A stretch of DNA of 64,000 bases from Flavobacterium sp. ASV13 (GTDB lineage Bacteria; Bacteroidota; Bacteroidia; Flavobacteriales; Flavobacteriaceae): the NCBI RefSeq assembly GCF_000745775.1, contig NZ_JQJY01000002.1, positions 248,001 through 312,000 on the forward strand, read 5' to 3'. The number at the start of each line of letters is the position of its first letter. Position 1 is the stretch's first letter. Shown here one piece after another: positions 1 to 64,000 of this stretch. The notes beneath the pieces are model-generated. The model searched no databases and had not been told where the DNA came from. It saw only the letters and a program-made list of their open reading frames with translations. A program made the position numbers and the translations under genes.

Positions 1-347
1 AATACTACAACTGGGTTGGTTTTTATTTTGCCAATCACGAAAACAAAACACTTCATTTAGGACCTTATGTTGGTGCCGAAACAGATCATACTGTTATCCC
101 GTTTGGAAAAGGAATTTGCGGTCAGGTAGCAGAAAGCAATGCTAATTTTGTCGTTCCGGATGTTGCCGCACAAGACAATTATATTGCCTGCAGTTTTACT
201 GTAAAATCAGAAATTGTGGTGCCATTATTTGTTGATGGAGTAAACATTGGCCAAATCGACATTGACAGCCACGTTATTGATCCGTTTACTAAAGCAGACG
301 AAAGATTTTTAGAATTTGTAAATCAAGAAGTTGCTAAATTATTCTAG
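1..347 (+). CDS. GAF-domain protein, free methionine-(R)-sulfoxide reductase-like (3' part)
   Basis: The last 114 codons of a gene whose start lies left of the window; the reading frame begins at base 3 and stops at 345-347. The fragment opens with NWVGFYF, continues with LGPYVGAE, PFGKGICGQV and DNYIACSF, and ends in a DIDSH segment, the order seen in free methionine-(R)-sulfoxide reductases of the YebR/MsrC type. These cytoplasmic enzymes reduce free Met-R-SO using cysteines in a GAF fold. The two cysteines visible here are 24 residues apart, as between Cys94 and Cys118 of the E. coli enzyme as I recall it; the position matching Cys84 reads His. The disulfide relay may therefore use the other pair, or the protein may not be a reductase. 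No neighbour on the left is visible. Confidence 0.8.
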   Translation, partial: YYNWVGFYFANHENKTLHLGPYVGAETDHTVIPFGKGICGQVAESNANFVVPDVAAQDNYIACSFTVKSEIVVPLFVDGVNIGQIDIDSHVIDPFTKADERFLEFVNQEVAKLF

Positions 348-379
348 AAGAACTATTTTTAGGTAAAAAATAGAACTGA

Positions 380-1075
380 ATGAAAAGAAACATCTTCATT
401 TTTCTGCTTCTTATATTCTCAGTTAATCTCTTCGCGCAAATTAACATGGTCTCAAAAAAAATCTTTTTGGACTCGTTAAATAATGAATGTACGCCTGAAA
501 AACATACTTACACGAGAGTAATCACCAATTATTCCCAAAAAAGCGTTCGCTACGTTGTAACCGATTTTTACAAAAACGGAAGAAAGAAAATGACCGGCAC
601 AACTTTAGACAAAGATGTTCTAAAAAAGGACGGAGAATTTATTTGTTACTATAAAAACGGCGCAAAAGAATCTGTGGTAAATTATTCTCAGGATCATAAA
701 GAAGGCAAAGAGATTAACTGGTATGAAAACCAAAGTAAAAAATCCGAAAAACAGAATATCTGGAACCCAAAAACTAAAAGTGTTCAGACTTTAATACTTA
801 ATGCTTGGGATGAAGATAAAAATCAGACCGTCGTTGATGGTGAAGGAGATTTTGAAGAAACTGACAAATTCATAATTCAAAAAGGAACCCTGAAAAATGG
901 TTTAAAACAGGGTATTTGGAAAGGAAATGATAATGCTCAAAAAATTACTTTCATTGATAATTACGATAAAGGAATTTTAATCTCTGGAGAAAGCATAGAT
1001 CAAAACAATGTAAAAACTACATATTCTTCTTTAACAGAAAAATACGCTTTGAAAAAAAATCCAAAATTAAAATAG
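380..1075 (+). CDS. Secreted MORN-like repeat protein
   Basis: A 231-residue protein with an N-terminal signal peptide (hydrophobic residues 5-18, then FAQ). From about residue 60 it carries short repeats of the YYxNGxK type (YKNGRKKMTG, YYKNGAKES, WYENQSKKSE), which resemble the MORN/YwqK repeats common in Bacteroidetes exported proteins. It starts 32 bases after the preceding stop, so it may be co-transcribed. It aligns along its whole length with the next gene (shared DKDxLKxDGxFIxYYxNGxK and NxGxW motifs) but stops where that gene begins its TonB domain. It is probably periplasmic or surface exposed. The exact role is unknown; MORN-like repeats usually mediate protein or membrane contacts. 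The signal peptide and repeats are seen directly, the family call is by pattern. Confidence 0.75.
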   Translation: MKRNIFIFLLLIFSVNLFAQINMVSKKIFLDSLNNECTPEKHTYTRVITNYSQKSVRYVVTDFYKNGRKKMTGTTLDKDVLKKDGEFICYYKNGAKESVVNYSQDHKEGKEINWYENQSKKSEKQNIWNPKTKSVQTLILNAWDEDKNQTVVDGEGDFEETDKFIIQKGTLKNGLKQGIWKGNDNAQKITFIDNYDKGILISGESIDQNNVKTTYSSLTEKYALKKNPKLK

Positions 1076-1174
1076 CAATTAAAATCAAAAGCAAAGATTA
1101 CTTTAAGCTAACGCTGAATCCTTGTTTGCTTGTATTAAAAATACTACTTTAGCTTTTTCATTAACAAACCTAAC

Positions 1175-2125
1175 ATGAAAGCTATTTTACGCGTATTATT
1201 TTTTCTTTTCATTTCGACTAAACTAGTTTCGCAAAATGCCTTACCAGCAAATAAAATAATTTATCTGGATTCGACCTGGGCAGAAACTACAGCAGACAAT
1301 TATCATTATATAAGACTTATTGAAAAGTATTATTCTGATGAGAAATCTTATGTTTTTAAAGATTACTATAAATCTGAAAAACTGAAAGCCATCGGTCATA
1401 CATTAGATAAAGATATCTTAAAACGTGATGGACAATTTATCAGCTATTATGAAAATGGCAAAAAGAAATCAACTGTAACTTATGTAAATAACAAAAAGAC
1501 AGGAAGAGAATTCAATTGGTATGAAAACGGAGATATAAAATCGGAATTTGAATACTTTGAATTAAAAGATAAAACAACAGATTACAAAATCAATAATTTC
1601 TGGAATACTCAAAAAGAGCATACGGTTATAGATGGCAATGGAGATTATACATACAAAGACGAATATAGCGAAGAAAGCGGAAAACTAAAAAATGGTCAGC
1701 CTGACGGAATCTGGACAGGAAAACATTTCAAAAAGAAATTAAGTTTTTCTGAAAATTATGAAAATGGAAAATTAGTTTCAGGCATCACTAAAGACTCTTT
1801 AAACATTGAGCATCCCTACACCGAAATACGCCAACAGCCTGCTCCAAAAAAAGGCATAAACTCTTTTTATAGCTATGTTGGAAAATCAATGAATATTCCT
1901 GTTGAAGCCAGAAATACCGTTTATGGAAAAATCTTTTTAACCTTTATCGTTGATGAAGAAGGAAATCTGGTTGAACCAAAAATATTAAAAGGTCTAGGTT
2001 ACGGTTTAGACGAGAATGCAATAAAAATTATTAAAGAAGCTAAAAAATGGAATCCAGGTATATATCGAGGTATTCCTGTACGAGTTCTTTATTCATTACC
2101 AATAACAATTGCAAAAAAGAGCTAA
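1175..2125 (+). CDS. MORN-like repeat protein with C-terminal TonB domain
   Basis: A 316-residue exported protein (signal peptide ending VSQ at about residue 20). The N-terminal two thirds is a paralog of the preceding gene and holds the same YYENGKK-type repeats. From about residue 235 a TonB C-terminal domain follows: VEARNTVYGKIFLTFIVDEE, GYGLDENAI, a run of KEAKKWNPG and VRVLYSLPI. That domain normally contacts the TonB box of outer-membrane receptors. Unlike classical TonB there is no N-terminal anchor besides the signal peptide and no Pro-rich spacer, so it is more likely a free periplasmic TonB-domain protein than an ExbBD-energised one. Such fusions are frequent in flavobacteria. The gap of 99 bases to the previous gene shows no clear terminator, so co-transcription is possible. 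Confidence 0.8.
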   Translation: MKAILRVLFFLFISTKLVSQNALPANKIIYLDSTWAETTADNYHYIRLIEKYYSDEKSYVFKDYYKSEKLKAIGHTLDKDILKRDGQFISYYENGKKKSTVTYVNNKKTGREFNWYENGDIKSEFEYFELKDKTTDYKINNFWNTQKEHTVIDGNGDYTYKDEYSEESGKLKNGQPDGIWTGKHFKKKLSFSENYENGKLVSGITKDSLNIEHPYTEIRQQPAPKKGINSFYSYVGKSMNIPVEARNTVYGKIFLTFIVDEEGNLVEPKILKGLGYGLDENAIKIIKEAKKWNPGIYRGIPVRVLYSLPITIAKKS

Positions 2126-2153
2126 TAAAGTTTATTTTTCGAAAAAAAAGTTT

Positions 2154-2161
2154 TAATTTTG
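2154..2161 (+). promoter_or_regulatory. Likely -7 element of the rpsO promoter
   Basis: TAATTTTG fits the Bacteroidetes -7 consensus TAnnTTTG and lies 57 bases before the rpsO start. No good TTG -33 box is visible at the usual distance. The leader that follows contains a small hairpin (TTACAA 2170-2175, TTGTAA 2179-2184); S15 represses its own translation through leader structure in several bacteria, so this hairpin is a candidate, unproven. Confidence 0.5.
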
Positions 2162-2217
2162 CACCCGTCTTACAAAAGTTGTAAAGACATACATAAAAAT
2201 CATTAAATAATATTGGA

Positions 2218-2484
2218 ATGTATTTAACTAAAGAAAAGAAAGAAGAGATTTTCGCACAACACGGTGGTGCAACAAACACTGGAAGCGCAGAAGGTCAAAT
2301 TGCATTGTTCACTTACAGAATTTCTCACTTAACTGAACACTTGAAAAAAAATCGTCACGATTACAACACTGAGCGTTCTCTTGTACTATTAGTAGGTAAA
2401 AGAAGAGCTTTGTTAGATTACTTGAAAAAGAAAGAAATTAACAGATATCGTGAGATTATCAAAGTATTGAATATCAGAAAATAA
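2218..2484 (+). CDS. rpsO: 30S ribosomal protein S15
   Basis: An 88-residue protein of the standard S15 length. The central motif TGSAEGQIALFTYRISHLTEH and the downstream LVGKRRALLDYLKK are the conserved 16S rRNA-binding helices. It binds the central domain of 16S rRNA early in 30S assembly. The gene sits directly ahead of pnp, the same rpsO-pnp order as in many bacteria, but a strong terminator lies between them here. The ATG is the only reasonable start: upstream is the promoter and leader. Confidence 0.98.
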   Translation: MYLTKEKKEEIFAQHGGATNTGSAEGQIALFTYRISHLTEHLKKNRHDYNTERSLVLLVGKRRALLDYLKKKEINRYREIIKVLNIRK

Positions 2485-2493
2485 TCAATATAG

Positions 2494-2525
2494 AAAAGAG
2501 GTGCGAAAGTGCCTCTTTTTGTTTT
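2494..2525 (+). terminator. rpsO terminator
   Basis: AAAAGAGG pairs with CCTCTTTT around TGC-GAAA-GTG, which extends the stem by wobble pairs under a GAAA tetraloop; a T-run follows. It lies 10 bases after the rpsO stop. Confidence 0.85.
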
Positions 2526-2569
2526 TACATTACACGCATAATACAAGAAAAAAAGTTTGGTTTTTCATT

Positions 2570-2623
2570 GGGTTTTAGATAACAACAACTACACACAACA
2601 ACACTACAACACAACTAAAACCC
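2570..2623 (+). promoter_or_regulatory. pnp leader stem with G-free CA-rich loop
   Basis: GGGTTTTAG (2570-2578) is perfectly complementary to CTAAAACCC (2615-2623). The 36 bases between contain almost only A and C and no G. The structure ends 27 bases before the pnp start, so it would sit in the 5' leader. PNPase represses its own mRNA through a leader stem in E. coli; a comparable role here is inference. Confidence 0.5.
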
Positions 2624-2650
2624 ATTGTATAATCAATAAGGAAAAAATTT

Positions 2651-4786
2651 ATGATTCCACAATTATTTGTAGAAAAGATCGATTTAGGTGATGGCAGAAG
2701 CATCACAATCGAGACAGGACGTTTAGCTAAACAAGCTGATGGTTCTGTAGTAGTTAGAATGGGCGACACTATGATTCTTGCAACAGCAGTTTCAGCTCGC
2801 ACATCAAACCCAGGCGTTGATTTTTTACCGTTAACGGTAGATTACCGCGAAAAATTCGCAGCAGCAGGTCGTTTCCCGGGAGGTTTCTTTAAAAGAGAAG
2901 CACGTCCAAGCGACAGCGAAGTATTGACAATGAGATTAGTTGACCGTGTTTTGCGTCCGCTTTTCCCAGACGATTACCATGCTGAAACACAAGTTATGAT
3001 TCAATTAATGTCTCATGACGAAACTGTTATGCCAGATGCTTTAGCTGGTTTAGCTGCTTCTGCAGCATTAGCCGTTTCAGATATTCCATTTTACAACTTG
3101 ATTTCTGAAGTTCGTGTTGCACGTATCGACGGAAAATTAGTAATCAACCCAAGCAGAGAAGAATTAGAAAAATCAGACATCGATATGATGATTGGAGCTT
3201 CTATGGACTCAGTTGCGATGGTTGAAGGTGAGATGAAAGAAATTTCAGAAGCTGAAATGATCGAAGCTATTAAGTTTGCTCACGAAGCTATCAAAGTTCA
3301 AATTCAGGCTCAATACCGTTTACAAGAAGCTTTTGGTAAAAAAGAAATTCGTACTTACGAAGGTGAGAAAGAAAACGAAGAAATTTACAAAAAAGTAAAA
3401 GCTGCAGCATACGATAAAATCTATGCTATTGCAAAAGTTGGTTCAGCTAAACACGAAAGAGGCGCTGCATTTGCTGAAGTAAAAGAAGAAGTAAAAGCTT
3501 TATTTACTGAAGAAGAATTAGCTGCTGATGGTGATTTAGTTTCTAAATATTTCTACAAAACAAACAAAGAAGCTGTTCGTAATGTTGTATTAGAATTAGG
3601 TGTTCGTTTAGATGGTAGAAAAACTACAGACATCAGACCAATTTGGTGTGAAACTGATTATTTACCAAGAGTACACGGTTCATCTTTATTTACTCGTGGA
3701 GAAACTCAAGCTTTGGCAACTGTAACTTTAGGAACTTCCAGAGAAGCAAACCAAATCGATTCTCCGTCTGAACAAGGTGAAGAGAAATTCTACTTACACT
3801 ATAACTTCCCTCCTTTCTCAACTGGTGAAGCAAAACCATTAAGAGGAACTTCAAGAAGAGAAGTTGGTCACGGTAACTTAGCTCAAAGAGCATTAAAAAA
3901 TATGATTCCTGCTGATTGTCCTTACACAATTCGTATTGTTTCTGAGGTTTTAGAATCTAACGGTTCTTCTTCTATGGCAACAGTTTGTGCTGGAACAATG
4001 GCTTTGATGGATGCTGGAGTTCAAATGGTAAAACCAGTTTCTGGAATTGCTATGGGATTGATTACTGACGGAGAGAAATTTGCTGTATTGTCTGATATTT
4101 TAGGTGACGAAGATCACTTAGGAGATATGGACTTTAAAGTAACCGGAACTGCTGATGGTATCACTGCTTGTCAAATGGACATCAAAATTGATGGTTTACG
4201 TTATGACATTATGGAGCAAGCTTTAGCTCAAGCTCGTGATGGACGTTTGCATATTTTAGGAAAATTAACTGAGACAATCGCTGCTCCAAGAGCTGACGTA
4301 AAAGCTCATGCGCCAAAAATCATCACAAGAACTATTCCTGGAAACTTTATTGGAGCATTAATTGGACCTGGTGGAAAAGTAATTCAGGAATTACAAAAAG
4401 CTACTGGAACAACTATTGTAATCAACGAAGTTGATGAGCAAGGTGTTATCGAAATTTTAGGTACAGATCCTGCTGGAATTGAAGCGGTATTAGCAAAAAT
4501 TGCTTCTATTACTTTCAAACCACAAATGGGAGAAGCTTATGAAGTTAAGGTAATCAAAATGCTTGATTTTGGAGCTGTAGTTGAATACACTGCTGCACCA
4601 GGAAATGAAGTATTGCTTCACGTATCTGAACTAGCTTGGGAACGTACTGAAAACGTTGCTGATGTAGTTAAAATGGGAGATGTTTTCCAAGTGAAATACT
4701 TAGGAGTTGACCCAAAAACTAAAAAAGAAAAAGTGTCTAAAAAAGCACTTGTTCCAAGACCTCCACGTGAGGAGAAAAAAGAGTAA
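2651..4786 (+). CDS. pnp: Polyribonucleotide nucleotidyltransferase (PNPase)
   Basis: A 711-residue protein of normal PNPase length. It degrades RNA 3' to 5' by phosphorolysis and can run in reverse; it acts in the cytoplasm as a trimer. Order of domains: first RNase PH core (to about residue 220, with [21 protein letters not shown]), an all-alpha linker, second catalytic RNase PH core (about 320-540, with [17 protein letters not shown] and [16 protein letters not shown]), KH domain (about 555-615, [16 protein letters not shown]) and S1 domain (about 625-695). A purine-rich AAGGAAAAA lies just before the ATG. Codon use is GCT/GTA/AAA rich, as expected of a highly expressed gene of this genome. 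Confidence 0.98.
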
Positions 4787-4799
4787 TCAGATCTTAGTT

Positions 4800-4855
4800 T
4801 ACTAAAGGTTTATTCATAAAAAACCCCAATTCATTTATTTGAATTGGGGTTTTTA
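4800..4855. terminator. Terminator between pnp and the desaturase gene (copy 1 of a repeated terminator)
   Basis: AAAACCCCAATTCA pairs with TGAATTGGGGTTTT across a short loop, with T-runs on both strands, so it can stop pnp (plus) and the desaturase gene (minus), whose stop codon is 5 bases away. 48 of 55 bases (4800-4854) match the segment at 7032-7086, and a third, more diverged copy is at 13771-13815. Confidence 0.9.
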
Positions 4856-4859
4856 AATT

Positions 4860-5936
4860 TTATTCTTTCGGATTTCCCATTTTATGTAAATGTTTAAAAT
4901 GAGAAAACATCATTTCAAATAATGTTTTATGATGATAAGGCTGTTTGTATTCTTTTGTAGTCTCTTCAATTATATTATTGATTTCACTATAATTCGTATG
5001 ACAGATATTCGGGAAAAGATGATGCGCAGCGTGACAATTAGACCCACCGCTTAAAAATCTTGCCCAGCTTTTATTAGCATCCCAATCGCAGCTGGTATAA
5101 AGCTGATGAACTGCCCAAGTATGTTCTAAAAACTCTCCTTCGGGCTGTGGATAATCTGCTCCATCAAAGAAATGCGTTCCTACAAGCATTATAATAAAAA
5201 CCATCGAAGTAAAAGCACTTGCCGTTAGAAAGGTTAAAACAATAAAAGACAATGAAAAGTGAGCATATAACAATGGAAAAACCAATACTAGAGAAAAATA
5301 AAATACTTTATACAATAAAAATCTAAAATACAATGCAGCTTTAGAAACCCCTCTTTTCATCCAATCATATTCGTTTGAAAACAAATAGATCCAGTCACTC
5401 ATAAAAACAGAATGCAACAAGGTAAACATGTAAACAAATGGTGCGTAATAAGCCTGATATTTATGCTTTGGTTTCCACGGATGCGTTGGACTCAATCTCA
5501 AAAATGGATTTTTGTCGATGTCAATATCGCTTCCTTCAACATTTGCATACAAATGATGTGAACGAATATGCCTTAATCCCCAAAGCAATGGGTCTATTCC
5601 AACGGTTAAAAAACTAAAAAAATGCAGTACCGAATTTGCCTTTTTATTTTTGAATGCCGTATTATGAGAAGCATCGTGACCAAAACTAAATCCGATAAGC
5701 AATCCGGATAACTGAAAAATCACATAAAATATCCAAAAATATATTTTACTCACAGAATCCAAAAAAAGCAATGAATAGGAAGAATAGCAAATCAAAGTCC
5801 AAAACAATCCTTTAAACCAAAATCTGGCATCTCCGTGAGAAATACTTTTACCCTTTAGTTTTTCATGTACTTTCTCTTTTAAGGCCATAAAAAATACTTT
5901 CTCTTCTTCTAACTTATTAAAATATTTAGCTTTCAT
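4860..5936 (-). CDS. Membrane fatty acid desaturase
   Basis: A 358-residue integral membrane enzyme of the acyl-lipid/acyl-CoA desaturase family. The three histidine boxes that bind the di-iron centre are present in order: HDASH (about residue 105), HIRSHH (about 140) and HAAHH near the C-terminus (about 315). Hydrophobic pairs lie before box 1 and between boxes 2 and 3. There is no fused cytochrome b5 domain, so an external electron donor is needed. It should introduce a cis double bond into membrane acyl chains and so adjust membrane fluidity. It is divergent from a regulator gene with 107 bases between, and the two promoters nearly touch, which suggests the regulator controls it. Regiospecificity cannot be read from the sequence. 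Confidence 0.9.
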   Translation of the reverse strand: MKAKYFNKLEEEKVFFMALKEKVHEKLKGKSISHGDARFWFKGLFWTLICYSSYSLLFLDSVSKIYFWIFYVIFQLSGLLIGFSFGHDASHNTAFKNKKANSVLHFFSFLTVGIDPLLWGLRHIRSHHLYANVEGSDIDIDKNPFLRLSPTHPWKPKHKYQAYYAPFVYMFTLLHSVFMSDWIYLFSNEYDWMKRGVSKAALYFRFLLYKVFYFSLVLVFPLLYAHFSLSFIVLTFLTASAFTSMVFIIMLVGTHFFDGADYPQPEGEFLEHTWAVHQLYTSCDWDANKSWARFLSGGSNCHAAHHLFPNICHTNYSEINNIIEETTKEYKQPYHHKTLFEMMFSHFKHLHKMGNPKE

Positions 5937-5962
5937 GAAACTGTCTTTTTAAAATTACAGGG

Positions 5963-5990
5963 CAAACCTATTGCATTTATCACATATCAA
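5963..5990 (-). promoter_or_regulatory. Promoter of the desaturase gene
   Basis: On the minus strand TTG (5990-5988), a 17-base spacer and TAGGTTTG (5970-5963) match the Bacteroidetes promoter. Its -33 box abuts the -33 box of the opposite promoter. Confidence 0.6.
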
Positions 5991-6025
5991 TTTGCGTAAA
6001 CCAATAAAACATTTTTATATATTTG
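5991..6025 (+). promoter_or_regulatory. Promoter of the BetR-like regulator gene
   Basis: TTTG (5991-5994), a 23-base spacer and TATATTTG (6018-6025) fit the Bacteroidetes consensus; the ATG follows 18 bases later. It is back to back with the desaturase promoter, so one bound protein could affect both. Confidence 0.6.
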
Positions 6026-6043
6026 TGATTATCGCAAAAAAAA

Positions 6044-7006
6044 ATGAAATCACAAGAATTATTTTTAAAAGCAATTAGACAGAAAATCTCGCAATCAGTT
6101 TCTTTAATAGATGAGATTGCAGGAGTTTTAGAGATCAGCTATGATGCCTCACACCGAAGAATTTCAGGAAAGAGTAAATTTTCTATTGACGAAACCATCA
6201 AACTGGCTAGCCATTACAATATTTCATTGGATAATTTATTTTCAAATAAGGAAAAAGTAATTGTGGAAAAAACAATTGAAATAGAAAACTTAAAAGATAT
6301 GCTTCAGTATTTCAAATCATCGGCTGAAAATATAGAAGCGCTTACAAAAAATAAGAAAACAAAACTTTTTTATTCTGCAAAGGACATTCCCCTTTTCTAT
6401 TTTATGGATGGCACTATTTTATCAAAGTTTAAAGCTTTTGTATGGCTCAATCTCTTGAATTCAAGTCAAAAGAAAGTTTCATTTGAAAATTTTGTCATTG
6501 ATGAATCTTTTACAGAATACATGCAAAAGCTGAAAAAAATCCATGAAAACACTGTTGTAAACGAAGTATGGAATGACACCACCATAAACAGTAGTTTACA
6601 GCAGATCCTCTATTTTTATGAAGCCGGCCTTTTGAGTTTAAAAAGCGCCTATGCACTCTGTATCGACCTAAAAAGGATTATTGATTTGATAAAAGTAAAA
6701 TGCAATGAACCAAACAAAAAATTCTCTATTTATTACAATGAGCTTATACTACTAAACAACAATATGCTTATAGAAACTGAAGAAAGACTAACCATGTTTG
6801 TTCCTTATACACTTTTAGGATATTTCATTACAGACAACGAAGACAGTTGTAAAAATGTTCATGAGTTCTTTAAACAGCAAATTTTAAATTCAATCCCTTT
6901 AGGTCAATCTGGCATTAAAGAACAAAATCTTTTTTTTAACAGAGCTATCCGAAAAATAGACTACTACATGGAAAGAATAAATTCTCAAGTTGATTTATTA
7001 TTTTAA
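6044..7006 (+). CDS. BetR-like helix-turn-helix transcriptional regulator
   Basis: A 320-residue protein. Residues about 5-70 look like a BetR/XRE-type DNA-binding domain: a repeated helix pattern with ISYDASHRRISGKSKFSI and then ASHYNISLDNLF. The remaining 250 residues are mostly helical, without transmembrane segments or a recognisable ligand domain, and probably serve sensing or oligomerisation. The same architecture is common in Flavobacterium next to metabolic genes. It diverges from the desaturase gene, which makes regulation of membrane lipid desaturation the most economical role; this is inferred from position. The ATG chosen follows the readable promoter by 18 bases. A strong terminator closes the gene. 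Confidence 0.7.
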   Translation: MKSQELFLKAIRQKISQSVSLIDEIAGVLEISYDASHRRISGKSKFSIDETIKLASHYNISLDNLFSNKEKVIVEKTIEIENLKDMLQYFKSSAENIEALTKNKKTKLFYSAKDIPLFYFMDGTILSKFKAFVWLNLLNSSQKKVSFENFVIDESFTEYMQKLKKIHENTVVNEVWNDTTINSSLQQILYFYEAGLLSLKSAYALCIDLKRIIDLIKVKCNEPNKKFSIYYNELILLNNNMLIETEERLTMFVPYTLLGYFITDNEDSCKNVHEFFKQQILNSIPLGQSGIKEQNLFFNRAIRKIDYYMERINSQVDLLF

Positions 7007-7031
7007 ATACAAAAACATTTCCATATTAACT

Positions 7032-7086
7032 TATTAAAAGTTTATTTATAAGAAACCCCGATTCATTCAATTGAATTGGGGTTTTT
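7032..7086 (+). terminator. Terminator after the regulator gene (copy 2 of the repeated terminator)
   Basis: GAAACCCC-ATTCA pairs with TGAATTGGGGTTTC and is followed by a T-run. 48 of 55 positions match the terminator at 4800-4854, including non-stem bases upstream, so the two are related copies rather than chance look-alikes. Confidence 0.85.
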
Positions 7087-7173
7087 CGGTTTTTACATCT
7101 ACTTTCCAACCTAAAATAAAACGGTCAAAATACTAATCTACAACGTTTTCAGAAAACATATTATAGATTAAAT

Positions 7174-7210
7174 AATGTTGTTGGTTTAAAAATCAATGTT
7201 GTTGGTTTAA
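7174..7210 (+). promoter_or_regulatory. 16-bp direct repeat pair with 21-bp period (candidate operator)
   Basis: AATGTTGTTGGTTTAA occurs twice without a mismatch, at 7174-7189 and 7195-7210, so equal points are 21 bases (two helical turns) apart. It lies upstream of the first cassette. LytTR-type response regulators characteristically bind direct repeats with a 21-22-bp period, and a LytTR regulator is encoded at 16276-17022. The operator call is inference. The rest of 7087-7364 shows no other clear signal. Confidence 0.5.
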
Positions 7211-7364
7211 TTTATTTTTTAAAGGATTGTCATTAACATAGTTTTATATAGAAAACAACTACAAAACTAAAATATTGATGAAAAAAGGTATTGCAAGGTC
7301 AAGAATTAAAACAATATTATTTATTGTCTCTTTTAAATTCAAACTCTATTGTAAAAACCTACCA

Positions 7365-8078
7365 TTGAAAACCACAAATTGCTCATCAGTAATTTTCATC
7401 TTACTATTACTTTCAATCAACAGTTTTTCTCAAACTAATAAAAAAAAAGAAGTCTCCAATTATTTTGACAAAATAATTGGAGAAGAAATTTTAAACATCA
7501 ATAACGGCAAAATTCATATTGATCCTTATAATTTAAAAAACAGCCACAATTATTATTCAAATAAAAACTTTATCAAAGGATCTGTTTTTTATGACAGTCA
7601 ACTATACGAAAACGTTCTGATAAAGTATGATATCTACAAAGACCAACTTGTTAAATCATTTGAAAACAACAACTCATTTGGTATAACCCTCACAAATGAA
7701 AAAACAGATTATTTTTTAATCGAAGACAAACGATTTGTCAATATTGACAATAAATATAAATTCCCAAAAGTCATCACTGGTTTTTTTGAAGAAAAATATT
7801 TAGGCAAAAAAATCTCCTTATATATAAAGCACTTTAAAACGGCTAAAGAAACTATTATTGAGTCTAGTTTGTATAATGAGTTCAAAGAGTACAGCGATTA
7901 TCAACTTCTTTATAATTCAACATTTACAGCTGTAAATACTCAAAAAGAAATCCTCACAGCATTTCCTCAACTAAAAAAAGAAATAAGAGATTATTATAAA
8001 AAAAATAAAATTCCGGAGGACACAAATCCATATCAGTTCAAAGCAGATTTGATACAATTTATTGATAACAATTTATAA
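7365..8078 (+). CDS. Cassette 1 gene A: small secreted protein
   Basis: Exported protein of about 237 residues, paralog of the genes at 17640 and 24363. Shared features are an N-terminal signal peptide ending SxSQ, the pattern FxKGSxxYxxQxYxNVxxKYDIYxDQLV in the middle, a basic xxYIKxxK stretch, and xxxxFPxxKxxIxDYY near the end. No enzyme motif is recognised. Start: the frame is open back to ATG 7278, which would add 29 residues before the signal peptide. I prefer TTG at 7365 because the bases ahead of it (AAACCTACCATTGAAAA) match the TTG-start leader of copies 2 and 3 and give the same length. It begins a four-gene unit and lies 19 bases before gene B. Role unknown; likely a periplasmic partner of the receptor. 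Confidence 0.65.
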   Translation: MKTTNCSSVIFILLLLSINSFSQTNKKKEVSNYFDKIIGEEILNINNGKIHIDPYNLKNSHNYYSNKNFIKGSVFYDSQLYENVLIKYDIYKDQLVKSFENNNSFGITLTNEKTDYFLIEDKRFVNIDNKYKFPKVITGFFEEKYLGKKISLYIKHFKTAKETIIESSLYNEFKEYSDYQLLYNSTFTAVNTQKEILTAFPQLKKEIRDYYKKNKIPEDTNPYQFKADLIQFIDNNL

Positions 8079-8097
8079 GCTCTACTCCTAAATATAA

Positions 8098-10860
8098 ATG
8101 AAAAAACACTTAATCTTCTATTTATTTTTCTTACTGCCAATCATTCTTTTTTCGCAAGAAAAAAACATTTCTATAAAATATTCAAATGTAACACGAAAAG
8201 AAGCTATTGAAATAGTCGAAAAAAACACTTCTTTTCACTTCTACTTTGAGAATCAGTGGTTCTCTGACAATGAACGTATTTCAGGCGAATTCAGCAACAC
8301 ATCTATTTCAATAATTTTAGATTCTATTTTTAATAATACAACCATAAATTATATTATCGATGGAAACAATATTATTCTAAGCGATGGTCTTTTGATATCA
8401 AACGCTATAACGGAGGATTATTTTAAAAATGCTGATAACATAAATATCGGCAAAACTTCAAATTTTCAAATTGTTCCAATATACAATAAGCAATATCTGA
8501 ATGATTCTAAGAAAGATTCTGATTCAATTATTTCCCTTGGAAAACAATCTTTACTAAACGCATCTCAGTCTTACACCCTTTCCGGCTATATTAAAGACCG
8601 GGTTTCTGGAAAACCAGAATATAATATTATTGTCAAAGTAAAGGACAAAGATATAAGTACAACAAGTGATGAAAATGGTTATTATAGTTTTAGAGTTCCC
8701 GCCGGCATCAACATAATTGAAACTCAATCTATCAAACATGAATCAAAGACTAAAAAAATTGTACTGTACAGCAATGGAAAAGTTGATTTTAATTTAGATG
8801 AAAATGTAAATGCCCTGAAAGAAGTTGTTATCGAAAACAAAAGAACAAAAAATACAACTTCAGCAGTTGCAGGTCTCACAAGTATTAATGTCGAAAACAT
8901 CAAAAACGTACCTTTAATTTTAGGCGAAAGAGACATTTTTAAAGTTGCTACAACTCTGCCCGGAATAAAAACGGCGGGAGAAGGATCTGCGGGCTTTAAT
9001 GTTCGTGGAGGAAAAGACGATCAAAACTTATTTTTACTAGACAATGCTTCTCTATACAATCCATCTCACTTTTTAGGTTTCTTTTCTTCTGTAAATCCAT
9101 TTACAACAAAATCGGCCGATATATACAAAGGAAGCATTCCTGCAGAATTTGGCGGGCGTCTTTCTTCGGTTTTTGATATTAAATCTAAAAGTGGAAATAC
9201 CGAAAAAGTTTCTGGTGAAGCAGGAATTGGTCCAGTAATGAGTAACGTTACGCTCGAAATTCCGATAGTAAAAGGAAAATCAAGCTTATTATTTGGCGGC
9301 AGAGCAAGTTATTCTGACTGGATTTTGAAGACAATTAAAGATCCCGAACTGGATAATAGTCAAGCCTCTTTTTATGATTTGCTTTTGAAGTACAATCATA
9401 AAATCTCAACAAAAGATGATCTGGAAACCTCTTTATATTATAGTCATGACAAATACAGCATCAATTCAGACTCAATTTACAAATACAGCAACCTATTAGC
9501 AACAGTAAAATGGGATCATGATTTCAATTCAAAAAACAAATCTTCATTGATTGTCACTAATAGTCAATATAAATTCAACATCGATTACGATTCTCAACCT
9601 GAAAAATCATTTGATTATGGTTATAAAGTAAATGAAACTCAGTTTGTTTTTAAAATGAAATACATTCTGAATGAAAAGCATCTATTTAATTATAGCATAA
9701 GCAGCAAAATTTACAATGTTAATCCCGGTTTTCTAGAACCAACAAGCGGTGATTCTCAAATTAAACAAACCACATTAGAGAAGGAAAAAGCTTTAGAATC
9801 GGCTTTGTTTTTTACCGAAAATTATAAAGTCAATGACCAACTTTTAATCAATTTAGGTTTGCGTTATTCCTTTTATTCTGCACTTGGTCCTTCTACCCAA
9901 AACATCTATCAGGATGGACTGCCTAAATCTGAAAGAACTGTTATTAATACTAAAACTTATTCAAATAATGAATCTATAAAAACCTATGGAGGTTTTGAAC
10001 CTAGAATTTCTGCTCGTTATTTTATACTTCCAGATTTATCCGTCAAAGCAAGTTTTGACAGAACCTATCAATACATGCATTTACTGTCAACGAATACGAC
10101 CCAATCTCCGATGGATGTCTGGAAGCTTTCAGATTTAAATACTGAACCACAATCTTCTAATCAATTTTCACTGGGGCTTTTCAAAAATATAATCGAAAAA
10201 TCATTAGAACTAAGTATAGAAGGTTATTATAAACGTTCAAAAAATATTCTGGATTATAAAGTTGGTGCCGAATTATTTTTGAACAAAAACATAGAAACTG
10301 AACTTCTTCAGGGAGAAGGAAAAGCTTATGGAATTGAATTTTTGATCAAAAAGGAAAAAGGAAATTTTAATGGCTGGCTAAGCTACACGTATTCCCGAGC
10401 GCTAATAAAATTGGACAGCAGATTTGATTCTGAAAAAATAAACAACGGAGATTACTTCCCTACGAATTATGACAAACCGCATGATTTCAGCGCTATTTTA
10501 AACTATAAATTCACAAAGCGATATAGTTTGTCGACTAATTTTGTTTACCAAACCGGCAGGCCTGTCACTTTTCCAATTGGGTCATATGATTTCGCTGGAG
10601 AGGATTTTACTTTATATAGCAATCGCAATCAATATAGAATTCCAGATTACTACAGGCTGGATATAGGTCTTAATTTTGAAGGAAATCACAAAATAAAAAA
10701 ACTGGCTCATAGTTTCTGGAATCTTTCTGTCTATAATGTTCTTGGAAGAAATAATCCGTACAATGTGTATTTTGTTACAGAAGACAGAAAAATAAAGGCT
10801 TATAAAACATCCATTTTTTCTGTTCCAATTCCGACAATAACGTATAACATTAAATTTTAA
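8098..10860 (+). CDS. Cassette 1 gene B: TonB-dependent receptor with STN domain
   Basis: A 920-residue outer-membrane receptor. Order: signal peptide (1-20), STN domain (about 22-97, where signal-transducing receptors touch anti-sigma proteins), linker, carboxypeptidase-regulatory-like beta-sandwich (about 158-237, from YTLSGYIKD), plug (about 252-360, with GFNVRGGKDDQN and PAEFGGRLSSVFDI), then a 22-strand-type barrel ending in TITYNIKF with the usual terminal Phe. It should import a substrate using TonB energy. The receptors at 18416 and 25102 are close paralogs; plug and barrel end are the most conserved, the STN part and linker the least. No FecR-type anti-sigma gene lies in the cassette. 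The gene is followed by the DUF4249 lipoprotein after 18 bases. Substrate unknown. Confidence 0.9.
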   Translation: MKKHLIFYLFFLLPIILFSQEKNISIKYSNVTRKEAIEIVEKNTSFHFYFENQWFSDNERISGEFSNTSISIILDSIFNNTTINYIIDGNNIILSDGLLISNAITEDYFKNADNINIGKTSNFQIVPIYNKQYLNDSKKDSDSIISLGKQSLLNASQSYTLSGYIKDRVSGKPEYNIIVKVKDKDISTTSDENGYYSFRVPAGINIIETQSIKHESKTKKIVLYSNGKVDFNLDENVNALKEVVIENKRTKNTTSAVAGLTSINVENIKNVPLILGERDIFKVATTLPGIKTAGEGSAGFNVRGGKDDQNLFLLDNASLYNPSHFLGFFSSVNPFTTKSADIYKGSIPAEFGGRLSSVFDIKSKSGNTEKVSGEAGIGPVMSNVTLEIPIVKGKSSLLFGGRASYSDWILKTIKDPELDNSQASFYDLLLKYNHKISTKDDLETSLYYSHDKYSINSDSIYKYSNLLATVKWDHDFNSKNKSSLIVTNSQYKFNIDYDSQPEKSFDYGYKVNETQFVFKMKYILNEKHLFNYSISSKIYNVNPGFLEPTSGDSQIKQTTLEKEKALESALFFTENYKVNDQLLINLGLRYSFYSALGPSTQNIYQDGLPKSERTVINTKTYSNNESIKTYGGFEPRISARYFILPDLSVKASFDRTYQYMHLLSTNTTQSPMDVWKLSDLNTEPQSSNQFSLGLFKNIIEKSLELSIEGYYKRSKNILDYKVGAELFLNKNIETELLQGEGKAYGIEFLIKKEKGNFNGWLSYTYSRALIKLDSRFDSEKINNGDYFPTNYDKPHDFSAILNYKFTKRYSLSTNFVYQTGRPVTFPIGSYDFAGEDFTLYSNRNQYRIPDYYRLDIGLNFEGNHKIKKLAHSFWNLSVYNVLGRNNPYNVYFVTEDRKIKAYKTSIFSVPIPTITYNIKF

Positions 10861-10878
10861 TTCATTTATCACATCAAT

Positions 10879-12051
10879 ATGAATTTATCAATCATCAAAA
10901 AAACGACGCTGGCTTTTTTTTCGTGTGTTATTTTATCGGGCTGTACAGAACAATATGTTTTTCAAAACCAAGATTTTGAAGACGCAATGACTGTTGAAGC
11001 CACAATAACAAACGAATTAAAATATCAGGAAATAAACATTTCAAGAACAAGATTTCTTAACGATACAGTAAAAAAATCCGAATCTGGAGCTAACGTTATT
11101 GTTGTTGATAGCGATGGTAATGCATTTCATTTTGACGAAAAAAACGGGAAATATATTTCTGCAAATGAATTTAAAGCTGAACCAAATAAGACCTATCAAT
11201 TAAAAATAACAACCAAATCCGGAAAATCATACATTTCTTCTCCAGAAGTTTTAACAACACAAAACACTATTGACCTAGAAACAGAAATTGCAGAAAAAGA
11301 CGGCGCTAGAGGCGTTCAAGTAAACGTTAAAAGTTTTGACCCTTCAAATACTTCAAAATATTATCGTTACGAGTATGAGGAAACCTATAAAATAATAACT
11401 CCATATGCGGTCGATGACCGTATTAAATTGGTACAACAAAATGGCCATTACATCTACCAAAAAGTTCCTGTCGATACAAACATCAAAGTTTGTTACACCA
11501 CCAAGCATTCTACAGGAATAAGACAAACCAATACGATCAATTTAACTGAAGATCGTGTAAAATATCCTGTCCGTTTCATCAACGACACCGATTACATGTT
11601 AACAAATCGCTACAGCATTATGGTTTTTCAATTTACACAAAGCCAATCTGCATATGATTATTATTATAAATCAAAAAAAATGATTGATTCAGGAGAGTTA
11701 TTATCTCCAAATCAGCCTGGATATGTTGTGGGAAACATAAAATCGACATCGGATATCCGGGAAAAAGTTGTTGGATTTTTTGAAGTTGCTTCTGTCTCTA
11801 AAAAAAGAATCTTTTTTAGTTTCAAAGATTTTTTCCCTTCCGAAAAACCAACCGAATATTTTAAAACTTGTGATGCCAGACTCTTTGGCTTTGATGAAAT
11901 AGAAAAAAATAATTATGAGTTGCTTAAAACACATGAATTTCTTGGAGATGGTCCCGGATTAACTTCTACAGGATTCTACATGGTTGAAAAGGCATGCGGA
12001 GATTGTACATCATTTTCTTCTAACGTAATACCTTCATTTTGGGAAAATTAA
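10879..12051 (+). CDS. Cassette 1 gene C: DUF4249 lipoprotein
   Basis: A 390-residue lipoprotein: lipobox LSGC places the lipidated Cys at residue 22. It then reads CTEQYVFQNQDFED, VEATITNELKYQE, a repeated beta-strand pattern and KPNKTYQL-like turns, which are the hallmarks of DUF4249. DUF4249 proteins are regularly encoded next to TonB-dependent receptors, so the likely place is the outer-membrane surface over the receptor, comparable in position but not in sequence to SusD. All three cassette copies end in CGDCTSxSSNxxPxFW, with a conserved Cys pair. The last codons overlap the start of gene D by 13 bases. The ligand is unknown. Confidence 0.88.
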   Translation: MNLSIIKKTTLAFFSCVILSGCTEQYVFQNQDFEDAMTVEATITNELKYQEINISRTRFLNDTVKKSESGANVIVVDSDGNAFHFDEKNGKYISANEFKAEPNKTYQLKITTKSGKSYISSPEVLTTQNTIDLETEIAEKDGARGVQVNVKSFDPSNTSKYYRYEYEETYKIITPYAVDDRIKLVQQNGHYIYQKVPVDTNIKVCYTTKHSTGIRQTNTINLTEDRVKYPVRFINDTDYMLTNRYSIMVFQFTQSQSAYDYYYKSKKMIDSGELLSPNQPGYVVGNIKSTSDIREKVVGFFEVASVSKKRIFFSFKDFFPSEKPTEYFKTCDARLFGFDEIEKNNYELLKTHEFLGDGPGLTSTGFYMVEKACGDCTSFSSNVIPSFWEN

Positions 12052-13727
12052 ACATAAAATTAGCTTTTTTACTGTTATTAGTAAATTTCACTTATAAAAG
12101 CAGTGCTCAAAATAATACTGTTTTGAGTACAGAATCAGTATTAGTCAAAACCAATACCTCGGTGGTATTAACTGGCGAAACGATATACTATCAATTATAC
12201 TGTTTAAATAAAACAACTGTTTTTTCTGACATTAGTGAGCTTGCATATTTAGAAATAATTAATGATCATAAAGAAAGTGTTTTCAAAACTAAAATTAGTT
12301 TAAAAAACGGAATTGGATCTGGGGATTATTTTATTCCAACAATATTAACAACAGGAAATTATAAACTTATTGCTTATACGAACTGGATGTTAAACAACAG
12401 TCAAAATAACTTTTTTGAAAAAGACTTTACCATTATAAATCCATTTGAAGAACATATCAATATGGTTATTGATAGCACTTCAAAGAAACTTGACGTCTAT
12501 AAAAACGAAACAAAAAACACATCTGAAAATATCTCCTTAAACCTTGACAAAGAAAAATATTCGAAGAGGGAAAAAGCGACACTTTTACTGCCAAAAACAT
12601 TGGACAGAGGAAATTACTTTTTAAATATCAGAAAAATAGATTTTATACCTGAATACCCAAATAACGAAACTATCAATACTAATATAAATTTAAAAGAAGA
12701 TATAACGGTTCTTCCAGAAACAAGAGGTGAAATCATAACTGGCTATATAACATCGAAAGTTGCCAATTCTGATTTAAACACTAAAATAGTTACACTTTCT
12801 ATTCCAGGAAAAAATTTCATCTTCAAAACGACCAAAACAAATAGCAACGGAAAATTTATTTTTTTGATAGACAAGCAAACCAGTACATCGGGCTGTTATG
12901 TGCAATTATCAGGAACTAACAGAGAAAATTATATTATTGAAATAGACAAAACACCAAGTCCGGATTTATCAAATTTAATTTTCTCCAACAAAACATCAAT
13001 TTCTGCTAAAAACTTAAAAGCGATTCAAGAACGCTCATTGGCGTCGCAGGTAGAAAACGTTTATTTTTCGCAAAAAAAAGATAGCCTGATCGAAGCCAAC
13101 AATACCGACTTCTTTTTTCAACCTACCGAAAAAAAATACAATCTAGATGATTTCGAAAGATTTAGAACCTTTAAAGAAACCATAGTAGAAATTGTAACCG
13201 AACTTAATTTTAAAGATTACAATCAAGTTCCTTCACTATATTTAAGAGATATCAAATACAATATAACACAATCGCCAGAACCCTGCCTAGTTTTGGTTGA
13301 TGGATTGCAAATTCAGAATATAAATGCATTACTTAATTACAATGCTTTTCAAATTGAAAGTATTAGCGTTGTTGACAGACCTTATTGTTATGGCCCTAAA
13401 ATATTCAACGGAATTGTTTGTATCATTACAAAAAACAAAGATTTTGCGACTATTTATATTGACAAAAATATTCTAAAAACGACCATCCTTAGACCAGAAT
13501 CGGCAAAAGTATATTTTGAACCGAAACATGAAGCTCCTAATACACGCAGCCGAATTCCTGACTACAGATATCAATTACTTTGGAAACCTAATATTGCTTT
13601 TAACAATAGCGAAATGAGCATCCCATTTTATGCCTCTGATATTTCTGGAGATTATGAAATCATATTGGAAGGACTTACAGAAACGGGAAAGAATGTTCGT
13701 TTTTATAAAACATTCAAAATTGAATAA
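12039..13727 (+). CDS. Cassette 1 gene D: MG2-like/plug-like secreted protein
   Basis: A 562-residue exported protein starting at TTG 12039 inside the last codons of gene C (13-base overlap, the same in all three copies). After the signal peptide an MG2-like beta-sandwich follows (about 25-140: TGETIYYQLYCLN, GNYKLIAYTNWMLNN), then a carboxypeptidase-regulatory-like domain (about 225-300, PETRGEIITGYI) and near the C-terminus a TonB-plug-like segment (CLVLVDGLQIQNINALL, YGPKIFNGIVCIITKN). There is no barrel behind the plug segment, which is unusual. The C-terminal IPDYRYQLLW and YEIILEG motifs are shared with copies 2 and 3. Probably periplasmic or surface exposed; the function is unknown. 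Confidence 0.75.
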   Translation: MGKLNIKLAFLLLLVNFTYKSSAQNNTVLSTESVLVKTNTSVVLTGETIYYQLYCLNKTTVFSDISELAYLEIINDHKESVFKTKISLKNGIGSGDYFIPTILTTGNYKLIAYTNWMLNNSQNNFFEKDFTIINPFEEHINMVIDSTSKKLDVYKNETKNTSENISLNLDKEKYSKREKATLLLPKTLDRGNYFLNIRKIDFIPEYPNNETINTNINLKEDITVLPETRGEIITGYITSKVANSDLNTKIVTLSIPGKNFIFKTTKTNSNGKFIFLIDKQTSTSGCYVQLSGTNRENYIIEIDKTPSPDLSNLIFSNKTSISAKNLKAIQERSLASQVENVYFSQKKDSLIEANNTDFFFQPTEKKYNLDDFERFRTFKETIVEIVTELNFKDYNQVPSLYLRDIKYNITQSPEPCLVLVDGLQIQNINALLNYNAFQIESISVVDRPYCYGPKIFNGIVCIITKNKDFATIYIDKNILKTTILRPESAKVYFEPKHEAPNTRSRIPDYRYQLLWKPNIAFNNSEMSIPFYASDISGDYEIILEGLTETGKNVRFYKTFKIE

Positions 13728-13770
13728 GTGAATCAACTCTGTTAAAATTAAATTTTTAACCTTACCAAAA

Positions 13771-13817
13771 TTATTCGCCAAAAACCCCAATTGATGTAAT
13801 GGAATTGGGGTTTTTGG
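13771..13817 (+). terminator. Terminator after cassette 1 (copy 3 of the repeated terminator)
   Basis: AAAAACCCCAATT pairs with AATTGGGGTTTTT across a short loop; a T-run follows. It shares the core and the TTATTC left flank with the hairpins at 4800 and 7032 and closes cassette 1. Bases 13818-14053 hold no gene I can support. Confidence 0.85.
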
Positions 13818-14053
13818 TTTTCATTTCTATACTCTTTCTTATTCCTTAAACTGTCAAGTGAATAGTGGAAGTTTCTTTTTTATCCAGTTTTGTTTAAGCT
13901 TTTGAATGCTTTCTGAAACAAATATTTTTTGAATTTTTAAATAAAACAATATCTAAAAGTGCTAAAAATCAAGGTTTTTATAGTGCTAATTGAAAGAAAA
14001 AAAATATCTTTAACACACCAAAAATAATAGTATTAATCTTAAAAACCATTCTT

Positions 14054-14449
14054 ATGGCTTATACCGTTTTACAGAATACCAAAATTAATACCGGTGATTT
14101 TATTTTTCTACACCCAAAAACAGTCAGTTACCCCGTTTCCCCATTAGTTTCTGCAAGATTCTACACACCTCCAGGGGGAGAATTAACATTGAAAATCAGA
14201 GCAACCTTATATATCAACTCTGAGGATCCAAACAACCCAAAGGTTGAAGAACCTACAGAAAATGGCAATTCGCTACAAATATTTTTTGATTACAATTTTT
14301 CTGAAGAAACCCCGGAGAGTTGTGATGTTTGGTATGTTGAAGTAGACTATACTTCTGCCACAATCAGTAACATCACCGAAGTAGTTTCATTCTTAAAAGA
14401 TATTGACCCTGAAACATCAAGAGGAACAGTAACAGGAGTAGATAGTTAA
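14054..14449 (+). CDS. Small hypothetical protein, 131 aa
   Basis: I do not recognise this protein. It has no signal peptide or membrane segment, is rich in beta-type sequence (TLKIRATLYINSED, SLQIFFDYNFSEE, WYVEVDYTSATI) and is acidic toward the C-terminus. It is flanked by a terminator on each side (13771-13817 and 14470-14510), so it appears to be a single-gene unit. It starts at an ATG preceded by an A-rich stretch. It sits between cassette 1 and the two-component genes. It may be a small soluble beta-sandwich protein. Its reality as a gene is supported by clean codon structure and its own terminator. Confidence 0.6.
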   Translation: MAYTVLQNTKINTGDFIFLHPKTVSYPVSPLVSARFYTPPGGELTLKIRATLYINSEDPNNPKVEEPTENGNSLQIFFDYNFSEETPESCDVWYVEVDYTSATISNITEVVSFLKDIDPETSRGTVTGVDS

Positions 14450-14469
14450 TTCCTGACCATAATACAAGT

Positions 14470-14510
14470 ATCTATTTTAGCAATTACGATTGTTAAAATA
14501 GATGCTTTTT
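14470..14510 (+). terminator. Terminator after the 131-aa gene
   Basis: ATCTATTTTAGCAAT pairs with ATTGTTAAAATAGAT (one G-U pair) around a 4-base loop, followed by GCTTTTTC. It runs over an in-frame ATG at 14502, which argues that the next gene starts further down. Confidence 0.85.
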
Positions 14511-14543
14511 CATTCAAATTATCGAAACAACTCAAGAGATAAA

Positions 14544-16283
14544 ATGTGTAAACTAAAAACAAATTTGGTTTTTATTCTGTGTTTATATTCAATTTTACTG
14601 TATCCTCAAAACCAAACCGTTAAAAATTCATTTAACGAAATATTGAAGAAAAAGGCAGCTCAGTTTGACCAAGAAAGCAACTTTAACAAAGCTCAATACT
14701 TTTTTATCAATAAAAAATGGGATTCAACTTTGGTATATTCCATGAAACAACTGAGTTCTGGCAATAACAAAGAATTATCCGATTACTGCCATTATATAAG
14801 AGGAAATTCTTTCAGACAATTAAAACTTTTTAAAGAAGCCCAAAAAGAACTTAATCTGATTTCAAAAGATTTTCCGTTTTATTATTTGGCTGATAAATAT
14901 TTAGGCGAAATTTATCTGGAACTAAAAGAGTTTGATAAAGCAATTTCCCATTTTGAAAAATTAGAAAAACGAACTCCTGCACAAACTCCCGATTATAAAA
15001 TAAGTGTAATTTATCAAAACTTAGGTCTTTGTTATTTACATCTTCAAAAGTTCGACAAAGCAGAAGAATATCTTTTTAAAAGCAAGGAATTAAAAGAAAA
15101 AGAAAATGACAATGCTTCTTTAACGTATCTCTACATGAATATTGCTAATTTGTATTACATTCAATACAAAGACGACAAGGCCATTACTTATTTTGAAAAA
15201 TCATATTCGCTTTCAAAGCAAATAAAAGATTTTGATAAAAAAAGAGACGCAGCATTAAACATGGCAGTTGTTGAAGAAAACAGAGGTAACTTCAAAAAAT
15301 CTTTAGTTTACAGAAAAGAATTCGAACAATGGAAAGATTCACTAACGAATCAAAATAAGATTTGGGCGCTCGCCGATTATGAGAAAAAATTTGCTGTTGC
15401 TCAAAAACAAAAACAAATCAAAGTTCTTGAGGTTGAAAATCAACTAAAAAATACGCAGCGTAATAGTTTGTTTTTCTCCGCGATTGGTTTGTTAATAATC
15501 CTGACAGGAGGTGTTTATCTATATGCGCAAAAAGCAAAAAATGGCAAAATCATACTAACACAAAAAAACAAACTCGATCAGCTTAATAACACAAAAGATC
15601 AATTATTTTCGATTGTAAGTCATGACTTGCGCTCTTCCGTAAATGCATTAAAAACGAGCAATTCCAAATTATCTACGACACTCGAAACTAAAAATTATGA
15701 GGAATTAAACCAGCTTATTATTCAAAATAGTGCTATTGCAAATGGCGCATACAGTTTATTGGATAATTTATTGCATTGGGCAATGCTGCAAACAAAACAA
15801 TTGTATTTCCATAAAGAATCTGTTCATTTGAATTCTATTGTTCAGCAAATAGAATACAATTACAAACCTTTGCTACTCGATAAATCGATTACTTTTGAAA
15901 ATTCAGTCCCAAAAAACATCTTTATCTTAGCAGATATTGATTCTCTAAAAATTATATTCCGAAATCTGTTGGACAATGCTATAAAATTTTCAAATGAAAA
16001 TGGAAAAATTAGTTTCTATACAAGAGAAAATAACTCTGAATATTGCGAGCTTGTAATTGAAGACAACGGAATTGGAATGAGTCAGGAGACTATTAAAGAA
16101 TTACTTGCCGACAATGATCTTTTAGCTAAAAAAAATGATTCTGAAATTATCGGGACTGGCTTAGGAATGCAGCTTTGCAAACAAATGATCAAGAAAAATA
16201 ATGGCACTTTTACGATCGAAAGTGAAATTAATATCGGGACGAAAATAATATTGACATTTCCAAAAATAACAAACAATGGATAA
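14544..16283 (+). CDS. TPR-repeat sensor histidine kinase
   Basis: A 579-residue sensor kinase. Order: signal peptide (1-22), a periplasmic region of TPR repeats (about 45-270, e.g. YQNLGLCYLHLQKFDKAEEY), coiled coil, one membrane segment (about 310-328), dimerisation box with phospho-accepting His in FSIVSHDLR (about residue 360), then the ATPase domain with N box NLLDNAIKFSNENG, G1 EDNGIGM and G2 GTGLGMQLC. It autophosphorylates and passes phosphate to the LytTR regulator, whose start overlaps its stop by 8 bases. The ATG at 14544 is chosen because the upstream ATG 14502 falls in a terminator. The signal is unknown. It is located between cassettes 1 and 2, so it may sense substrate or envelope state for them. 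Confidence 0.9.
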   Translation: MCKLKTNLVFILCLYSILLYPQNQTVKNSFNEILKKKAAQFDQESNFNKAQYFFINKKWDSTLVYSMKQLSSGNNKELSDYCHYIRGNSFRQLKLFKEAQKELNLISKDFPFYYLADKYLGEIYLELKEFDKAISHFEKLEKRTPAQTPDYKISVIYQNLGLCYLHLQKFDKAEEYLFKSKELKEKENDNASLTYLYMNIANLYYIQYKDDKAITYFEKSYSLSKQIKDFDKKRDAALNMAVVEENRGNFKKSLVYRKEFEQWKDSLTNQNKIWALADYEKKFAVAQKQKQIKVLEVENQLKNTQRNSLFFSAIGLLIILTGGVYLYAQKAKNGKIILTQKNKLDQLNNTKDQLFSIVSHDLRSSVNALKTSNSKLSTTLETKNYEELNQLIIQNSAIANGAYSLLDNLLHWAMLQTKQLYFHKESVHLNSIVQQIEYNYKPLLLDKSITFENSVPKNIFILADIDSLKIIFRNLLDNAIKFSNENGKISFYTRENNSEYCELVIEDNGIGMSQETIKELLADNDLLAKKNDSEIIGTGLGMQLCKQMIKKNNGTFTIESEINIGTKIILTFPKITNNG

Positions 16284-17022
16284 TATTCATGTTTTAATCA
16301 TAGAAGATACACCAGAACAAAGTGATGCACTGGAAAAAGTATTGCTTCAACACAATTATACAGTTGTGGGCGTTGCAAGAAATTTTACTGATGCATTGAA
16401 ACTTTTTTACGAAAACACGATTGACATTATTATTATTGATGTTTTTCTGAACGGGAAACCAGACGGAATTACTTTTGCCGAGTCAATTAATATTATTCCA
16501 AATGCCTCAAAACCTTTTGTGTTTTTGACCAGCTCACAAGATCGTCAAATTTTTGAGCGAGCCAAACTTACAAAACCTTTCAGCTTTTTGATGAAGCCTT
16601 TCAACGAACTCGAAATTTTGTACGCAATTGAAATGGCTGTTGAAAAATTTTATGATCAAATCAATGTTTTTTTAAGTGAGGAACAAAATACTGTTATCAG
16701 CAATAATCATTTATTCATAAAAAAGAAAAACGTATTAAAAAAGGTTGCTACAAACGACATTCTTTATATTGAAGTCGAAGAACGTTACTGCAATATTGTT
16801 ACTGAAAAAGAAAAATTCGTAATTCTAATTTCATTGACTAAAATAAATGAATTGCTGGATAAAAATAAATTCATAAAAACACATCGAAATACGATTGTAA
16901 ACTCAGATAAAATTGAAGAAATTATACTGGCTGATAATCTTATTATTTTAAAAGGAAATCATAAAATAAATCTAAGCGATACTTATAAAGATTTCATCAA
17001 AAAGATGAATATTTTATCATAA
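16276..17022 (+). CDS. LytTR-family response regulator
   Basis: A 248-residue regulator. The receiver domain (1-125) has the acidic pair IIEDTP, the phospho-accepting Asp in IIIIDVFL, the Thr/Ser of FLTSS and the Lys of LMKPF. The LytTR DNA-binding domain fills about 150-248 (VEVEERYCNIVTEKEKF, FIKTHRNTIVN). LytTR proteins bind direct repeats about 21 bases apart. It overlaps the kinase gene by 8 bases, which indicates one transcript and coupled translation. The exact direct repeat pair at 7174-7210 upstream of cassette 1 has the right period to be its target; this is inference. A terminator follows. Confidence 0.9.
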   Translation: MDNIHVLIIEDTPEQSDALEKVLLQHNYTVVGVARNFTDALKLFYENTIDIIIIDVFLNGKPDGITFAESINIIPNASKPFVFLTSSQDRQIFERAKLTKPFSFLMKPFNELEILYAIEMAVEKFYDQINVFLSEEQNTVISNNHLFIKKKNVLKKVATNDILYIEVEERYCNIVTEKEKFVILISLTKINELLDKNKFIKTHRNTIVNSDKIEEIILADNLIILKGNHKINLSDTYKDFIKKMNILS

Positions 17023-17043
17023 ATCACAATCTTAAAACGTTTC

Positions 17044-17076
17044 AAAATCCTCTTTTTAAGGGGATTTTTTTGTTTT
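17044..17076 (+). terminator. Terminator after the LytTR gene
   Basis: AAAATCCTC pairs with GGGGATTTT (one T-G pair) around TTTTTAA and is followed by a T-run. Confidence 0.75.
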
Positions 17077-17211
17077 TAAGAGCTACATTTTAAAACCATT
17101 CTCACTTTTCAGGATTTCATGACAAGAAAAATGGCTTTCATGACATTTTTAGACCAAACAAACCAAATCGAAATTATTTTTGCCCCAACAAATAAACCAA
17201 AATAGTTTTAA

Positions 17212-17463
17212 ATGAAAATTGCGCTAACCAACAAACCAGAAATGAAATTTTTATCACTTTTAAAACAATTCATAACAAATCCCTGGATTGGCGCCTTAGC
17301 GTCACTAGCGATAATAATTCCAAGTTTATATATCATTCTGGATGATGTTACTGTTTTGAGAAAAGAGTACATTTTGCTAATTATCTCATTTCCTGTTTAT
17401 TTAAAATCGCTGAAAAAAATATTTGATGAAATTTTGGATACCCCAGATGACACCTTAAATTAA
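17212..17463 (+). CDS. Small membrane protein, 83 aa
   Basis: I do not recognise this protein. It has two hydrophobic segments (about 28-44, WIGALASLAIIIPSLYIIL, and about 54-67) with a short charged loop and an acidic C-terminal tail (DEILDTPDDT), so it is most likely an inner-membrane hairpin. An in-frame ATG at 17242 is an alternative start that removes the first ten polar residues. It is closed by its own terminator and lies just ahead of cassette 2. No link to the kinase is shown apart from position. Confidence 0.55.
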   Translation: MKIALTNKPEMKFLSLLKQFITNPWIGALASLAIIIPSLYIILDDVTVLRKEYILLIISFPVYLKSLKKIFDEILDTPDDTLN

Positions 17464-17488
17464 AAATAAATTTTGCCCCTTTTTATTT

Positions 17489-17527
17489 AAAAACACTTCA
17501 GTTTCTTCGAAAATTGAGGTGTTTTTT
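17489..17527 (+). terminator. Terminator after the 83-aa gene
   Basis: AAAACACTTCA pairs with TTGAGGTGTTTT (one wobble) and is followed by a T-run; it ends just before the conserved upstream region of cassette 2. Confidence 0.8.
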
Positions 17528-17543
17528 GCGTTAAAATATAATC

Positions 17544-17639
17544 ATTTTATTACATTTTAACAGTTTAAAGTGTTATTTGTAACTTTTTTTTAATATTTTT
17601 GAATTCAGCCGAAAACAAATTAAAAAATCCACCGATCCT
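17544..17639 (+). promoter_or_regulatory. Conserved upstream region of cassette 2
   Basis: About 95 bases directly ahead of gene A match the region ahead of cassette 3 (24267-24362) at roughly four of five positions. It contains CATTTTAACAGTTT, then TAACTTTTTTTTAATA, then TATTTTTG (17594-17601), a perfect TAnnTTTG -7 box, and TCCACC just ahead of the TTG start. A consensus -33 TTG at the usual distance is absent, which suits a promoter needing an activator. Cassette 1 lacks this region. Confidence 0.6.
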
Positions 17640-18413
17640 TTGAAAAATTCCCAAAAAAAGAATACCATATTCATCTTATTTGGTTTATTCTTAAACATTA
17701 TATCCATCTATAGCCAAAATAACAGCAATACGATATCGATTCATAATCTCTTTGACAAGACTGTAGAAAATGAAAATTTACCGATATTCAATGGGCCTCG
17801 TTATATCAATTATTATAGATCTTTAGACAATACACATTGTTATTACATCTCTGGTAACTTTATTTCCGGAGATTTAAACTATCAAAATCAAAGCTATTAC
17901 AATGTAGATTTAAAGTATGACATTAATAATGATGTTTTAGTACTTAAGCCTATTGGCAAATTCGATTATTTAGGCATTAGTCTTATAAAAGATAATGTTG
18001 GTAGTTTTAAAATCTATGACAAACAATTCATTAACATCAATTATAACAATCCTTCATGTCCCGCTTTTATGAATGGATATTATCAGGAAATTATATTTTC
18101 TAAAGACAATATTTTATACATCAAGCATCATAAAAACAGAACAAAAGTAATTGACAACAAATCAATTGCAGAAGGCTCTAATCAATCTACAACAGATTCA
18201 TTTATAGAAAAAAATGAATTTGTATTGAAATACAAAAATACTTACTACAAAATAGCATCAAAAAATGATGTCATTAAAATTTTCCCCGAATATAAAAGCA
18301 AAATAAAAGATTATTACAGTAATAACGATCAATTAGAAGAATCAGATAACAAAGTCTTTATTGAAAATTTAATAAAGGAAATCAACAATTTTCTAGTCCC
18401 TGAATCTAATTAA
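17640..18413 (+). CDS. Cassette 2 gene A: small secreted protein
   Basis: A 257-residue paralog of the cassette 1 and 3 A genes. It starts at TTG 17640; no ATG exists between the promoter and the signal peptide, and the bases around the start (ATCCTTTGAAAAATTCC) are the same in cassette 3. Signal peptide ends IYSQ. The middle has GDLNYQNQSYYNVDLKYDI and the end has FPEYKSKIKDYY, the family signature. The copy has extra Ser/Asn/Thr-rich residues around 180-195. Gene B starts 3 bases after its stop. The product is probably periplasmic; the function is unknown. Confidence 0.75.
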   Translation: MKNSQKKNTIFILFGLFLNIISIYSQNNSNTISIHNLFDKTVENENLPIFNGPRYINYYRSLDNTHCYYISGNFISGDLNYQNQSYYNVDLKYDINNDVLVLKPIGKFDYLGISLIKDNVGSFKIYDKQFININYNNPSCPAFMNGYYQEIIFSKDNILYIKHHKNRTKVIDNKSIAEGSNQSTTDSFIEKNEFVLKYKNTYYKIASKNDVIKIFPEYKSKIKDYYSNNDQLEESDNKVFIENLIKEINNFLVPESN

Positions 18414-18415
18414 AA

Positions 18416-21178
18416 ATGAAAAAAAATATACTAACATTATTTTTATTAGCCTTTTATACAATATCATTTAGTCAGGAAAAAAGCAATAAAATATCTATCG
18501 AATTCAACAATACTAATCTAAAAACTGCTTTAGAAAATATTGAAAAAGCCTCCGGTTATAAATTTTATTTTGATGAAAACTGGCTTACAGCCGAAACTAT
18601 TTTAATTAATAAAACCTATAACAATATTTCTATTGAAGATTTGCTAAATAATCTTTTTGAAAATACTTCTTTAAATTACATCATAAGAAATAATGAAATA
18701 ATTTTAACCAAAAACAGCACAATCCACAGTTCATTGCCTGAAGGTTATTTTGAAACTACAGTACCACAATCTGATAATACTGTAGCAAAACCACTATTCC
18801 ATCAGCAGTATGATGCAATAGCGCAAAATAGTAGCGTTCCAGGAATTATCTATATTGGAAAAGAAAAAAAGGGAGGTGAGTTAAAATCATACACGCTTTC
18901 TGGTTCTGTAAAAAATGTAAAAACAAAAAATACGCTCTCGAATGCTACTATAAGAGTCCGTGGGAAAAATAGCAGCACCGTTACTGATAATGAAGGTCAT
19001 TATAAAATTGTAGTGCCTTACGGTCTTAATTATATCGACATTGAATTAGTAAATCACAAAAAAACCACAGAAACGATAATGGTTTATGACGATGGAAAAC
19101 TTGATGTATCTCTTGAAGAAAGCTTTAATGAATTAGACGAAGTTGTTATTAAAACCAGCGCAAACAAAAACGTAAAAGATGTTATTTCCGGGGTTTCAAC
19201 TATCGATGTTGAAAAAATAAAAACCATTCCGCTTGTTCTTGGCGAAAGAGACATTTTTAGAGTTGCCACAACCTTACCTGGAATCAAAACTACTGGTGAA
19301 GGATCGGCAGGATTTAATGTTAGAGGAGGAAAAGATGACCAGAATTTAATTCTTTTAGACAATGCTGTTCTTTACAATACTTCGCATTTCTTAGGTTTTT
19401 TCTCTGCTGTAAATCCTTATACAACAAGCAAAGTTGATATTTATAAAGGAAGTATTCCCGCAAGATTTGGAGGTCGATTATCTTCTGTTTTCGATATCGC
19501 TTCTAAAAATGGTAATCCTGAAAAATTTTCTGGCGAAGGCGGAATTGGATCTGTGACGAGTAATTTATCTATTGGAGCTCCAATTATAAAAAACAAAGCC
19601 AGCGTATTAGTTGGATTCAGAACTACTTATTCAGAATGGATTTTAAAAAAAATAGACAATGAAGACCTAAATAATAGTCAGGCTGCATTTTTTGATGGTA
19701 TCATAAAATACAATCACAAAATAAACGCTAAAAACAACATTGAATCAACTTTGTATTACAGTAAAGACCGTTTTAGTATTTCTTCTGATTCTGTTTATAA
19801 ATACAGTAATGCGTTAATTTCATTAAAATGGAATCATGCATTCAGCGAGAAAACTAAAGCCGATTTTATTTTCACTAATAGCCAATATAAATTTAATATT
19901 GATTTTGATAACGGAACTCCAAACTCTTTTGATTATGGATACAAATTAAACGAAACTCAATTTATTGCAAATGCAAATTATTCATTAAACAGCAAGCATG
20001 CTTTTAATTATGGTTTATCGAGCAAGCTTTACAATGTTGAACCTGGTTATTTAAATCCAAAAACTACAGATTCTAAAATTATTCCAATAAAAATTGACGA
20101 TGAACAGGCTTTGGAATCTGCTCTATATTTTTCTGACAATTATACTTTAAATGATAGAATATTAATTAGTCTCGGACTTCGATATTCAACATATTCTGCA
20201 TTGGGAGAATCTACACAGCGTGTTTACCAGCCAAATGCTCCAGTCAATGACAATAATGTAATTGGTACAAACTACTACAAAAAAAATGAAGTCATAAAAA
20301 CCTATGGCGGATTTGAACCAAGAATAGCAATGCGTTATCTGTTTACAGACGATTTTTCTGTAAAAGGCAGCTATGACAAAACATATCAGTATATTCATTT
20401 ATTAACGAACAACACAACACAATCTCCTACTGACGCCTGGAAATTATCCGATTTAAATATTAGGCCTCAGGAAGCACAGCAATATTCTTTAGGGTTTTAT
20501 AAAAATCTAGATAACGACAATTTAGAATTAAGTTTAGAAGGTTATTATAAAAAATCATACAATCTTCTCGACTATAAAGTAGGTGCTGAATTAATGTTGC
20601 AGGAAAACACCGAAACACAGCTTTTACAAGGAGAAGGAAAAGCGTATGGAGTTGAGTTATTATTGAAAAAAAATGTCGGAAAACTTAATGGCTGGTTAGG
20701 TTATACTTATTCACGAACTTTTATAAAATCAGACAGTCAGTTTCTTGATGAAAAAGTCAACAATGGACATTATTTCCCAACAAACTTTGACAAACCGCAC
20801 GAAGTAAGCGCCGTGCTCAATTATAAGTTTACACAACGATACAGTTTATCGAGTAATTTTGTATATCAATCAGGACGACCTATCACCTTCCCAATTGGAA
20901 GTTATATTTATAATGGCATGGAATATACACTGTACAGTGACCGAAATAAATATAGAATTCCTGATTATTATCGATTAGATATTGGTTTTAATATAGAAGG
21001 CAATCATAAAATAAAAAAACTTTCTCATAGCTTTTGGAATATATCTGTTTACAATGTCTTAGGCAGAAATAATCCATATTCGATCTTTTTTATAACGACA
21101 AATGGAGAAATAAAAGCATACAAAACTTCTATATTTTCTGTGCCAATTCCAACAATAACATATAATATTAAATTTTAA
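18416..21178 (+). CDS. Cassette 2 gene B: TonB-dependent receptor with STN domain
   Basis: A 920-residue outer-membrane receptor, same length and domain order as the cassette 1 receptor: signal peptide (ending SFSQ), STN domain (about 24-97), carboxypeptidase-regulatory-like domain (from YTLSGSVKN, about 160), plug with GFNVRGGKDDQN and PARFGGRLSSVFDI, and barrel ending TITYNIKF. Passages such as the last 150 residues are nearly identical to copy 1, whereas the stretch at about 100-155 differs strongly. The short distance (3 bases) from gene A and 12 bases to gene C indicate a single transcript. Its substrate is unknown; STN suggests that occupancy is signalled across the periplasm. Confidence 0.9.
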   Translation: MKKNILTLFLLAFYTISFSQEKSNKISIEFNNTNLKTALENIEKASGYKFYFDENWLTAETILINKTYNNISIEDLLNNLFENTSLNYIIRNNEIILTKNSTIHSSLPEGYFETTVPQSDNTVAKPLFHQQYDAIAQNSSVPGIIYIGKEKKGGELKSYTLSGSVKNVKTKNTLSNATIRVRGKNSSTVTDNEGHYKIVVPYGLNYIDIELVNHKKTTETIMVYDDGKLDVSLEESFNELDEVVIKTSANKNVKDVISGVSTIDVEKIKTIPLVLGERDIFRVATTLPGIKTTGEGSAGFNVRGGKDDQNLILLDNAVLYNTSHFLGFFSAVNPYTTSKVDIYKGSIPARFGGRLSSVFDIASKNGNPEKFSGEGGIGSVTSNLSIGAPIIKNKASVLVGFRTTYSEWILKKIDNEDLNNSQAAFFDGIIKYNHKINAKNNIESTLYYSKDRFSISSDSVYKYSNALISLKWNHAFSEKTKADFIFTNSQYKFNIDFDNGTPNSFDYGYKLNETQFIANANYSLNSKHAFNYGLSSKLYNVEPGYLNPKTTDSKIIPIKIDDEQALESALYFSDNYTLNDRILISLGLRYSTYSALGESTQRVYQPNAPVNDNNVIGTNYYKKNEVIKTYGGFEPRIAMRYLFTDDFSVKGSYDKTYQYIHLLTNNTTQSPTDAWKLSDLNIRPQEAQQYSLGFYKNLDNDNLELSLEGYYKKSYNLLDYKVGAELMLQENTETQLLQGEGKAYGVELLLKKNVGKLNGWLGYTYSRTFIKSDSQFLDEKVNNGHYFPTNFDKPHEVSAVLNYKFTQRYSLSSNFVYQSGRPITFPIGSYIYNGMEYTLYSDRNKYRIPDYYRLDIGFNIEGNHKIKKLSHSFWNISVYNVLGRNNPYSIFFITTNGEIKAYKTSIFSVPIPTITYNIKF

Positions 21179-21190
21179 TCATCAAAATAA

Positions 21191-22414
21191 ATGAATTTTA
21201 GAATCCAGCATATTAATCACTTGTACAAGATATTGTTTTTTACAATTTTCTGTCTTTCTTTTAGTAGCTGTACTGAGCAATACGTTTTTCAGACCAATAC
21301 ATTTGAAAGCATTTTGGTGGTTCAGGCAAATATTACAAATGAATTAAAGAAACAAGAAGTAAAACTTACCAAATCATACCGTCTTGAAGAAAACGGACCA
21401 ACTTTTGAAAAAGGAGCAAATGTTTATGTAACTGACAGTGAAAACAATAATTATGAATTTGAACTTGAAGATTTTTCAGGTCTTTATGTTTCAAAAAATC
21501 CTTTTCAGGCAGTTCCGGGAAGATCGTATCAATTAAATATTACTACCCAAGATGGTAAATCCTATTCATCTGCTTTACAAACTTTAACTTCAGTTAGTGA
21601 AATTAATGTAGAACCAAAAGTAGAAACAGTGGACGATGTGAAGGGTGTACAAATAATGGTCAGCAGCAATGACCCTACTGCAAGTTCAAAATTTTATAGA
21701 TTTGAATACGAGGAAACATACAAAATCGTATCGCCTTACTGGAATCCCAACAAACTTATCGTGGATCCAAGTATGATCAATGATCCAGAGCCTAATTTTC
21801 TTGTTGTTCCAAGGAATAAAGAAACAAGAGTTTGTTACACGACAAAAAAATCAGATGATTTAATCTTAATTAGCAATGCGGGACAAAGCGAAGATCGTAT
21901 CAATTTTCCGATACGTTTCATAGAGATGACAAGCCCTCTTCTTAATGAACGATATAGCATTATAGTACGCGAGTATGTACAAAGTTCTGAATCTTATACT
22001 TATTATAAAACATTAAAAACGCTTTCTACTTCTTCTAGTTTATTTTCACAAGTACAGCCTGGATTTAATTACGGAAATATCAAAAACAATGACGACCCTG
22101 AAGAAAAAGTAATAGGCTATTTTGAAGTCTCATCTGTTTCTTCAAAAAGAATCTTTTTCAATTTTAGAGACATCTTCCCAGTCGAGCCATATCCGCCGTT
22201 CTTTATGGAATGTCAACCGCAAGAATTAAGCAATTGCTGGGATGCAAAAGGCTGTGCTGGCGCCACCATATTGGCCCTAGTTAAATCTCCTGTGCCTGAA
22301 AAAATATATTATGGTAGCCGCCTTAATATGGATATAATAGTCTTTGTTCCAACTCCGTGTGGTGACTGCACCAGTGTTTCATCTAACATAAAACCTTTAT
22401 TTTGGATAGATTAA
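21191..22414 (+). CDS. Cassette 2 gene C: DUF4249 lipoprotein
   Basis: A 407-residue lipoprotein with lipobox FSSC (lipidated Cys at residue 27), followed by TEQYVFQTNTFES, VQANITNELKKQEVKLTKSY and VPGRSYQLNITTQDGKSY of the DUF4249 family. It carries an insert with three Cys (QPQELSNCWDAKGCAGA, about 345-360) not present in copy 1. The end CGDCTSVSSNIKPLFW is shared with the other copies. The final codons contain the TTG start of gene D. It is probably anchored on the outer face of the outer membrane next to the receptor. Confidence 0.88.
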   Translation: MNFRIQHINHLYKILFFTIFCLSFSSCTEQYVFQTNTFESILVVQANITNELKKQEVKLTKSYRLEENGPTFEKGANVYVTDSENNNYEFELEDFSGLYVSKNPFQAVPGRSYQLNITTQDGKSYSSALQTLTSVSEINVEPKVETVDDVKGVQIMVSSNDPTASSKFYRFEYEETYKIVSPYWNPNKLIVDPSMINDPEPNFLVVPRNKETRVCYTTKKSDDLILISNAGQSEDRINFPIRFIEMTSPLLNERYSIIVREYVQSSESYTYYKTLKTLSTSSSLFSQVQPGFNYGNIKNNDDPEEKVIGYFEVSSVSSKRIFFNFRDIFPVEPYPPFFMECQPQELSNCWDAKGCAGATILALVKSPVPEKIYYGSRLNMDIIVFVPTPCGDCTSVSSNIKPLFWID

Positions 22415-24153
22415 AAAAAATTATACGCACAATTATGTTGATAGCTGTAAATGCAGCTATTGCACAAAGTGGTTCATTGGCTAAAAATGAAACTACGGAA
22501 TTAAACATCGAAAATATATTTGTTCACGCCAACAATACAACATTAGTAGCGGGAGAAACCCTGCATTGCAAATTTTATTGTTTAAATTCACCTAAGAATA
22601 ATTTTAGTTCTATTAGTAAAATTGCACATGTAGAACTTATAAACAACGAAAATCAGGTAATTTTTGCCAACAAAATCTATCTTGAAAATGGCACTGGCGA
22701 AGGTGATTTTTTTATTCCAACAACAATCGAAACAGGCAATTACAAATTAATTGCTTATACGAATTGGATGTTAAATAACACAAACACCAAAACAGCTGTA
22801 ACCGATCTTATTATTATTAACCCTTACATTGTTAGTACTAGAAAAAAACCTGTTTCTAAAACTCAAAATGACCAGGAGAAAAATCAGGAAAATCAATCAA
22901 TTACAACAAACTCTTCAGCAAAAGATCAATCTTTTGCCTTAGAATTAAATAAAAAAGTTGCCACAAAAAGGGAACAAATTTTACTTAAAATAAAATCATT
23001 AAACGGAATTGCCAACAATGGAAACTTTTCTCTTTCGATAAGAAAAACGAATAGTTTACCTTCAAAAAAACAGATGAATTCATATGAATTCACAAAATCT
23101 TATAGTGGTGAAACGTTAAATAACAATTCATTTTTTCTACCCGAACTTCGTGGAGAAGTCATATCAGGAACTATTAAAAACAATAAAGATCCAAAGCAAA
23201 TAGCCGACAAAAACATTGCCTTATCCTTACCTGGTAAAGATTTTGCTTTTAAAGTTGTTAAAACAAATGAAGAGGGAAAATTTAATTTCATATTAGAAAA
23301 GAGCCCAAATTATTCTAATGCAATTATTCAGGTTGTCGGAGAAGACAAAAATGATTATGCGGTTGAACTTGACAAATACGAAGGATACAATCTATCTGAA
23401 TTAAAACAAGGTGAAGAATTTTATCTTAGCTCTGATTATAAGGCTAGTCTTGAAGAAAGATCGATTGCAAATCAAATAGAGAATTCGTATTATCATTTAA
23501 AAAAAGACAGTATACAGCCGGAGATTAAAAAGTTTCCATTCTATCATCCTCTGGAAAAAGAATATATTCTTGGAGATTATACCAAATTTCCAACCTTGAA
23601 AGAAACAACCATAGAAGTAGTTAAGGAAATGTATTATCGAGAAGAAAACAAAAATTTCACATTACATGTTAGAGACATAAATTATGATCTTAATTTTTTC
23701 TCTGAACCTTCATTAGTGTTGGTCGATGGAGTATTAATTCAAAACACAAATGAATTAGTTGATCTTAAAATGGATGAAATTTACAAAATCAGCCTAGTTC
23801 CAGGAGTGTATATTTATGGACCAACTGCGTTTGATGGCATCATCAATTTTACTTCAAAAAACAATGATTACAGCACCAAAGAAAAAGGTTCTCATATTTT
23901 AAAAACGGATATTCAAAGACCTTTGAACAAAATAACATCTTTTAAACAAGATTATACGAACAAAAGCAAATATGATCGTGTTCCTGATTACAGATATCAA
24001 TTGCTTTGGGAGCCTGAATTGTTATTAGATAGTAATGAAAAAACAATTTCATTCTTTACTTCTGATGTTCCCGGACAATATGAAATAAATTTAGAGGGAT
24101 TTACAAAAGATGGAGTTCCAGTATCGCTAAAAGAAAGTTTTGAAGTAAAATAA
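22402..24153 (+). CDS. Cassette 2 gene D: MG2-like/plug-like secreted protein
   Basis: A 583-residue paralog of the D genes at 12039 and 29072. It starts at a TTG that overlaps the gene C stop by 13 bases. Signal peptide (LIAVNAAIAQ), MG2-like domain (about 30-145, VAGETLHCKFYCLN and IETGNYKLIAYTNW), a Gln/Asn/Ser-rich linker (about 150-175), regulatory-like domain (LRGEVISGTI), and a plug-like segment (SLVLVDGVLIQNTNELV, YGPTAFDGIINF) without a barrel. Ends with VPDYRYQLLWEPELL and YEINLEGF. Function unknown. No terminator is evident after it; 209 bases separate it from the next gene A. Confidence 0.75.
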   Translation: MDRLKKIIRTIMLIAVNAAIAQSGSLAKNETTELNIENIFVHANNTTLVAGETLHCKFYCLNSPKNNFSSISKIAHVELINNENQVIFANKIYLENGTGEGDFFIPTTIETGNYKLIAYTNWMLNNTNTKTAVTDLIIINPYIVSTRKKPVSKTQNDQEKNQENQSITTNSSAKDQSFALELNKKVATKREQILLKIKSLNGIANNGNFSLSIRKTNSLPSKKQMNSYEFTKSYSGETLNNNSFFLPELRGEVISGTIKNNKDPKQIADKNIALSLPGKDFAFKVVKTNEEGKFNFILEKSPNYSNAIIQVVGEDKNDYAVELDKYEGYNLSELKQGEEFYLSSDYKASLEERSIANQIENSYYHLKKDSIQPEIKKFPFYHPLEKEYILGDYTKFPTLKETTIEVVKEMYYREENKNFTLHVRDINYDLNFFSEPSLVLVDGVLIQNTNELVDLKMDEIYKISLVPGVYIYGPTAFDGIINFTSKNNDYSTKEKGSHILKTDIQRPLNKITSFKQDYTNKSKYDRVPDYRYQLLWEPELLLDSNEKTISFFTSDVPGQYEINLEGFTKDGVPVSLKESFEVK

Positions 24154-24266
24154 TCTAAAAATATATCTTTATTATGGTCATCCACAAGGAAGAAAATCTA
24201 AGAAATCTGATTTCCCCTTTTTGAATTTGTTTAAACATTGTCGGATTTTTTAAAACAAAACATGAA

Positions 24267-24362
24267 TATTTTATCGCATTTTAACAGTTTTAACTGCCAT
24301 TTATAACTTTTTTTTAATACTTTTGAAATTAACCAAAACTAAACCAAAAATCCACCAATCCT
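24267..24362 (+). promoter_or_regulatory. Conserved upstream region of cassette 3
   Basis: Counterpart of 17544-17639. The most constant parts are CATTTTAACAGTTT, TAACTTTTTTTTAATA and AATCCACC-ATCCTTTGAAAA. The -7 box is TACTTTTG (24318-24325). The -33 position has no TTG in either copy. The duplicated promoter implies that cassettes 2 and 3 are separately transcribed and co-regulated. Confidence 0.6.
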
Positions 24363-25082
24363 TTGAAAAATTCCAAAAAAACGATACTATTACTATGCTT
24401 ATTTGGATTATTATTAAACATTCCTTCGATACACAGTCAAAGTATCAAAGAAACCGAAATCTTCAATTGGTTTGATAAAAATGCAGGAATAGAATCCTTA
24501 GACATTAAAAATGGTCCTGCGCATTTAAACTTTGACAGAACGATTGGCAATCAGCACAGATACTATGATGCTGATGAATTCAAAAAAGGAAGCATTAACT
24601 ACAATGGTCAAGATTATTTTGATGTATACTTAAAATATGACATCTTCGCTGATCAACTTGTTTTACGCCCTTATGATCTGCAAAACACCACGAAAATAGA
24701 TCTCATAAAAGCAAACATTACTCATTTTAAGATTGGTGATGAAAACTTTGTAAAACTAAAAGACTTGAACAATTCTTCTTTTAAAGGTGGTTATTATAAC
24801 GAAACTGTAATCAAAAATAATCAAGCGCTTTATATTAAATATTACAAAGAAAAAAAGAAAAATATCAAGGAAGAATTAGACTTGGTCGACTATAAGCCTC
24901 GGTATGAATTTATTTTATGGAAAGACAGCAAATTCAATTTAATCAATGAAAAAAAAGAAATTATAGCTCTATTCCCTGAAAGTAAAAGAAATATAAATGA
25001 TTTCTATCTCATGAATAGAAGTTTACGAAAAGAAAACCCTCCATTATTCATGAAAAACCTGATGAAATACATTAATAATTAA
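24363..25082 (+). CDS. Cassette 3 gene A: small secreted protein
   Basis: A 239-residue paralog of the other A genes. TTG start as in cassette 2, signal peptide ending IHSQ, then IFNWFDKNAGIESLDIKNGP, FKKGSINYNGQDYFDVYLKY and IALFPESKRNINDFY. It is the clearest member of the family, which appears near TonB receptors in other Bacteroidetes as far as I recall. No catalytic motif is seen. It lies 19 bases before the receptor gene. Confidence 0.75.
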   Translation: MKNSKKTILLLCLFGLLLNIPSIHSQSIKETEIFNWFDKNAGIESLDIKNGPAHLNFDRTIGNQHRYYDADEFKKGSINYNGQDYFDVYLKYDIFADQLVLRPYDLQNTTKIDLIKANITHFKIGDENFVKLKDLNNSSFKGGYYNETVIKNNQALYIKYYKEKKKNIKEELDLVDYKPRYEFILWKDSKFNLINEKKEIIALFPESKRNINDFYLMNRSLRKENPPLFMKNLMKYINN

Positions 25083-25101
25083 AACCCGAAGAAACATACA
25101 A

Positions 25102-27840
25102 ATGAGAATATTTACTATCCTTTTATTATTTTTCGGTTTTAATCAGATTCTGCATTCACAAGGCGAAAAAAAGACAATAAACCTTACGTTCAACAATATA
25201 AACAGAGTGGCTGTTTTGGAGAAAATTGAAGCTTCAACTTCATACAAGTTTTATTTCCAAGACAATTGGTTTGATAAAAACGTATTAATTTCTGGAGATT
25301 ATCAAAACAAAACTATTGAAGAAGTTTTGTCTAAAGTTTTACAAGATACTGAGCTTAATTTTTACATTAGTAAGAATAAAATCATATTGACAAAAAACAG
25401 CATCATTTATGATAAGTTTCAAAACAATAAAAAAGATGCAAATGCTCCAATCTTTTTCCAGCAATATGATTCGGTCAAAAAAGACAAATCCGGAACAACA
25501 GCTCCAATTGCATTAATTGGAAAAGAAGCTGTTGATTCAGAAGTGGATTTATATACTTTATCTGGTCATATTACGGACCTGAAAGATGGAAAACCTTTGG
25601 CCGATATTAATGTCAAAGTAAAAAACACCGCTATAATTTCGACCACCAATGCCGAAGGTTTTTATAGTTTTAAACTTCCAACAGGGCTAAGCACAATTGA
25701 AGTTGAATCATTATTTTACAACAGTACTTCCAGAAAAATAATGATTTACAGTAATGGTACATTAGATTTTTCTGTTATTGAAAAAATCAATCAGTTAGAC
25801 GAAGTTTTAGTAAAAGGAAAAGACAATCAAAACATTAGAACTGCCATAACAGGAGTTACAACAATTGAAGCTGAAGGCGTAAAAACTATTCCTTTAGTTC
25901 TTGGAGAGCGAGATGTCTTGAAAGTTGCATTAACAATTCCTGGTATCAAAACGGCAGGCGAAGGATCTTCTGGATTCAATGTCAGAGGCGGAAAAGAAGA
26001 TCAAAATTTAGTATTACTGGACAATGCTACGATTTACAATCCTATGCACCTTTTTGGCTTTTTCTCTTCAATAAATCCTTATACAATCAACAAAGTTGAT
26101 ATTTACAAAGGAGGAATTCCTTCTGAATTTGGAGGGCGTTTATCTTCTGTTTTTGATATTGTTTCTAAAAATGGAAATACCGAAAAGATTTCTGGAGAAG
26201 GAGGAATTGGACCAGTAACCAGCAATCTTACTCTTTCTGTACCTGTTGTAAAAGACAAAGCAAGTTTGTTAGTTGGCGGACGCGCAACCTATTCGGATTG
26301 GATTTTAAAAACCTTAGATGACGAAAGATTAAAAAACAGCCATGCTTCTTTCTATGACCTATTTGCCAAATACAATCATAAAATCAACAAAAACAATTCG
26401 GTTGAAGGAACAGGTTATTACAGCAAAGATTCTTATACCTTGACTCCAGACTCGTTATTTAAATACAGCAACAGATTAGTTTCATTGAAATGGAAACACG
26501 CCTTCAACGAAAAAAACAATAGTGAATTCAATGTTACAAATAGTGAGTACAAATACAGCATTAAATATCAATCTATTAATCCTGAGTCTTTTCTTTTAAA
26601 ATATAAAATAAACGAAAGTCAGGCCGTTTTAAAATTTGGCAGCGAGCTTAATGCAAAACATAAATTAACTTATGGAGTTTCGACTAAACTTTATAAAGTA
26701 AATCCTGGAGAATTGTCTCCATATGGAGAAACCTCAATAGTCACTCCAATTACTGTTGAAAATGAAAAAGGATTGGAATCAGCCGCTTTCTTATCTGATA
26801 AATTTCAAATTTCTGAAAAAATATTATTAGATATTGGGGCCCGATATTCTTATTATATGGCTCTTGGCCCATCAACGCAAAATATTTATCAGGAAGGCGT
26901 GCCAAAAACGCCTGCAACTGTAATTGAGCAAAAAACGTATGGTAATAACGAAGTAATTACCCGAAATGGTGGTTTTGAGCCAAGAGTCGGTTTGCGTTAT
27001 ATTTTTAACGAAAGTCTTTTTGTAAAAGCTGGTTTCGACAAAAACTACCAATACATCCATTTGCTCACAAACAATACGACTCAAGCACCAACTGATACTT
27101 GGAAATTATCTGATTTGAATGTAAAACCTGAAAGCGGTTTACAATATTCGTTGGGTATATTCAAAAAACTGGAGTACAATGATCTTGAATTAAGTCTTGA
27201 AGGATATTATAAAACTTCAAAAAACATTTTAGATTATAAAGTAGGATCGCAGCTTCTTTTAAATCAAAATTTAGAGACCGAATTACTTCAAGGTGATGGA
27301 AAAGCTTATGGAATTGAGTTTTTATTAAGAAAATCGATCGGAAGACTTAATGGTTGGATTGGTTACACCTATTCGAGGTCATTCATAAAATTAGACAGTC
27401 AGTTTAATGATGAAAAAGTAAACAACGGTGAATATTTTCCAAGTAATTTTGATAAACCACACGATTTCAGCATTGTAATGAATTACAAGTTTACGCATCG
27501 TTACAGTTTTTCTTCTAATTTTGTATATCAAACAGGAAGACCAATCACTTATCCTATTGGAAAGTATTATTACAGTGGTGCAGAATACACCTTATATACC
27601 GACAGAAACAAATTCAGAATACCTGATTATTACCGTTTAGATATTGGATTAAACATTGAAGGAAACCATAAGATTAAGAAATTAGCACATAGTTTCTGGA
27701 ATATTTCGATCTATAACGTATTGGGCAGAAACAATCCGTATTCAGTCTTTTTTGTAACCAAAGATGGTCAAGTAAAAGCTTATCAAACCTCAATCTTTGC
27801 AGTTCCAGTACCAACTATTACTTATAATTTTAAATTTTAA
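25102..27840 (+). CDS. Cassette 3 gene B: TonB-dependent receptor with STN domain
   Basis: A 912-residue outer-membrane receptor with the same order of parts: signal peptide (ending LHSQ), STN (about 24-96), regulatory-like beta-sandwich (from YTLSGHITD, about 152), plug with GFNVRGGKEDQN and PSEFGGRLSSVFDI, and barrel ending TITYNFKF. It is as similar to copy 2 as to copy 1, which points to an old triplication rather than a recent tandem duplication. Five bases separate it from gene C, so translation may be coupled. Substrate unknown. Confidence 0.9.
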   Translation: MRIFTILLLFFGFNQILHSQGEKKTINLTFNNINRVAVLEKIEASTSYKFYFQDNWFDKNVLISGDYQNKTIEEVLSKVLQDTELNFYISKNKIILTKNSIIYDKFQNNKKDANAPIFFQQYDSVKKDKSGTTAPIALIGKEAVDSEVDLYTLSGHITDLKDGKPLADINVKVKNTAIISTTNAEGFYSFKLPTGLSTIEVESLFYNSTSRKIMIYSNGTLDFSVIEKINQLDEVLVKGKDNQNIRTAITGVTTIEAEGVKTIPLVLGERDVLKVALTIPGIKTAGEGSSGFNVRGGKEDQNLVLLDNATIYNPMHLFGFFSSINPYTINKVDIYKGGIPSEFGGRLSSVFDIVSKNGNTEKISGEGGIGPVTSNLTLSVPVVKDKASLLVGGRATYSDWILKTLDDERLKNSHASFYDLFAKYNHKINKNNSVEGTGYYSKDSYTLTPDSLFKYSNRLVSLKWKHAFNEKNNSEFNVTNSEYKYSIKYQSINPESFLLKYKINESQAVLKFGSELNAKHKLTYGVSTKLYKVNPGELSPYGETSIVTPITVENEKGLESAAFLSDKFQISEKILLDIGARYSYYMALGPSTQNIYQEGVPKTPATVIEQKTYGNNEVITRNGGFEPRVGLRYIFNESLFVKAGFDKNYQYIHLLTNNTTQAPTDTWKLSDLNVKPESGLQYSLGIFKKLEYNDLELSLEGYYKTSKNILDYKVGSQLLLNQNLETELLQGDGKAYGIEFLLRKSIGRLNGWIGYTYSRSFIKLDSQFNDEKVNNGEYFPSNFDKPHDFSIVMNYKFTHRYSFSSNFVYQTGRPITYPIGKYYYSGAEYTLYTDRNKFRIPDYYRLDIGLNIEGNHKIKKLAHSFWNISIYNVLGRNNPYSVFFVTKDGQVKAYQTSIFAVPVPTITYNFKF

Positions 27841-27845
27841 CCGTT

Positions 27846-29084
27846 ATGAAAAAAGTCTTTATAGTTAGATTTCTAATAATAACTTTATTTTTATCGGTAT
27901 TGGGTTGTACAACGCCATACGATTACCAATCTAGTAGCGCTTATGAAGATGTTATTGTAATTGAAGCAACTATCACAAATCAAAATAAAACTCATGAAGT
28001 AAAAGTTACAAGAGCCTATAAGCTTGATGAAAAAACGCCAACTTTTGAAACTAATGCTACTGTTTTTGTTACCGATAATATGGGCAATAAATACGATTTC
28101 AAACAAAATGCTGAAAATTATACTTCTGTTGCTCCGTTTCAGGCCGCTCCAGATAGGCAATATCAATTGCATGTTCGCACTAAGGATGGAAGAGATTATG
28201 TTTCAACCACTGAAAAACTACCACAACAAACTAATATTGAAAGTGTAGAAGCCAAAGCAAAAACCAAAAACAATCAGCTTGGTATTGAAATCACTGTAAA
28301 TAGCACAGATCCTACAAATAGCTCGCATTATTACAGATATGAATATGACGAAGCTTATAAAGTTGTAGCACCAAAATGGTATGCTCAAAAAGCTGTCCCT
28401 GTTTTTTTTGCTCCTGGTTCTAATCCTCCAGGAAAAGTGGTTTTTGAGGACAGAACAACTGAAGCAAGAATTTGCTACTTAAGCCAAAGTTCAAACGAAC
28501 TGATTTTAACCAGCACAAGCGATTTATCTGAAGATAAGGTAATCAATTTCCCTGTTCGATTTATTGCCAGTACTGATCCTATTATAAGAAACAGATACAG
28601 CATATTGGTAAAACAATATGTGCAAAATCTTGCTGCACATACTTTTTTCGCAACATTAAAAGAGATATCTAATATAGGAAGCATCTTATCACAAACACAG
28701 CCAGGATTTTTTTACGGCAACATTCAATCAGTTGCTAATCCAAAGGAAAAAGTTATTGGTTATTTTGATGTGTCGTCATATTCTGAAAAAAGGATTTTTT
28801 TCAATTTCACTGACTTGCTAAATGGCCAGCCATTCCCAGAATACCAATATGAATGTCCTTCTCCAATTCCAGATATTTCTAGAGGAGAATATATATTCAA
28901 ATACTGCTTTAGCCAAGATCCATTACTGGAATGTCAAGGAGATGTAATATTAAATTTATTGGCCAGCGGCATTAAAGTCTTTTATCCGACAGAATTACCC
29001 AATAACTATATTTTGTATCCAGTAGAATGCGGAGACTGTACTTCATTTTCATCAAACGTAAAACCACCATTTTGGATAGACTAA
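27846..29084 (+). CDS. Cassette 3 gene C: DUF4249 lipoprotein
   Basis: A 412-residue lipoprotein with lipobox VLGC (Cys at residue 21), then TTPYDYQSSSAYED, IEATITNQNKTHEVKVTRAY and APDRQYQLHVRTKDGRDY. A Cys-containing insert (about 335-375) resembles the insert of copy 2 in place but not in sequence. The conserved end CGDCTSFSSNVKPPFW overlaps the gene D start. Expected at the outer-membrane surface as the receptor partner. Confidence 0.88.
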   Translation: MKKVFIVRFLIITLFLSVLGCTTPYDYQSSSAYEDVIVIEATITNQNKTHEVKVTRAYKLDEKTPTFETNATVFVTDNMGNKYDFKQNAENYTSVAPFQAAPDRQYQLHVRTKDGRDYVSTTEKLPQQTNIESVEAKAKTKNNQLGIEITVNSTDPTNSSHYYRYEYDEAYKVVAPKWYAQKAVPVFFAPGSNPPGKVVFEDRTTEARICYLSQSSNELILTSTSDLSEDKVINFPVRFIASTDPIIRNRYSILVKQYVQNLAAHTFFATLKEISNIGSILSQTQPGFFYGNIQSVANPKEKVIGYFDVSSYSEKRIFFNFTDLLNGQPFPEYQYECPSPIPDISRGEYIFKYCFSQDPLLECQGDVILNLLASGIKVFYPTELPNNYILYPVECGDCTSFSSNVKPPFWID

Positions 29085-30787
29085 AATACATATTATATCT
29101 AGCGCTCGCTTTTAGCAGCCAGCAGATTGTATTTGCTCAAAAAAACAATTCTGTAAATGAACTGAATGAAGTTGACAAAAAAATTAATGAGTCAATTTAT
29201 ATCAGCACAAATGCAAATTCTTTTTTGACAGGCGAAACTTTGCAATACAAATTATTCTGTATCGACAAACTAGCAAATACTGCTTCAATTTTCAGCAAAA
29301 TAGCTTACGTACAGTTAATTGACAATAATAAAAAAACGGTTTTTGCACATAAATTGTTTCTTGATAAAGCAACAGGAAATGGTGACTTTTTTATTCCAAC
29401 CACATTGGAAACCGGAAGCTACAAATTGATTGGTTATACAAACTGGATGCTTAATAAAACTGTACCGGATTATTTTTCTACCGATATTTACATTGTAAAT
29501 CCGTATAAAGAAAATCCAAGTGGCAGTACAGTTTCGTACAATTCCGTTTCTTCAGAAACTGTAAACAACAGCAATATTTCATTTGATATAAAAAACAAAT
29601 CTTACAATACACGAGATTTGATTGAACTAAATGTCAAATCAAATTCTGACGAATTTACAAAAGGAAATTATACTTTGTCCGTTAGAAAAACAGATGGTTT
29701 TTTAGTTCAAAACAAAGCAATTTTTAGCGGTAAAACCTACCAAAATGGCGAAATCACAAGCGGCCAATTTGTATTGCCTGAATTGCGAGGTGAAATCATA
29801 ACAGGAAAAATATCTTCGGCAAATGCTGAAATTAAAAACAAAAAAGTAGCACTTTCTATTGTTGGAAAAAATGCCGACCTGAAAATTGTAAAAACCGATG
29901 ATCAAGGCAAATTCATTGTTATTTTAGAAAAAGAGAACTCAAATTCAAATATTATCGTTCAAGTTCTTGAAAGCGGCAAAGAAGATTATGTAATTGAAAT
30001 TGATAAACAAAAGGACGTAGATTTTTCTAATTTAACTTTTCCTGTCGTTCAATTCAATTCAGATTTCAAACAAAATATCACTGACCGCTTAATTTCGACT
30101 CAAGTTGAAAATGCTTATTATGATGTCAAAAAAGATAGCGTAATATCACCGGCAATAGCTCTTCCTTTTTTCGGAGCAAAATCTGAAGAATTTATATTAG
30201 ATGATTTTACGCGATTCCCAAATATCGAGGAAACAATTACAGAAATCCTAAAAGGTGTTTACTATCGAAAAAACGATAATATTTACTCCATTCATGTTTT
30301 TGACAATAATGATAATTATGAATCGGCATTACCAACCATGATTATTGTTGATGGATTAATTATTGAAGACTTAAATGAGTTTTTTGCCTTTAATCCTAAG
30401 AGTCTTTTTAAAGTAAATGTAGTGCGAGGAATTTATTATTATGGCTCAAAATCTTTTAATGGAATCGTTTCGTTCACAACAAAAAATGGTGATTATGATA
30501 CTAAACTCAAAGGAAAATTTATTGTTAGGCCAGAAATTTTAAGACCTCAGGTAAAGAAAAACTATTTTAGTCCTGATTACATAAGCAATAAGAACGTAAG
30601 AATTCCAGATTACAGACATCAGCTTCTATGGCAGCCAAACATTGATTTGAGCAAAACATCAAATAGTAAATTTTATGCTTCTGATGTATCAGGAAAATAT
30701 GAAGTGACACTTGAAGGATTTTCAGCTTCTGGAAAACCCGTTTTTATAAAAGATTTCATAGAAATAAAAGAAGAAGCCAGCAATTAG
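29072..30787 (+). CDS. Cassette 3 gene D: MG2-like/plug-like secreted protein
   Basis: A 571-residue paralog of the other D proteins. The frame is open 15 codons further up to 29027, but TTG 29072 is chosen because it is the base-for-base equivalent of the copy 1 and 2 starts (TTTTGGATAGA) and gives a normal signal peptide (ending VFAQ). MG2-like domain (TGETLQYKLFCID, LETGSYKLIGYTNWML), regulatory-like domain (LPELRGEIITGKI), plug-like segment (TMIIVDGLIIEDLNEFF, YGSKSFNGIVSFTTKN), and IPDYRHQLLW near the end. It closes the third cassette and is followed by a strong terminator. Function unknown. Confidence 0.75.
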   Translation: MDRLKYILYLALAFSSQQIVFAQKNNSVNELNEVDKKINESIYISTNANSFLTGETLQYKLFCIDKLANTASIFSKIAYVQLIDNNKKTVFAHKLFLDKATGNGDFFIPTTLETGSYKLIGYTNWMLNKTVPDYFSTDIYIVNPYKENPSGSTVSYNSVSSETVNNSNISFDIKNKSYNTRDLIELNVKSNSDEFTKGNYTLSVRKTDGFLVQNKAIFSGKTYQNGEITSGQFVLPELRGEIITGKISSANAEIKNKKVALSIVGKNADLKIVKTDDQGKFIVILEKENSNSNIIVQVLESGKEDYVIEIDKQKDVDFSNLTFPVVQFNSDFKQNITDRLISTQVENAYYDVKKDSVISPAIALPFFGAKSEEFILDDFTRFPNIEETITEILKGVYYRKNDNIYSIHVFDNNDNYESALPTMIIVDGLIIEDLNEFFAFNPKSLFKVNVVRGIYYYGSKSFNGIVSFTTKNGDYDTKLKGKFIVRPEILRPQVKKNYFSPDYISNKNVRIPDYRHQLLWQPNIDLSKTSNSKFYASDVSGKYEVTLEGFSASGKPVFIKDFIEIKEEASN

Positions 30788-30810
30788 TTTTATTCTGATC
30801 AAAACATCCA

Positions 30811-30857
30811 AATAAACCTCTGTTTCTAAATTTGAAATAGAGGTTTATTTTTTTTCT
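30811..30857 (+). terminator. Terminator after cassette 3
   Basis: AATAAACCTCT pairs with AGAGGTTTATT, extended inward by TTTC/GAAA, and is followed by a long T-run. It separates the cassette region from the sigma factor gene. Confidence 0.9.
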
Positions 30858-30947
30858 TATTTAACGCAACCTTTTTCTTTTTTTTACACTATTAATTATA
30901 AACCGAAGATCTCTTTACAACAATACTACAAAATCAAAAGATAAAAT

Positions 30948-31499
30948 TTGAATTTAGACGAACTCATAAAAAAGTGCATTAAGCAAAACCGAAAAGCGCA
31001 AGAAGAATTATACCAAGAGTATAAGAAAGTGCTTTATGTGTTATGTCTTAAGTATTGTACCAATGAAGTTGAGGCTGAGGACAATCTTCATGATGCTTTT
31101 ATAGAGATATTCAGCAATATAAAAAATTATAAAGGAAGAGGAAGTTTTGAAGGTTGGATCAAAAGAATAACAATCAACAAAGCAATAGCCCGCTATAAGC
31201 AATCTTATCTTTTAACAGCAATTAAAGATGAATATCCGGATGATGATTTTATTAATGAAAATGAAATCGATTTGTCGCTAGATACAATTTTATCTTTTGT
31301 TCAGGAATTGCCACATCAATATCGATTGGTTTTCAGTTTATATGAATTAGACGATTATTCACATCAGGAAATTGCCGAAATGCTGTCAATTTCTGAAAAC
31401 ACTTCAAAATCAAATTTGCATCGAGCAAAACAAATTTTAAAGGAAAAAATTAAATCAAAAAGTACATTTTATTATTCTAAACAAAAAAATGGAAAATAG
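30948..31499 (+). CDS. ECF-type RNA polymerase sigma factor
   Basis: A 183-residue sigma-70 family protein lacking regions 1 and 3. Region 2 (about 20-85) shows EAEDNLHDAFIEIFSNI and GSFEGWIKRITINKAI; region 4 (about 115-165) shows LPHQYRLVFSLYELDDYSHQ and SISENTSKSNLHRAKQILKE, the helix-turn-helix that reads the -33-type element. It starts at TTG 30948; there is no ATG upstream in frame after the terminator. Its 3' end overlaps the next gene by 11 bases, the typical sigma/anti-sigma arrangement. It likely directs a small envelope-related regulon. The nearby STN receptors are candidate inputs, by position only. Confidence 0.9.
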   Translation: MNLDELIKKCIKQNRKAQEELYQEYKKVLYVLCLKYCTNEVEAEDNLHDAFIEIFSNIKNYKGRGSFEGWIKRITINKAIARYKQSYLLTAIKDEYPDDDFINENEIDLSLDTILSFVQELPHQYRLVFSLYELDDYSHQEIAEMLSISENTSKSNLHRAKQILKEKIKSKSTFYYSKQKNGK

Positions 31500-32970
31500 A
31501 ACTGAAATAGGAAAAGCAATCCGAGATCACTTAAATAATTTGGACAAAAGTCCGAATGACGCTTTATGGTCAAAAATTGAAACAGATTTAAATCAAAAAA
31601 GACGCAGAAGAGTTTTGGCTTGGTTAATTCCAAGTTTAATTGCTGTCGTGCTTTCTTGTTCATTACTTTATCTTAAATCTGATTTTCAGGAAAAAAATCA
31701 AACTCAGCAAACACAGCAAACACAGCAAACAAAATCAAAAAGCGAAGCTAATACAAAAAATCAGACTTTAAAATCAAGTAAAGTTCCAAATCCAAAATCT
31801 ATATTATTAAAAACAGAACCAGACCAAATTACTACGGTTTCAAAAACCAAAAATGTTAAACTTATAAAAGAATCCAGTAAGTTAATTACCTCTACAAATG
31901 AATATGAAGAATATGAAGTGGTAAAAAAATATAAAGTAGTTATTAGAAAAGAAGAAAGAAATACAAAACCTATAAAACCAGAAGCTGTCAAAAAAACAGC
32001 TAAACCAAGTTTTTCGGCAAACTTAAAAAAATCATCAAAAGAAAAAACTACAAAAGTAAATTCAAAAAAAACAAATAAAAGCCAAAGCACTAAACAAAAC
32101 AAAGGGAAAATTAAAAAATCTCCTTTTACACCAACTCCACAAAAAAGTATTGTACAAAAAGACACTTTAATAATCGTAAAAGCTGAAACATCTCCAAAAA
32201 TTACGGAAATAAAAAAAGACAGCATTATAACTATTGATAGTCTAAAAACCCCTGTAAAAGCAACGGCAAAAAGAGAATACAAAAAAACAATTTACAACAC
32301 TAAAACAAATGAATTAAATCCAGATGTGAGTATTCATGCTTTTTATGGTCCGGCAATGTTTGGCTCTTTGAATGGCAAATCATTGATTAACCCAACTATG
32401 GACGATCTTTCAAAAAGTCATCCTGTAAGCTCGCATTATGGAGTTTATGTCAAAACTATGTTTGATAAATTCGGTTTCCGAGCTGGTTTTTCAAAAATTA
32501 ATTTAAAAATTACGACAGCACTCGGTCAAAATTTAATTACAAATTATAATAACATCGATTTGAAATCGGACATTAATATAAAAGATACTTTTGCAAATTC
32601 GAGCGACATTGAATTGCAACAAAAACTTTCTTATTATGAAATTCCGCTGGCCTTTGATTATGCACTAAAAAAAGACGATACTAAATTTGAAATCGATGCC
32701 TTTACCGGATTCAGCTTTTTAATATTAGACAAAAATGAGCTTTATTTGAAATCTGAAAAAGTTGAAAAACAAGTAATTGGAGAAGCAAAAAATATTTCTG
32801 GAGTCAATATTTCCTATGATCTCGGAATAGGCTTCACATACAAATTAACCGATAAAATTGGCTTAGATTTAAATCCGATTTTCAAATATTATCTGAATAC
32901 TTTTAAAGAAAATGGAGAAGCAAAACCCTATAGTTTATCGCTTCAAACAGGGATAAATTATAAATTTTAA
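31489..32970 (+). CDS. Anti-sigma-like N-terminus fused to outer-membrane beta-barrel
   Basis: A 493-residue protein with unusual layout. Residues 1-42 are a charged helical segment (IRDHLNNLDKSPNDALWSKI, then RRRR), the kind of short cytoplasmic end found in anti-sigma partners. One membrane segment follows (about 43-63). Residues about 65-265 are a Lys/Thr/Ser/Gln-rich, low-complexity linker including a QTQQTQQTQQT stretch. Residues about 270-493 look like an outer-membrane beta-barrel of the PorT/OmpA-like type (ISYDLGIGFTYKLTDKIGLD, ending in LQTGINYKF with terminal Phe). It overlaps the sigma gene by 11 bases. The architecture would tie the inner membrane to the outer membrane in one chain. 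The role as anti-sigma is inferred. Confidence 0.75.
   Translation: MENRTEIGKAIRDHLNNLDKSPNDALWSKIETDLNQKRRRRVLAWLIPSLIAVVLSCSLLYLKSDFQEKNQTQQTQQTQQTKSKSEANTKNQTLKSSKVPNPKSILLKTEPDQITTVSKTKNVKLIKESSKLITSTNEYEEYEVVKKYKVVIRKEERNTKPIKPEAVKKTAKPSFSANLKKSSKEKTTKVNSKKTNKSQSTKQNKGKIKKSPFTPTPQKSIVQKDTLIIVKAETSPKITEIKKDSIITIDSLKTPVKATAKREYKKTIYNTKTNELNPDVSIHAFYGPAMFGSLNGKSLINPTMDDLSKSHPVSSHYGVYVKTMFDKFGFRAGFSKINLKITTALGQNLITNYNNIDLKSDINIKDTFANSSDIELQQKLSYYEIPLAFDYALKKDDTKFEIDAFTGFSFLILDKNELYLKSEKVEKQVIGEAKNISGVNISYDLGIGFTYKLTDKIGLDLNPIFKYYLNTFKENGEAKPYSLSLQTGINYKF
31705..31731 (+). repeat. Three tandem 9-bp repeats inside the linker
   Basis: CAGCAAACA occurs three times without interruption and encodes the Gln/Thr stretch of the linker. 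In-frame 9-base units could change linker length by slippage without breaking the frame. Confidence 0.8.
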
Positions 32971-33053
32971 AAATATTTTTTATTTAGTTGTAACTTTTTT
33001 GACACTTCATACGTATAACTACTTGTACACTTAAAAATTGAGGAGACAAAAAC

Positions 33054-33917
33054 ATGAGACAACTTAAAATCACCAAGCAGGTAACCAATCGTGAAACTGC
33101 ATCGTTAGATAAATATCTACAAGAAATCGGAAAAGTTGACCTAATTACCGCTGATGAAGAGGTAGAATTAGCACAAAGAATTAAGGCGGGTGATCAAAGA
33201 GCATTAGAAAAATTAACAAAAGCCAACCTACGTTTCGTTGTATCGGTTGCTAAACAATATCAAAATCAAGGATTAACTCTTCCTGACTTAATTAACGAAG
33301 GAAACTTAGGTCTTATCAAAGCTGCACAACGTTTTGATGAAACTCGTGGTTTCAAATTTATCTCTTACGCAGTTTGGTGGATTCGTCAATCGATTCTTCA
33401 GGCGTTGGCAGAACAATCTCGTATCGTTCGTTTACCTTTGAACAAAATTGGTTCTATCAATAAAATCAACAAAATGTATGCATTATTAGAGCAATCTAAT
33501 GAGCGCCCACCTTCTGCTGAAGAAATTGCAAAAGAACTTGACATGACTGTAAATGACGTAAAAGAGTCTATGAAAAACTCTGGTCGTCACTTATCTATGG
33601 ATGCACCTCTTGTTGAAGGTGAAGATTCTAACCTTTATGACGTTTTACGTTCTGGAGAATCTCCAAACCCAGACAGAGAATTAATTCACGAATCATTACG
33701 TACTGAAATCGAGCGTTCATTAGAAACATTAACTCCAAGAGAGGCTGATGTAGTTCGTTTGTATTTTGGTCTTGGCGATCAACACCCAATGACTCTTGAG
33801 GAAATTGGAGAAACTTTCGACTTAACTCGTGAGCGTGTTCGTCAGATTAAAGAAAAAGCAATCCGTAGATTGAAACACACTTCTAGAAGTAAAATCCTTA
33901 AAACTTATTTAGGATAA
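33054..33917 (+). CDS. rpoD: Primary RNA polymerase sigma factor
   Basis: A 287-residue primary sigma factor of the short Bacteroidetes form, which has no long region 1.1 or non-conserved region. It shows region 1.2 ([16 protein letters not shown]), region 2 ([34 protein letters not shown]), region 3 ([13 protein letters not shown]) and region 4 ([35 protein letters not shown]). It recognises the TTG/TAnnTTTG promoters seen in this window and is essential. GAGGAG lies 11 bases before the ATG, an unusually good Shine-Dalgarno for this phylum. Codon use is that of a highly expressed gene. Confidence 0.97.
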
Positions 33918-34035
33918 ACAATATTTGTTTCAGGTTTAAAGTTTCAGGTTGTTTTTGTAATTTGAAACATAAAACATGAAACCTTTGTAACGCAAACAAC
34001 AGTTTGATTGACTGTTCGTTTTTTGATTGATGATT

Positions 34036-34066
34036 GAAACTCCGGCTGATTACCGGAGTTTTTTAT
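34036..34066 (+). terminator. rpoD terminator
   Basis: AACTCCGG pairs with CCGGAGTT around a 7-base loop and a T-run follows. Between the stop codon and this hairpin (33926-33990) is an imperfect inverted repeat based on GTTTCAGG / CATGAAACC, a type of intergenic sequence often seen in Flavobacterium. Confidence 0.85.
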
Positions 34067-34106
34067 TTTATATTTAGCTGAAAAGTTTGTTATTTATAGA
34101 AATATG

Positions 34107-34165
34107 CTCGCAAAGTCGCAGAGTCGCAAAGTTTATTATTCTTTGCGACTCTGCGACTTTGCGAG
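34107..34165. repeat. Perfect 25-bp palindromic repeat
   Basis: Arms CTCGCAAAGTCGCAGAGTCG... (34107-34131) and its exact complement (34141-34165) surround a 9-base AT loop. There is no T-run on either side. Each arm itself contains the internal repeat GTCGCAAAG/AGTCGCAGA. It looks like one of the dispersed intergenic palindromes of flavobacteria; the function is unknown. Confidence 0.85.
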
Positions 34166-34178
34166 ATTCTTTAAAAAA

Positions 34179-34219
34179 CTTTGTGTGCTTTGCGTAAATC
34201 TTAGCGCACTTTGCGGTTA
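34179..34219 (+). repeat. Dispersed 41-bp repeat, copy 1
   Basis: CTTTGTGTGCTTTGCGTAAA, TCTTAGCGCACTTTGCGGTTA. The reverse complement of 59958-59998 has the same pattern (CTTTGCGAACCTTGCGTAAA...) with about four of five bases equal. It is next to a palindrome here and inside one there. Together with the features around it this accounts for the 360-base gap between rpoD and rpe. Confidence 0.75.
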
Positions 34220-34277
34220 AATTTCAATGCAAATCATAAAAAATTTATCTTTGTAAAAAACAACACACCACTACACA

Positions 34278-34940
34278 ATGAAAAATACACTTATAGCTCC
34301 TTCAGTTCTTGCTGCCGATTTTGCAAATCTGCAACGCGATGTAGAAATGATAAACAACAGCCAAGCTGACTGGTTTCATATCGATATCATGGATGGAGTT
34401 TTTGTTCCGAATATCTCTTTTGGAATGCCCGTTTTAGAAGCTATTTCAAAACATGCAAAAAAATATATTGATGTACATTTAATGATTATCGATCCCGATC
34501 GCTACATTAAAACTTTTGCAGATTTAGGAGCGAATGGACTAACAGTACATTATGAAGCTTGTACGCATTTGCACAGAACTTTGCAAGCCATTAAAGCTGA
34601 AGGAATGAAAGCCGGAGTTGCTATTAATCCTCATACAAATATCGATTTATTAGAAGATGTTATAAATGATATTGATTTAGTTTGCATTATGAGCGTTAAT
34701 CCAGGTTTTGGAGGGCAATCTTTTATTGAAAATACTTATGCAAAAATTCAAAAACTAAAAGCTTTAATTACACGCAAAAACGCTTCAACTTTAATTGAAA
34801 TTGACGGCGGAGTTACCAGCAAAAATGCAAAACAATTAGTAGAAGCCGGAGCTGATGTTTTAGTTGCAGGAAGCTTTGTTTTTAAAGCCGAAAATCCAAC
34901 TCAGACTATTCAAGAATTAAAAGTCCTTACTGCTTTTTAA
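34278..34940 (+). CDS. rpe: Ribulose-phosphate 3-epimerase
   Basis: A 220-residue TIM-barrel enzyme of the normal length that interconverts ribulose 5-phosphate and xylulose 5-phosphate in the pentose phosphate pathway. Catalytic and metal-binding stretches are visible: APSVLAADFANL, FHIDIMDGVFVPNISFG, DVHLMI, MSVNPGFGGQSFI and IEIDGGVTSKNA. A -7 box TATCTTTG (34246-34253) lies 24 bases before the ATG; no clear -33 box is seen. Its 3' end overlaps the convergent nuclease gene by 24 bases. Confidence 0.97.
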   Translation: MKNTLIAPSVLAADFANLQRDVEMINNSQADWFHIDIMDGVFVPNISFGMPVLEAISKHAKKYIDVHLMIIDPDRYIKTFADLGANGLTVHYEACTHLHRTLQAIKAEGMKAGVAINPHTNIDLLEDVINDIDLVCIMSVNPGFGGQSFIENTYAKIQKLKALITRKNASTLIEIDGGVTSKNAKQLVEAGADVLVAGSFVFKAENPTQTIQELKVLTAF

Positions 34941-35705
34941 GTTTTTCAAATTCGGAAAGAAATCAATTCCAGTCATTTTTTCCAAAGTTTCAATCGGAAC
35001 AACGAAATCATAAATAGACTTGTCACTGTCTTCATTCGGAACCAAAAAAGCAATTGCTTTATGTTCTTTCCCAGATTTAGCTAGAACAATTTTATAAAAA
35101 TATTTAGGGACAGCAACATTTTCTGTCCCTATTTTTTTGTCTGAATCTTTCAGAATTCCTCCCGTTACTACATAAATATCATTATACTTTCCAGCCCAAT
35201 AACGTGTTTTTTGTTCAATTCTGTTCCAGATTCCGCTATTGAAATCGTGTTTTTGAGGAGAAATATTAGAGGTATAAAAAGTATCGTTATAAGCATCTTT
35301 ATTGAATTCCATATCGCCGGCAGGACAGAGATGCCCTTTATCATAACCTGATTTTTTATAATTTCTCCAATCTGCAGAACCCGTTGTTACTTTTGGATCT
35401 TCAATAAAATAAGGACGTTTGTATTCATTATTTTTTAAATATTCCTTTTTTAATTCGTACGCAACCCATTCAGCCTGTTCAAATTTTTCATTATATGAAA
35501 GTGTATAGTATTTGTGCTTTACAATCTGTCCTGTGGTTGAAGTTGGCAAATAGGAAACAGTATACAAAGAATCTGTAGTGTTTTGCACTGAAGCCGAAGT
35601 AAAAGGTGCCGGTTTTTCTGGCAGTGCTTCTACTCTTTCTGAATTCTCTTTTTTACAAGAAAACAATACCAAACCTATCAAAACTAAAACAATATAATTC
35701 TTCAT
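34917..35705 (-). CDS. DNA/RNA non-specific endonuclease lipoprotein
   Basis: A 262-residue secreted nuclease of the NUC1/NucA beta-beta-alpha-metal family. The lipobox LFSC puts a lipidated Cys at about residue 17, so it is membrane anchored outside the cytoplasm. The catalytic motif reads GYDKGHLCPAGDM (a DKGH form of the usual DRGH), and the Mg-binding Asn is in GIWNRIEQKTRYW. It should cut extracellular or periplasmic nucleic acids for nutrient recovery or defence. It stands alone on the minus strand, with a terminator of the upstream prc gene between the two. Confidence 0.92.
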   Translation of the reverse strand: MKNYIVLVLIGLVLFSCKKENSERVEALPEKPAPFTSASVQNTTDSLYTVSYLPTSTTGQIVKHKYYTLSYNEKFEQAEWVAYELKKEYLKNNEYKRPYFIEDPKVTTGSADWRNYKKSGYDKGHLCPAGDMEFNKDAYNDTFYTSNISPQKHDFNSGIWNRIEQKTRYWAGKYNDIYVVTGGILKDSDKKIGTENVAVPKYFYKIVLAKSGKEHKAIAFLVPNEDSDKSIYDFVVPIETLEKMTGIDFFPNLKNLKSSKDF

Positions 35706-35733
35706 CTTTTATTTTTATTACGAAATAAACTTA

Positions 35734-35772
35734 CAAAAAAATGCTCCATAAATAGTACATCTATGGAGCATT
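35734..35772 (-). terminator. prc terminator
   Basis: AATGCTCCATA pairs with TATGGAGCATT; on the minus strand the hairpin is followed by a T-run. It lies 26 bases after the prc stop and 28 bases before the nuclease start. Confidence 0.85.
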
Positions 35773-35798
35773 TTAATAACAAATTAATTCTTTTCGAA

Positions 35799-37982
35799 CT
35801 AAGATTTTACCAGTTTATCCTTTTTCATTTTTGGAGTAACCGTATTTTTTACATAGCCTTTAGTTTGCAAATCATCTAAAACATTTAAAGCTTCTTCTAC
35901 ATAAACGTCTTTAGCTAATGCCTGGTGCCAAGCTTCTCTTTTTTCTTTTAATGTAGCATCATTATTCATTTCAAGTTCTTCATAAGGCAATGATTTAAAA
36001 ACCAGATTGTTTTTGTAATCAGCAATTGGTTTGTATTTTTTACCTTCACTTTCAACTTGTTCCTGAGTCGCTTTAAAGTTTTTAATATTTAAACTATAAG
36101 TGTTCTCTTTATTTTTAATGTCAATCCATTTTGCATTGTCTTCAATTAATTTGAATTGATCATTATTAGCAATTCTGTTACGGCTGTTATTGATTGCTTG
36201 GTTGAATTTTTCATTAGAAGTCCAAGTGCTGTAATCAGCTGGATCAATTTTGTCCCAAGGCATTGCGTTATCAATATCACGCTCACCCATTTTTAAATAA
36301 GCATAACGATCTGGCATCACAACATCACTATGAACACCTTCTAACTGAGTTGATCCACCGTTGATTCTGTAGAATTTTTGCCCTGTGATTTTCAAAGCTC
36401 CAAGATCACCATAATTTGCGTTACGCACAAACTGATTCAAATCAAGAACATTTTGCACTGTTCCTTTTCCGTAAGTTTGTTTACTTCCAATGATAACTCC
36501 ACGTTTGTAATCCTGAATTGCAGCAGCCAAAATCTCTGAAGCCGAAGCTGAGAAACTGTTCACCATAATTACCAATGGTCCATCCCACTCGATTTTTTTA
36601 TCTTTATCGTATAAAACTTCTTTCTTTTTACCAGCAGATTTTACCTGTACAATTGGTCCTTCTTCAATGAATAAACCAGCAATATCAACAACTGTAGAAA
36701 GAGATCCTCCTCCGTCATCACGAACGTCAAGAACAATACCGTTAATATCTTCTTTTTTCAGTCTTTCAACTTCAAGAGCAATATCTTTTCCGGCGTCACG
36801 GCCATCTTTATTTTCAAAATCAATATAGAATTTTGGCAAATAAATTACACCGTATTTCAATCCGTTTCTTTCAACAATACTTGATTTAGCGTATGTTTCT
36901 TCAATTTCAACAACATCTCTGATAATTGAAATTACTTTAATAGTACCGTCAACTTTTTTAACTGTAAGTTTTACTTCAGTCCCTTTGTGACCTTTAATTT
37001 TTTTCACAACATCATCAAGACGCATTCCTACAACATCAACTGGCTCTTCGTTTCCTTGTGCCACTTTCAAAATCATATCACCTGCCTCAAGCTGTTTTCC
37101 TTTCCATGCTGGCCCACCAGAAATTAATTCATCAATTTGAGTGAAATCATTTTTCTTCGTTAAACGAGCTCCAATTCCTTCTAATTTTCCACTGATGTTA
37201 ACATCAAAACGATCTTTTTCTTCTGGAGCAAAATAACTTGTATGAGGATCAAAACGAGTCATGATTGAGTTAACATATACAGAAAACCAATCTCCTTTAT
37301 TCAAATCTTTAATCAAACTGAAATTATCATCTAACGATTTTAAAGAACTCTCGCGAGTTTCTTTCTCTAAAGTCTCAAATGATTTTTCTTTATAAGCAGG
37401 ATCGCTTTTCTTTTTATCATCTTCTAATTTTTGTTTTGTAACCAATGAAGAAAGTGTAGATAATTTAATCTGTTTTCTCCATCTTTCATTGATTTCAGTT
37501 GCATTTTTAGCATAAGGAAGATGCTCATAATCGGCATTAAAAGTCTCGTCAACATTATAGTTGAAAGGCTGTGCTAAAATTGTTTTGTAACGTTTTTTAC
37601 TTTCTTCCATACGCTTCATCAATCTTGTATAAGTAAGATTAAAAAACGTAAGATCTTTGTTTAAAAACTGGTCATCAAGCTGTAATTCGTACTGCTTAAA
37701 TTCATCAATATCTGACTGCAGGAAAAACCTTTTTGAAGGATCCAGTGCATCAATATAATCTTTAAAAATTCCCTTAGAAAATTCATCATTTATCTCAGCC
37801 GGACTATAGTGTCCTTTTTCAATAACAAAGGCAAGCAGTTCTAAAAGCGTTTTGTCTCTATTTGGATCCGGATCTTCAGACTTATCAGCATTTATTTTAA
37901 ATGCAAACAGGGTAACAGATAAGCATAATACGGCTATAAGTATTTTATAATTTCTTTTCATAAACTTAATAATAGCATTCAT
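35799..37982 (-). CDS. prc: Carboxy-terminal processing protease (Prc/Tsp, S41)
   Basis: A 727-residue periplasmic serine protease. After a signal peptide (hydrophobic up to VTLFAF) there is a long N-terminal domain, a PDZ domain (about 245-330, GIGARLTKKNDF, LEAGDMILKVAQG), the S41 catalytic core with Ser in NSFSASASEILAAAI and Lys in GSKQTYGKGTVQ, and a C-terminal DUF3340-type domain. It degrades periplasmic proteins from the C-terminus. ATG 37982 is used; ATG 37961 (MKRNYK) is equally good for the signal peptide, and the TTG one codon up is less likely. Confidence 0.94.
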   Translation of the reverse strand: MNAIIKFMKRNYKILIAVLCLSVTLFAFKINADKSEDPDPNRDKTLLELLAFVIEKGHYSPAEINDEFSKGIFKDYIDALDPSKRFFLQSDIDEFKQYELQLDDQFLNKDLTFFNLTYTRLMKRMEESKKRYKTILAQPFNYNVDETFNADYEHLPYAKNATEINERWRKQIKLSTLSSLVTKQKLEDDKKKSDPAYKEKSFETLEKETRESSLKSLDDNFSLIKDLNKGDWFSVYVNSIMTRFDPHTSYFAPEEKDRFDVNISGKLEGIGARLTKKNDFTQIDELISGGPAWKGKQLEAGDMILKVAQGNEEPVDVVGMRLDDVVKKIKGHKGTEVKLTVKKVDGTIKVISIIRDVVEIEETYAKSSIVERNGLKYGVIYLPKFYIDFENKDGRDAGKDIALEVERLKKEDINGIVLDVRDDGGGSLSTVVDIAGLFIEEGPIVQVKSAGKKKEVLYDKDKKIEWDGPLVIMVNSFSASASEILAAAIQDYKRGVIIGSKQTYGKGTVQNVLDLNQFVRNANYGDLGALKITGQKFYRINGGSTQLEGVHSDVVMPDRYAYLKMGERDIDNAMPWDKIDPADYSTWTSNEKFNQAINNSRNRIANNDQFKLIEDNAKWIDIKNKENTYSLNIKNFKATQEQVESEGKKYKPIADYKNNLVFKSLPYEELEMNNDATLKEKREAWHQALAKDVYVEEALNVLDDLQTKGYVKNTVTPKMKKDKLVKS

Positions 37983-38195
37983 CAAATTTTTTAATCTAAG
38001 TTACGGTAAAAACTGTGCCAACAAAGCCAAGCTCACTATAATTTTTTGTTAAAGATATAAAATTGTTTGTTGTTCAAAAGTCCTTTAAGATTTAGTTTAG
38101 AATTTTTATTTATTTGTTAGAAATCTACCAAAATCTGTTACTACATTTGCCTAAAGAAGCTTTAATTTTGATAAAACAAAAAATTCAACCATAGC

Positions 38196-38975
38196 ATGAA
38201 AGACGAAAAACCCTTAATATTAGTAACCAATGACGACGGAATTCTGGCTCCCGGAATTAGAGCCTTGATTAGTGTTATGGAAACTATTGGAGAAGTTGTG
38301 GTTGTTGCACCTGATAAGCCGCAAAGTGCAATGGGGCATGCCATAACAATCAACAACACTTTATTTCTAGATAAAATTTCTAAAGATGATGATGCTGTAA
38401 CCGAATACAGCTGTTCTGGAACTCCCGTAGATTGTGTAAAACTGGCAGTAAATGAAATTTTGAAAAGAAAACCAGACCTTTGTGTTTCGGGAATAAATCA
38501 CGGCTCAAACTCTTCGATCAATGTAATTTATTCTGGAACAATGAGCGCTGCTGTCGAAGCGGGAATCGAAGGAATTCAGGCAATAGGTTTTTCTCTTCTT
38601 GACTTTGACTGGAATGCCAATTTTGAGCCCGTAAAATCCTTCGTTAAAAAAATAGTTCTTGAAACGCTTGCCAATAAATTGCCTACAGGTGTCGTTTTAA
38701 ATGTAAATTTTCCGAAATTAAAAGAAAACGAAATAAAGGGAATTAAAATTTGTCGCCAGGCGAAAGCGTATTATGCACAGAAATTTGACAAACGACAAAC
38801 CCCTTTTGGAAAAGATTATTACTGGCTGACCGGAAAATTCACAAACGAAGACAAGGGTGAAGATACAGATGAATGGGCTCTCGAAAATGGTTATATTTCT
38901 GTTGTTCCCGTTCAGTTTGACTTAACGGCTCATCATTCAATGCAACAACTTAATACTTGGAAATTAAATGAATAA
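38196..38975 (+). CDS. surE: 5'/3'-nucleotidase SurE
   Basis: A 259-residue phosphatase of the SurE family that hydrolyses nucleoside monophosphates in the cytoplasm. The metal site is in LVTNDDGILAPG, with further motifs CSGTPVDCVKLA and SGINHGSNSSINVIYSGTMS. A -7 box TAATTTTG lies at 38163-38170, 26 bases before the ATG. The gene overlaps the next small gene by 8 bases and heads a plus-strand run of surE, a membrane protein and lpxB. Confidence 0.96.
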   Translation: MKDEKPLILVTNDDGILAPGIRALISVMETIGEVVVVAPDKPQSAMGHAITINNTLFLDKISKDDDAVTEYSCSGTPVDCVKLAVNEILKRKPDLCVSGINHGSNSSINVIYSGTMSAAVEAGIEGIQAIGFSLLDFDWNANFEPVKSFVKKIVLETLANKLPTGVVLNVNFPKLKENEIKGIKICRQAKAYYAQKFDKRQTPFGKDYYWLTGKFTNEDKGEDTDEWALENGYISVVPVQFDLTAHHSMQQLNTWKLNE

Positions 38976-39240
38976 ATTAGACATACTTATTGGTTTTATT
39001 ATCGGAATTATCACTTCACTTATAGGAAGTTATCTTTTCATTAAATTATTTACCTCTTTTGATCTTTCAAATGGGCTTCAAACCATAAAACAATACGGAT
39101 ATTTAGGGAAAGTAATCACTTTAGGAACCGTTTTAGATCTTCTTTTATTCTTATTTCTGTTAAAAAGAAACAAAGAATTAATGGCGAGAGGCGTTGTTTT
39201 TGCTGTGATTGTTTTGGCAATTTCGACTTTGTTTATTTAA
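38968..39240 (+). CDS. Small inner-membrane protein, 90 aa
   Basis: A 90-residue protein with three hydrophobic segments (about 6-28, 45-63 and 72-89) and short polar loops. Its ATG overlaps the surE stop by 8 bases, which implies coupled translation. It lies between surE and lpxB, a position held by a similar small membrane protein in other Flavobacterium genomes as far as I recall. No motif suggests a function. Confidence 0.75.
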   Translation: MNKLDILIGFIIGIITSLIGSYLFIKLFTSFDLSNGLQTIKQYGYLGKVITLGTVLDLLLFLFLLKRNKELMARGVVFAVIVLAISTLFI

Positions 39241-39308
39241 ATCTTATCTTTGTTCTGCAAAAAAAATGCTGTGCTTTAAAATTACAGCACACTTTTAAAA
39301 AACTCAAT

Positions 39309-40427
39309 ATGAAATATTACATAATAGCTGGCGAAGCTTCTGGAGATTTACATGGTTCTAATTTAATGAAAGCTTTGTATGAAGAAGATCCGCAGGCTGA
39401 AATCAGATTTTGGGGTGGTGATTTAATGCAGAAAGCTGGCGGAACTTTAGTAAAACACTATCGCGACTTAGCTTTTATGGGATTTGTTGAAGTTGTTTTT
39501 AATTTAAAAACAATCTTGAATAATATTAAAATCTGCAAAAAAGACATTTCTGAATTCAAGCCTGATGTATTAATTTTTATTGATTATCCGGGTTTCAATA
39601 TGCGTATTGCAAAATGGGCAAAAGCCTTAAATTACAAAACACACTATTATATTTCGCCGCAAATTTGGGCTTGGAAAGAAAATAGAATTACAGCAATCAA
39701 ACAAGATGTCGATAAGATGTTTGTGATTCTTCCTTTCGAAAAAAGTTTTTATGAAGACAAGCATCATTTTCCAGTTGATTTTGTCGGGCATCCGTTAATT
39801 GATGCTATCCAGAATCAGCCTGCTTTTGATGAAGCAACATTTAGAAAAGAAAATAAATTAGGCGAAAAACCAATTATTGCCGTTTTGCCGGGAAGCCGTA
39901 AACAGGAAATCACAAAAATGCTAAGTGTTATGTTGAGCGTTGTAGATGATTTTCAGGATTATGAATTTGTAATTGCCGGCGCTCCAAGTCAGGATTACGA
40001 GTTTTATCAGCAGTTTATAAAAAATAAAAATATTGCCTTTGTTTCTAACAGAACTTACGATTTGTTGCGTTCTTCAACTGCGGCTTTAGTAACTTCTGGA
40101 ACAGCAACTTTAGAAACAGCTCTTTTTAAAGTTCCCGAAGTTGTATGCTATAAAGGAAGTGCGATTTCATATCAAATTGCAAAACGCATTATCACTTTAA
40201 AATACATTTCGCTTGTCAATTTAATTATGGATCAGGAAGTTGTGACTGAATTGATTCAAAGTGAATGCAACACAAAACGAATCAAAGAAGAACTTCAAAA
40301 ATTATTAGAGCCAGCTTACCGCGAAAAATTATTGAAGAACTATGATGTTTTGGAACAAAAACTTGGCGGAGTTGGTGCAAGCAAAAAAACAGCAAAACTT
40401 ATTGTCACCGACTTAAAGCAAGCTTAA
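39309..40427 (+). CDS. lpxB: Lipid-A-disaccharide synthase
   Basis: A 372-residue glycosyltransferase (GT19) that joins UDP-2,3-diacylglucosamine and lipid X in lipid A biosynthesis, at the inner face of the inner membrane. Visible motifs: AGEASGDLHGSNLM, FIDYPGFNMRIAKWA, YYISPQIWAWKENR, VLPGSRKQEI and TSGTATLETALFKVPEVV. Length is normal. A -7 box TATCTTTG is at 39245-39252. The NlpC lipoprotein gene follows after a few bases. Confidence 0.97.
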   Translation: MKYYIIAGEASGDLHGSNLMKALYEEDPQAEIRFWGGDLMQKAGGTLVKHYRDLAFMGFVEVVFNLKTILNNIKICKKDISEFKPDVLIFIDYPGFNMRIAKWAKALNYKTHYYISPQIWAWKENRITAIKQDVDKMFVILPFEKSFYEDKHHFPVDFVGHPLIDAIQNQPAFDEATFRKENKLGEKPIIAVLPGSRKQEITKMLSVMLSVVDDFQDYEFVIAGAPSQDYEFYQQFIKNKNIAFVSNRTYDLLRSSTAALVTSGTATLETALFKVPEVVCYKGSAISYQIAKRIITLKYISLVNLIMDQEVVTELIQSECNTKRIKEELQKLLEPAYREKLLKNYDVLEQKLGGVGASKKTAKLIVTDLKQA

Positions 40428-40438
40428 ACTTTTTGATT

Positions 40439-40924
40439 TTGAAAAAAATAATTGTTTTACTGCTTTTAGCAATCACTTTTGTCTCTTGTAAATCTTCTTC
40501 GGCTGCAGTCAGCAAAAAGGAGACAAAACGAGAAAACAAATATATTGTCAATCATTTGATCGAAACTGCATCAGAAAATATTGGCGTAAAATATAAAGCA
40601 GGCGGAACTACTAAAAATGGTTTTGACTGTTCCGGACTTGTTTACACTACTTTTGAATCTGAAAATATTAAATTGCCTAGAAGTTCATTCGAACAATCAA
40701 AAATCGGAATTGTAATTCCGGCAAAAGACGCTCAAAAAGGCGATTTAATTTTCTTTAAAACCAACAAGAGCAAACAGATAAATCATGTTGGATTAATCAC
40801 AGAAATAAATTCAAACGAAATTAAATTCATACATTCCTCTACTTCAAAAGGCGTGATTATTTCTTCTACAAAGGAACCTTACTATCAAAATTCTTTTGCT
40901 CAAATCAATCGAATTATAGAATAA
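40439..40924 (+). CDS. NlpC/P60 peptidoglycan hydrolase lipoprotein
   Basis: A 161-residue lipoprotein. Signal peptide with lipobox FVSC (about residue 17), then an NlpC/P60 (C40) cysteine peptidase domain: catalytic Cys in GFDCSGLVYTTF, His in INHVGLITEI, third residue in IKFIHSSTSKGV. It cleaves peptide stems of peptidoglycan. There is no ATG; TTG 40439 places the Lys pair directly after the initiator as in normal signal peptides, while TTG 40433 would add two residues. It starts 11 bases after the lpxB stop. Confidence 0.92.
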   Translation: MKKIIVLLLLAITFVSCKSSSAAVSKKETKRENKYIVNHLIETASENIGVKYKAGGTTKNGFDCSGLVYTTFESENIKLPRSSFEQSKIGIVIPAKDAQKGDLIFFKTNKSKQINHVGLITEINSNEIKFIHSSTSKGVIISSTKEPYYQNSFAQINRIIE

Positions 40925-40968
40925 AAAATTATATTCTTTTTCTTACAAAATTTTAATACTTTTAGAAC

Positions 40969-43005
40969 ATGAAAGTATTAGATTTTCCCTTAGTCAGAAT
41001 TACCATTTGGTTTCTTCTCGGTATTTTATTTTTTTATTATCAACAGATAACAATGCTCGTCTCAATTATAGCTGTGATTGTTGGTTTCGTTATTTTTATG
41101 ATTTTATACTTTTTAAGCAAAAAATATAAAATATCGATTTCCCTATTTGGCGCGAACACCTATTTTATTTCATTTTTCATCGGCGGGATGAGCTTACTCG
41201 CACACACTGATTCGCTTCAAAAGTCAAATTATATCCATTGCAAAAAAGCTTTTGAAAATCCGTGTCAAATTACATGTACAATCCGCGAAAAACTAAAAAG
41301 CAATTCATATAGCGATCGCTATACAGCAATAATATATTCTATAGACAGAAAAGCTTATTCTGGCAAAATCATTGTCAACATTGCTAAAGACAGCACAATT
41401 AATCGCATTTTAATTGGCAATCAGATTAAAGTAAAAACAACTTTAAAGCGCAACAATTCAAATAAAAATCCAAATCAGTTTGACTATGACAAATATTTAG
41501 CCGATCGCCAAATTTATGCACAAGTTTATATCAATAAATCTGAAATCAAAATCAATAAAGAAATCACAAAAGACATTTGGTATTATTCAGATTTCCTGCA
41601 TCAGCGCATTATTCAGAATTTGGAAAAAGCAGATTTCAATCCCGCCGAAATGAATGTAGCGCTTGCTTTAATTTTAGGACAGCAACAAGAAATCTCATCC
41701 GATATTATTCAGGATTATCAATATTCTGGCGCTACGCATATACTATCTGTTTCTGGACTGCATGTTGGTTTTATTATGCTTCTTATCAATTTTTTATTGA
41801 AGCCAATTCCAAACACCCGAAAAGGTTCGTTTATAAAATTAATATCCGTTTTAACAGCTTTAAGTTCTTTTGCAATAATTTCAGGATTATCACCATCAGT
41901 TTTACGGTCAGTTGTAATGTTTTCTTTTCTAGCCGTTGGAAATCATCTTCGTAGAACAGGAAATATTTACCACAACCTTTTGGTTTCAATACTTTTGATT
42001 TTACTTTTTGAGCCTTATTTTCTATTTGATGCAGGCTTTCAATTAAGCTATATTGCTTTATTTTTTATTCTTTGGTTACAACCATTATTAAAGAAGATCT
42101 GGAGTCCGAAAAATAAAATAGCAGTTTATATATGGGACGCTTTGACCGTATCATTTGCCGCTCAAATAGGAGCTTTCCCTTTGTGTTTATATTATTTTCA
42201 TCAATTTCCAGGTTTGTTTTTCATTACCAATATCGCAATCATTCCTGTTTTAGCATTTGTAATGGTAGCCGGAATTATCGTAATGGTATACGCCGCTTTT
42301 GATGTTCCGCCAGAACTTTTAGCTCAAATTCTTGAGAAAAGCATTTATCTTTTAAATCAGATTATTCACGCCGTTGCTTCAGTAAAATCTTTTGTAATAC
42401 TTGATATAAGTTTTAATTTTTATTTCTTAGTCACCTTTTATCTGCTAATATTTACATCAATTATTTGGCTCAAAAAACCTGATTATCCAAAATTTCTATT
42501 ATTTGTTCTTGCAATAATTACAACTCAAATTTCCTTCATTTACACAAAAAAGGAAACAGTAACTAAGACGGAAATGATTGTTTACAACGCAAAGAAAAAA
42601 ACGTTGATTACGATGGTTTCAGGAAAAAATGTTGATTTATTTACAACTAATAAACTTCTTTTAGCTGACCCAAAAAACAACATTTTGAAATCTTATTTGG
42701 TTGGAAATTTCAGCAAAATAAAATCGATTACTACAATTAAAAATGTAATGTTCTACAATGGAAAAAAAATATTCATCATAGACAGTTCAGGAATTTACAA
42801 AAACAATATACAGCCCGATATTTTATTGCTCATTCAATCTCCAAAAATAAACTTAGAACGTGTGCTTTCAGAAATGCATCCAAAAATTATTATTGCCGAT
42901 GCCTCAAATTCCAATTCAATTCAAAAAATTTGGAAAGAAACCTGTAGCAAAAAAAATATCCCTTTTCATGCTACTGCCGAAAAGGGATATTATCAGTTAA
43001 AATAA
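40969..43005 (+). CDS. comEC: ComEC/Rec2-family DNA uptake channel protein
   Basis: A 678-residue membrane protein. An N-terminal DUF4131-type part with an OB-like segment (about 1-180) is followed by the Competence domain (about 215-500) with about eight membrane helices: SGATHILSVSGLHVGFIM, RKGSF, SGLSPSVLRSVVMF and FDAGFQLSYIALF. The C-terminal 150 residues keep the shape of the usual metallo-beta-lactamase part (LLLIQSPKINLERVL, IIIADASNS) but have lost the His/Asp metal motifs, as in other flavobacterial copies. It should move single-stranded DNA through the inner membrane. Its final codons contain a terminator for the convergent gene. Confidence 0.92.
   Translation: MKVLDFPLVRITIWFLLGILFFYYQQITMLVSIIAVIVGFVIFMILYFLSKKYKISISLFGANTYFISFFIGGMSLLAHTDSLQKSNYIHCKKAFENPCQITCTIREKLKSNSYSDRYTAIIYSIDRKAYSGKIIVNIAKDSTINRILIGNQIKVKTTLKRNNSNKNPNQFDYDKYLADRQIYAQVYINKSEIKINKEITKDIWYYSDFLHQRIIQNLEKADFNPAEMNVALALILGQQQEISSDIIQDYQYSGATHILSVSGLHVGFIMLLINFLLKPIPNTRKGSFIKLISVLTALSSFAIISGLSPSVLRSVVMFSFLAVGNHLRRTGNIYHNLLVSILLILLFEPYFLFDAGFQLSYIALFFILWLQPLLKKIWSPKNKIAVYIWDALTVSFAAQIGAFPLCLYYFHQFPGLFFITNIAIIPVLAFVMVAGIIVMVYAAFDVPPELLAQILEKSIYLLNQIIHAVASVKSFVILDISFNFYFLVTFYLLIFTSIIWLKKPDYPKFLLFVLAIITTQISFIYTKKETVTKTEMIVYNAKKKTLITMVSGKNVDLFTTNKLLLADPKNNILKSYLVGNFSKIKSITTIKNVMFYNGKKIFIIDSSGIYKNNIQPDILLLIQSPKINLERVLSEMHPKIIIADASNSNSIQKIWKETCSKKNIPFHATAEKGYYQLK
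42951..42991 (-). terminator. Terminator of the minus-strand thioredoxin-like gene, inside comEC
   Basis: AATATCCCTTTTC (42955-42967) is perfectly complementary to GAAAAGGGATATT (42979-42991). On the minus strand a T-run (complement of 42951-42956) follows. On the plus strand there is no T-run, so it serves the gene at 43012. Confidence 0.8.
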
Positions 43006-43011
43006 GTTTTA

Positions 43012-43461
43012 TTACTCTGGATTCATCATAATATTAGCTTCAGTAATCCATGCTTTTGCACTTATTGGTTTGTAAGGAAGCCTACCAAGCAAATTAAAAG
43101 TTGTTTTTGTTTTTCGAACAGTAGCTAAAGTCAAACAAGCCTGCGGCAATTCAACAACACCAAGTGCCGATTTCAAACTTACATTTTGCTCCTTTTCAGC
43201 ATCAGATATTGTAGTATCTGATAAATCCAATTTTACCAAAACAACATTGTCACGAGCCCATACGACAAAATCTGGCGTATTAAAAATTTCGTTTTGAAGT
43301 TTTGTTGGTGCGCCCGCAATTGTAAAAAATATAAATAGCGGTCTTTTTTGTTCCATACTTGCAGCAACAGCATCAGTCATTGTAGTTTTCCAGACTAATC
43401 CCTGCGAATGCAGAAAAAACGAACCTAGGAAAAATACTAGAGTAAGTAATTTTTTGTTCAT
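43012..43461 (-). CDS. Thioredoxin-like protein without CxxC (paralog 3)
   Basis: A 149-residue exported protein (signal peptide ending LHSQG). It aligns with the thioredoxin at 44384 along its length (LVWKTTMTDAVAASMEQKRP, KLQNEIFNTPDFVVWARDNV, VELPQACLTLATVRKTKTTF), but where that protein has a WCGWC site it reads TIAGAPTKLQ. It therefore cannot do thiol-disulfide exchange at that site. A cis-Pro-like position (LPQ) is kept. It may have a binding or structural role. It is third in a row of three paralogs, with its own terminator inside comEC. Confidence 0.8.
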   Translation of the reverse strand: MNKKLLTLVFFLGSFFLHSQGLVWKTTMTDAVAASMEQKRPLFIFFTIAGAPTKLQNEIFNTPDFVVWARDNVVLVKLDLSDTTISDAEKEQNVSLKSALGVVELPQACLTLATVRKTKTTFNLLGRLPYKPISAKAWITEANIMMNPE

Positions 43462-43646
43462 AATCTTTGGGGTTTAAGGAGTAGGTTAATTTCGACTAAA
43501 GTAATATAATATCCCGCTAAAATTCTCAAGTTTAAACAAAAAATTGAAAAAAAAATAAAGAAAATCGAATTTGCTAATTAAAAGTTAAAAAAATACAAAA
43601 ATGAAAAAAAAACATATGCTAAATTATTAAACTATCTATCTGTGTC

Positions 43647-43687
43647 ATAAAAAAATTCCCTTTCTACATTGTAAAAAGGGAATTTTT
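43647..43687 (-). terminator. Terminator of thioredoxin-like paralog 2
   Basis: AAAAATTCCCTTT pairs with AAAGGGAATTTTT around 10 bases; T-run on the minus strand. It lies 24 bases after the stop of the gene at 43711. The rest of 43462-43710 shows no gene. Confidence 0.85.
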
Positions 43688-43710
43688 AAACGATTAAACG
43701 CTGTTTATGT

Positions 43711-44163
43711 CTATTCACTTGGATGCAAAATCCCATTAGATTCGGCAATCCATGCTTTTGCTCCGCCTGGTTTATAGGATATTTTTCCTAGCGCGCTAAA
43801 AGTCGTTTTTGTCTTTCTGATAGATGCACTTGCAAAACAAACCTGAGGTAGTTCGTCTACGCCAAAAGCATTTTTCAATTTAAGATTTTGTTCTTTATCA
43901 CCGTCAGACGCAGCGTTATCAGACAAATCAAGCTTAACGAGGATTACGTTATCACGGGACCATACAGCAAAATCCGGTGTTTTAAATATTTCATTCTGAA
44001 GATTCTCTGGTACACCTGAGGCAGTGAAAAGAATTAACATTGGTTTTCTTTGTTCATTACTAAGTGCAATTGCGTCTGTCATATTTGTTTTCCAAACAAG
44101 ATTCTGAGCCTGCATAAAAAATGAACCTAAAAAAAACAGTAGGGTAAGTAATTTTTTAGTCAT
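43711..44163 (-). CDS. Thioredoxin-like protein without CxxC (paralog 2)
   Basis: A 150-residue exported protein (signal peptide ending MQAQ). It is closest to paralog 3: LVWKTNMTDAIALSNEQRKP, NLQNEIFKTPDFAVWSRDNV, VDELPQVCFASASIRKTKTTF. The active-site segment reads TASGVPENLQ, again with both cysteines gone. A single Cys remains near PQVC. It is transcribed alone between two terminators. The function is unknown; it is unlikely to be an active thioredoxin. Confidence 0.8.
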   Translation of the reverse strand: MTKKLLTLLFFLGSFFMQAQNLVWKTNMTDAIALSNEQRKPMLILFTASGVPENLQNEIFKTPDFAVWSRDNVILVKLDLSDNAASDGDKEQNLKLKNAFGVDELPQVCFASASIRKTKTTFSALGKISYKPGGAKAWIAESNGILHPSE

Positions 44164-44322
44164 ACTATATTGGTTTTGGTTAGATAGAGTGACGAAATTA
44201 ACATATTATTTTAATTTTCCAATTTTTATTAATACAAAAAATACATAATATGTTTTTTTATATATAAATAAATATCAAATAATCAATTGCACACAAATTT
44301 AAATAAAAACTTTCCTACTAAA

Positions 44323-44358
44323 GAAAAAAGCTCCTTGTGTAAATTAACACAAGGAGCT
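44323..44358 (-). terminator. Terminator of the intact thioredoxin gene
   Basis: AGCTCCTTGTGT pairs perfectly with ACACAAGGAGCT around AAATTA; T-run on the minus strand. It lies 25 bases after the stop of the gene at 44384. The rest of 44164-44322 is AT-rich without a visible gene. Confidence 0.88.
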
Positions 44359-44383
44359 CTCCAATTTTATTTATATTTTAATC

Positions 44384-44851
44384 TTACGACTTCTTCGGAT
44401 TAACGATACCATCTGCTACAGTAAGCCAGGCAGTTGGACCACCAGCAACGTAACCTGTTTGACCAAGGCCTTTAAAATTTACTTTTCCATCTTTTGTTTC
44501 AGCACTTGTAAAAAAAATAGTTGGAAACCCCTGGATTCCAAAAGCTTGTTGCAATTCGTTATTCTGATTTTTTATTTCAGGAGTTTGAGGTGTTCTTCTT
44601 GGATAATCCAATTCAACCAAAACCACATTATCAGTAGCCCATTTTTTAAATTCAGGCGTTTTCAAAACTTCATTTTGTAAACGTATGCACCAACCGCACC
44701 AATCACTACCTGTGAAAAACATCAGCATTGGTTTATGGACATTATTACTTACTGTAATTGCTTCTCTGACATCAGTGTACCATTTTAGCTCCTGCGCTTG
44801 AGACACAAAACCTCCAATTACAAACAATGTGATTATGTATAATTTTTTCAT
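44384..44851 (-). CDS. Periplasmic thioredoxin-family protein with CGWC site
   Basis: A 155-residue exported protein. Signal peptide (ending VSQAQ), then a thioredoxin fold with the active site in TGSDWCGWCIRLQNE and the cis-Pro in IQGFPTIFFTSAE. It probably reduces or isomerises disulfides of envelope proteins. Start: the frame is open to 44881, but ATG 44851 is chosen because a promoter is readable at 44869-44897 and the signal peptide then begins MKKLY. It is the only one of three neighbouring paralogs with the redox site. The peptide transporter genes lie just upstream on the same strand. Confidence 0.9.
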   Translation of the reverse strand: MKKLYIITLFVIGGFVSQAQELKWYTDVREAITVSNNVHKPMLMFFTGSDWCGWCIRLQNEVLKTPEFKKWATDNVVLVELDYPRRTPQTPEIKNQNNELQQAFGIQGFPTIFFTSAETKDGKVNFKGLGQTGYVAGGPTAWLTVADGIVNPKKS

Positions 44852-44868
44852 CTTAGTTTTATTTTGCA

Positions 44869-44897
44869 CAAATTTAAACAAAAAAAGAATCGCTCAA
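44869..44897 (-). promoter_or_regulatory. Promoter of the intact thioredoxin gene
   Basis: On the minus strand TTG (44897-44895), 18 bases and TAAATTTG (44876-44869) match the Bacteroidetes consensus, 17 bases before ATG 44851. It shows the thioredoxin can be transcribed apart from the transporter genes. Confidence 0.6.
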
Positions 44898-44903
44898 TAA
44901 GAT

Positions 44904-46388
44904 CTATTTTACTTCTTGCATTAATTTTTTGATCAATGGCATAGCGATTATGAAAACAACACCAGCAACAACTGCATAAATTGCTAATTGATAATAACCA
45001 TCAGTATACGCAATCAACTTAGACATTAACGTAGTTCCTGTATTTGCATTTGACATTTCAGCACCTAATTTTCCGGCAGCAAACTGCCCGAATGCACTAG
45101 ATAAAAACCATAATCCCATCATCATTCCAAATAATCTTTTAGGAGATAACTTGGTAATCACAGACATTCCAATTGGACCAATACACAATTCTCCAAGTGT
45201 ATATAGAAGATATCCTAAAGCAAAAACATCCAGAGAGCTTAATCCATCTTTATTAACAAAAAATCTTGCAGCATAAAAAATAAAGAATCCCGCCGCCAGT
45301 AAAAGGAATGACAAACTAAATTTAATAATCGTATTTGGCTCAATTTTTCGCTTCGCCATATATATCCACAACAAACCAACTAATGGACTAAAAATAATCA
45401 CATATAATGAATTTATACTATTATTCACCACATTAGGATCAATATTGAAAAACAACAATTTGGTAGATAAATTATCTTTTGCAAACAAAGACAATGAGCC
45501 TCCTGATTGCTCTGAAATAGCCATGAACATGAAATACGCAAAAATAAAGATAAATGCCGCCAACAGCTTAAGTTGCTGCTTTCCTTCTTTAATCATTATT
45601 AATTCATATATAAAATATACTAATGCCAAAATTCCTATCGTATACATAAAATACTCTGTATAATCAGAATTTATAACCATTATGTAAACAAGTGGAATTA
45701 CCAATATAGAACCAGCATAAACTGCGATTTCGGAAAGATTACGTCTTTTAGGAGTTTGATTTTGCAATGGAGAATTTCCAATTGGAGCAAGATGTTTTTT
45801 AGTCAAAAGGAAAGTTATAACACCAATAACCATAACAATTGCTGCAGAAAGAAAGCATAAACTCCAAGAATAGTTTTTTCCTAAATAAATAGGAATTGCA
45901 CCACCCAACATACCTCCAATATTAATTCCGGCATAAAACAATCCGTAACCTGCGTCACGGCGCCCATCTTCTTCGTGATATAATTCCCCTACCATTGAAG
46001 AAACATTCGGCTTAAAAAAACCAGTTCCGATAATAGAAAGTGTTATACCGTAATAAAAGAAATCATGTGGATTTGCAGCAATCAGTAAATTACCCAAAAT
46101 CATAACGATTCCTCCAAAAAGAAGTGACTTTTTAAATCCTAAAATTTTATCAGCAAAGATTCCTCCAATAAATGTAAAAGCATAAACAAAAGCCTGTACA
46201 GCACCATATTGAAGATTCGCTTTCCCTTCAACCAAACCTAATTGGTCTACCATGAAAACTGCTAAAACCCCTCTCATTCCGTAGAAACAAAAACGTTCCC
46301 ACATTTCAACTAAAAACAAGTACCACAATTGTTTTGGATACTTGCCTTTAAAATTTTGAATTTCTTCTAATGTAATTGTATTCTCCAT
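44904..46388 (-). CDS. POT-family peptide:proton symporter (1)
   Basis: A 494-residue inner-membrane transporter of the PTR2/POT family with about twelve to fourteen helices. Family signature parts are visible: LWYLFLVEMWERFCFYGMRG (ExxER at the first helix), IIGTGFFKPNVSSMVGELY and YAGINIGGMLGG, plus LGELCIGPIGMSVITKLSP. It imports di- and tripeptides with protons. ATG 46388 is one base after the preceding stop, so it is translationally tied to the second transporter. A GTG at 46400 is the alternative. It is a paralog of the gene upstream but lacks the extra 60 residues near the C-terminus. Confidence 0.94.
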   Translation of the reverse strand: MENTITLEEIQNFKGKYPKQLWYLFLVEMWERFCFYGMRGVLAVFMVDQLGLVEGKANLQYGAVQAFVYAFTFIGGIFADKILGFKKSLLFGGIVMILGNLLIAANPHDFFYYGITLSIIGTGFFKPNVSSMVGELYHEEDGRRDAGYGLFYAGINIGGMLGGAIPIYLGKNYSWSLCFLSAAIVMVIGVITFLLTKKHLAPIGNSPLQNQTPKRRNLSEIAVYAGSILVIPLVYIMVINSDYTEYFMYTIGILALVYFIYELIMIKEGKQQLKLLAAFIFIFAYFMFMAISEQSGGSLSLFAKDNLSTKLLFFNIDPNVVNNSINSLYVIIFSPLVGLLWIYMAKRKIEPNTIIKFSLSFLLLAAGFFIFYAARFFVNKDGLSSLDVFALGYLLYTLGELCIGPIGMSVITKLSPKRLFGMMMGLWFLSSAFGQFAAGKLGAEMSNANTGTTLMSKLIAYTDGYYQLAIYAVVAGVVFIIAMPLIKKLMQEVK

Positions 46389-46389
46389 T

Positions 46390-48066
46390 TTATCTAACAC
46401 CGTGCATCATTTTTTTCAATAATGGAGTCAAAGCAAATAATAAAATTGCTGCAGCACCAGTAAGAACAACAAATACCATAAAGAATTCGTTCAAATTATG
46501 AATTTCAAATCCTGCGAAAATCGGGTTTTCAGCACTAATTTGATGTTTATCCAACAATGCTAATTGTTCAGCAGTTGGTGTAATTGTTTTGTTTAACACT
46601 GCATGAAGATCAATTCCTAATTCTTTTGCTTTTGCGAATTTATCTCCAGTTGCCGGCAAAATTGATCCAAGAGTTCCTCCTAATGCATATCCTGAAGCAT
46701 TAGACAAGAAAAATACTCCGTACAAAAGAGATGCAAAACGTTTTGGAGATAATTTACCTACCAATGATAATCCAATTGGAGATAAACATAACTCAGCACA
46801 TGTATTTAAGAAATATAATAAAATCAACCACTTAACTAATAACAATCCTGTAGTTCCAATATATGAAACCTGAGTTGCAATCATGAAGAAACTTATCGAA
46901 ATAATAACTAATCCTGCCGCTAATTTTACTGGAGAAATTGGCTCTTTATCTCTAGCTCTTAAGAAATCCCAAAGAATACTAAATGGAACCGCCATTACCA
47001 CAACAAAAAGTCCGTTAAAAATCTGAACCATTGATGGTGGCATTTCCCAACCAAAAAAGTGACGATCTGTTTGATTATCTGCAATAAAAGTTAATGAAGA
47101 ACCAGCCTGTTCAAAAGCAGCCCAGAAGAAAATAATAAAGAAGGAAACAATGTAAATTACAAAGATTCTATCTCTTTCAACTTTTGTCAGCGAAGTATCA
47201 GAAATGATTAATCCTGCTAAAGCTAATCCGCTTGAATAAATTAATGTGTAAATTAAATTTTGTCCAACTACATAGTGAAAAAATAATCCCAAAATCAGGA
47301 ATGCAATTCCAGCAATAACTAAAGATTTTGTAGAGAAATTTGCTTTTTGAGCTTCACCTTCTTCAAAATCAGCAGCTTCATTTTTAGAAGGCAAACCTCC
47401 TAATGGTCTTCCTTCTGGAGAAACTACATATTTATTTTTTAAGATGTAAAAAAGAACTGTTCCGATAAGCATCGCAGCAGAAGCCGCCATGAATCCCCAT
47501 CTGAAAGCATGAATATCTCTGATACCTCCTGCATCTTTAACATCTCCTAATAGCGGACAAATTGACTGTCCTAAGAAAGCCCCAATGTTAATCCCCATGT
47601 AAAAAATAGTGAAAGCAGTATCTAATTTAGTTTTTTCCTGTTTTGGATACAAACTTCCTACCATACTGGAAATATTCGGTTTAAAGAATCCGTTTCCGAA
47701 AACTATAACTCCTAATCCACAATACATAATTGTTTTTGCAAGCCCTAAATTGGACTCAAAAACACTTCCACTGGTAAACAACAACATTTGACCTGTTGCC
47801 ATTAACAACCCGCCTAAAAGAATACAATTTCTGTTTCCTAAAAAACGGTCAGCAATAAAACCTCCAAGCATTGGAGTCAAATAACAAAGTCCAAGAAAAC
47901 CACCATAAATCAATGAAGCTTCTTCTTCCTTCATCAATAATGAGTTCACAAGAAATAAAGTCAATAAAGCTCGCATTCCATAAAAATTGAATCGCTCCCA
48001 CATCTCCGTTCCAAACAATACCCAAAGTCCTTTTGGATGCGCAGTTTTTACTTTAGTTTCTCCCAT
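46390..48066 (-). CDS. POT-family peptide:proton symporter (2)
   Basis: A 558-residue transporter of the same family: GTEMWERFNFYGMRALLTLF, GNGFFKPNISSMVGSLYP, FYMGINIGAFLGQ and CAELCLSPIGLSLVGKLSP. A cytoplasmic loop around 215-245 is charged, and an additional hydrophilic stretch of about 60 residues (KAKELGIDLHAVLNKTITP) sits before the last helix. It follows the dipeptidyl peptidase gene by 34 bases on the same strand, so products of the peptidase are its likely substrates. Likely periplasm-to-cytoplasm uptake of dipeptides. Confidence 0.94.
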   Translation of the reverse strand: MGETKVKTAHPKGLWVLFGTEMWERFNFYGMRALLTLFLVNSLLMKEEEASLIYGGFLGLCYLTPMLGGFIADRFLGNRNCILLGGLLMATGQMLLFTSGSVFESNLGLAKTIMYCGLGVIVFGNGFFKPNISSMVGSLYPKQEKTKLDTAFTIFYMGINIGAFLGQSICPLLGDVKDAGGIRDIHAFRWGFMAASAAMLIGTVLFYILKNKYVVSPEGRPLGGLPSKNEAADFEEGEAQKANFSTKSLVIAGIAFLILGLFFHYVVGQNLIYTLIYSSGLALAGLIISDTSLTKVERDRIFVIYIVSFFIIFFWAAFEQAGSSLTFIADNQTDRHFFGWEMPPSMVQIFNGLFVVVMAVPFSILWDFLRARDKEPISPVKLAAGLVIISISFFMIATQVSYIGTTGLLLVKWLILLYFLNTCAELCLSPIGLSLVGKLSPKRFASLLYGVFFLSNASGYALGGTLGSILPATGDKFAKAKELGIDLHAVLNKTITPTAEQLALLDKHQISAENPIFAGFEIHNLNEFFMVFVVLTGAAAILLFALTPLLKKMMHGVR

Positions 48067-48100
48067 ATTTTCGTTATTATTTAGGTTAATATTTTTTAGA

Positions 48101-50272
48101 TTATAAATTTTCTTTGATAAAGTTACTCATTTTATTATAAAGCTGAATTCTGGTATTTCCGCCAGAAATTCCATGGTCTTTATCTGGATAAATTTGAGAA
48201 TCAAATTGTTTGTTTGCTTGAATCAAAGCTTCCATCATTTGCATTGAATTTTGCACGTGTACGTTATCATCTCCTGAACCGTGAATCAATAAAAACTTAC
48301 CTTTTAATTTATCAACATGGTTTATAGGAGAGTTTTGATCATAACCATTTGGATTTTCTTGTGGAGTCTGCATGTATCTTTCTGTGTAAACGCTGTCATA
48401 AAATCTCCAATTTGTAACCGGCGCAACAGCTATTGCCATTTTGAAAACATCATTTCCTTGGAAAATACAGTTCGAAGCCATGAATCCTCCATAACTCCAT
48501 CCCCAAATACCAATTCTTGAAGCATCAACATATGGGTAAGAACCTATTACTTTTGCCGCATCGATTTGATCTTCAACTTCATATTTACCTAATTGTAATT
48601 GTGTTACTTTTTTGAAATCGGCACCTTTGTATCCAGTTCCTCTTCCGTCAACACAAGCAACGATATAACCTTGCTGCGTAAGCATCATAAACCAATATTC
48701 GTTAGAGCTTCCCCATCCGTTTACAACCTGTTGCGATCCTGGACCAGAATACTGAATCATAAATACTGGATATTTTTTTGAAGCATCAAAATCTTTTGGC
48801 TTCATAATCCAAGCGTTCAATTCATTTCCTTTGGCTGTTTTTAAAACAAAAAATTCTTTTGAAGGAAGATTAAATCCTTTTAATTTATCTGCAAGAGCTT
48901 GATTATTTTCAATAACCTGAATTTCTTTTCCAGCTTTTGCATCGTTTAAAGTATAAACCGTTGGCTGAGAAGCGCTAGAATACGTATTAATGAAGTATTG
49001 GAAATTTGGACTGAAAGTCGCTTTATTTGTACCAATTTTATTTGTCAAAGCAACTTTGTTTTTTCCGTCTAATGAAATGCGGTAAACTGCTCTGTTTATA
49101 GAACCATTTTCTGTAGACTGATAGAAAATAGTTTTTGTTTTTTCGTCGAAACCGTAGTATGAAGTTACTTCCCAGTTTCCTTTTGTAACCTGATTTTTAA
49201 GTTTTCCGGTTTTATCATAAACATAAATATGATTAAAACCGTCTTTTTCACTTGTCCAGATAAAACTGTTATCTTTTAAGAAAGTCAAATTATCTGTAAT
49301 ATCAACGTAAGCTTTGTCTTTTTCGTTTAAAACTACTTTTGCTGCAGCTGTAGTTCCGTCAATAAACAATAAATCCAAATTATCTTGGTGACGGTTTAAA
49401 ACCTGTGCCGACAATACATTATTATCATTTGTCCATTGCATTCTAGCAATATAGAAATCATTGTAATTTCCTAAATCAACTTTTTTCGAAGTATTTCCTG
49501 CAGCATCATATATATGTAATGAAACTACTGAATTTTTTTCTCCTGCTTTTGGATATTTAAATGTTTCAATTGTTGGATATAAATCTTTGTGAAAGATTGA
49601 CATTGAAAACTCCGGAACCTGGCTTTCGTCAAAACGAATATAAGCTAATTTCTTGCTGTCTTTACTCCAGTCAAATGCCCGCACGAATGCGAATTCTTCT
49701 TCATAAACCCAGTCCGTAATACCGTTTATAACAGCATTTTTCTTTCCGTCTGTTGTAACGGCAGTCGCTTTTTTTGAAGCTACATCGTAGATATAAAGGT
49801 TATTTTGTTTTGCGTAAGCGATTTTTGTTCCGTCAGGAGAGAAAGTTGGCTCCTGAATTTGAGAATCAACCAATTTTGTTAACGTTTTTCCCGCAATATC
49901 ATAAATGAAATAATCGGCAGTGAAAGAGTGACGGAAAATCTTGTTTGAATTACAAGCAATCAAAATCTTCTTTTCTGAAGCATCAAAAGTGTAAGCATCA
50001 ATTCCCTCTGCAAGCTCTTTGAAGTTTTTTGTATCAATTAAATTTGAAACCTTTTTTAAAGTTGCAAAATCATACAAATCCACTTGCATACTTCTGCTTG
50101 CCTGATCGACATTTAAAACAGTATATTGATTGGTATTTTTTAAGGATTGCATTTGGTCCATTCCTTTAGCGCGAAATGTACCTCCAAAAATGTTTTCGAC
50201 AGTTATTTTCTGCTGTCCAAAAACAACCGCAGTTAAAAATAAAAGTACTGCAGTAAATTTACTTGTATTCAT
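48101..50272 (-). CDS. Dipeptidyl peptidase IV (S9 family)
   Basis: A 723-residue exported serine peptidase. A signal peptide (ending VVFG) is followed by the DPP IV beta-propeller (about 40-460, with the substrate-binding Glu pair in DWVYEEEFAF and FDWSKDSKKLAYIRFDE) and an alpha/beta-hydrolase domain with nucleophile in GIWGWSYGGFMAS, Asp in HGSGDDNVHVQ and His in DKDHGISGG. It removes Xaa-Pro or Xaa-Ala dipeptides from peptides in the periplasm. It leads a minus-strand unit with two peptide importers, which makes a simple digest-and-import pathway. Length is usual for the bacterial family. Confidence 0.96.
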   Translation of the reverse strand: MNTSKFTAVLLFLTAVVFGQQKITVENIFGGTFRAKGMDQMQSLKNTNQYTVLNVDQASRSMQVDLYDFATLKKVSNLIDTKNFKELAEGIDAYTFDASEKKILIACNSNKIFRHSFTADYFIYDIAGKTLTKLVDSQIQEPTFSPDGTKIAYAKQNNLYIYDVASKKATAVTTDGKKNAVINGITDWVYEEEFAFVRAFDWSKDSKKLAYIRFDESQVPEFSMSIFHKDLYPTIETFKYPKAGEKNSVVSLHIYDAAGNTSKKVDLGNYNDFYIARMQWTNDNNVLSAQVLNRHQDNLDLLFIDGTTAAAKVVLNEKDKAYVDITDNLTFLKDNSFIWTSEKDGFNHIYVYDKTGKLKNQVTKGNWEVTSYYGFDEKTKTIFYQSTENGSINRAVYRISLDGKNKVALTNKIGTNKATFSPNFQYFINTYSSASQPTVYTLNDAKAGKEIQVIENNQALADKLKGFNLPSKEFFVLKTAKGNELNAWIMKPKDFDASKKYPVFMIQYSGPGSQQVVNGWGSSNEYWFMMLTQQGYIVACVDGRGTGYKGADFKKVTQLQLGKYEVEDQIDAAKVIGSYPYVDASRIGIWGWSYGGFMASNCIFQGNDVFKMAIAVAPVTNWRFYDSVYTERYMQTPQENPNGYDQNSPINHVDKLKGKFLLIHGSGDDNVHVQNSMQMMEALIQANKQFDSQIYPDKDHGISGGNTRIQLYNKMSNFIKENL

Positions 50273-50391
50273 TATAATTATTTTAAATATAAAAAGAGCC
50301 CAATTTTAGTAAAAAAAATAAACATAATACACATTTTAAGTGTTAAATGTTAAAAAAAATAACGATTGCGTACTTTCATGTCTGAAATAGA

Positions 50392-50423
50392 TTGCAATAA
50401 AAACTCTTAAAATAGTATCTTTG
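50392..50423 (+). promoter_or_regulatory. Promoter of the HMG-CoA reductase gene
   Basis: TTG (50392-50394), 21 bases and TATCTTTG (50416-50423), 29 bases before ATG 50453. Confidence 0.6.
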
Positions 50424-50452
50424 TACCCACAATATTATTTAATACATTGAGA

Positions 50453-51766
50453 ATGAACAACGCTGTTGCCGGATTTTCTAAATTATCCAAAAAAGAAAAA
50501 ATAAACTGGATTGCCAACGAATATTTTTCTACACCTGAAGAGGCTCTAAATATTATAAGAAATTACTGGAATTCAGACGAAAAGCTTCAGCAACTTCATG
50601 ACGAATTTATTGAAAACACAATCACCAATTTATATATCCCACTTGGAGTTGCCCCTAATTTCTTAATTAATGGAAAGTACAAAACCATTCCAATGGCAAT
50701 TGAAGAAAGCTCTGTTGTTGCAGCAGCATCAAAAGCAGCAAAATTCTGGTCAACACGTGGTGGTTTCAAAACGACTATAATCAATACCGAAAAAATTGGT
50801 CAGGTACATTTTACTTTTAATGGAAATGCCGAAAAACTTCAATCTTTTTTTACGGCAATAAAACCAAAATTTTTCTCAGAAACGCAAAGCATTACTAAAA
50901 ATATGCAGCAACGCGGCGGCGGTATTTTGGATATCCAGCTAAAAGACAAAAGAAATCTACTTGAAAATTACTTTCAGCTTCATGCGACTTTTGAAACAAA
51001 AGACAGCATGGGAGCCAATTTCATCAATTCATGTCTGGAACAGTTTGCTTCGACTTTAAAAGAGGAGTTTCAAAATTCTGATTTGTTTTCTGAAGAAGAT
51101 TCGCTTCAGGTAATTATGAGTATTTTATCGAATTATGTCCCGCATTGCCTTGTAAGAGCTGAAGTCTCTTGCCCAATTGAAGATTTAGCAGAAAAACATA
51201 TTACAAATCCGCAGGAATTTGCTGAACGTTTTGTTCAAGCCGTTCAAATTGCCGAAGTCGAGCCTTTTAGAGCCGTAACGCACAACAAAGGAATTATGAA
51301 TGGGATAGACGCAGTGGTTTTAGCAACTGGAAACGACTTTAGAGCAATCGAAGCCGGAGTTCACGCTTATGCATCAAGAAACGGACAATATTCAAGTTTA
51401 TCACATGCAAAAATTGAAAACGGAATTTTTACTTTCTGGACAGAGATACCTTTGGCTTTAGGAACAGTTGGCGGTTTGACTTCCTTACACCCATTGGTAA
51501 AATTGTGTTTAGAAATTCTTCAAAAGCCTTCGGCAACAGAATTAATGGAGATTACAGCTGTTGCAGGTCTTGCGCAAAATTTTGCTGCATTACGCTCTTT
51601 AACCACAACTGGAATCCAGGAAGGGCATATGAAAATGCACCTTAATAATATCATCAATCAGTTTGAAGCAACTCATGAAGAGCGTCAATTAATTAAAGCG
51701 CATTTCAAGAAAACAGCAGTTTCACATAGTGCTGTCGTTGAGTTCATCGAAAATTTAAGAAAATAA
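50453..51766 (+). CDS. Hydroxymethylglutaryl-CoA reductase, degradative type (class II)
   Basis: A 437-residue enzyme of class II HMG-CoA reductases. Motifs: AVAGFSKLSKKEKINWI at the start, IPMAIEESSVVAAASKAA around the substrate site, AVTHNKGIMNGIDAVVLATGNDFRAIEAG (read in parts) and a C-terminal part with His in the KKTAVSHSAVVEFI segment. It converts HMG-CoA to mevalonate in the cytoplasm and is, despite the family name, probably used for isoprenoid synthesis here since a GHMP kinase of that pathway follows. The ATG at 50453 is preferred to TTG 50447. Confidence 0.93.
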   Translation: MNNAVAGFSKLSKKEKINWIANEYFSTPEEALNIIRNYWNSDEKLQQLHDEFIENTITNLYIPLGVAPNFLINGKYKTIPMAIEESSVVAAASKAAKFWSTRGGFKTTIINTEKIGQVHFTFNGNAEKLQSFFTAIKPKFFSETQSITKNMQQRGGGILDIQLKDKRNLLENYFQLHATFETKDSMGANFINSCLEQFASTLKEEFQNSDLFSEEDSLQVIMSILSNYVPHCLVRAEVSCPIEDLAEKHITNPQEFAERFVQAVQIAEVEPFRAVTHNKGIMNGIDAVVLATGNDFRAIEAGVHAYASRNGQYSSLSHAKIENGIFTFWTEIPLALGTVGGLTSLHPLVKLCLEILQKPSATELMEITAVAGLAQNFAALRSLTTTGIQEGHMKMHLNNIINQFEATHEERQLIKAHFKKTAVSHSAVVEFIENLRK

Positions 51767-51768
51767 TT

Positions 51769-51846
51769 AGGAGCTAATCCCGCTATCCGTTACAATCTTT
51801 TATGCCGAACCCCGGCACAAAAGGATTTTCACTGCTATCGGGGCTA
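51769..51846 (+). ncRNA. Structured intergenic element, resembling the flavobacterial Flavo-1 RNA motif
   Basis: The 91 bases between two isoprenoid genes are GC-richer than their surroundings and fold: AGC..CCCG (from 51773) pairs with CGGGGCT (to 51845), and CTTTT-TGCCG pairs with CGGCA-AAAAG in the middle (about 51797-51823). The order CTAATCCCGCTATCCG, then AATCTTTT, hairpin, AAAAGGATTTTCACTGCTAT, CGGGGCT is a pattern I associate with the Flavo-1 motif and with repeats found many times in Flavobacterium genomes. This identification is from memory and not tested. Confidence 0.5.
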
Positions 51847-51857
51847 AAAAATCACGT

Positions 51858-52766
51858 ATGCCAACAACATTTTACAGTAACGGAAAATTATTCATATCTG
51901 GAGAATATCTAGTTTTAGACGGTGCAGATGCCTTTGCATTGCCAACTAAATTTGGACAGAATTTAATTATTGAAAATGCCAAAGACAAAATCATTGATTG
52001 GAAAAGCTACGATTACGACAATACACTTTGGTTTGAAAATACCATTTCTTTTGAAGAGGTTATCAATAATGTTGAATCAGAAATTGAAACTGTAAAAACA
52101 ACTCTTATAAATATTCTTCATGAAGCTTATTTATTAAATCCAGATTTTATTAATCAATCTGAAGGATATAAAATCACAACAAACCTTACTTTTCCGAGAA
52201 ATTGGGGATTGGGCACTTCTTCGACTTTGATCAATAATATTGCGCAATGGACAAAAATTAATGCTTTTACCTTGTTACGAAACAGTTTTGGAGGAAGTGG
52301 CTACGATATTGCGTGCGCTCAAAACGACACTCCTATTCTTTATAAAATAGAAAACAACAGTGTTGAACCAGTAATTTTCAATCCTGATTTTACAAAAAAC
52401 ATTTTCTTTGTTTATCTAAACAAAAAACAAAATAGCAAAGCGGCGATTCATGCTTACAATAAACACAAAGATCAAAATCTAGCTAAAAGTGTAGCCGAAA
52501 ACAACAAAATTACTAATGCAATCCTGCACTCTAAAACATTAAAGGAATTTACCCGCGCAATTGAAAGACATGAAAATCATTTGAGTGATATTCTTGAAAT
52601 CCAAACCATAAAAGAAAAGGCATTTCCTGATTTCAATGGCGCAATTAAAAGTCTTGGAGCTTGGGGTGGCGATTTTGTAATGGTAGTTGCAGATGAAAAT
52701 CCGACAGCCTATTTTCAAAAAAAAGGATATGAAACCATTCTTACTTACGAAGAAATGATTTTATAA
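51858..52766 (+). CDS. GYDIA-type GHMP kinase (mevalonate pathway candidate)
   Basis: A 302-residue kinase of the GHMP superfamily. It begins FYSNGKLFISGEYLVLDGAD (motif 1), has the ATP loop in FPRNWGLGTSSTLINNI (motif 2), GGSGYDIACA, which names the family, and a C-terminal glycine-rich GAWGGDFVMV (motif 3). Members probably phosphorylate mevalonate or phosphomevalonate; which step cannot be read here. It stands right after HMG-CoA reductase with a structured element between. The stop is one base before the end of the convergent gene. Confidence 0.88.
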   Translation: MPTTFYSNGKLFISGEYLVLDGADAFALPTKFGQNLIIENAKDKIIDWKSYDYDNTLWFENTISFEEVINNVESEIETVKTTLINILHEAYLLNPDFINQSEGYKITTNLTFPRNWGLGTSSTLINNIAQWTKINAFTLLRNSFGGSGYDIACAQNDTPILYKIENNSVEPVIFNPDFTKNIFFVYLNKKQNSKAAIHAYNKHKDQNLAKSVAENNKITNAILHSKTLKEFTRAIERHENHLSDILEIQTIKEKAFPDFNGAIKSLGAWGGDFVMVVADENPTAYFQKKGYETILTYEEMIL

Positions 52767-52767
52767 T

Positions 52768-53217
52768 TTAAGTATTGACTTTTTTATCTTCAGCAAATTC
52801 TGGTTCCGATTGCAAATGGCGAACTTTTTGATTTTCAAGTTCATTCGATTCGATAAGTGTATTATGAAGTCGTTCTGCCATTTTTTCAATGCTATTGTTG
52901 ATTGAATCATAGACAAGTTCCATTCTTCGATGTTTTTCTTCTTTTACAGCTTTTAAAACATCCTCCACAAATCCTTTGTCGTATTTTTCAGCAACAGAAT
53001 CACGTGTATTCGTTAATCGAATCACATAATCATTACTCAAGATGGTAACTTTAAAGTGCTGTTCCTCGTTACTCAAATAGTATTTGCCACCTAATTCATC
53101 AACATTGATATCAGTACTGCTCACTTTTAAAAGCTCAATAATGATTCCGTAAATATGATTCTCAATTTTGGAATATATTCTCGGTTTTCTTCTAAAAAGC
53201 TTAAACACAAAAAACAT
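52768..53217 (-). CDS. Hypothetical protein, 149 aa
   Basis: I do not recognise this protein. It is cytoplasmic by composition: a basic start (FKLFRRKPRIYSKIENH), a central alpha/beta part (FKVTILSNDYVIRLTN) and a charged helical C-terminal half (VLKAVKEEKHRRMELV, MAERLHNTLIESNELE). It converges on the GHMP kinase with only one base between them. Gap 53218-53439 downstream on the plus strand is AT-rich with no gene visible. Confidence 0.65.
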   Translation of the reverse strand: MFFVFKLFRRKPRIYSKIENHIYGIIIELLKVSSTDINVDELGGKYYLSNEEQHFKVTILSNDYVIRLTNTRDSVAEKYDKGFVEDVLKAVKEEKHRRMELVYDSINNSIEKMAERLHNTLIESNELENQKVRHLQSEPEFAEDKKVNT

Positions 53218-53439
53218 TAACGATCTGATTATTAAAGTACTTATTCATTTTTCTCTCACTATTTTTAAATATCGTACAAATAAAATTTATTCTGTTTAAA
53301 TAAAAATTTTAACAAATTAAGTGCAATAATTCTAATAACCCAAATTTTTTAAATTATATTTCTATTATTCCTATATAACTTACAAAAAAACAGGCAATAT
53401 GGATTACAAAACATAATTTTTATGGAATTTTTTTCAATA

Positions 53440-53474
53440 AAAAAACCCGAAACATTAAATGTTTCGGGTTTTCT
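53440..53474 (-). terminator. Terminator of the PpiD-like gene
   Basis: AAAACCCGAAACATT pairs perfectly with AATGTTTCGGGTTTT with almost no loop; T-run on the minus strand. It is 23 bases after the stop of the gene at 53497. Confidence 0.88.
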
Positions 53475-53496
53475 ATTTTTGATTTAACTTCTAAAA

Positions 53497-55596
53497 TTAG
53501 TAGTTAAATTGTAATCTATTGTCTTCAATTTTAGCATTGCTTTTCAAAGCTGGTAAAACTCTGCTTGAATCAGATGCACCTTGAGATTTTAATTTTGCAA
53601 CATATTCTGCGTGGTTAGCAATTGCAGGAGCTTTTACTGTACTAATATTTTTAACTACATAAACTCCAGTGTTTCCTTCAATTGGAGCAGAAACTTTATT
53701 TGCTGCTAAAGCAAATGCATTTCCAACAACTTTAGGCTCTTGTCCAACTCCACCTGGTAAAACTGGATTATCCATAGTAACATTAGTTGCTTGTTGAACC
53801 GCTACACCAGCACTCTTAGCCATAGCTTCGATTGTAGAACCAGTTAATTTAGCTTTTAAGATTTCAGCTTTTTTCTTGTTTTTCAAGATTGACTCAACAT
53901 AAGGTCTAGCCAAAGTTACAGATACTAAACCTGATTTGTTTTCGCTTTTGTATTGAGCAATTACGTGACCAATATTAGCTAATTCAAAACGTTTTACATC
54001 ACCAATACTAGTTTCTTTATCAAATGCCCATCTAATGATGTTACGTTGGTTTCCTAAAGGACCAAATGCTTCATCCATTGCTTTTGCAGTTACCGGAGCA
54101 GCAACTTTTAATCCTAATTCCTTTGCTGTAGCAGCAAAATCTTTATCAGCAGCATCCATTTCGAATTTCGTTGCCAATGTAAATACTTTATCAGAAGTAG
54201 CTTCAGAAGGCTCAATTTTTTGAGCAATTGTAGCTAAACGAATTCCGTCTTGTTTGTCAGTTACTTTGATAATATGGAAACCGAAAGGAGTTTCAACCAA
54301 TCCAACTTTACCAATTCCGTTATTGAATACAAAATCATTGAATGGTTTTACCATTTGGCCTTGACCAAAATATCCTAAATCACCACCTTGTTGTGCAGAT
54401 GAATCATCAGAGCTTGTAAAAGCAAGCATCATGAAACTATCTGGATTAGCCTGAACTTGAGCTAAAATCTCTTCAGCTTTAGCTTTAGCTTCTTCTTTAG
54501 TTCTTTTTTCTTTTGCGTTTGGAGTTTGTGATCCGTCATAAGCAATTAAAATGTGACTTGCTTTTGCGTTAACACCAGCTTTGAATCCTAAAGATTTAGA
54601 AATAGCATAGTATCTTCCGTAAACATATGGTCCGTAAATTGCTCCAGCAGGCAAACTGAATAATTTATCAGCATCTACAGCAGGTAAAGCGTTTTTAGGA
54701 ACATAAGTAGAATCATAAGGAACATCAGAATTTGAGTTTACAAATTCAGCAATGTTTGTAGCATTTTTAAAACCAGCTAAAGTATCGTTTTTACCAGTTT
54801 TTGCATTGTAAACAACGCTTCCGTTTAACAATCCTGTAATTTTAGCTTTGATTTCAGCCTCGTCTTCTTTTGAAGCTTTGTCTTCAACTAAAACGTATTG
54901 AATTTCACGAGTTTCATCCGCTTTGAATTTTTTCTCGTTTTTCTTCATATAATCTACGATCTCATCATCAGAGATTTTTACTTCACTATCTTTGATAGAA
55001 GAATATAAAGCAGCAGCATAACTAAAGTTTACTTTATTAGCTTCCATTTCATATTTCAACTTTCCTTCACTAGCAGTTGTGTAAAGTCCAGATTTGATTA
55101 ATGTATTGTAGATTTGGAATTTTGCGTTTAATTCAGCATCTTTTTCTTTTTGAGAAATATATTGCGCTGCTTCAGGATTAGTTTTGAAGTAATCTTTGAA
55201 TTTTACTACATCAAACATTCCTGCTGCATTTAAAAACATTGGATTTTTACCAATATTTGGATCTGCTTTTAAAACTTCAATTAAATGTTTTTCACCTACT
55301 CTCAATCCTAATTTATCAAATTGAGCAGATAACAACGCGATTGAAACCTCTTGATCCCAAACTCTGTTTGCAGCTTCAGTGGAAGTAATTCCTTGACCAC
55401 TTTTTTCAACATTACTAACTTTAACTCTAAAGTCTTCAAATGAAATATCTTTTCCGTCGATGCTTCCCACATCTTTTGAACTTTGACTAAGTGTTCCTTT
55501 ATTAAATAGATCTTGTATTATAAATGCAAATAATGCAAGTGCAATAACTCCTATCAATAACGCGGAACGTTGTCTAATTTTTGCTAAAACTGCCAT
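53497..55596 (-). CDS. ppiD: Membrane-anchored peptidyl-prolyl isomerase, PpiD/SurA-like
   Basis: A 699-residue periplasmic foldase. It starts MAVLAKIRQRS and has one N-terminal membrane anchor (about 12-30), a SurA/PpiD N-terminal chaperone domain (about 40-230), a parvulin domain (about 345-450: KASHILIAYDGS, GGDLGYFGQGQMVKPF, TPFGFHIIKV) and a second, degenerate domain toward the end. It assists outer-membrane and exported proteins leaving the Sec channel. ATG 55596 is chosen over the open frame up to 55638 because the residues before it are not typical of the family. Confidence 0.92.
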   Translation of the reverse strand: MAVLAKIRQRSALLIGVIALALFAFIIQDLFNKGTLSQSSKDVGSIDGKDISFEDFRVKVSNVEKSGQGITSTEAANRVWDQEVSIALLSAQFDKLGLRVGEKHLIEVLKADPNIGKNPMFLNAAGMFDVVKFKDYFKTNPEAAQYISQKEKDAELNAKFQIYNTLIKSGLYTTASEGKLKYEMEANKVNFSYAAALYSSIKDSEVKISDDEIVDYMKKNEKKFKADETREIQYVLVEDKASKEDEAEIKAKITGLLNGSVVYNAKTGKNDTLAGFKNATNIAEFVNSNSDVPYDSTYVPKNALPAVDADKLFSLPAGAIYGPYVYGRYYAISKSLGFKAGVNAKASHILIAYDGSQTPNAKEKRTKEEAKAKAEEILAQVQANPDSFMMLAFTSSDDSSAQQGGDLGYFGQGQMVKPFNDFVFNNGIGKVGLVETPFGFHIIKVTDKQDGIRLATIAQKIEPSEATSDKVFTLATKFEMDAADKDFAATAKELGLKVAAPVTAKAMDEAFGPLGNQRNIIRWAFDKETSIGDVKRFELANIGHVIAQYKSENKSGLVSVTLARPYVESILKNKKKAEILKAKLTGSTIEAMAKSAGVAVQQATNVTMDNPVLPGGVGQEPKVVGNAFALAANKVSAPIEGNTGVYVVKNISTVKAPAIANHAEYVAKLKSQGASDSSRVLPALKSNAKIEDNRLQFNY

Positions 55597-55704
55597 TTTT
55601 ATTATCGTTAATTTTATATTCAGTTTGCGAAAATACAATTATCTAGTTAATAACAATACAACTAGCGTTTTATTTTCAACAATTTTTTTAATTATTAAAA
55701 AAAA

Positions 55705-56964
55705 TCAGTCTTTTATGGACATTTTTACTAATTCAATTTTCTTATTTGTTGCCTCTTCTATCACAAAATGATAGTTATCGATTACAATTTCGTCTCCTTT
55801 TTGTGGAATTTTCTTAGTAGAATTGACTATAAATCCGCCTAAGGTTCCGTATGAGTCTTCTTCTGGAATTTCTAATTTATAGGTTTCGTTTAAATATTCA
55901 ACATCTAATCGGGCTGAAAACAAATATTTACCTTCTCCTAATTCCTCTTCCACAAGTTCTTCATCCAGATCATGCTCGTCTTCAATTTCACCAAAAAGCT
56001 CTTCAACAATATCTTCAATTGTAATAATCCCTGAAGTTCCTCCATATTCATCGAGAACAACCGCAACATTTTTTCTTTTTTTGATGAGCAGATTCAATGC
56101 ATCCTTGATCAAAATTGTTTCTGGGACAAATTCAACCGTCATTAAAACAGATTTGATCGTCTTGGGTTTTTTAAACAAATCAAAAGAATGGACATAGCCT
56201 ACAATATCATCAAGTGAATTTTGGCTTACAACTATTTTAGAATAACCGGTTTCAATAAAAAGCGCTTTTAAGTCTGAAACGCTTTCAAATAAGTCGATAT
56301 CGACAATTTCTGTGCGAGGCGTCATAATATCACGCGCTTTTACTCCCGAAAATTCCAATGCATTCTGAAAAATCTGAATTTCAGAATCAACTTCTTCATC
56401 ATCTTCTACAGCGTTCATCTGTTCGGTAATATAGTTTCCTAATTCTACCTTACTAAAATACAATTGTACCTGATCGCCTTCTGTTTTAAAAAATTTTCTT
56501 AAAACAAAATCGGAAATCCAAATAAAAAATGTAGAAATATAATAGAATAGCTTATAAAAAAGATAAGCTGGAACAGCAAAAAACTTAATTAATGAATTTG
56601 CATAAATTTGAAAAAACACTTTCGGAAAAAATTCGGCTGTTATTAAAACAATAAAAGTCGAAAGTGCAGTTTGAACAAGCAGACTTGTTAAAGCAGAAAA
56701 CTGAAATCCTAACCCAACAAAACATTGAAGAATTAAATCTCCCATGTAAAAACCATAAACAACCAATGCTACATTATTGCCAATAAGCATTGCAGCAATA
56801 AATTTTGAAGGATTCTGGGTTAGTCTGGTTAAGATTCTTGATAAAAAGTTATCCTGTTTTTTTTCGATTTCAAGATAAATTTTATTGGAGGAAATAAAAG
56901 CTATTTCCATTCCCGAAAAAAAAGCTGATAGTATTAAACACAATATTATAATACTAATTTCCAT
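55705..56964 (-). CDS. CorC/HlyC-family membrane protein (DUF21-CBS-CorC)
   Basis: A 419-residue protein. The N-terminal DUF21 domain has four hydrophobic segments (about 1-160, SGMEIAFISSNKIYLEIE), followed by two CBS domains (about 195-325, VKARDIMTPRTEIVDID, VVLDEYGGTSGIITIEDI) and a C-terminal CorC_HlyC domain (about 340-415, EDSYGTLGGFIV). Family members are linked to Mg/Co export or resistance; in gliding flavobacteria a relative, GldE, is part of the motility machinery, but the neighbours seen here do not match the gldE locus as I know it. It overlaps nothing and is 2 bases from the next small gene. Confidence 0.88.
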   Translation of the reverse strand: MEISIIILCLILSAFFSGMEIAFISSNKIYLEIEKKQDNFLSRILTRLTQNPSKFIAAMLIGNNVALVVYGFYMGDLILQCFVGLGFQFSALTSLLVQTALSTFIVLITAEFFPKVFFQIYANSLIKFFAVPAYLFYKLFYYISTFFIWISDFVLRKFFKTEGDQVQLYFSKVELGNYITEQMNAVEDDEEVDSEIQIFQNALEFSGVKARDIMTPRTEIVDIDLFESVSDLKALFIETGYSKIVVSQNSLDDIVGYVHSFDLFKKPKTIKSVLMTVEFVPETILIKDALNLLIKKRKNVAVVLDEYGGTSGIITIEDIVEELFGEIEDEHDLDEELVEEELGEGKYLFSARLDVEYLNETYKLEIPEEDSYGTLGGFIVNSTKKIPQKGDEIVIDNYHFVIEEATNKKIELVKMSIKD

Positions 56965-56966
56965 TT

Positions 56967-57161
56967 TTATTGTTTTTTGTTTCGGTCGTCAAATTTTTTG
57001 ACAAATCTTCTCCTGAAGAAAAACATAAATATTGCCATTCCTGCAATTACAAAACTTAACGGATAAGATTCGGCACCTTCATTCATTTTTGTAATTCCGT
57101 CATAAATAAAGTAAACTGCAAATGCAATATATACGTATTGTGTGTATTTTAAATAACCCAT
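56967..57161 (-). CDS. Small membrane protein, 64 aa
   Basis: A 64-residue protein with two hydrophobic segments (about 8-22 and 33-50) and a basic C-terminal tail (RRRFVKKFDDRNKKQ), which predicts a hairpin with both ends inside. It sits tightly between lptC (5 bases) and the CorC gene (2 bases), so it is clearly co-transcribed. No function recognised. Confidence 0.75.
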   Translation of the reverse strand: MGYLKYTQYVYIAFAVYFIYDGITKMNEGAESYPLSFVIAGMAIFMFFFRRRFVKKFDDRNKKQ

Positions 57162-57166
57162 AATTT

Positions 57167-57718
57167 CTATTCGTTTGATTCAATTTCACCGCTTATGCGC
57201 TGTGAATTAATCATTTTAAAATCTTTACTAAAATCTATTCCTTGTCCGGTTGACACTCCTTTAGCATCGGTAAGTTTAAATTTTCTTTCTGTGTAAAACC
57301 ATTCATTTTTCTGATCGAAATAAAGCTGTTCGGTTTCTAAAACCTGGCCAGCTTCTGAAGTGATTTTTACATTTCCCTGCAAATCAATTATTCCGGTATC
57401 TTTATAAGAAACTGCATAATTTGATCTAATAAAAGTACGCTTTTGTTTTTTATCATATAAAGTAACATCTATTCCTTTTGGAAAATCTGTAAATGGAAAT
57501 TCAAGATTAGAATAATCCAGCATTTTAGGACTTATCAAAATACCTGTTATACGACCTGAATCAGTATATTTGATATTTACAGTATCAACATCACTTCCTG
57601 GGACAAATTCTGCAAAATTACTTCTTTGCACTTCCTTAAAATTACTTTCACACCCAAAAAACAGTGTCACAGCAAGAACTGTGACAACGGTTATAATATA
57701 TCTTTTTGGTAAATTCAT
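57167..57718 (-). CDS. lptC: LPS export protein LptC-like lipoprotein
   Basis: A 183-residue protein of the LptC/DUF1239 family in the Bacteroidetes form. The lipobox FFGC puts a lipidated Cys at about residue 23 in place of the usual inner-membrane helix end. The beta-jellyroll part is visible in DVTLYDKKQKRTFIRSNYA, GIIDLQGNVKITSEAGQVLE and LYFDQKNEWFYTERKF. It passes LPS from the LptB2FG transporter to LptA. It is in one minus-strand run with an outer-membrane protein gene and the CorC gene. Confidence 0.88.
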   Translation of the reverse strand: MNLPKRYIITVVTVLAVTLFFGCESNFKEVQRSNFAEFVPGSDVDTVNIKYTDSGRITGILISPKMLDYSNLEFPFTDFPKGIDVTLYDKKQKRTFIRSNYAVSYKDTGIIDLQGNVKITSEAGQVLETEQLYFDQKNEWFYTERKFKLTDAKGVSTGQGIDFSKDFKMINSQRISGEIESNE

Positions 57719-57768
57719 TTGCCAAAAGTAGTAAATTGTAATGAGCTTATAAAAATATAACTGAGGTA

Positions 57769-58998
57769 TTACTCGATTTTACGCTGTTTAAACCATCTGT
57801 CATTGAAAGAGAAACTTGCGCTGAAGTTCAAATAATTTTCCTGAATCAAACCTGCAGAAGTAGTACCTCTTTTACCAAATTCGATTCCGATATTTACATT
57901 TGAAAAAGACCCTGTGATTGGGAATCCAGCACCAATAGTCACACCAACATCATTAATAGACTGATTATTAATAACTAATCCTGTTTTTTCATATTTCAGA
58001 CCAGCTCTGTAGGTAACTCTACTAAAATAATTTGTAAATGATGTATAGTTAGGAATATAATATCCTCCAAGTGCATATTTTGAATATTTTTCGTAGCGAA
58101 CGTCATCGCTTGAATTGTAATAATTTTCAAATTGACCCGCTCCCTGAAAAGCTAGTGTTGTTCCAACAAGCCATTTTCTCGGCAAACCAACTCCGGCTCC
58201 TAATGTCACTTTATTACCCATTTTTAATTTTGCATCAAATGGATCAGCTGTTATTGGATCTGGGTCGCCATCTACCGCAATAGTTCTTACATTATGTGCA
58301 TTTAAGGTAGTTGCAAATGTGTAATTCAAACTCGTGAACAACATCATTTTTTTATCGATTTTTGTCTGATACATTGTTCCAATGTTAAAATTAACACCTG
58401 ACAATTCCGATTTGTTTGTCTCTTTTGTTGAATTTTGAACTCCGGTAATTGCTTCAATACTTGTTGTAGTAATTGAACCAAAGTTGTATTGAACATCAGC
58501 ACCAATATTCCAGTTTGGTTTAATTTTATAACCTAAACCAAAAAATACTTTATTAACTCCTCCTTTTCCTTCAAACTGATTGTTTGTAGCTCCAGGAGTA
58601 TCTGTATTATCATTTAAGATTTTATATCCAACAGAAGTTAAAGGAACCAAACCAAAAGCCGCACCCAATTTCCCCATCGGAATTCCTACAGCTAAGTAAT
58701 CGAAAGTCGCTCTCTGCGCTTTTTCAGATTGTGTATCATTTTTTAAATTAGAAGTACCAAAACTTCCTCCAACTGTAAACGTAGTTTGTCTTAAACTCGC
58801 ATAACTTGAAGGATTATCAACATTCAAGTGAATACTATCTTGTTCTATTGAAACACCAGCCATAGATCTGTTTTCCAGAGTACCTTTGAATCTTGCATCT
58901 CCAATTCCGTAGAAAGAATATGGTGAAGCTGTACCTTGCTGAGCAAATGAAACGAACGAGATAAGTAAACAAGCACTTATTATAATTTTTTTAATCAT
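57769..58998 (-). CDS. Outer-membrane beta-barrel protein (OmpP1/FadL-like)
   Basis: A 409-residue exported protein (signal peptide ending VSFAQQ). The mature part starts TASPYSFYGIGDARFKGTLE and consists of about fourteen alternating amphipathic strands with Gly-aromatic turns (VFFGLGYKIKPNWNIGADVQ, VTIGAGFPIT), as in FadL/OmpP1-type channels of flavobacteria. The usual N-terminal hatch motif is not clear, so the exact family is open. It starts inside the coaX stop region (8-base overlap) and may be translationally coupled to it. Confidence 0.8.
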   Translation of the reverse strand: MIKKIIISACLLISFVSFAQQGTASPYSFYGIGDARFKGTLENRSMAGVSIEQDSIHLNVDNPSSYASLRQTTFTVGGSFGTSNLKNDTQSEKAQRATFDYLAVGIPMGKLGAAFGLVPLTSVGYKILNDNTDTPGATNNQFEGKGGVNKVFFGLGYKIKPNWNIGADVQYNFGSITTTSIEAITGVQNSTKETNKSELSGVNFNIGTMYQTKIDKKMMLFTSLNYTFATTLNAHNVRTIAVDGDPDPITADPFDAKLKMGNKVTLGAGVGLPRKWLVGTTLAFQGAGQFENYYNSSDDVRYEKYSKYALGGYYIPNYTSFTNYFSRVTYRAGLKYEKTGLVINNQSINDVGVTIGAGFPITGSFSNVNIGIEFGKRGTTSAGLIQENYLNFSASFSFNDRWFKQRKIE

Positions 58999-59725
58999 TG
59001 TCGATTTTATATTGAAATGTTTGGTTCAAACTTTCTAGTAGGAAATTTGAATTGGCAAATATGGTATTTTTTAATCGTTTAGCCAAAAATTCTGCATCGC
59101 CTCCCGTTAAAATTATTATAAAATTTGAAAATTCTGCTCGATATTCATCGATAAAACCGTCAATCTCATAGACGAACCCATTGACAACGCCTGAATGAAT
59201 AGCTTGTTTAGTAGAGTTTCCTACATAATTTTCGGGCTCTTCAAAAGTCAACAAAGGCAGTTTGGCTGTGAATTGATGCAGAGATTCATATCGCAATCTA
59301 AGTCCTGGTGAGATTGCGCCGCCCAAATAATTATCGTTTTCGTCGATAAAATCGTAGGTAATGCAAGTTCCGGCATCAATAACTAATCTGTTTTTTTTAG
59401 GAAATTGCAACGTTGCACCCGCAGCCAAAATCATTCTGTCAATTCCCAAAGTTTTTGGGGTCGCATATTGATTATGGAATGGAAAAACATCTTCGTGGGT
59501 AAAAAAATGAACATTCAATCGATTTTCGAAAGTTAAAAAAGATTCTTTTTCAATATTTCCGACTGAAGCCACAACTAAATCAGAGCAATTTTGAAATTTT
59601 TCTAATATTTTTTCAATTTTTTTTTCGAGCTCATTTTTCTCAAAAACAAAATTCTCCAATACATTATTCTCCTCAAAGACAGCTGCTTTAATTCGTGTAT
59701 TACCAACATCAACAGTTAAAATCAT
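58991..59725 (-). CDS. coaX: Type III pantothenate kinase
   Basis: A 244-residue kinase that phosphorylates pantothenate as the first step of coenzyme A synthesis. Motifs: ILTVDVGNTRIKAAVFE (phosphate loop), TPKTLGIDRMILAAGA, LVIDAGTCITYDFID and IILTGGDAEFLAKRL. ATG 59725 gives the standard start. The frame stays open to 59920 but that stretch runs across the tRNA-Phe gene on the other strand and is not coding. It heads the minus-strand run down to ppiD. Confidence 0.95.
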   Translation of the reverse strand: MILTVDVGNTRIKAAVFEENNVLENFVFEKNELEKKIEKILEKFQNCSDLVVASVGNIEKESFLTFENRLNVHFFTHEDVFPFHNQYATPKTLGIDRMILAAGATLQFPKKNRLVIDAGTCITYDFIDENDNYLGGAISPGLRLRYESLHQFTAKLPLLTFEEPENYVGNSTKQAIHSGVVNGFVYEIDGFIDEYRAEFSNFIIILTGGDAEFLAKRLKNTIFANSNFLLESLNQTFQYKIDND

Positions 59726-59777
59726 ATCTATTTTTTTACCATTGCGAAGATACGAATTGATTTTTTTAAAAAAATGT

Positions 59778-59808
59778 TTTGGATAAACGAAAAATGATTC
59801 TATCTTTG
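59778..59808 (+). promoter_or_regulatory. Promoter of the tRNA-Phe gene
   Basis: TTTG (59778-59781), 19 bases and TATCTTTG (59801-59808) are the textbook Bacteroidetes promoter; the tRNA begins 21 bases later. It is the cleanest promoter in the window. Confidence 0.75.
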
Positions 59809-59829
59809 CACCCGCATTGAGCACAAGAC

Positions 59830-59905
59830 GGTACCTTAGCTCAGATGGTAGAGCAATGGACTGAAAATCCATGTGTCCCTGGTTCGATCCCTGGAGGTAC
59901 CACCA
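59830..59905 (+). tRNA. tRNA-Phe (anticodon GAA)
   Basis: A 76-base cloverleaf. Acceptor stem GGTACCT/AGGTACC, D arm with AGCTCAGATGGTAGAGC, anticodon stem ATGGA/TCCAT around CTGAAAA (anticodon GAA), T arm CCTGGTTCGATCCCTGG and an encoded 3' ACCA. All conserved positions fit. Confidence 0.97.
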
Positions 59906-59906
59906 A

Positions 59907-59936
59907 AACCCGAATAGCAATATTCGGGTTTTTTGT
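59907..59936 (+). terminator. tRNA-Phe terminator
   Basis: AACCCGAATA pairs with TATTCGGGTT around GCAA and a T-run follows, directly after the tRNA. Confidence 0.9.
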
Positions 59937-59957
59937 TTTTATTACTTTTTCAATATG

Positions 59958-60053
59958 TAACCGCAAAGAACGTTAAGATTTACGCAAGGTTCGCAAAGCT
60001 TAAAATAAACCTTTGCGAACCTTGCGTTTTTTTCTTTGTGTGCTTTGCGGTTA
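59958..60053. repeat. Nested palindrome containing the dispersed 41-bp repeat, copy 2
   Basis: Inner arms ACGCAAGGTTCGCAAAG (59982-59998) and their exact complement (60011-60027) and outer arms TAACCGCAAAG (59958-59968) and CTTTGCGGTTA (60043-60053) give a two-level inverted repeat. The left half (59958-59998) is the reverse complement of the repeat at 34179-34219 with about four of five bases equal. No coding potential. The remaining bases up to 60220 show nothing else. Confidence 0.8.
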
Positions 60054-60220
60054 ATTTTACTTTTTCTCAGACTTTATAAAGCATATACTACTAAAAAAAC
60101 AAAAGTCAATAAATAGTTTATTTTTGTTAAAAAAGTATTAACTGAATAACAAAATATCTTATATATTCGTAAAACTATAATTTTATTATTTAATCATTAT
60201 TAAGTACACAAAACAGTTTT

Positions 60221-61717
60221 ATGAGCAAAACTTCTACTAAAGGTATTTGGAAAGTTATTTCGGCGTCCTCGATGGGAACAATGATTGAATGGTACGATTT
60301 TTATATTTTTGGAAGTTTAGCTGTTGTTATTTCGACAAAATTTTTCCCGAGTGACAATCCTACAGCAGCATTTTTATCAACTTTAGCTACGTTTGCCGCC
60401 GGATTTGTTGTAAGACCTTTTGGTGCTTTATTTTTTGGAAGACTAGGTGATATTATTGGCCGGAAATATACTTTCATGGCCACTTTATTATTAATGGGTG
60501 GCTCTACTTTTTTAATAGGCTGTATTCCGAGTTATGAAACTATTGGTTTTTTAGCACCTTTATTAGTTCTAATACTTCGTTTACTTCAAGGACTGGCACT
60601 AGGTGGAGAATATGGCGGCGCTGCAACTTATGTAGCCGAGCATTCGCCGGCGGGACAAAAAGGGTATTGGACATCCTGGATTCAAACCACAGCAACTGTT
60701 GGTTTGTTTATATCATTAATGGTTATTTTGGCTACGAAAAACATTCTTTCTACAGAAGATTTTGATACTTGGGGATGGCGTGTTCCGTTTTGGGTTTCTA
60801 TTGTAATGGTTGGCGTTTCGTATTTAATCCGAAAAAATATGGATGAATCTCCGGTTTTTGCAAAAGCAAAAAAAGAAGGAACTACTAGCGCAAATCCATT
60901 AAAAGAAAGTTTTGGAAACAGATACAATTTGAAATTTGTTTTACTGGCACTTTTTGGCGCTACAATGGGACAAGGCGTAGTTTGGTACACCGGACAATTT
61001 TATGCAATGAGTTTCATGAAAACGGTCATGAATATTGATTCTTCTCAAGTTGATGAACTTTTAGGCATTGCCTTGTTACTAGGAACTCCTTTCTTTATTG
61101 TTTTTGGATGGCTGAGCGATAAAATTGGTCGAAAATACATTATGATGCTCGGAATGTTGCTTGCTGTTTGTTCTTATTGGTCGATTTATGACAAAATGTA
61201 TAATACAGTAAATTTCACTCAGAAAACAGAAATCATAGAAAAAACTACAAATACAATTGAAAAAACAGCCAATAATGACAAAATAACCACAATTTCGAAA
61301 ACCTATACTGACGGAACTACGTATATCGAAAAGAATACAGATTTTAACAACAAAAAGAAATCACAAACGAATATTACAATCCATTTAAATTCTGCCGATG
61401 AATGGGCATTGATTTTTTGGGTTTTCATTCAGGTTTTATTTGTTACAATGGTTTATGGGCCAATTGCAGCGTTTTTAGTGGAAATGTTTCCAACTAAAAT
61501 ACGATATACTTCAATGTCGCTTCCTTATCATGTTGGAAACGGGATTTTTGGAGGATTGCTTCCTGCAATTTCGACCTACCTTGTAACGCATGCCAAAGCA
61601 CAAGGAGAACCGAAATTCTATTTGGAAGGACTTTGGTACCCAATTATTATTGCTTCGATCTGCTTTGTAATTGGAATGGTTTACATTGACAATAAAAACA
61701 AAACGAATCACCTTTAA
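60221..61717 (+). CDS. MFS transporter, metabolite:H+ symporter (MHS) type
   Basis: A 498-residue inner-membrane transporter of the MHS branch (ProP, KgtP, ShiA relatives). MIEWYDFYIFG at the first helix, the loop GRLGDIIGRK after helix 2, RLLQGLALGGEYGGAATYVAEH in helix 4 and GWLSDKIGRKY after helix 8 are characteristic. A polar stretch of about 70 residues (about 323-392, rich in Lys/Thr/Asn) lies in the loop after helix 9, on the predicted outer side, where family members usually have a short loop. The substrate, an osmolyte or organic acid, cannot be told. It is followed by a small membrane gene after 14 bases. Confidence 0.92.
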   Translation: MSKTSTKGIWKVISASSMGTMIEWYDFYIFGSLAVVISTKFFPSDNPTAAFLSTLATFAAGFVVRPFGALFFGRLGDIIGRKYTFMATLLLMGGSTFLIGCIPSYETIGFLAPLLVLILRLLQGLALGGEYGGAATYVAEHSPAGQKGYWTSWIQTTATVGLFISLMVILATKNILSTEDFDTWGWRVPFWVSIVMVGVSYLIRKNMDESPVFAKAKKEGTTSANPLKESFGNRYNLKFVLLALFGATMGQGVVWYTGQFYAMSFMKTVMNIDSSQVDELLGIALLLGTPFFIVFGWLSDKIGRKYIMMLGMLLAVCSYWSIYDKMYNTVNFTQKTEIIEKTTNTIEKTANNDKITTISKTYTDGTTYIEKNTDFNNKKKSQTNITIHLNSADEWALIFWVFIQVLFVTMVYGPIAAFLVEMFPTKIRYTSMSLPYHVGNGIFGGLLPAISTYLVTHAKAQGEPKFYLEGLWYPIIIASICFVIGMVYIDNKNKTNHL

Positions 61718-61731
61718 TACCTACATATAAT

Positions 61732-61956
61732 ATGAATACAGTTAAGAAAATTTTAGGTGTTTTGTGGATTATACTTTCCATTGGTGCCGCTTATTTCTGC
61801 GTGTTTGAATTTGGTTTGCCAAAAATTTTATCAGACCAGCAGGATGATACGGTATTTGGAATTATAACCCTATTCATTCTAACCCCGCTAATCGTTTTAG
61901 GCTTGGGAACTTTTGGCTATTTTTCTTTGATTGGAGAATACAACGAGAAAAAATAA
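61732..61956 (+). CDS. Small membrane protein downstream of the MHS transporter, 74 aa
   Basis: A 74-residue protein with two hydrophobic helices (about 7-26 and 43-65) and a short acidic loop between them. It starts 14 bases after the transporter stop and ends at a strong terminator, so the two form one transcript. It may be an accessory of the transporter. No family recognised. Confidence 0.7.
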   Translation: MNTVKKILGVLWIILSIGAAYFCVFEFGLPKILSDQQDDTVFGIITLFILTPLIVLGLGTFGYFSLIGEYNEKK

Positions 61957-61976
61957 CCAAAACAAACTTAAACAAG

Positions 61977-62010
61977 AAAAGGGCTGTCTAAAAATAGACA
62001 GCCCTTTTAA
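61977..62010. terminator. Terminator of the MHS transporter unit
   Basis: AAAAGGGCTGTCTA pairs perfectly with TAGACAGCCCTTTT around AAAA; usable on both strands. It is 21 bases after the 74-aa gene and about 90 bases from the end of the amylase gene on the minus strand. Confidence 0.88.
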
Positions 62011-62099
62011 CTACTAAAAAACCAAAATTTAAATACCTATTAAAATTTTAAACCTAAAAGCAAACATTTACTTTTCGTCTAAATTTTAAACTGACGTAT

Positions 62100-64000
62100 T
62101 TATTTCTTTATGAATTTCATTACTTGAATTTTATCGTTCTCATCATGTGCTTTTACTACATATAATCCTGTTTTCAAATCGCTTACATTATACTGAAAAT
62201 CTACATTTCCATTTGAAGTAAAACTTTTTACCAATTGTCCTGAGATTGAATAAACCTGAACTTTAGATACTGCTACGTTTAATGTAAAATAATTTGAAAC
62301 CGGATTTGGATATAAATTTACAGCACTTGTTTTTCCGAAATCCGGAATCGCTAAATTGGCTGTTTTATTTCCATAAATTCTATATTCTCCCGGAGCTAAA
62401 TTTATCGTTGCATTAACATCGGTTACATTTATTGAAGAGTTATCCATCAAATTATACCATGTTCCTGTATATTGAAAACCAGTGGCAACATTTTGCGCAG
62501 ACACATCAAAATTGGCTAAAATCAAAACATCTTTTAATTGCGTTGCAGCCAAATTGCTGTTTGTAATTTTAATATTTACTGTCAGTGTATTTGCATTTGC
62601 CATTGTCGCTGTTCCTAAAAATACGGGCTCAGTCACTTTCATGTTGATCATTTTTGCCCAATCGTAGTAAATTTTATTACGGTTTGTATCGCCTAACCAG
62701 TTTTCTGCCCATTGAGGCTGTGGTTTAGTATCTAATTTACAATCTCCGGAAATCGTTGCCGAATTATCATTTACAGTTCCGTCATTACAAGTATAAATTG
62801 AATCATCCCAACCTAATTCTCCAAAATGCCAAATCATTTTTGGACCAGGAATCAAAAGCGAAACAGCACCAACAGCAGACATTCTAGATAAAGCCGTATT
62901 CAAAGATTTTACATTATAAGTTCCAGATGTATTTCCGTATTGTACATTTTTATACATCAAACGTTCTTCGTCATGACTTTCGGCATAACCCATCAAACGA
63001 TTTCCTGTGAAACCTCGGCTAGAGCTCATCATTCTTGAAATATTGCTACTTGACGAATATCCCATTGACAATTGGTTATATTGATCTGTCATTTTTCCCC
63101 ACATCATTACACCTTTACTAGGTGTTTCAGCAACACGATAATTTGCCCATTGTTGTTCTTCAGAATCAGAACCTAAATGCTCAAAAATTGTGTAATGTGT
63201 TGGATCAAGGCTCCATGAATAATCAGCATATTTTTTCAAAATATCAACTCTGTCCTGCTGATAAGCATTTGTACAAGATTCATCTGATGCTGTACAAGCC
63301 TGTGTAAATCCTTTTGTCAAATCCCAACGGAAACCATCAATTTTATATTCTTGAATCCATTGTTTCACAACTCGTTCTACATAATATTGTGTTTTTGCAG
63401 ACTGATGATTAAAATCTTCACCCACACTATAAGTATGTTTTGCTACTGTATTGAAATACGGATTCTCTGAAGTTGGAGATCCAAAACCGTCTCCATCAGG
63501 ATCATTCATCCACATTCTTACCATTGGATTTCTTCCAAAAGCGTGATTTAAAGCCACATCCAAAATCACTGCGATTCCGTTTTGATGACACAAATCAATA
63601 AACTCTTTTAATTTATCTGATGTACCATAAAATTTATCTAAAGCCATGTGAAATGACGTATTATAACCCCAGCTTTCATTGCCTTCAAATTCCATTACAG
63701 GCATTAATTCGATAGCATTTATTTTAAGCGTTTTAAAATAATCTATCTTATCTATTAAAGTCTGATAATTTTTCTTCGCGTCGAAATCTCTAACCAAAAC
63801 CTCATAAACAACTAATTTGTCTTTTTCTGGTTTATTAAAATTCGTCACTTGCCAATTGTATGGCGTTTGTCCTGTTTTTAAAACTGTAACTTCAAAATTC
63901 TGTCCAGCAGGATAAGCTGGCAAATTTGGATAAGAAGCTGCAGGAATTCCACTATCATCATAAGGAGATAAAACCAAAGTTGAATAAGGGTCAGCCGTTT
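62100..64000 (-). CDS. Alpha-amylase family protein (GH13) with T9SS sorting domain (5' end outside window)
   Basis: The last 633 codons of a secreted glycoside hydrolase; the frame is open to the right edge, so the start and signal peptide are outside. GH13 catalytic stretches are visible in order: VILDVALNHA (region I), GFRWDLTKGF with the nucleophile Asp (II), TIFEHLGSD with the acid Glu (III) and YAESHDEERL with the His-Asp pair (IV). The final 75 residues (NLYPNPVSNYFTLNV ... LKTGLYVVKAHD) are a type A sorting domain for the type IX secretion system, so it is exported to the surface or medium. It should cut alpha-glucans such as starch or glycogen. Confidence 0.93.
   Translation of the reverse strand, partial: TADPYSTLVLSPYDDSGIPAASYPNLPAYPAGQNFEVTVLKTGQTPYNWQVTNFNKPEKDKLVVYEVLVRDFDAKKNYQTLIDKIDYFKTLKINAIELMPVMEFEGNESWGYNTSFHMALDKFYGTSDKLKEFIDLCHQNGIAVILDVALNHAFGRNPMVRMWMNDPDGDGFGSPTSENPYFNTVAKHTYSVGEDFNHQSAKTQYYVERVVKQWIQEYKIDGFRWDLTKGFTQACTASDESCTNAYQQDRVDILKKYADYSWSLDPTHYTIFEHLGSDSEEQQWANYRVAETPSKGVMMWGKMTDQYNQLSMGYSSSSNISRMMSSSRGFTGNRLMGYAESHDEERLMYKNVQYGNTSGTYNVKSLNTALSRMSAVGAVSLLIPGPKMIWHFGELGWDDSIYTCNDGTVNDNSATISGDCKLDTKPQPQWAENWLGDTNRNKIYYDWAKMINMKVTEPVFLGTATMANANTLTVNIKITNSNLAATQLKDVLILANFDVSAQNVATGFQYTGTWYNLMDNSSINVTDVNATINLAPGEYRIYGNKTANLAIPDFGKTSAVNLYPNPVSNYFTLNVAVSKVQVYSISGQLVKSFTSNGNVDFQYNVSDLKTGLYVVKAHDENDKIQVMKFIKK

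Follow-up and report, generated by a model that had tools for sequence, protein, structure and literature searches.

Three copies of a four-gene envelope cassette with a DUF4249 lipoprotein and an STN receptor without FecR in Flavobacterium

The window analysed here, a stretch of 64,000 nucleotides from Flavobacterium sp. ASV13, carries three sets of the same four genes, in the order A-B-C-D and all on the forward (+) strand (7365-13727, 17640-24153, and 24363-30787), with the open reading frames as a sequence-only reading had called them (Table 1). In such cassettes, in this window and elsewhere, the order of the genes is conserved, the genes evolve jointly, and FecR, the usual partner of a receptor with an STN domain, is absent nearby. 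We propose, at about even chances, that the cassette encodes a TonB-dependent importer lidded by DUF4249 proteins, with A and D as periplasmic components that would take the place of FecR at receptor B.

Table 1. Genes of the three cassettes, with positions in the window
Gene	Copy	Position	Strand	Assignment and basis
A	1	7365..8078	+	TTG start; ORF; homologous to A2 and A3; signal peptide by eye
B	1	8098..10860	+	Pfam: CarbopepD_reg, Plug, barrel; STN-like region
C	1	10879..12051	+	DUF4249 lipoprotein, PF14054 E 1.8e-34; lipobox and CxxC tail by eye
D	1	12039..13727	+	TTG start inside the end of C; ORF and homology; none over Pfam cut-off
A	2	17640..18413	+	ORF; homology to other A copies; AlphaFold2 model pLDDT 81
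B	2	18416..21178	+	PF07660, PF13715, PF07715, PF00593 all over Pfam cut-off
C	2	21191..22414	+	DUF4249 lipoprotein, PF14054 E 3.9e-41
D	2	22402..24153	+	ORF; MG2 E 5.6e-5, below Pfam cut-off; model pLDDT 76
A	3	24363..25082	+	ORF; homology to other A copies
B	3	25102..27840	+	CTD and Plug over Pfam cut-off; full-length alignment with B1 and B2
C	3	27846..29084	+	DUF4249 lipoprotein, PF14054 E 6.7e-50
D	3	29072..30787	+	TTG start, 13-nt overlap with C; none over Pfam cut-off

The three copies and their neighbourhood

The cassettes had been described as tandem, which is correct for copies 2 and 3, directly adjacent to each other, but not for copies 1 and 2, which lie ~3.9 kb apart, separated by a 131-aa ORF, a TPR histidine kinase, a LytTR regulator, and an 83-aa ORF; likewise, the end of the third copy, previously placed at 30857, moves to 30787, where the third D stops. 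If D starts at its TTG, the claimed overlap between C and D measures 13 nt in all three copies, an ATG at 29027 being the other candidate start for D of copy 3; for A of copy 1, an alternative in-frame ATG at 7278 results in a longer form.

BLASTP identity between copies is 34-37% for A (E 5e-26 to 2e-33), 56-58% for B, 35-43% for C, and 37-40% for D, a similarity far above chance. The uneven drift noticed earlier is borne out within B, where the STN region retains 32-42% identity, the plug 65-73%, and the last part of the barrel 70-73%; to that description can be added the linker between STN and CTD (18-33%), with the CTD (35-45%) and the first part of the barrel (52-58%) in between. As the earlier reading had it, there is no glycan enzyme beside the cassettes: a Pfam scan recognized none in the 18 proteins encoded between 6044 and 32970.

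The three copies are old, diverged paralogues, a point that the sequence-only reading had missed. In the tree of B (FastTree, local support), from which near-orthologues of copy 1 in L036 and L039 were left out, copies 2 and 3 belong to separate supported Flavobacterium clades with other species, and copy 1 branches alone, on a long branch of unsure place; as the three B copies scatter in this tree, recent tandem duplication can be ruled out. No evidence was found for a mobile element, and a gene that, like the other neighbour, pnp, we name from its sequence, rpoD, is present in 74 of 80 loci from named genomes. This gene is downstream in 70 of the 76 loci with complete cassettes, and pnp is upstream in 42/80 named loci, the survey covering 11 chosen neighbour proteins, beside which others may recur. 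A sigma-70 scan for a promoter, also viewed by eye, returned 106 versus a mean of 95 (sd 8.7), which is near chance, by a method unsuited to this phylum. No cassette protein was named by NCBIfam over cut-off (five from the window and two from relatives).

Conservation of the set and the missing FecR

The four genes had been proposed to constitute a fixed module, and a search for their order across Bacteroidetes genomes supports this, the set recurring in six GTDB families, including others of the same bacterial class, well beyond the genus Flavobacterium. Within 61 genomes of the genus, all 24 genes for the short type of D are part of complete cassettes of the order A-B-C(1-3)-D, and this order is found in 76 of the 80 named-genome loci, B of the other four beginning 66-199 nt from the sequence edge, so that any A would lie beyond it. 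Receptor B is directly followed by C in 80/80 named loci, with C called by a profile of its family. In 296 genomes of the phylum, 26 of the 27 D matches at E<=1e-40 have their own A nearby on the same strand (one A broken), and all 29 A matches at E<=1e-25 adjoin a D. Had homologues of A and D been located for the most part without B and C beside them, this would have counted against the module; it is not the case for the cassette-type proteins, though broader, more distant relatives of both (for D, long MG2-plug proteins) also exist away from B and C.

The order data cover six families, and those on overlap and distance cover the 80 Flavobacterium-type cassettes. In 64 of these, TTG is found at the 13 nt overlap of the C/D junction, and in five the junction is ATGA. 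Partial correlations of distances beyond the rpoD/pnp control are 0.64/0.54 for A-D, 0.59/0.64 for B-D, and 0.57/0.56 for A-B, with the reservation that shared history cannot be entirely eliminated from mirror-tree comparisons.

The sequence-only reading had overlooked that the STN domain of B stands without its usual FecR partner. By profile, the STN region is present in 125 of 129 B receptors. Among 119 loci that encode both B and D of the cassette type, many of which repeat genomes, one has FecR within 4 kb, on the opposite strand, and 27 have a sigma factor within that distance. DUF4249 proteins are present in 67 of 118 sampled phylum genomes, and the non-cassette loci encoding them are mostly two-gene. 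Where such loci include a B, 28/34 receptors have no STN, with FecR beside none of the 28, and five of the six with STN are preceded by an ECF sigma factor and FecR. It is the gene slot held by FecR in other STN loci that A takes in the cassettes. In the 40 non-cassette DUF4249 loci examined, A is absent throughout, and D is absent except in L283 and L299, the latter a B-C locus with a weak D only.

Anatomy of the four proteins

A is a small secreted protein with a fold that is not recognized: Foldseek (best E 0.28) and VIA-align (best Z 3.8) returned no usable PDB match, in a weak search that is no proof of a new fold, a PDB sequence search returned zero matches, and a Pfam scan of copy 1 had no match. 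As signal peptides are present in A and D and lipoboxes are not seen by eye in either, both are likely periplasmic.

B is a TonB-dependent receptor composed of STN, CTD, plug, and barrel. CarbopepD_reg_2 and Plug are recognized by Pfam in all three copies, and a barrel family in B1 and B2. The STN region of B1 has only a weak match, to FecR_C (E 0.012), PF07660 not being listed by Pfam, and in B3 STN is below the cut-off and a barrel family is not listed. B1 also contains the stretch LKEVVI, which we take, by eye, to resemble a TonB box, and it matches, over cut-off (33.2 vs 30 bits), OMP_b-brl_4, a barrel family presumably linked to Oar. A sequence search for solved relatives found none for B2 or for C of copy 3.

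C is a long DUF4249 protein, encoded in 1-4 tandem copies per cassette (a multiplication not noticed in the sequence-only reading), with a tail characterized by CxxC (111/113) and terminal FW (112/113). In the three window copies, DUF4249 is the sole family over the Pfam cut-off, and SusD families are not found at E<=1.

As to D, previously described as MG2-like plus plug-like, both parts are found, but a multi-domain macroglobulin fold and a CTD beside the plug had been missed. The protein is predicted to consist of macroglobulin domains around a receptor-like CTD and a plug devoid of a barrel. In D2, with limits read from the secondary structure of the predicted model, these would be an MG2-like part (36-139), a second MG-like part (178-232), a CTD-like part (252-323), a plug-like part (~380-490), which starts with an ETIIEV-like stretch that is a doubtful TonB-box candidate and is helical in the model, and a C-terminal MG-like part (533-583). 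Structure comparison matches this model to complement C3 (Z 18.7, 217 residues, 2.5 A), the highest Z among matches that also include C5 and A2M. The CTD stretch aligns with the CTD of B above 30/30 shuffles and the plug stretch with the plug of B just above the best shuffle, the order of the two being the same as in B. Plug matches are weak in the cassette Ds (E 0.016-0.18) and exceed the cut-off only in a solitary relative, L054; MG2 is detected in 16/20 D at E<=5 and exceeds the cut-off only in the long Ds L086, L088, and L091 (3/7 of the long cassette Ds with A scanned). At ~580 aa, D is too short for the full A2M domain set, and the domains PF07678 (thioester), PF00207 (A2M), and bait-region have no match in 20 short D, nor did profile comparison with full A2M yield anything convincing beyond MG2.

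Proposed mechanism and comparison with known systems

In the importer that we propose, each cassette would encode one TonB-dependent outer-membrane import complex, with B as the energised channel and C as a surface lipoprotein on B, acting as a substrate-binding lid available in 1-4 alternative versions. Import, the lid position of C, and the use of TonB are suggested by the protein families, and the docking of A and D is suggested by anatomy. D, whose synthesis may be coupled to that of C by the overlapping start, would be a macroglobulin-domain scaffold bearing the receptor-like CTD and the barrel-less plug; together with A, it would dock on the periplasmic STN-CTD-plug assembly of B, substituting for FecR, and either gate the plug during transport or receive cargo.

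It is unlikely that the cassette is mainly a sensor, with the STN of B relaying a signal through A, D, or both to a regulator (for instance the neighbouring kinase-LytTR pair), in replacement of FecR-sigma. The maintenance of STN in nearly all receptors though FecR is absent, and the position of A in the FecR slot, would agree with such a role, as would the kinase-LytTR pair found upstream of the cassette in 13/76 named loci and downstream in 3/76. However, no transmembrane stretch follows the signal peptide of A (by eye), A matches no regulator family, 63/76 loci have no pair upstream within at most 3.3 kb (the sequence upstream of A spanning ~0.5-3.3 kb), and an ECF sigma factor is downstream in 21/76 only.

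We consider it decidedly unlikely that B and C make up an ordinary two-gene importer and that A and D are bystanders that travel with it but have another role, perhaps that of general envelope proteins. Arguing against this are the gene order shared by six families, the conserved overlap and correlated distances in the 80 cassettes of Flavobacterium type, and the near absence of A and D from non-cassette DUF4249 loci, even though B-C loci without STN are commoner (28/34 of those examined with a B), A-like and D-like proteins also occur alone, and A is missing or broken in some loci. A is absent from the second set of L094 and of L100, though B-C-D are kept, and broken beside a kept B-C-D in L099, and thus A is less fixed than D.

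A bolder version of the proposed importer, very improbable in our estimate, is that D is a mobile spare plug, its macroglobulin-like arm offering CTD and plug to the barrel of B and exchanging with, or holding open, the plug of B, for large or structured cargo picked by the C lid, with A as an STN-bound trigger; if true, this would represent a new gating mode for TonB-dependent transporters. Least probable is that B exports a protein, with A as cargo or co-factor: Oar, in TonB-dependent export of the protease PopC in Myxococcus, shows that a CTD-plug-barrel receptor can serve secretion (PMC6434023, consulted sections), B1 matches OMP_b-brl_4, and A is secreted and fast-evolving, but the DUF4249 lipoprotein partner suits the binding of ligands from outside the cell, no family of proteases or surface proteins is matched by A, and the CTD architecture is dominant in Bacteroidetes and uninformative by itself (same sections).

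No published description of the four-gene set was found in a search of mostly open-access literature, with long result lists viewed in part, and A and D have no assigned function in the literature searched. DUF4249 proteins, named in one paper of the literature searched, are nearly unstudied, though common in the phylum, and a conserved four-part form in which a plug protein with no barrel rests on a complement-like scaffold would extend lipoprotein-assisted import into the periplasm.

The receptor-DUF4249 pairing, earlier taken as established (PF14054 is present in C of all three copies), is in print for BT2172 (a TonB-dependent transporter) and BT2173 (DUF4249) of Bacteroides thetaiotaomicron, which form a conserved operon and whose disruption, of either gene, has similar consequences (PMC11003636, consulted sections). 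As in the cassettes, the receptor adjoins the DUF4249 protein; those sections describe a two-protein system and do not mention A or D, while the cassettes comprise four genes, with a C that is extended by a long tail and a B that carries an STN domain. SusCD, XusAB, and BtuBG also combine a TonB-dependent barrel with a surface lipoprotein, which in XusAB is lid-like on the receptor (PMC13142918, consulted sections). C, however, is DUF4249 rather than SusD-like, XusB (DUF4374), or BtuG, and the cassettes add two predicted periplasmic proteins. With the SusCD importer the likeness is in B, SusC-like with CTD and plug; C matches no SusD family, and Pfam recognizes no glycan enzymes between 6044 and 32970.

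With alpha-2-macroglobulins (those of E. coli and Salmonella, and the 1889-aa A2M of this genome, L257) D would share MG-domain folds, as judged from its model; it differs in the CTD- and plug-like stretches, none of which is seen in L257, and in the unmatched bait-region, A2M, and thioester domains of the 20 short D. For STN receptors, the type name is FecA-FecR-FecI. A locus of the order sigma-FecR-B-C in the same genome (G000:C5, L252) resembles the cassettes in combining an STN receptor with DUF4249; compared to both this locus and the FecA-FecR-FecI type, the cassettes have no FecR, carry A in its slot, and encode D in addition; the four-part form proposed here would offer a testable answer as to the role of an STN domain without FecR.

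Conservation of the four-gene order

The cassette of a small secreted protein (A), an STN/TonB-dependent receptor (B), a DUF4249 lipoprotein (C) and a macroglobulin/CTD/plug-like protein (D) is a genuine variant of the DUF4249 receptor system, conserved widely, and two of its members, A and D, have no assigned function. The 61 genomes of the genus that were searched yield 24 genes for the short type of D (about 580 aa; E below 1e-100) in 18 genomes, and all 24, the window included, stand in the order A-B-C(1-3)-D; the weaker D matches in these genomes are long MG2-plug relatives. The complete order is also found in 76 of the 80 named loci, a separate scan set (the best 80 of 359; most from Flavobacterium, a few with only a higher-rank name) that overlaps the genus set (e.g., L041, L159), so that the two counts are not independent. 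In the remaining four (L145, L195, L201, L208), B-C-D are visible and A is not, because only 66-199 nt separate the start of B from the edge of the stretch. One C gene is encoded in 51 of 80 complete cassettes, two in 25 and three in 4; L145 and L201 have four each.

Across 296 genomes of the phylum, 26 of the 27 D rows at E<=1e-40 have an A of their own, assigned by position in G084, G233, G302, G265, G229 and G127 and by direct inspection in the others; A is absent from the second set of L094, whose order is A-B-C-D-B-C-D, and is broken in G116. In distant families the gene order is the same and D is longer, at about 800 aa; one of their loci (L086) has four C genes. In one variant (L214) D precedes C. 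The sequence-only reading took the order to be under selection as a set; across Bacteroidetes, A, B, C and D do occur together, and the order recurs, in six GTDB families (f1, f3, f4, f8, f9, f10). The chromosomal site is stable: of the same best 80 of 359 loci, 74 encode rpoD (downstream in 70 of the 76 with a complete cassette) and 42 encode pnp upstream, both names being assigned by us from the sequences.

Coupling of the genes and relatives found apart

In 64 of 80 cassettes D starts with a TTG that lies 13 nt within C; 5 have an ATGA overlap and 11 other arrangements. This TTG is not independent evidence, as it is partly dictated by the FW at the end of C, conserved in 112 of 113. A script that sought candidate starts of A near its signal peptide found TTG alone in 47 of 80 cassettes, ATG alone in 11, both in 3 and none in 19. 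Among the four proteins, pairwise distances correlate with coefficients of 0.80-0.94; once the distances are ranked and that of rpoD (67 loci) or of pnp (34 loci) is partialled out, the coefficients are 0.33-0.64. Of the two controls, pnp is the better, since rpoD hardly varies (mean distance 0.009).

All 29 A rows at E<=1e-25 adjoin a D, adjacency being judged in part of the genomes by position (no more than about 6 kb away on the same contig and strand). The weaker A rows number 38, one of them a fragment of the broken A; 19 of the 38, in 17 loci (L217-L233), were inspected, and none is accompanied by a cassette B, C or D. Two of these loci (L226, L230) encode a generic receptor whose matches are weak (B 5e-9 and 1e-8; D 2e-4). 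Long MG2-plug proteins, distant relatives of D, are solitary in L053, L054, L101 and L103. Thus, the possibility that A and D live mostly apart from B and C does not hold for the cassette types, which are tied to B and C; their superfamilies show no such tie. Loss of A is commoner than loss of D (A is absent in L100, as in the second set of L094, and broken in L099), and L299 lacks A while having B-C and a weak D of 500 aa.

In six loci from another family of the phylum (L220-L224, L229), solitary distant A-like proteins adjoin, or stand one gene off, a gene for 1401-1405 aa that, by its N-terminus, resembles that of a DNA polymerase subunit (6/6 loci). Long C of the cassette type, with no B or D recognized nearby, is present in L234 and L235 of genome G158, which also has two full cassettes.

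The three copies and their proteins

The genome (5.28 Mb, 21 contigs; the window is C2:248001-312000) belongs to a close relative of Flavobacterium resistens (L035/L036), as B, D, A2 and A3 of the window are 93-100% identical to their counterparts there, C 79-97% and A1 86%. All twelve cassette ORFs lie where the sequence-only reading had placed them, and the three copies it described are present, but other genes intervene between copies 1 and 2.

Features in the window and at two further loci (named-locus counts from the best 80 of 359)
Location	Positions	Feature	Occurrence in named loci
Window, between copies 1 and 2	14054-14449	131-aa ORF, no Pfam or NCBIfam match	relatives in 4/80
Window, between copies 1 and 2	14502-17022	TPR histidine kinase, LytTR response regulator	upstream of cassette 13/76, downstream 3/76
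Window, between copies 1 and 2		83-aa ORF	
Window	30948-32970	ECF sigma factor, then 493-aa protein	downstream of cassette 21/76
L093	22-7692	one long C beside three different D-like genes in series	
L283	8263-11031	922-aa D, near full-length match, opposite strand, beside two-gene B-C locus without STN	

The 493-aa protein has, by eye, an N-terminal anti-sigma-like part and a transmembrane stretch, and a weak C-terminal match to an outer-membrane barrel.

Between the copies, identity is 34-37% for A, 56-58% for B, 35-43% for C and 37-40% for D, and B drifts most in STN, linker and CTD, least in the plug and the terminal portion of the barrel. No fourth D is found in the genome: the next match (E 0.13) lies in a 1007-aa frame and spans 53 residues of the plug-like part. 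When 87 B rows are placed in a tree, copy 2 clusters with 12 other rows and copy 3 with 7 (support 100 for each), and copy 1 stands alone, deep, on a long branch, its near-orthologues (L036, L039) being outside that tree; the array is thus a set of kept paralogues.

By Pfam, B consists of STN, CarbopepD_reg_2, Plug and barrel; STN exceeds the cut-off in B2 only, and the barrel is not among the matches of B3, which aligns at full length with B1 and B2. C is a DUF4249 protein with a tail carrying CxxC (111 of 113; CGDC in 104), and a loose lipobox pattern fits 103 of 113. Cassette C has about 380-430 aa versus 270-350 aa for most non-cassette C; C is also long in L297 and in the orphans L234 and L235. 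The A model (pLDDT 81) has no usable match among known folds. The D model (mean pLDDT 76) matches complement C3, C5, A2M and bacterial A2M (Z up to 18.7, 217 residues, 2.5 A). With shorter C3c chains the alignment is confined to about residues 33-236, so the parts that match C3-type folds would be the first two domains and the last one, and not the middle. In this middle, a CTD-like stretch matches CarbopepD_reg_2 at E<=5 in 7 of 20 short D (lowest E 0.005), and a plug-like stretch matches Plug in L085 (E 0.016), L091 (0.14) and one of the same 20 D (0.18); Plug reaches 1.4e-5 in the solitary D relative L054, and the Cir plug matches the stretch at 0.14. Profile alignment of D with B recovers the two stretches in matching order, with scores of 31.2 and 26.9 (best of 30 shuffles, 26.0); the top match (36.6) falls on the signal peptide.

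STN receptors and the place of FecR

For comparison, 40 non-cassette DUF4249 loci were chosen by hand, for the most part among the higher-ranking DUF4249 matches in the phylum sample and with known cassettes omitted. Of these, 34 encode a cassette-like B and six do not (L234, L235, L241, L249, L284, L286). Six of the 34 receptors have an STN region (L239, L240, L252, L294, L299, L300), and in all but L299 an ECF sigma factor and FecR are encoded directly upstream (Pfam-confirmed for L239, L240 and L252; the STN of L300 is visible in the B profile only). FecR is beside none of the 28 non-cassette receptors without STN, the one in L301 being near a different receptor. Among 119 loci with cassette-type B and D (of 124 entered, L093, L101, L102, L103 and L299 being dropped without a B-D pair at thresholds; the non-cassette L283, with D on the other strand, is included, and many genomes are counted twice), 125 of the 129 B carry STN, a sigma factor lies within 4 kb in 27 loci, and FecR lies within 4 kb in one, L084, on the opposite strand. 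At least 1.2 kb upstream of A is available in 76 of 80 named-locus cassettes (best 80 of 359), so that a gene directly upstream would show. Thus, this class of receptors has kept STN without the FecR that is found upstream of STN-bearing B elsewhere.

A and D are probably periplasmic; an import role of the cassette would follow from its family, and the work of A and D we infer. In the cassettes, A occupies the gene slot of FecR, and D is downstream. As STN is kept without FecR, with A and D so placed, we propose, from gene anatomy and not as proof, that D, with A, may dock on the periplasmic STN-CTD-plug face of B, in the place of FecR, the usual partner of STN receptors.
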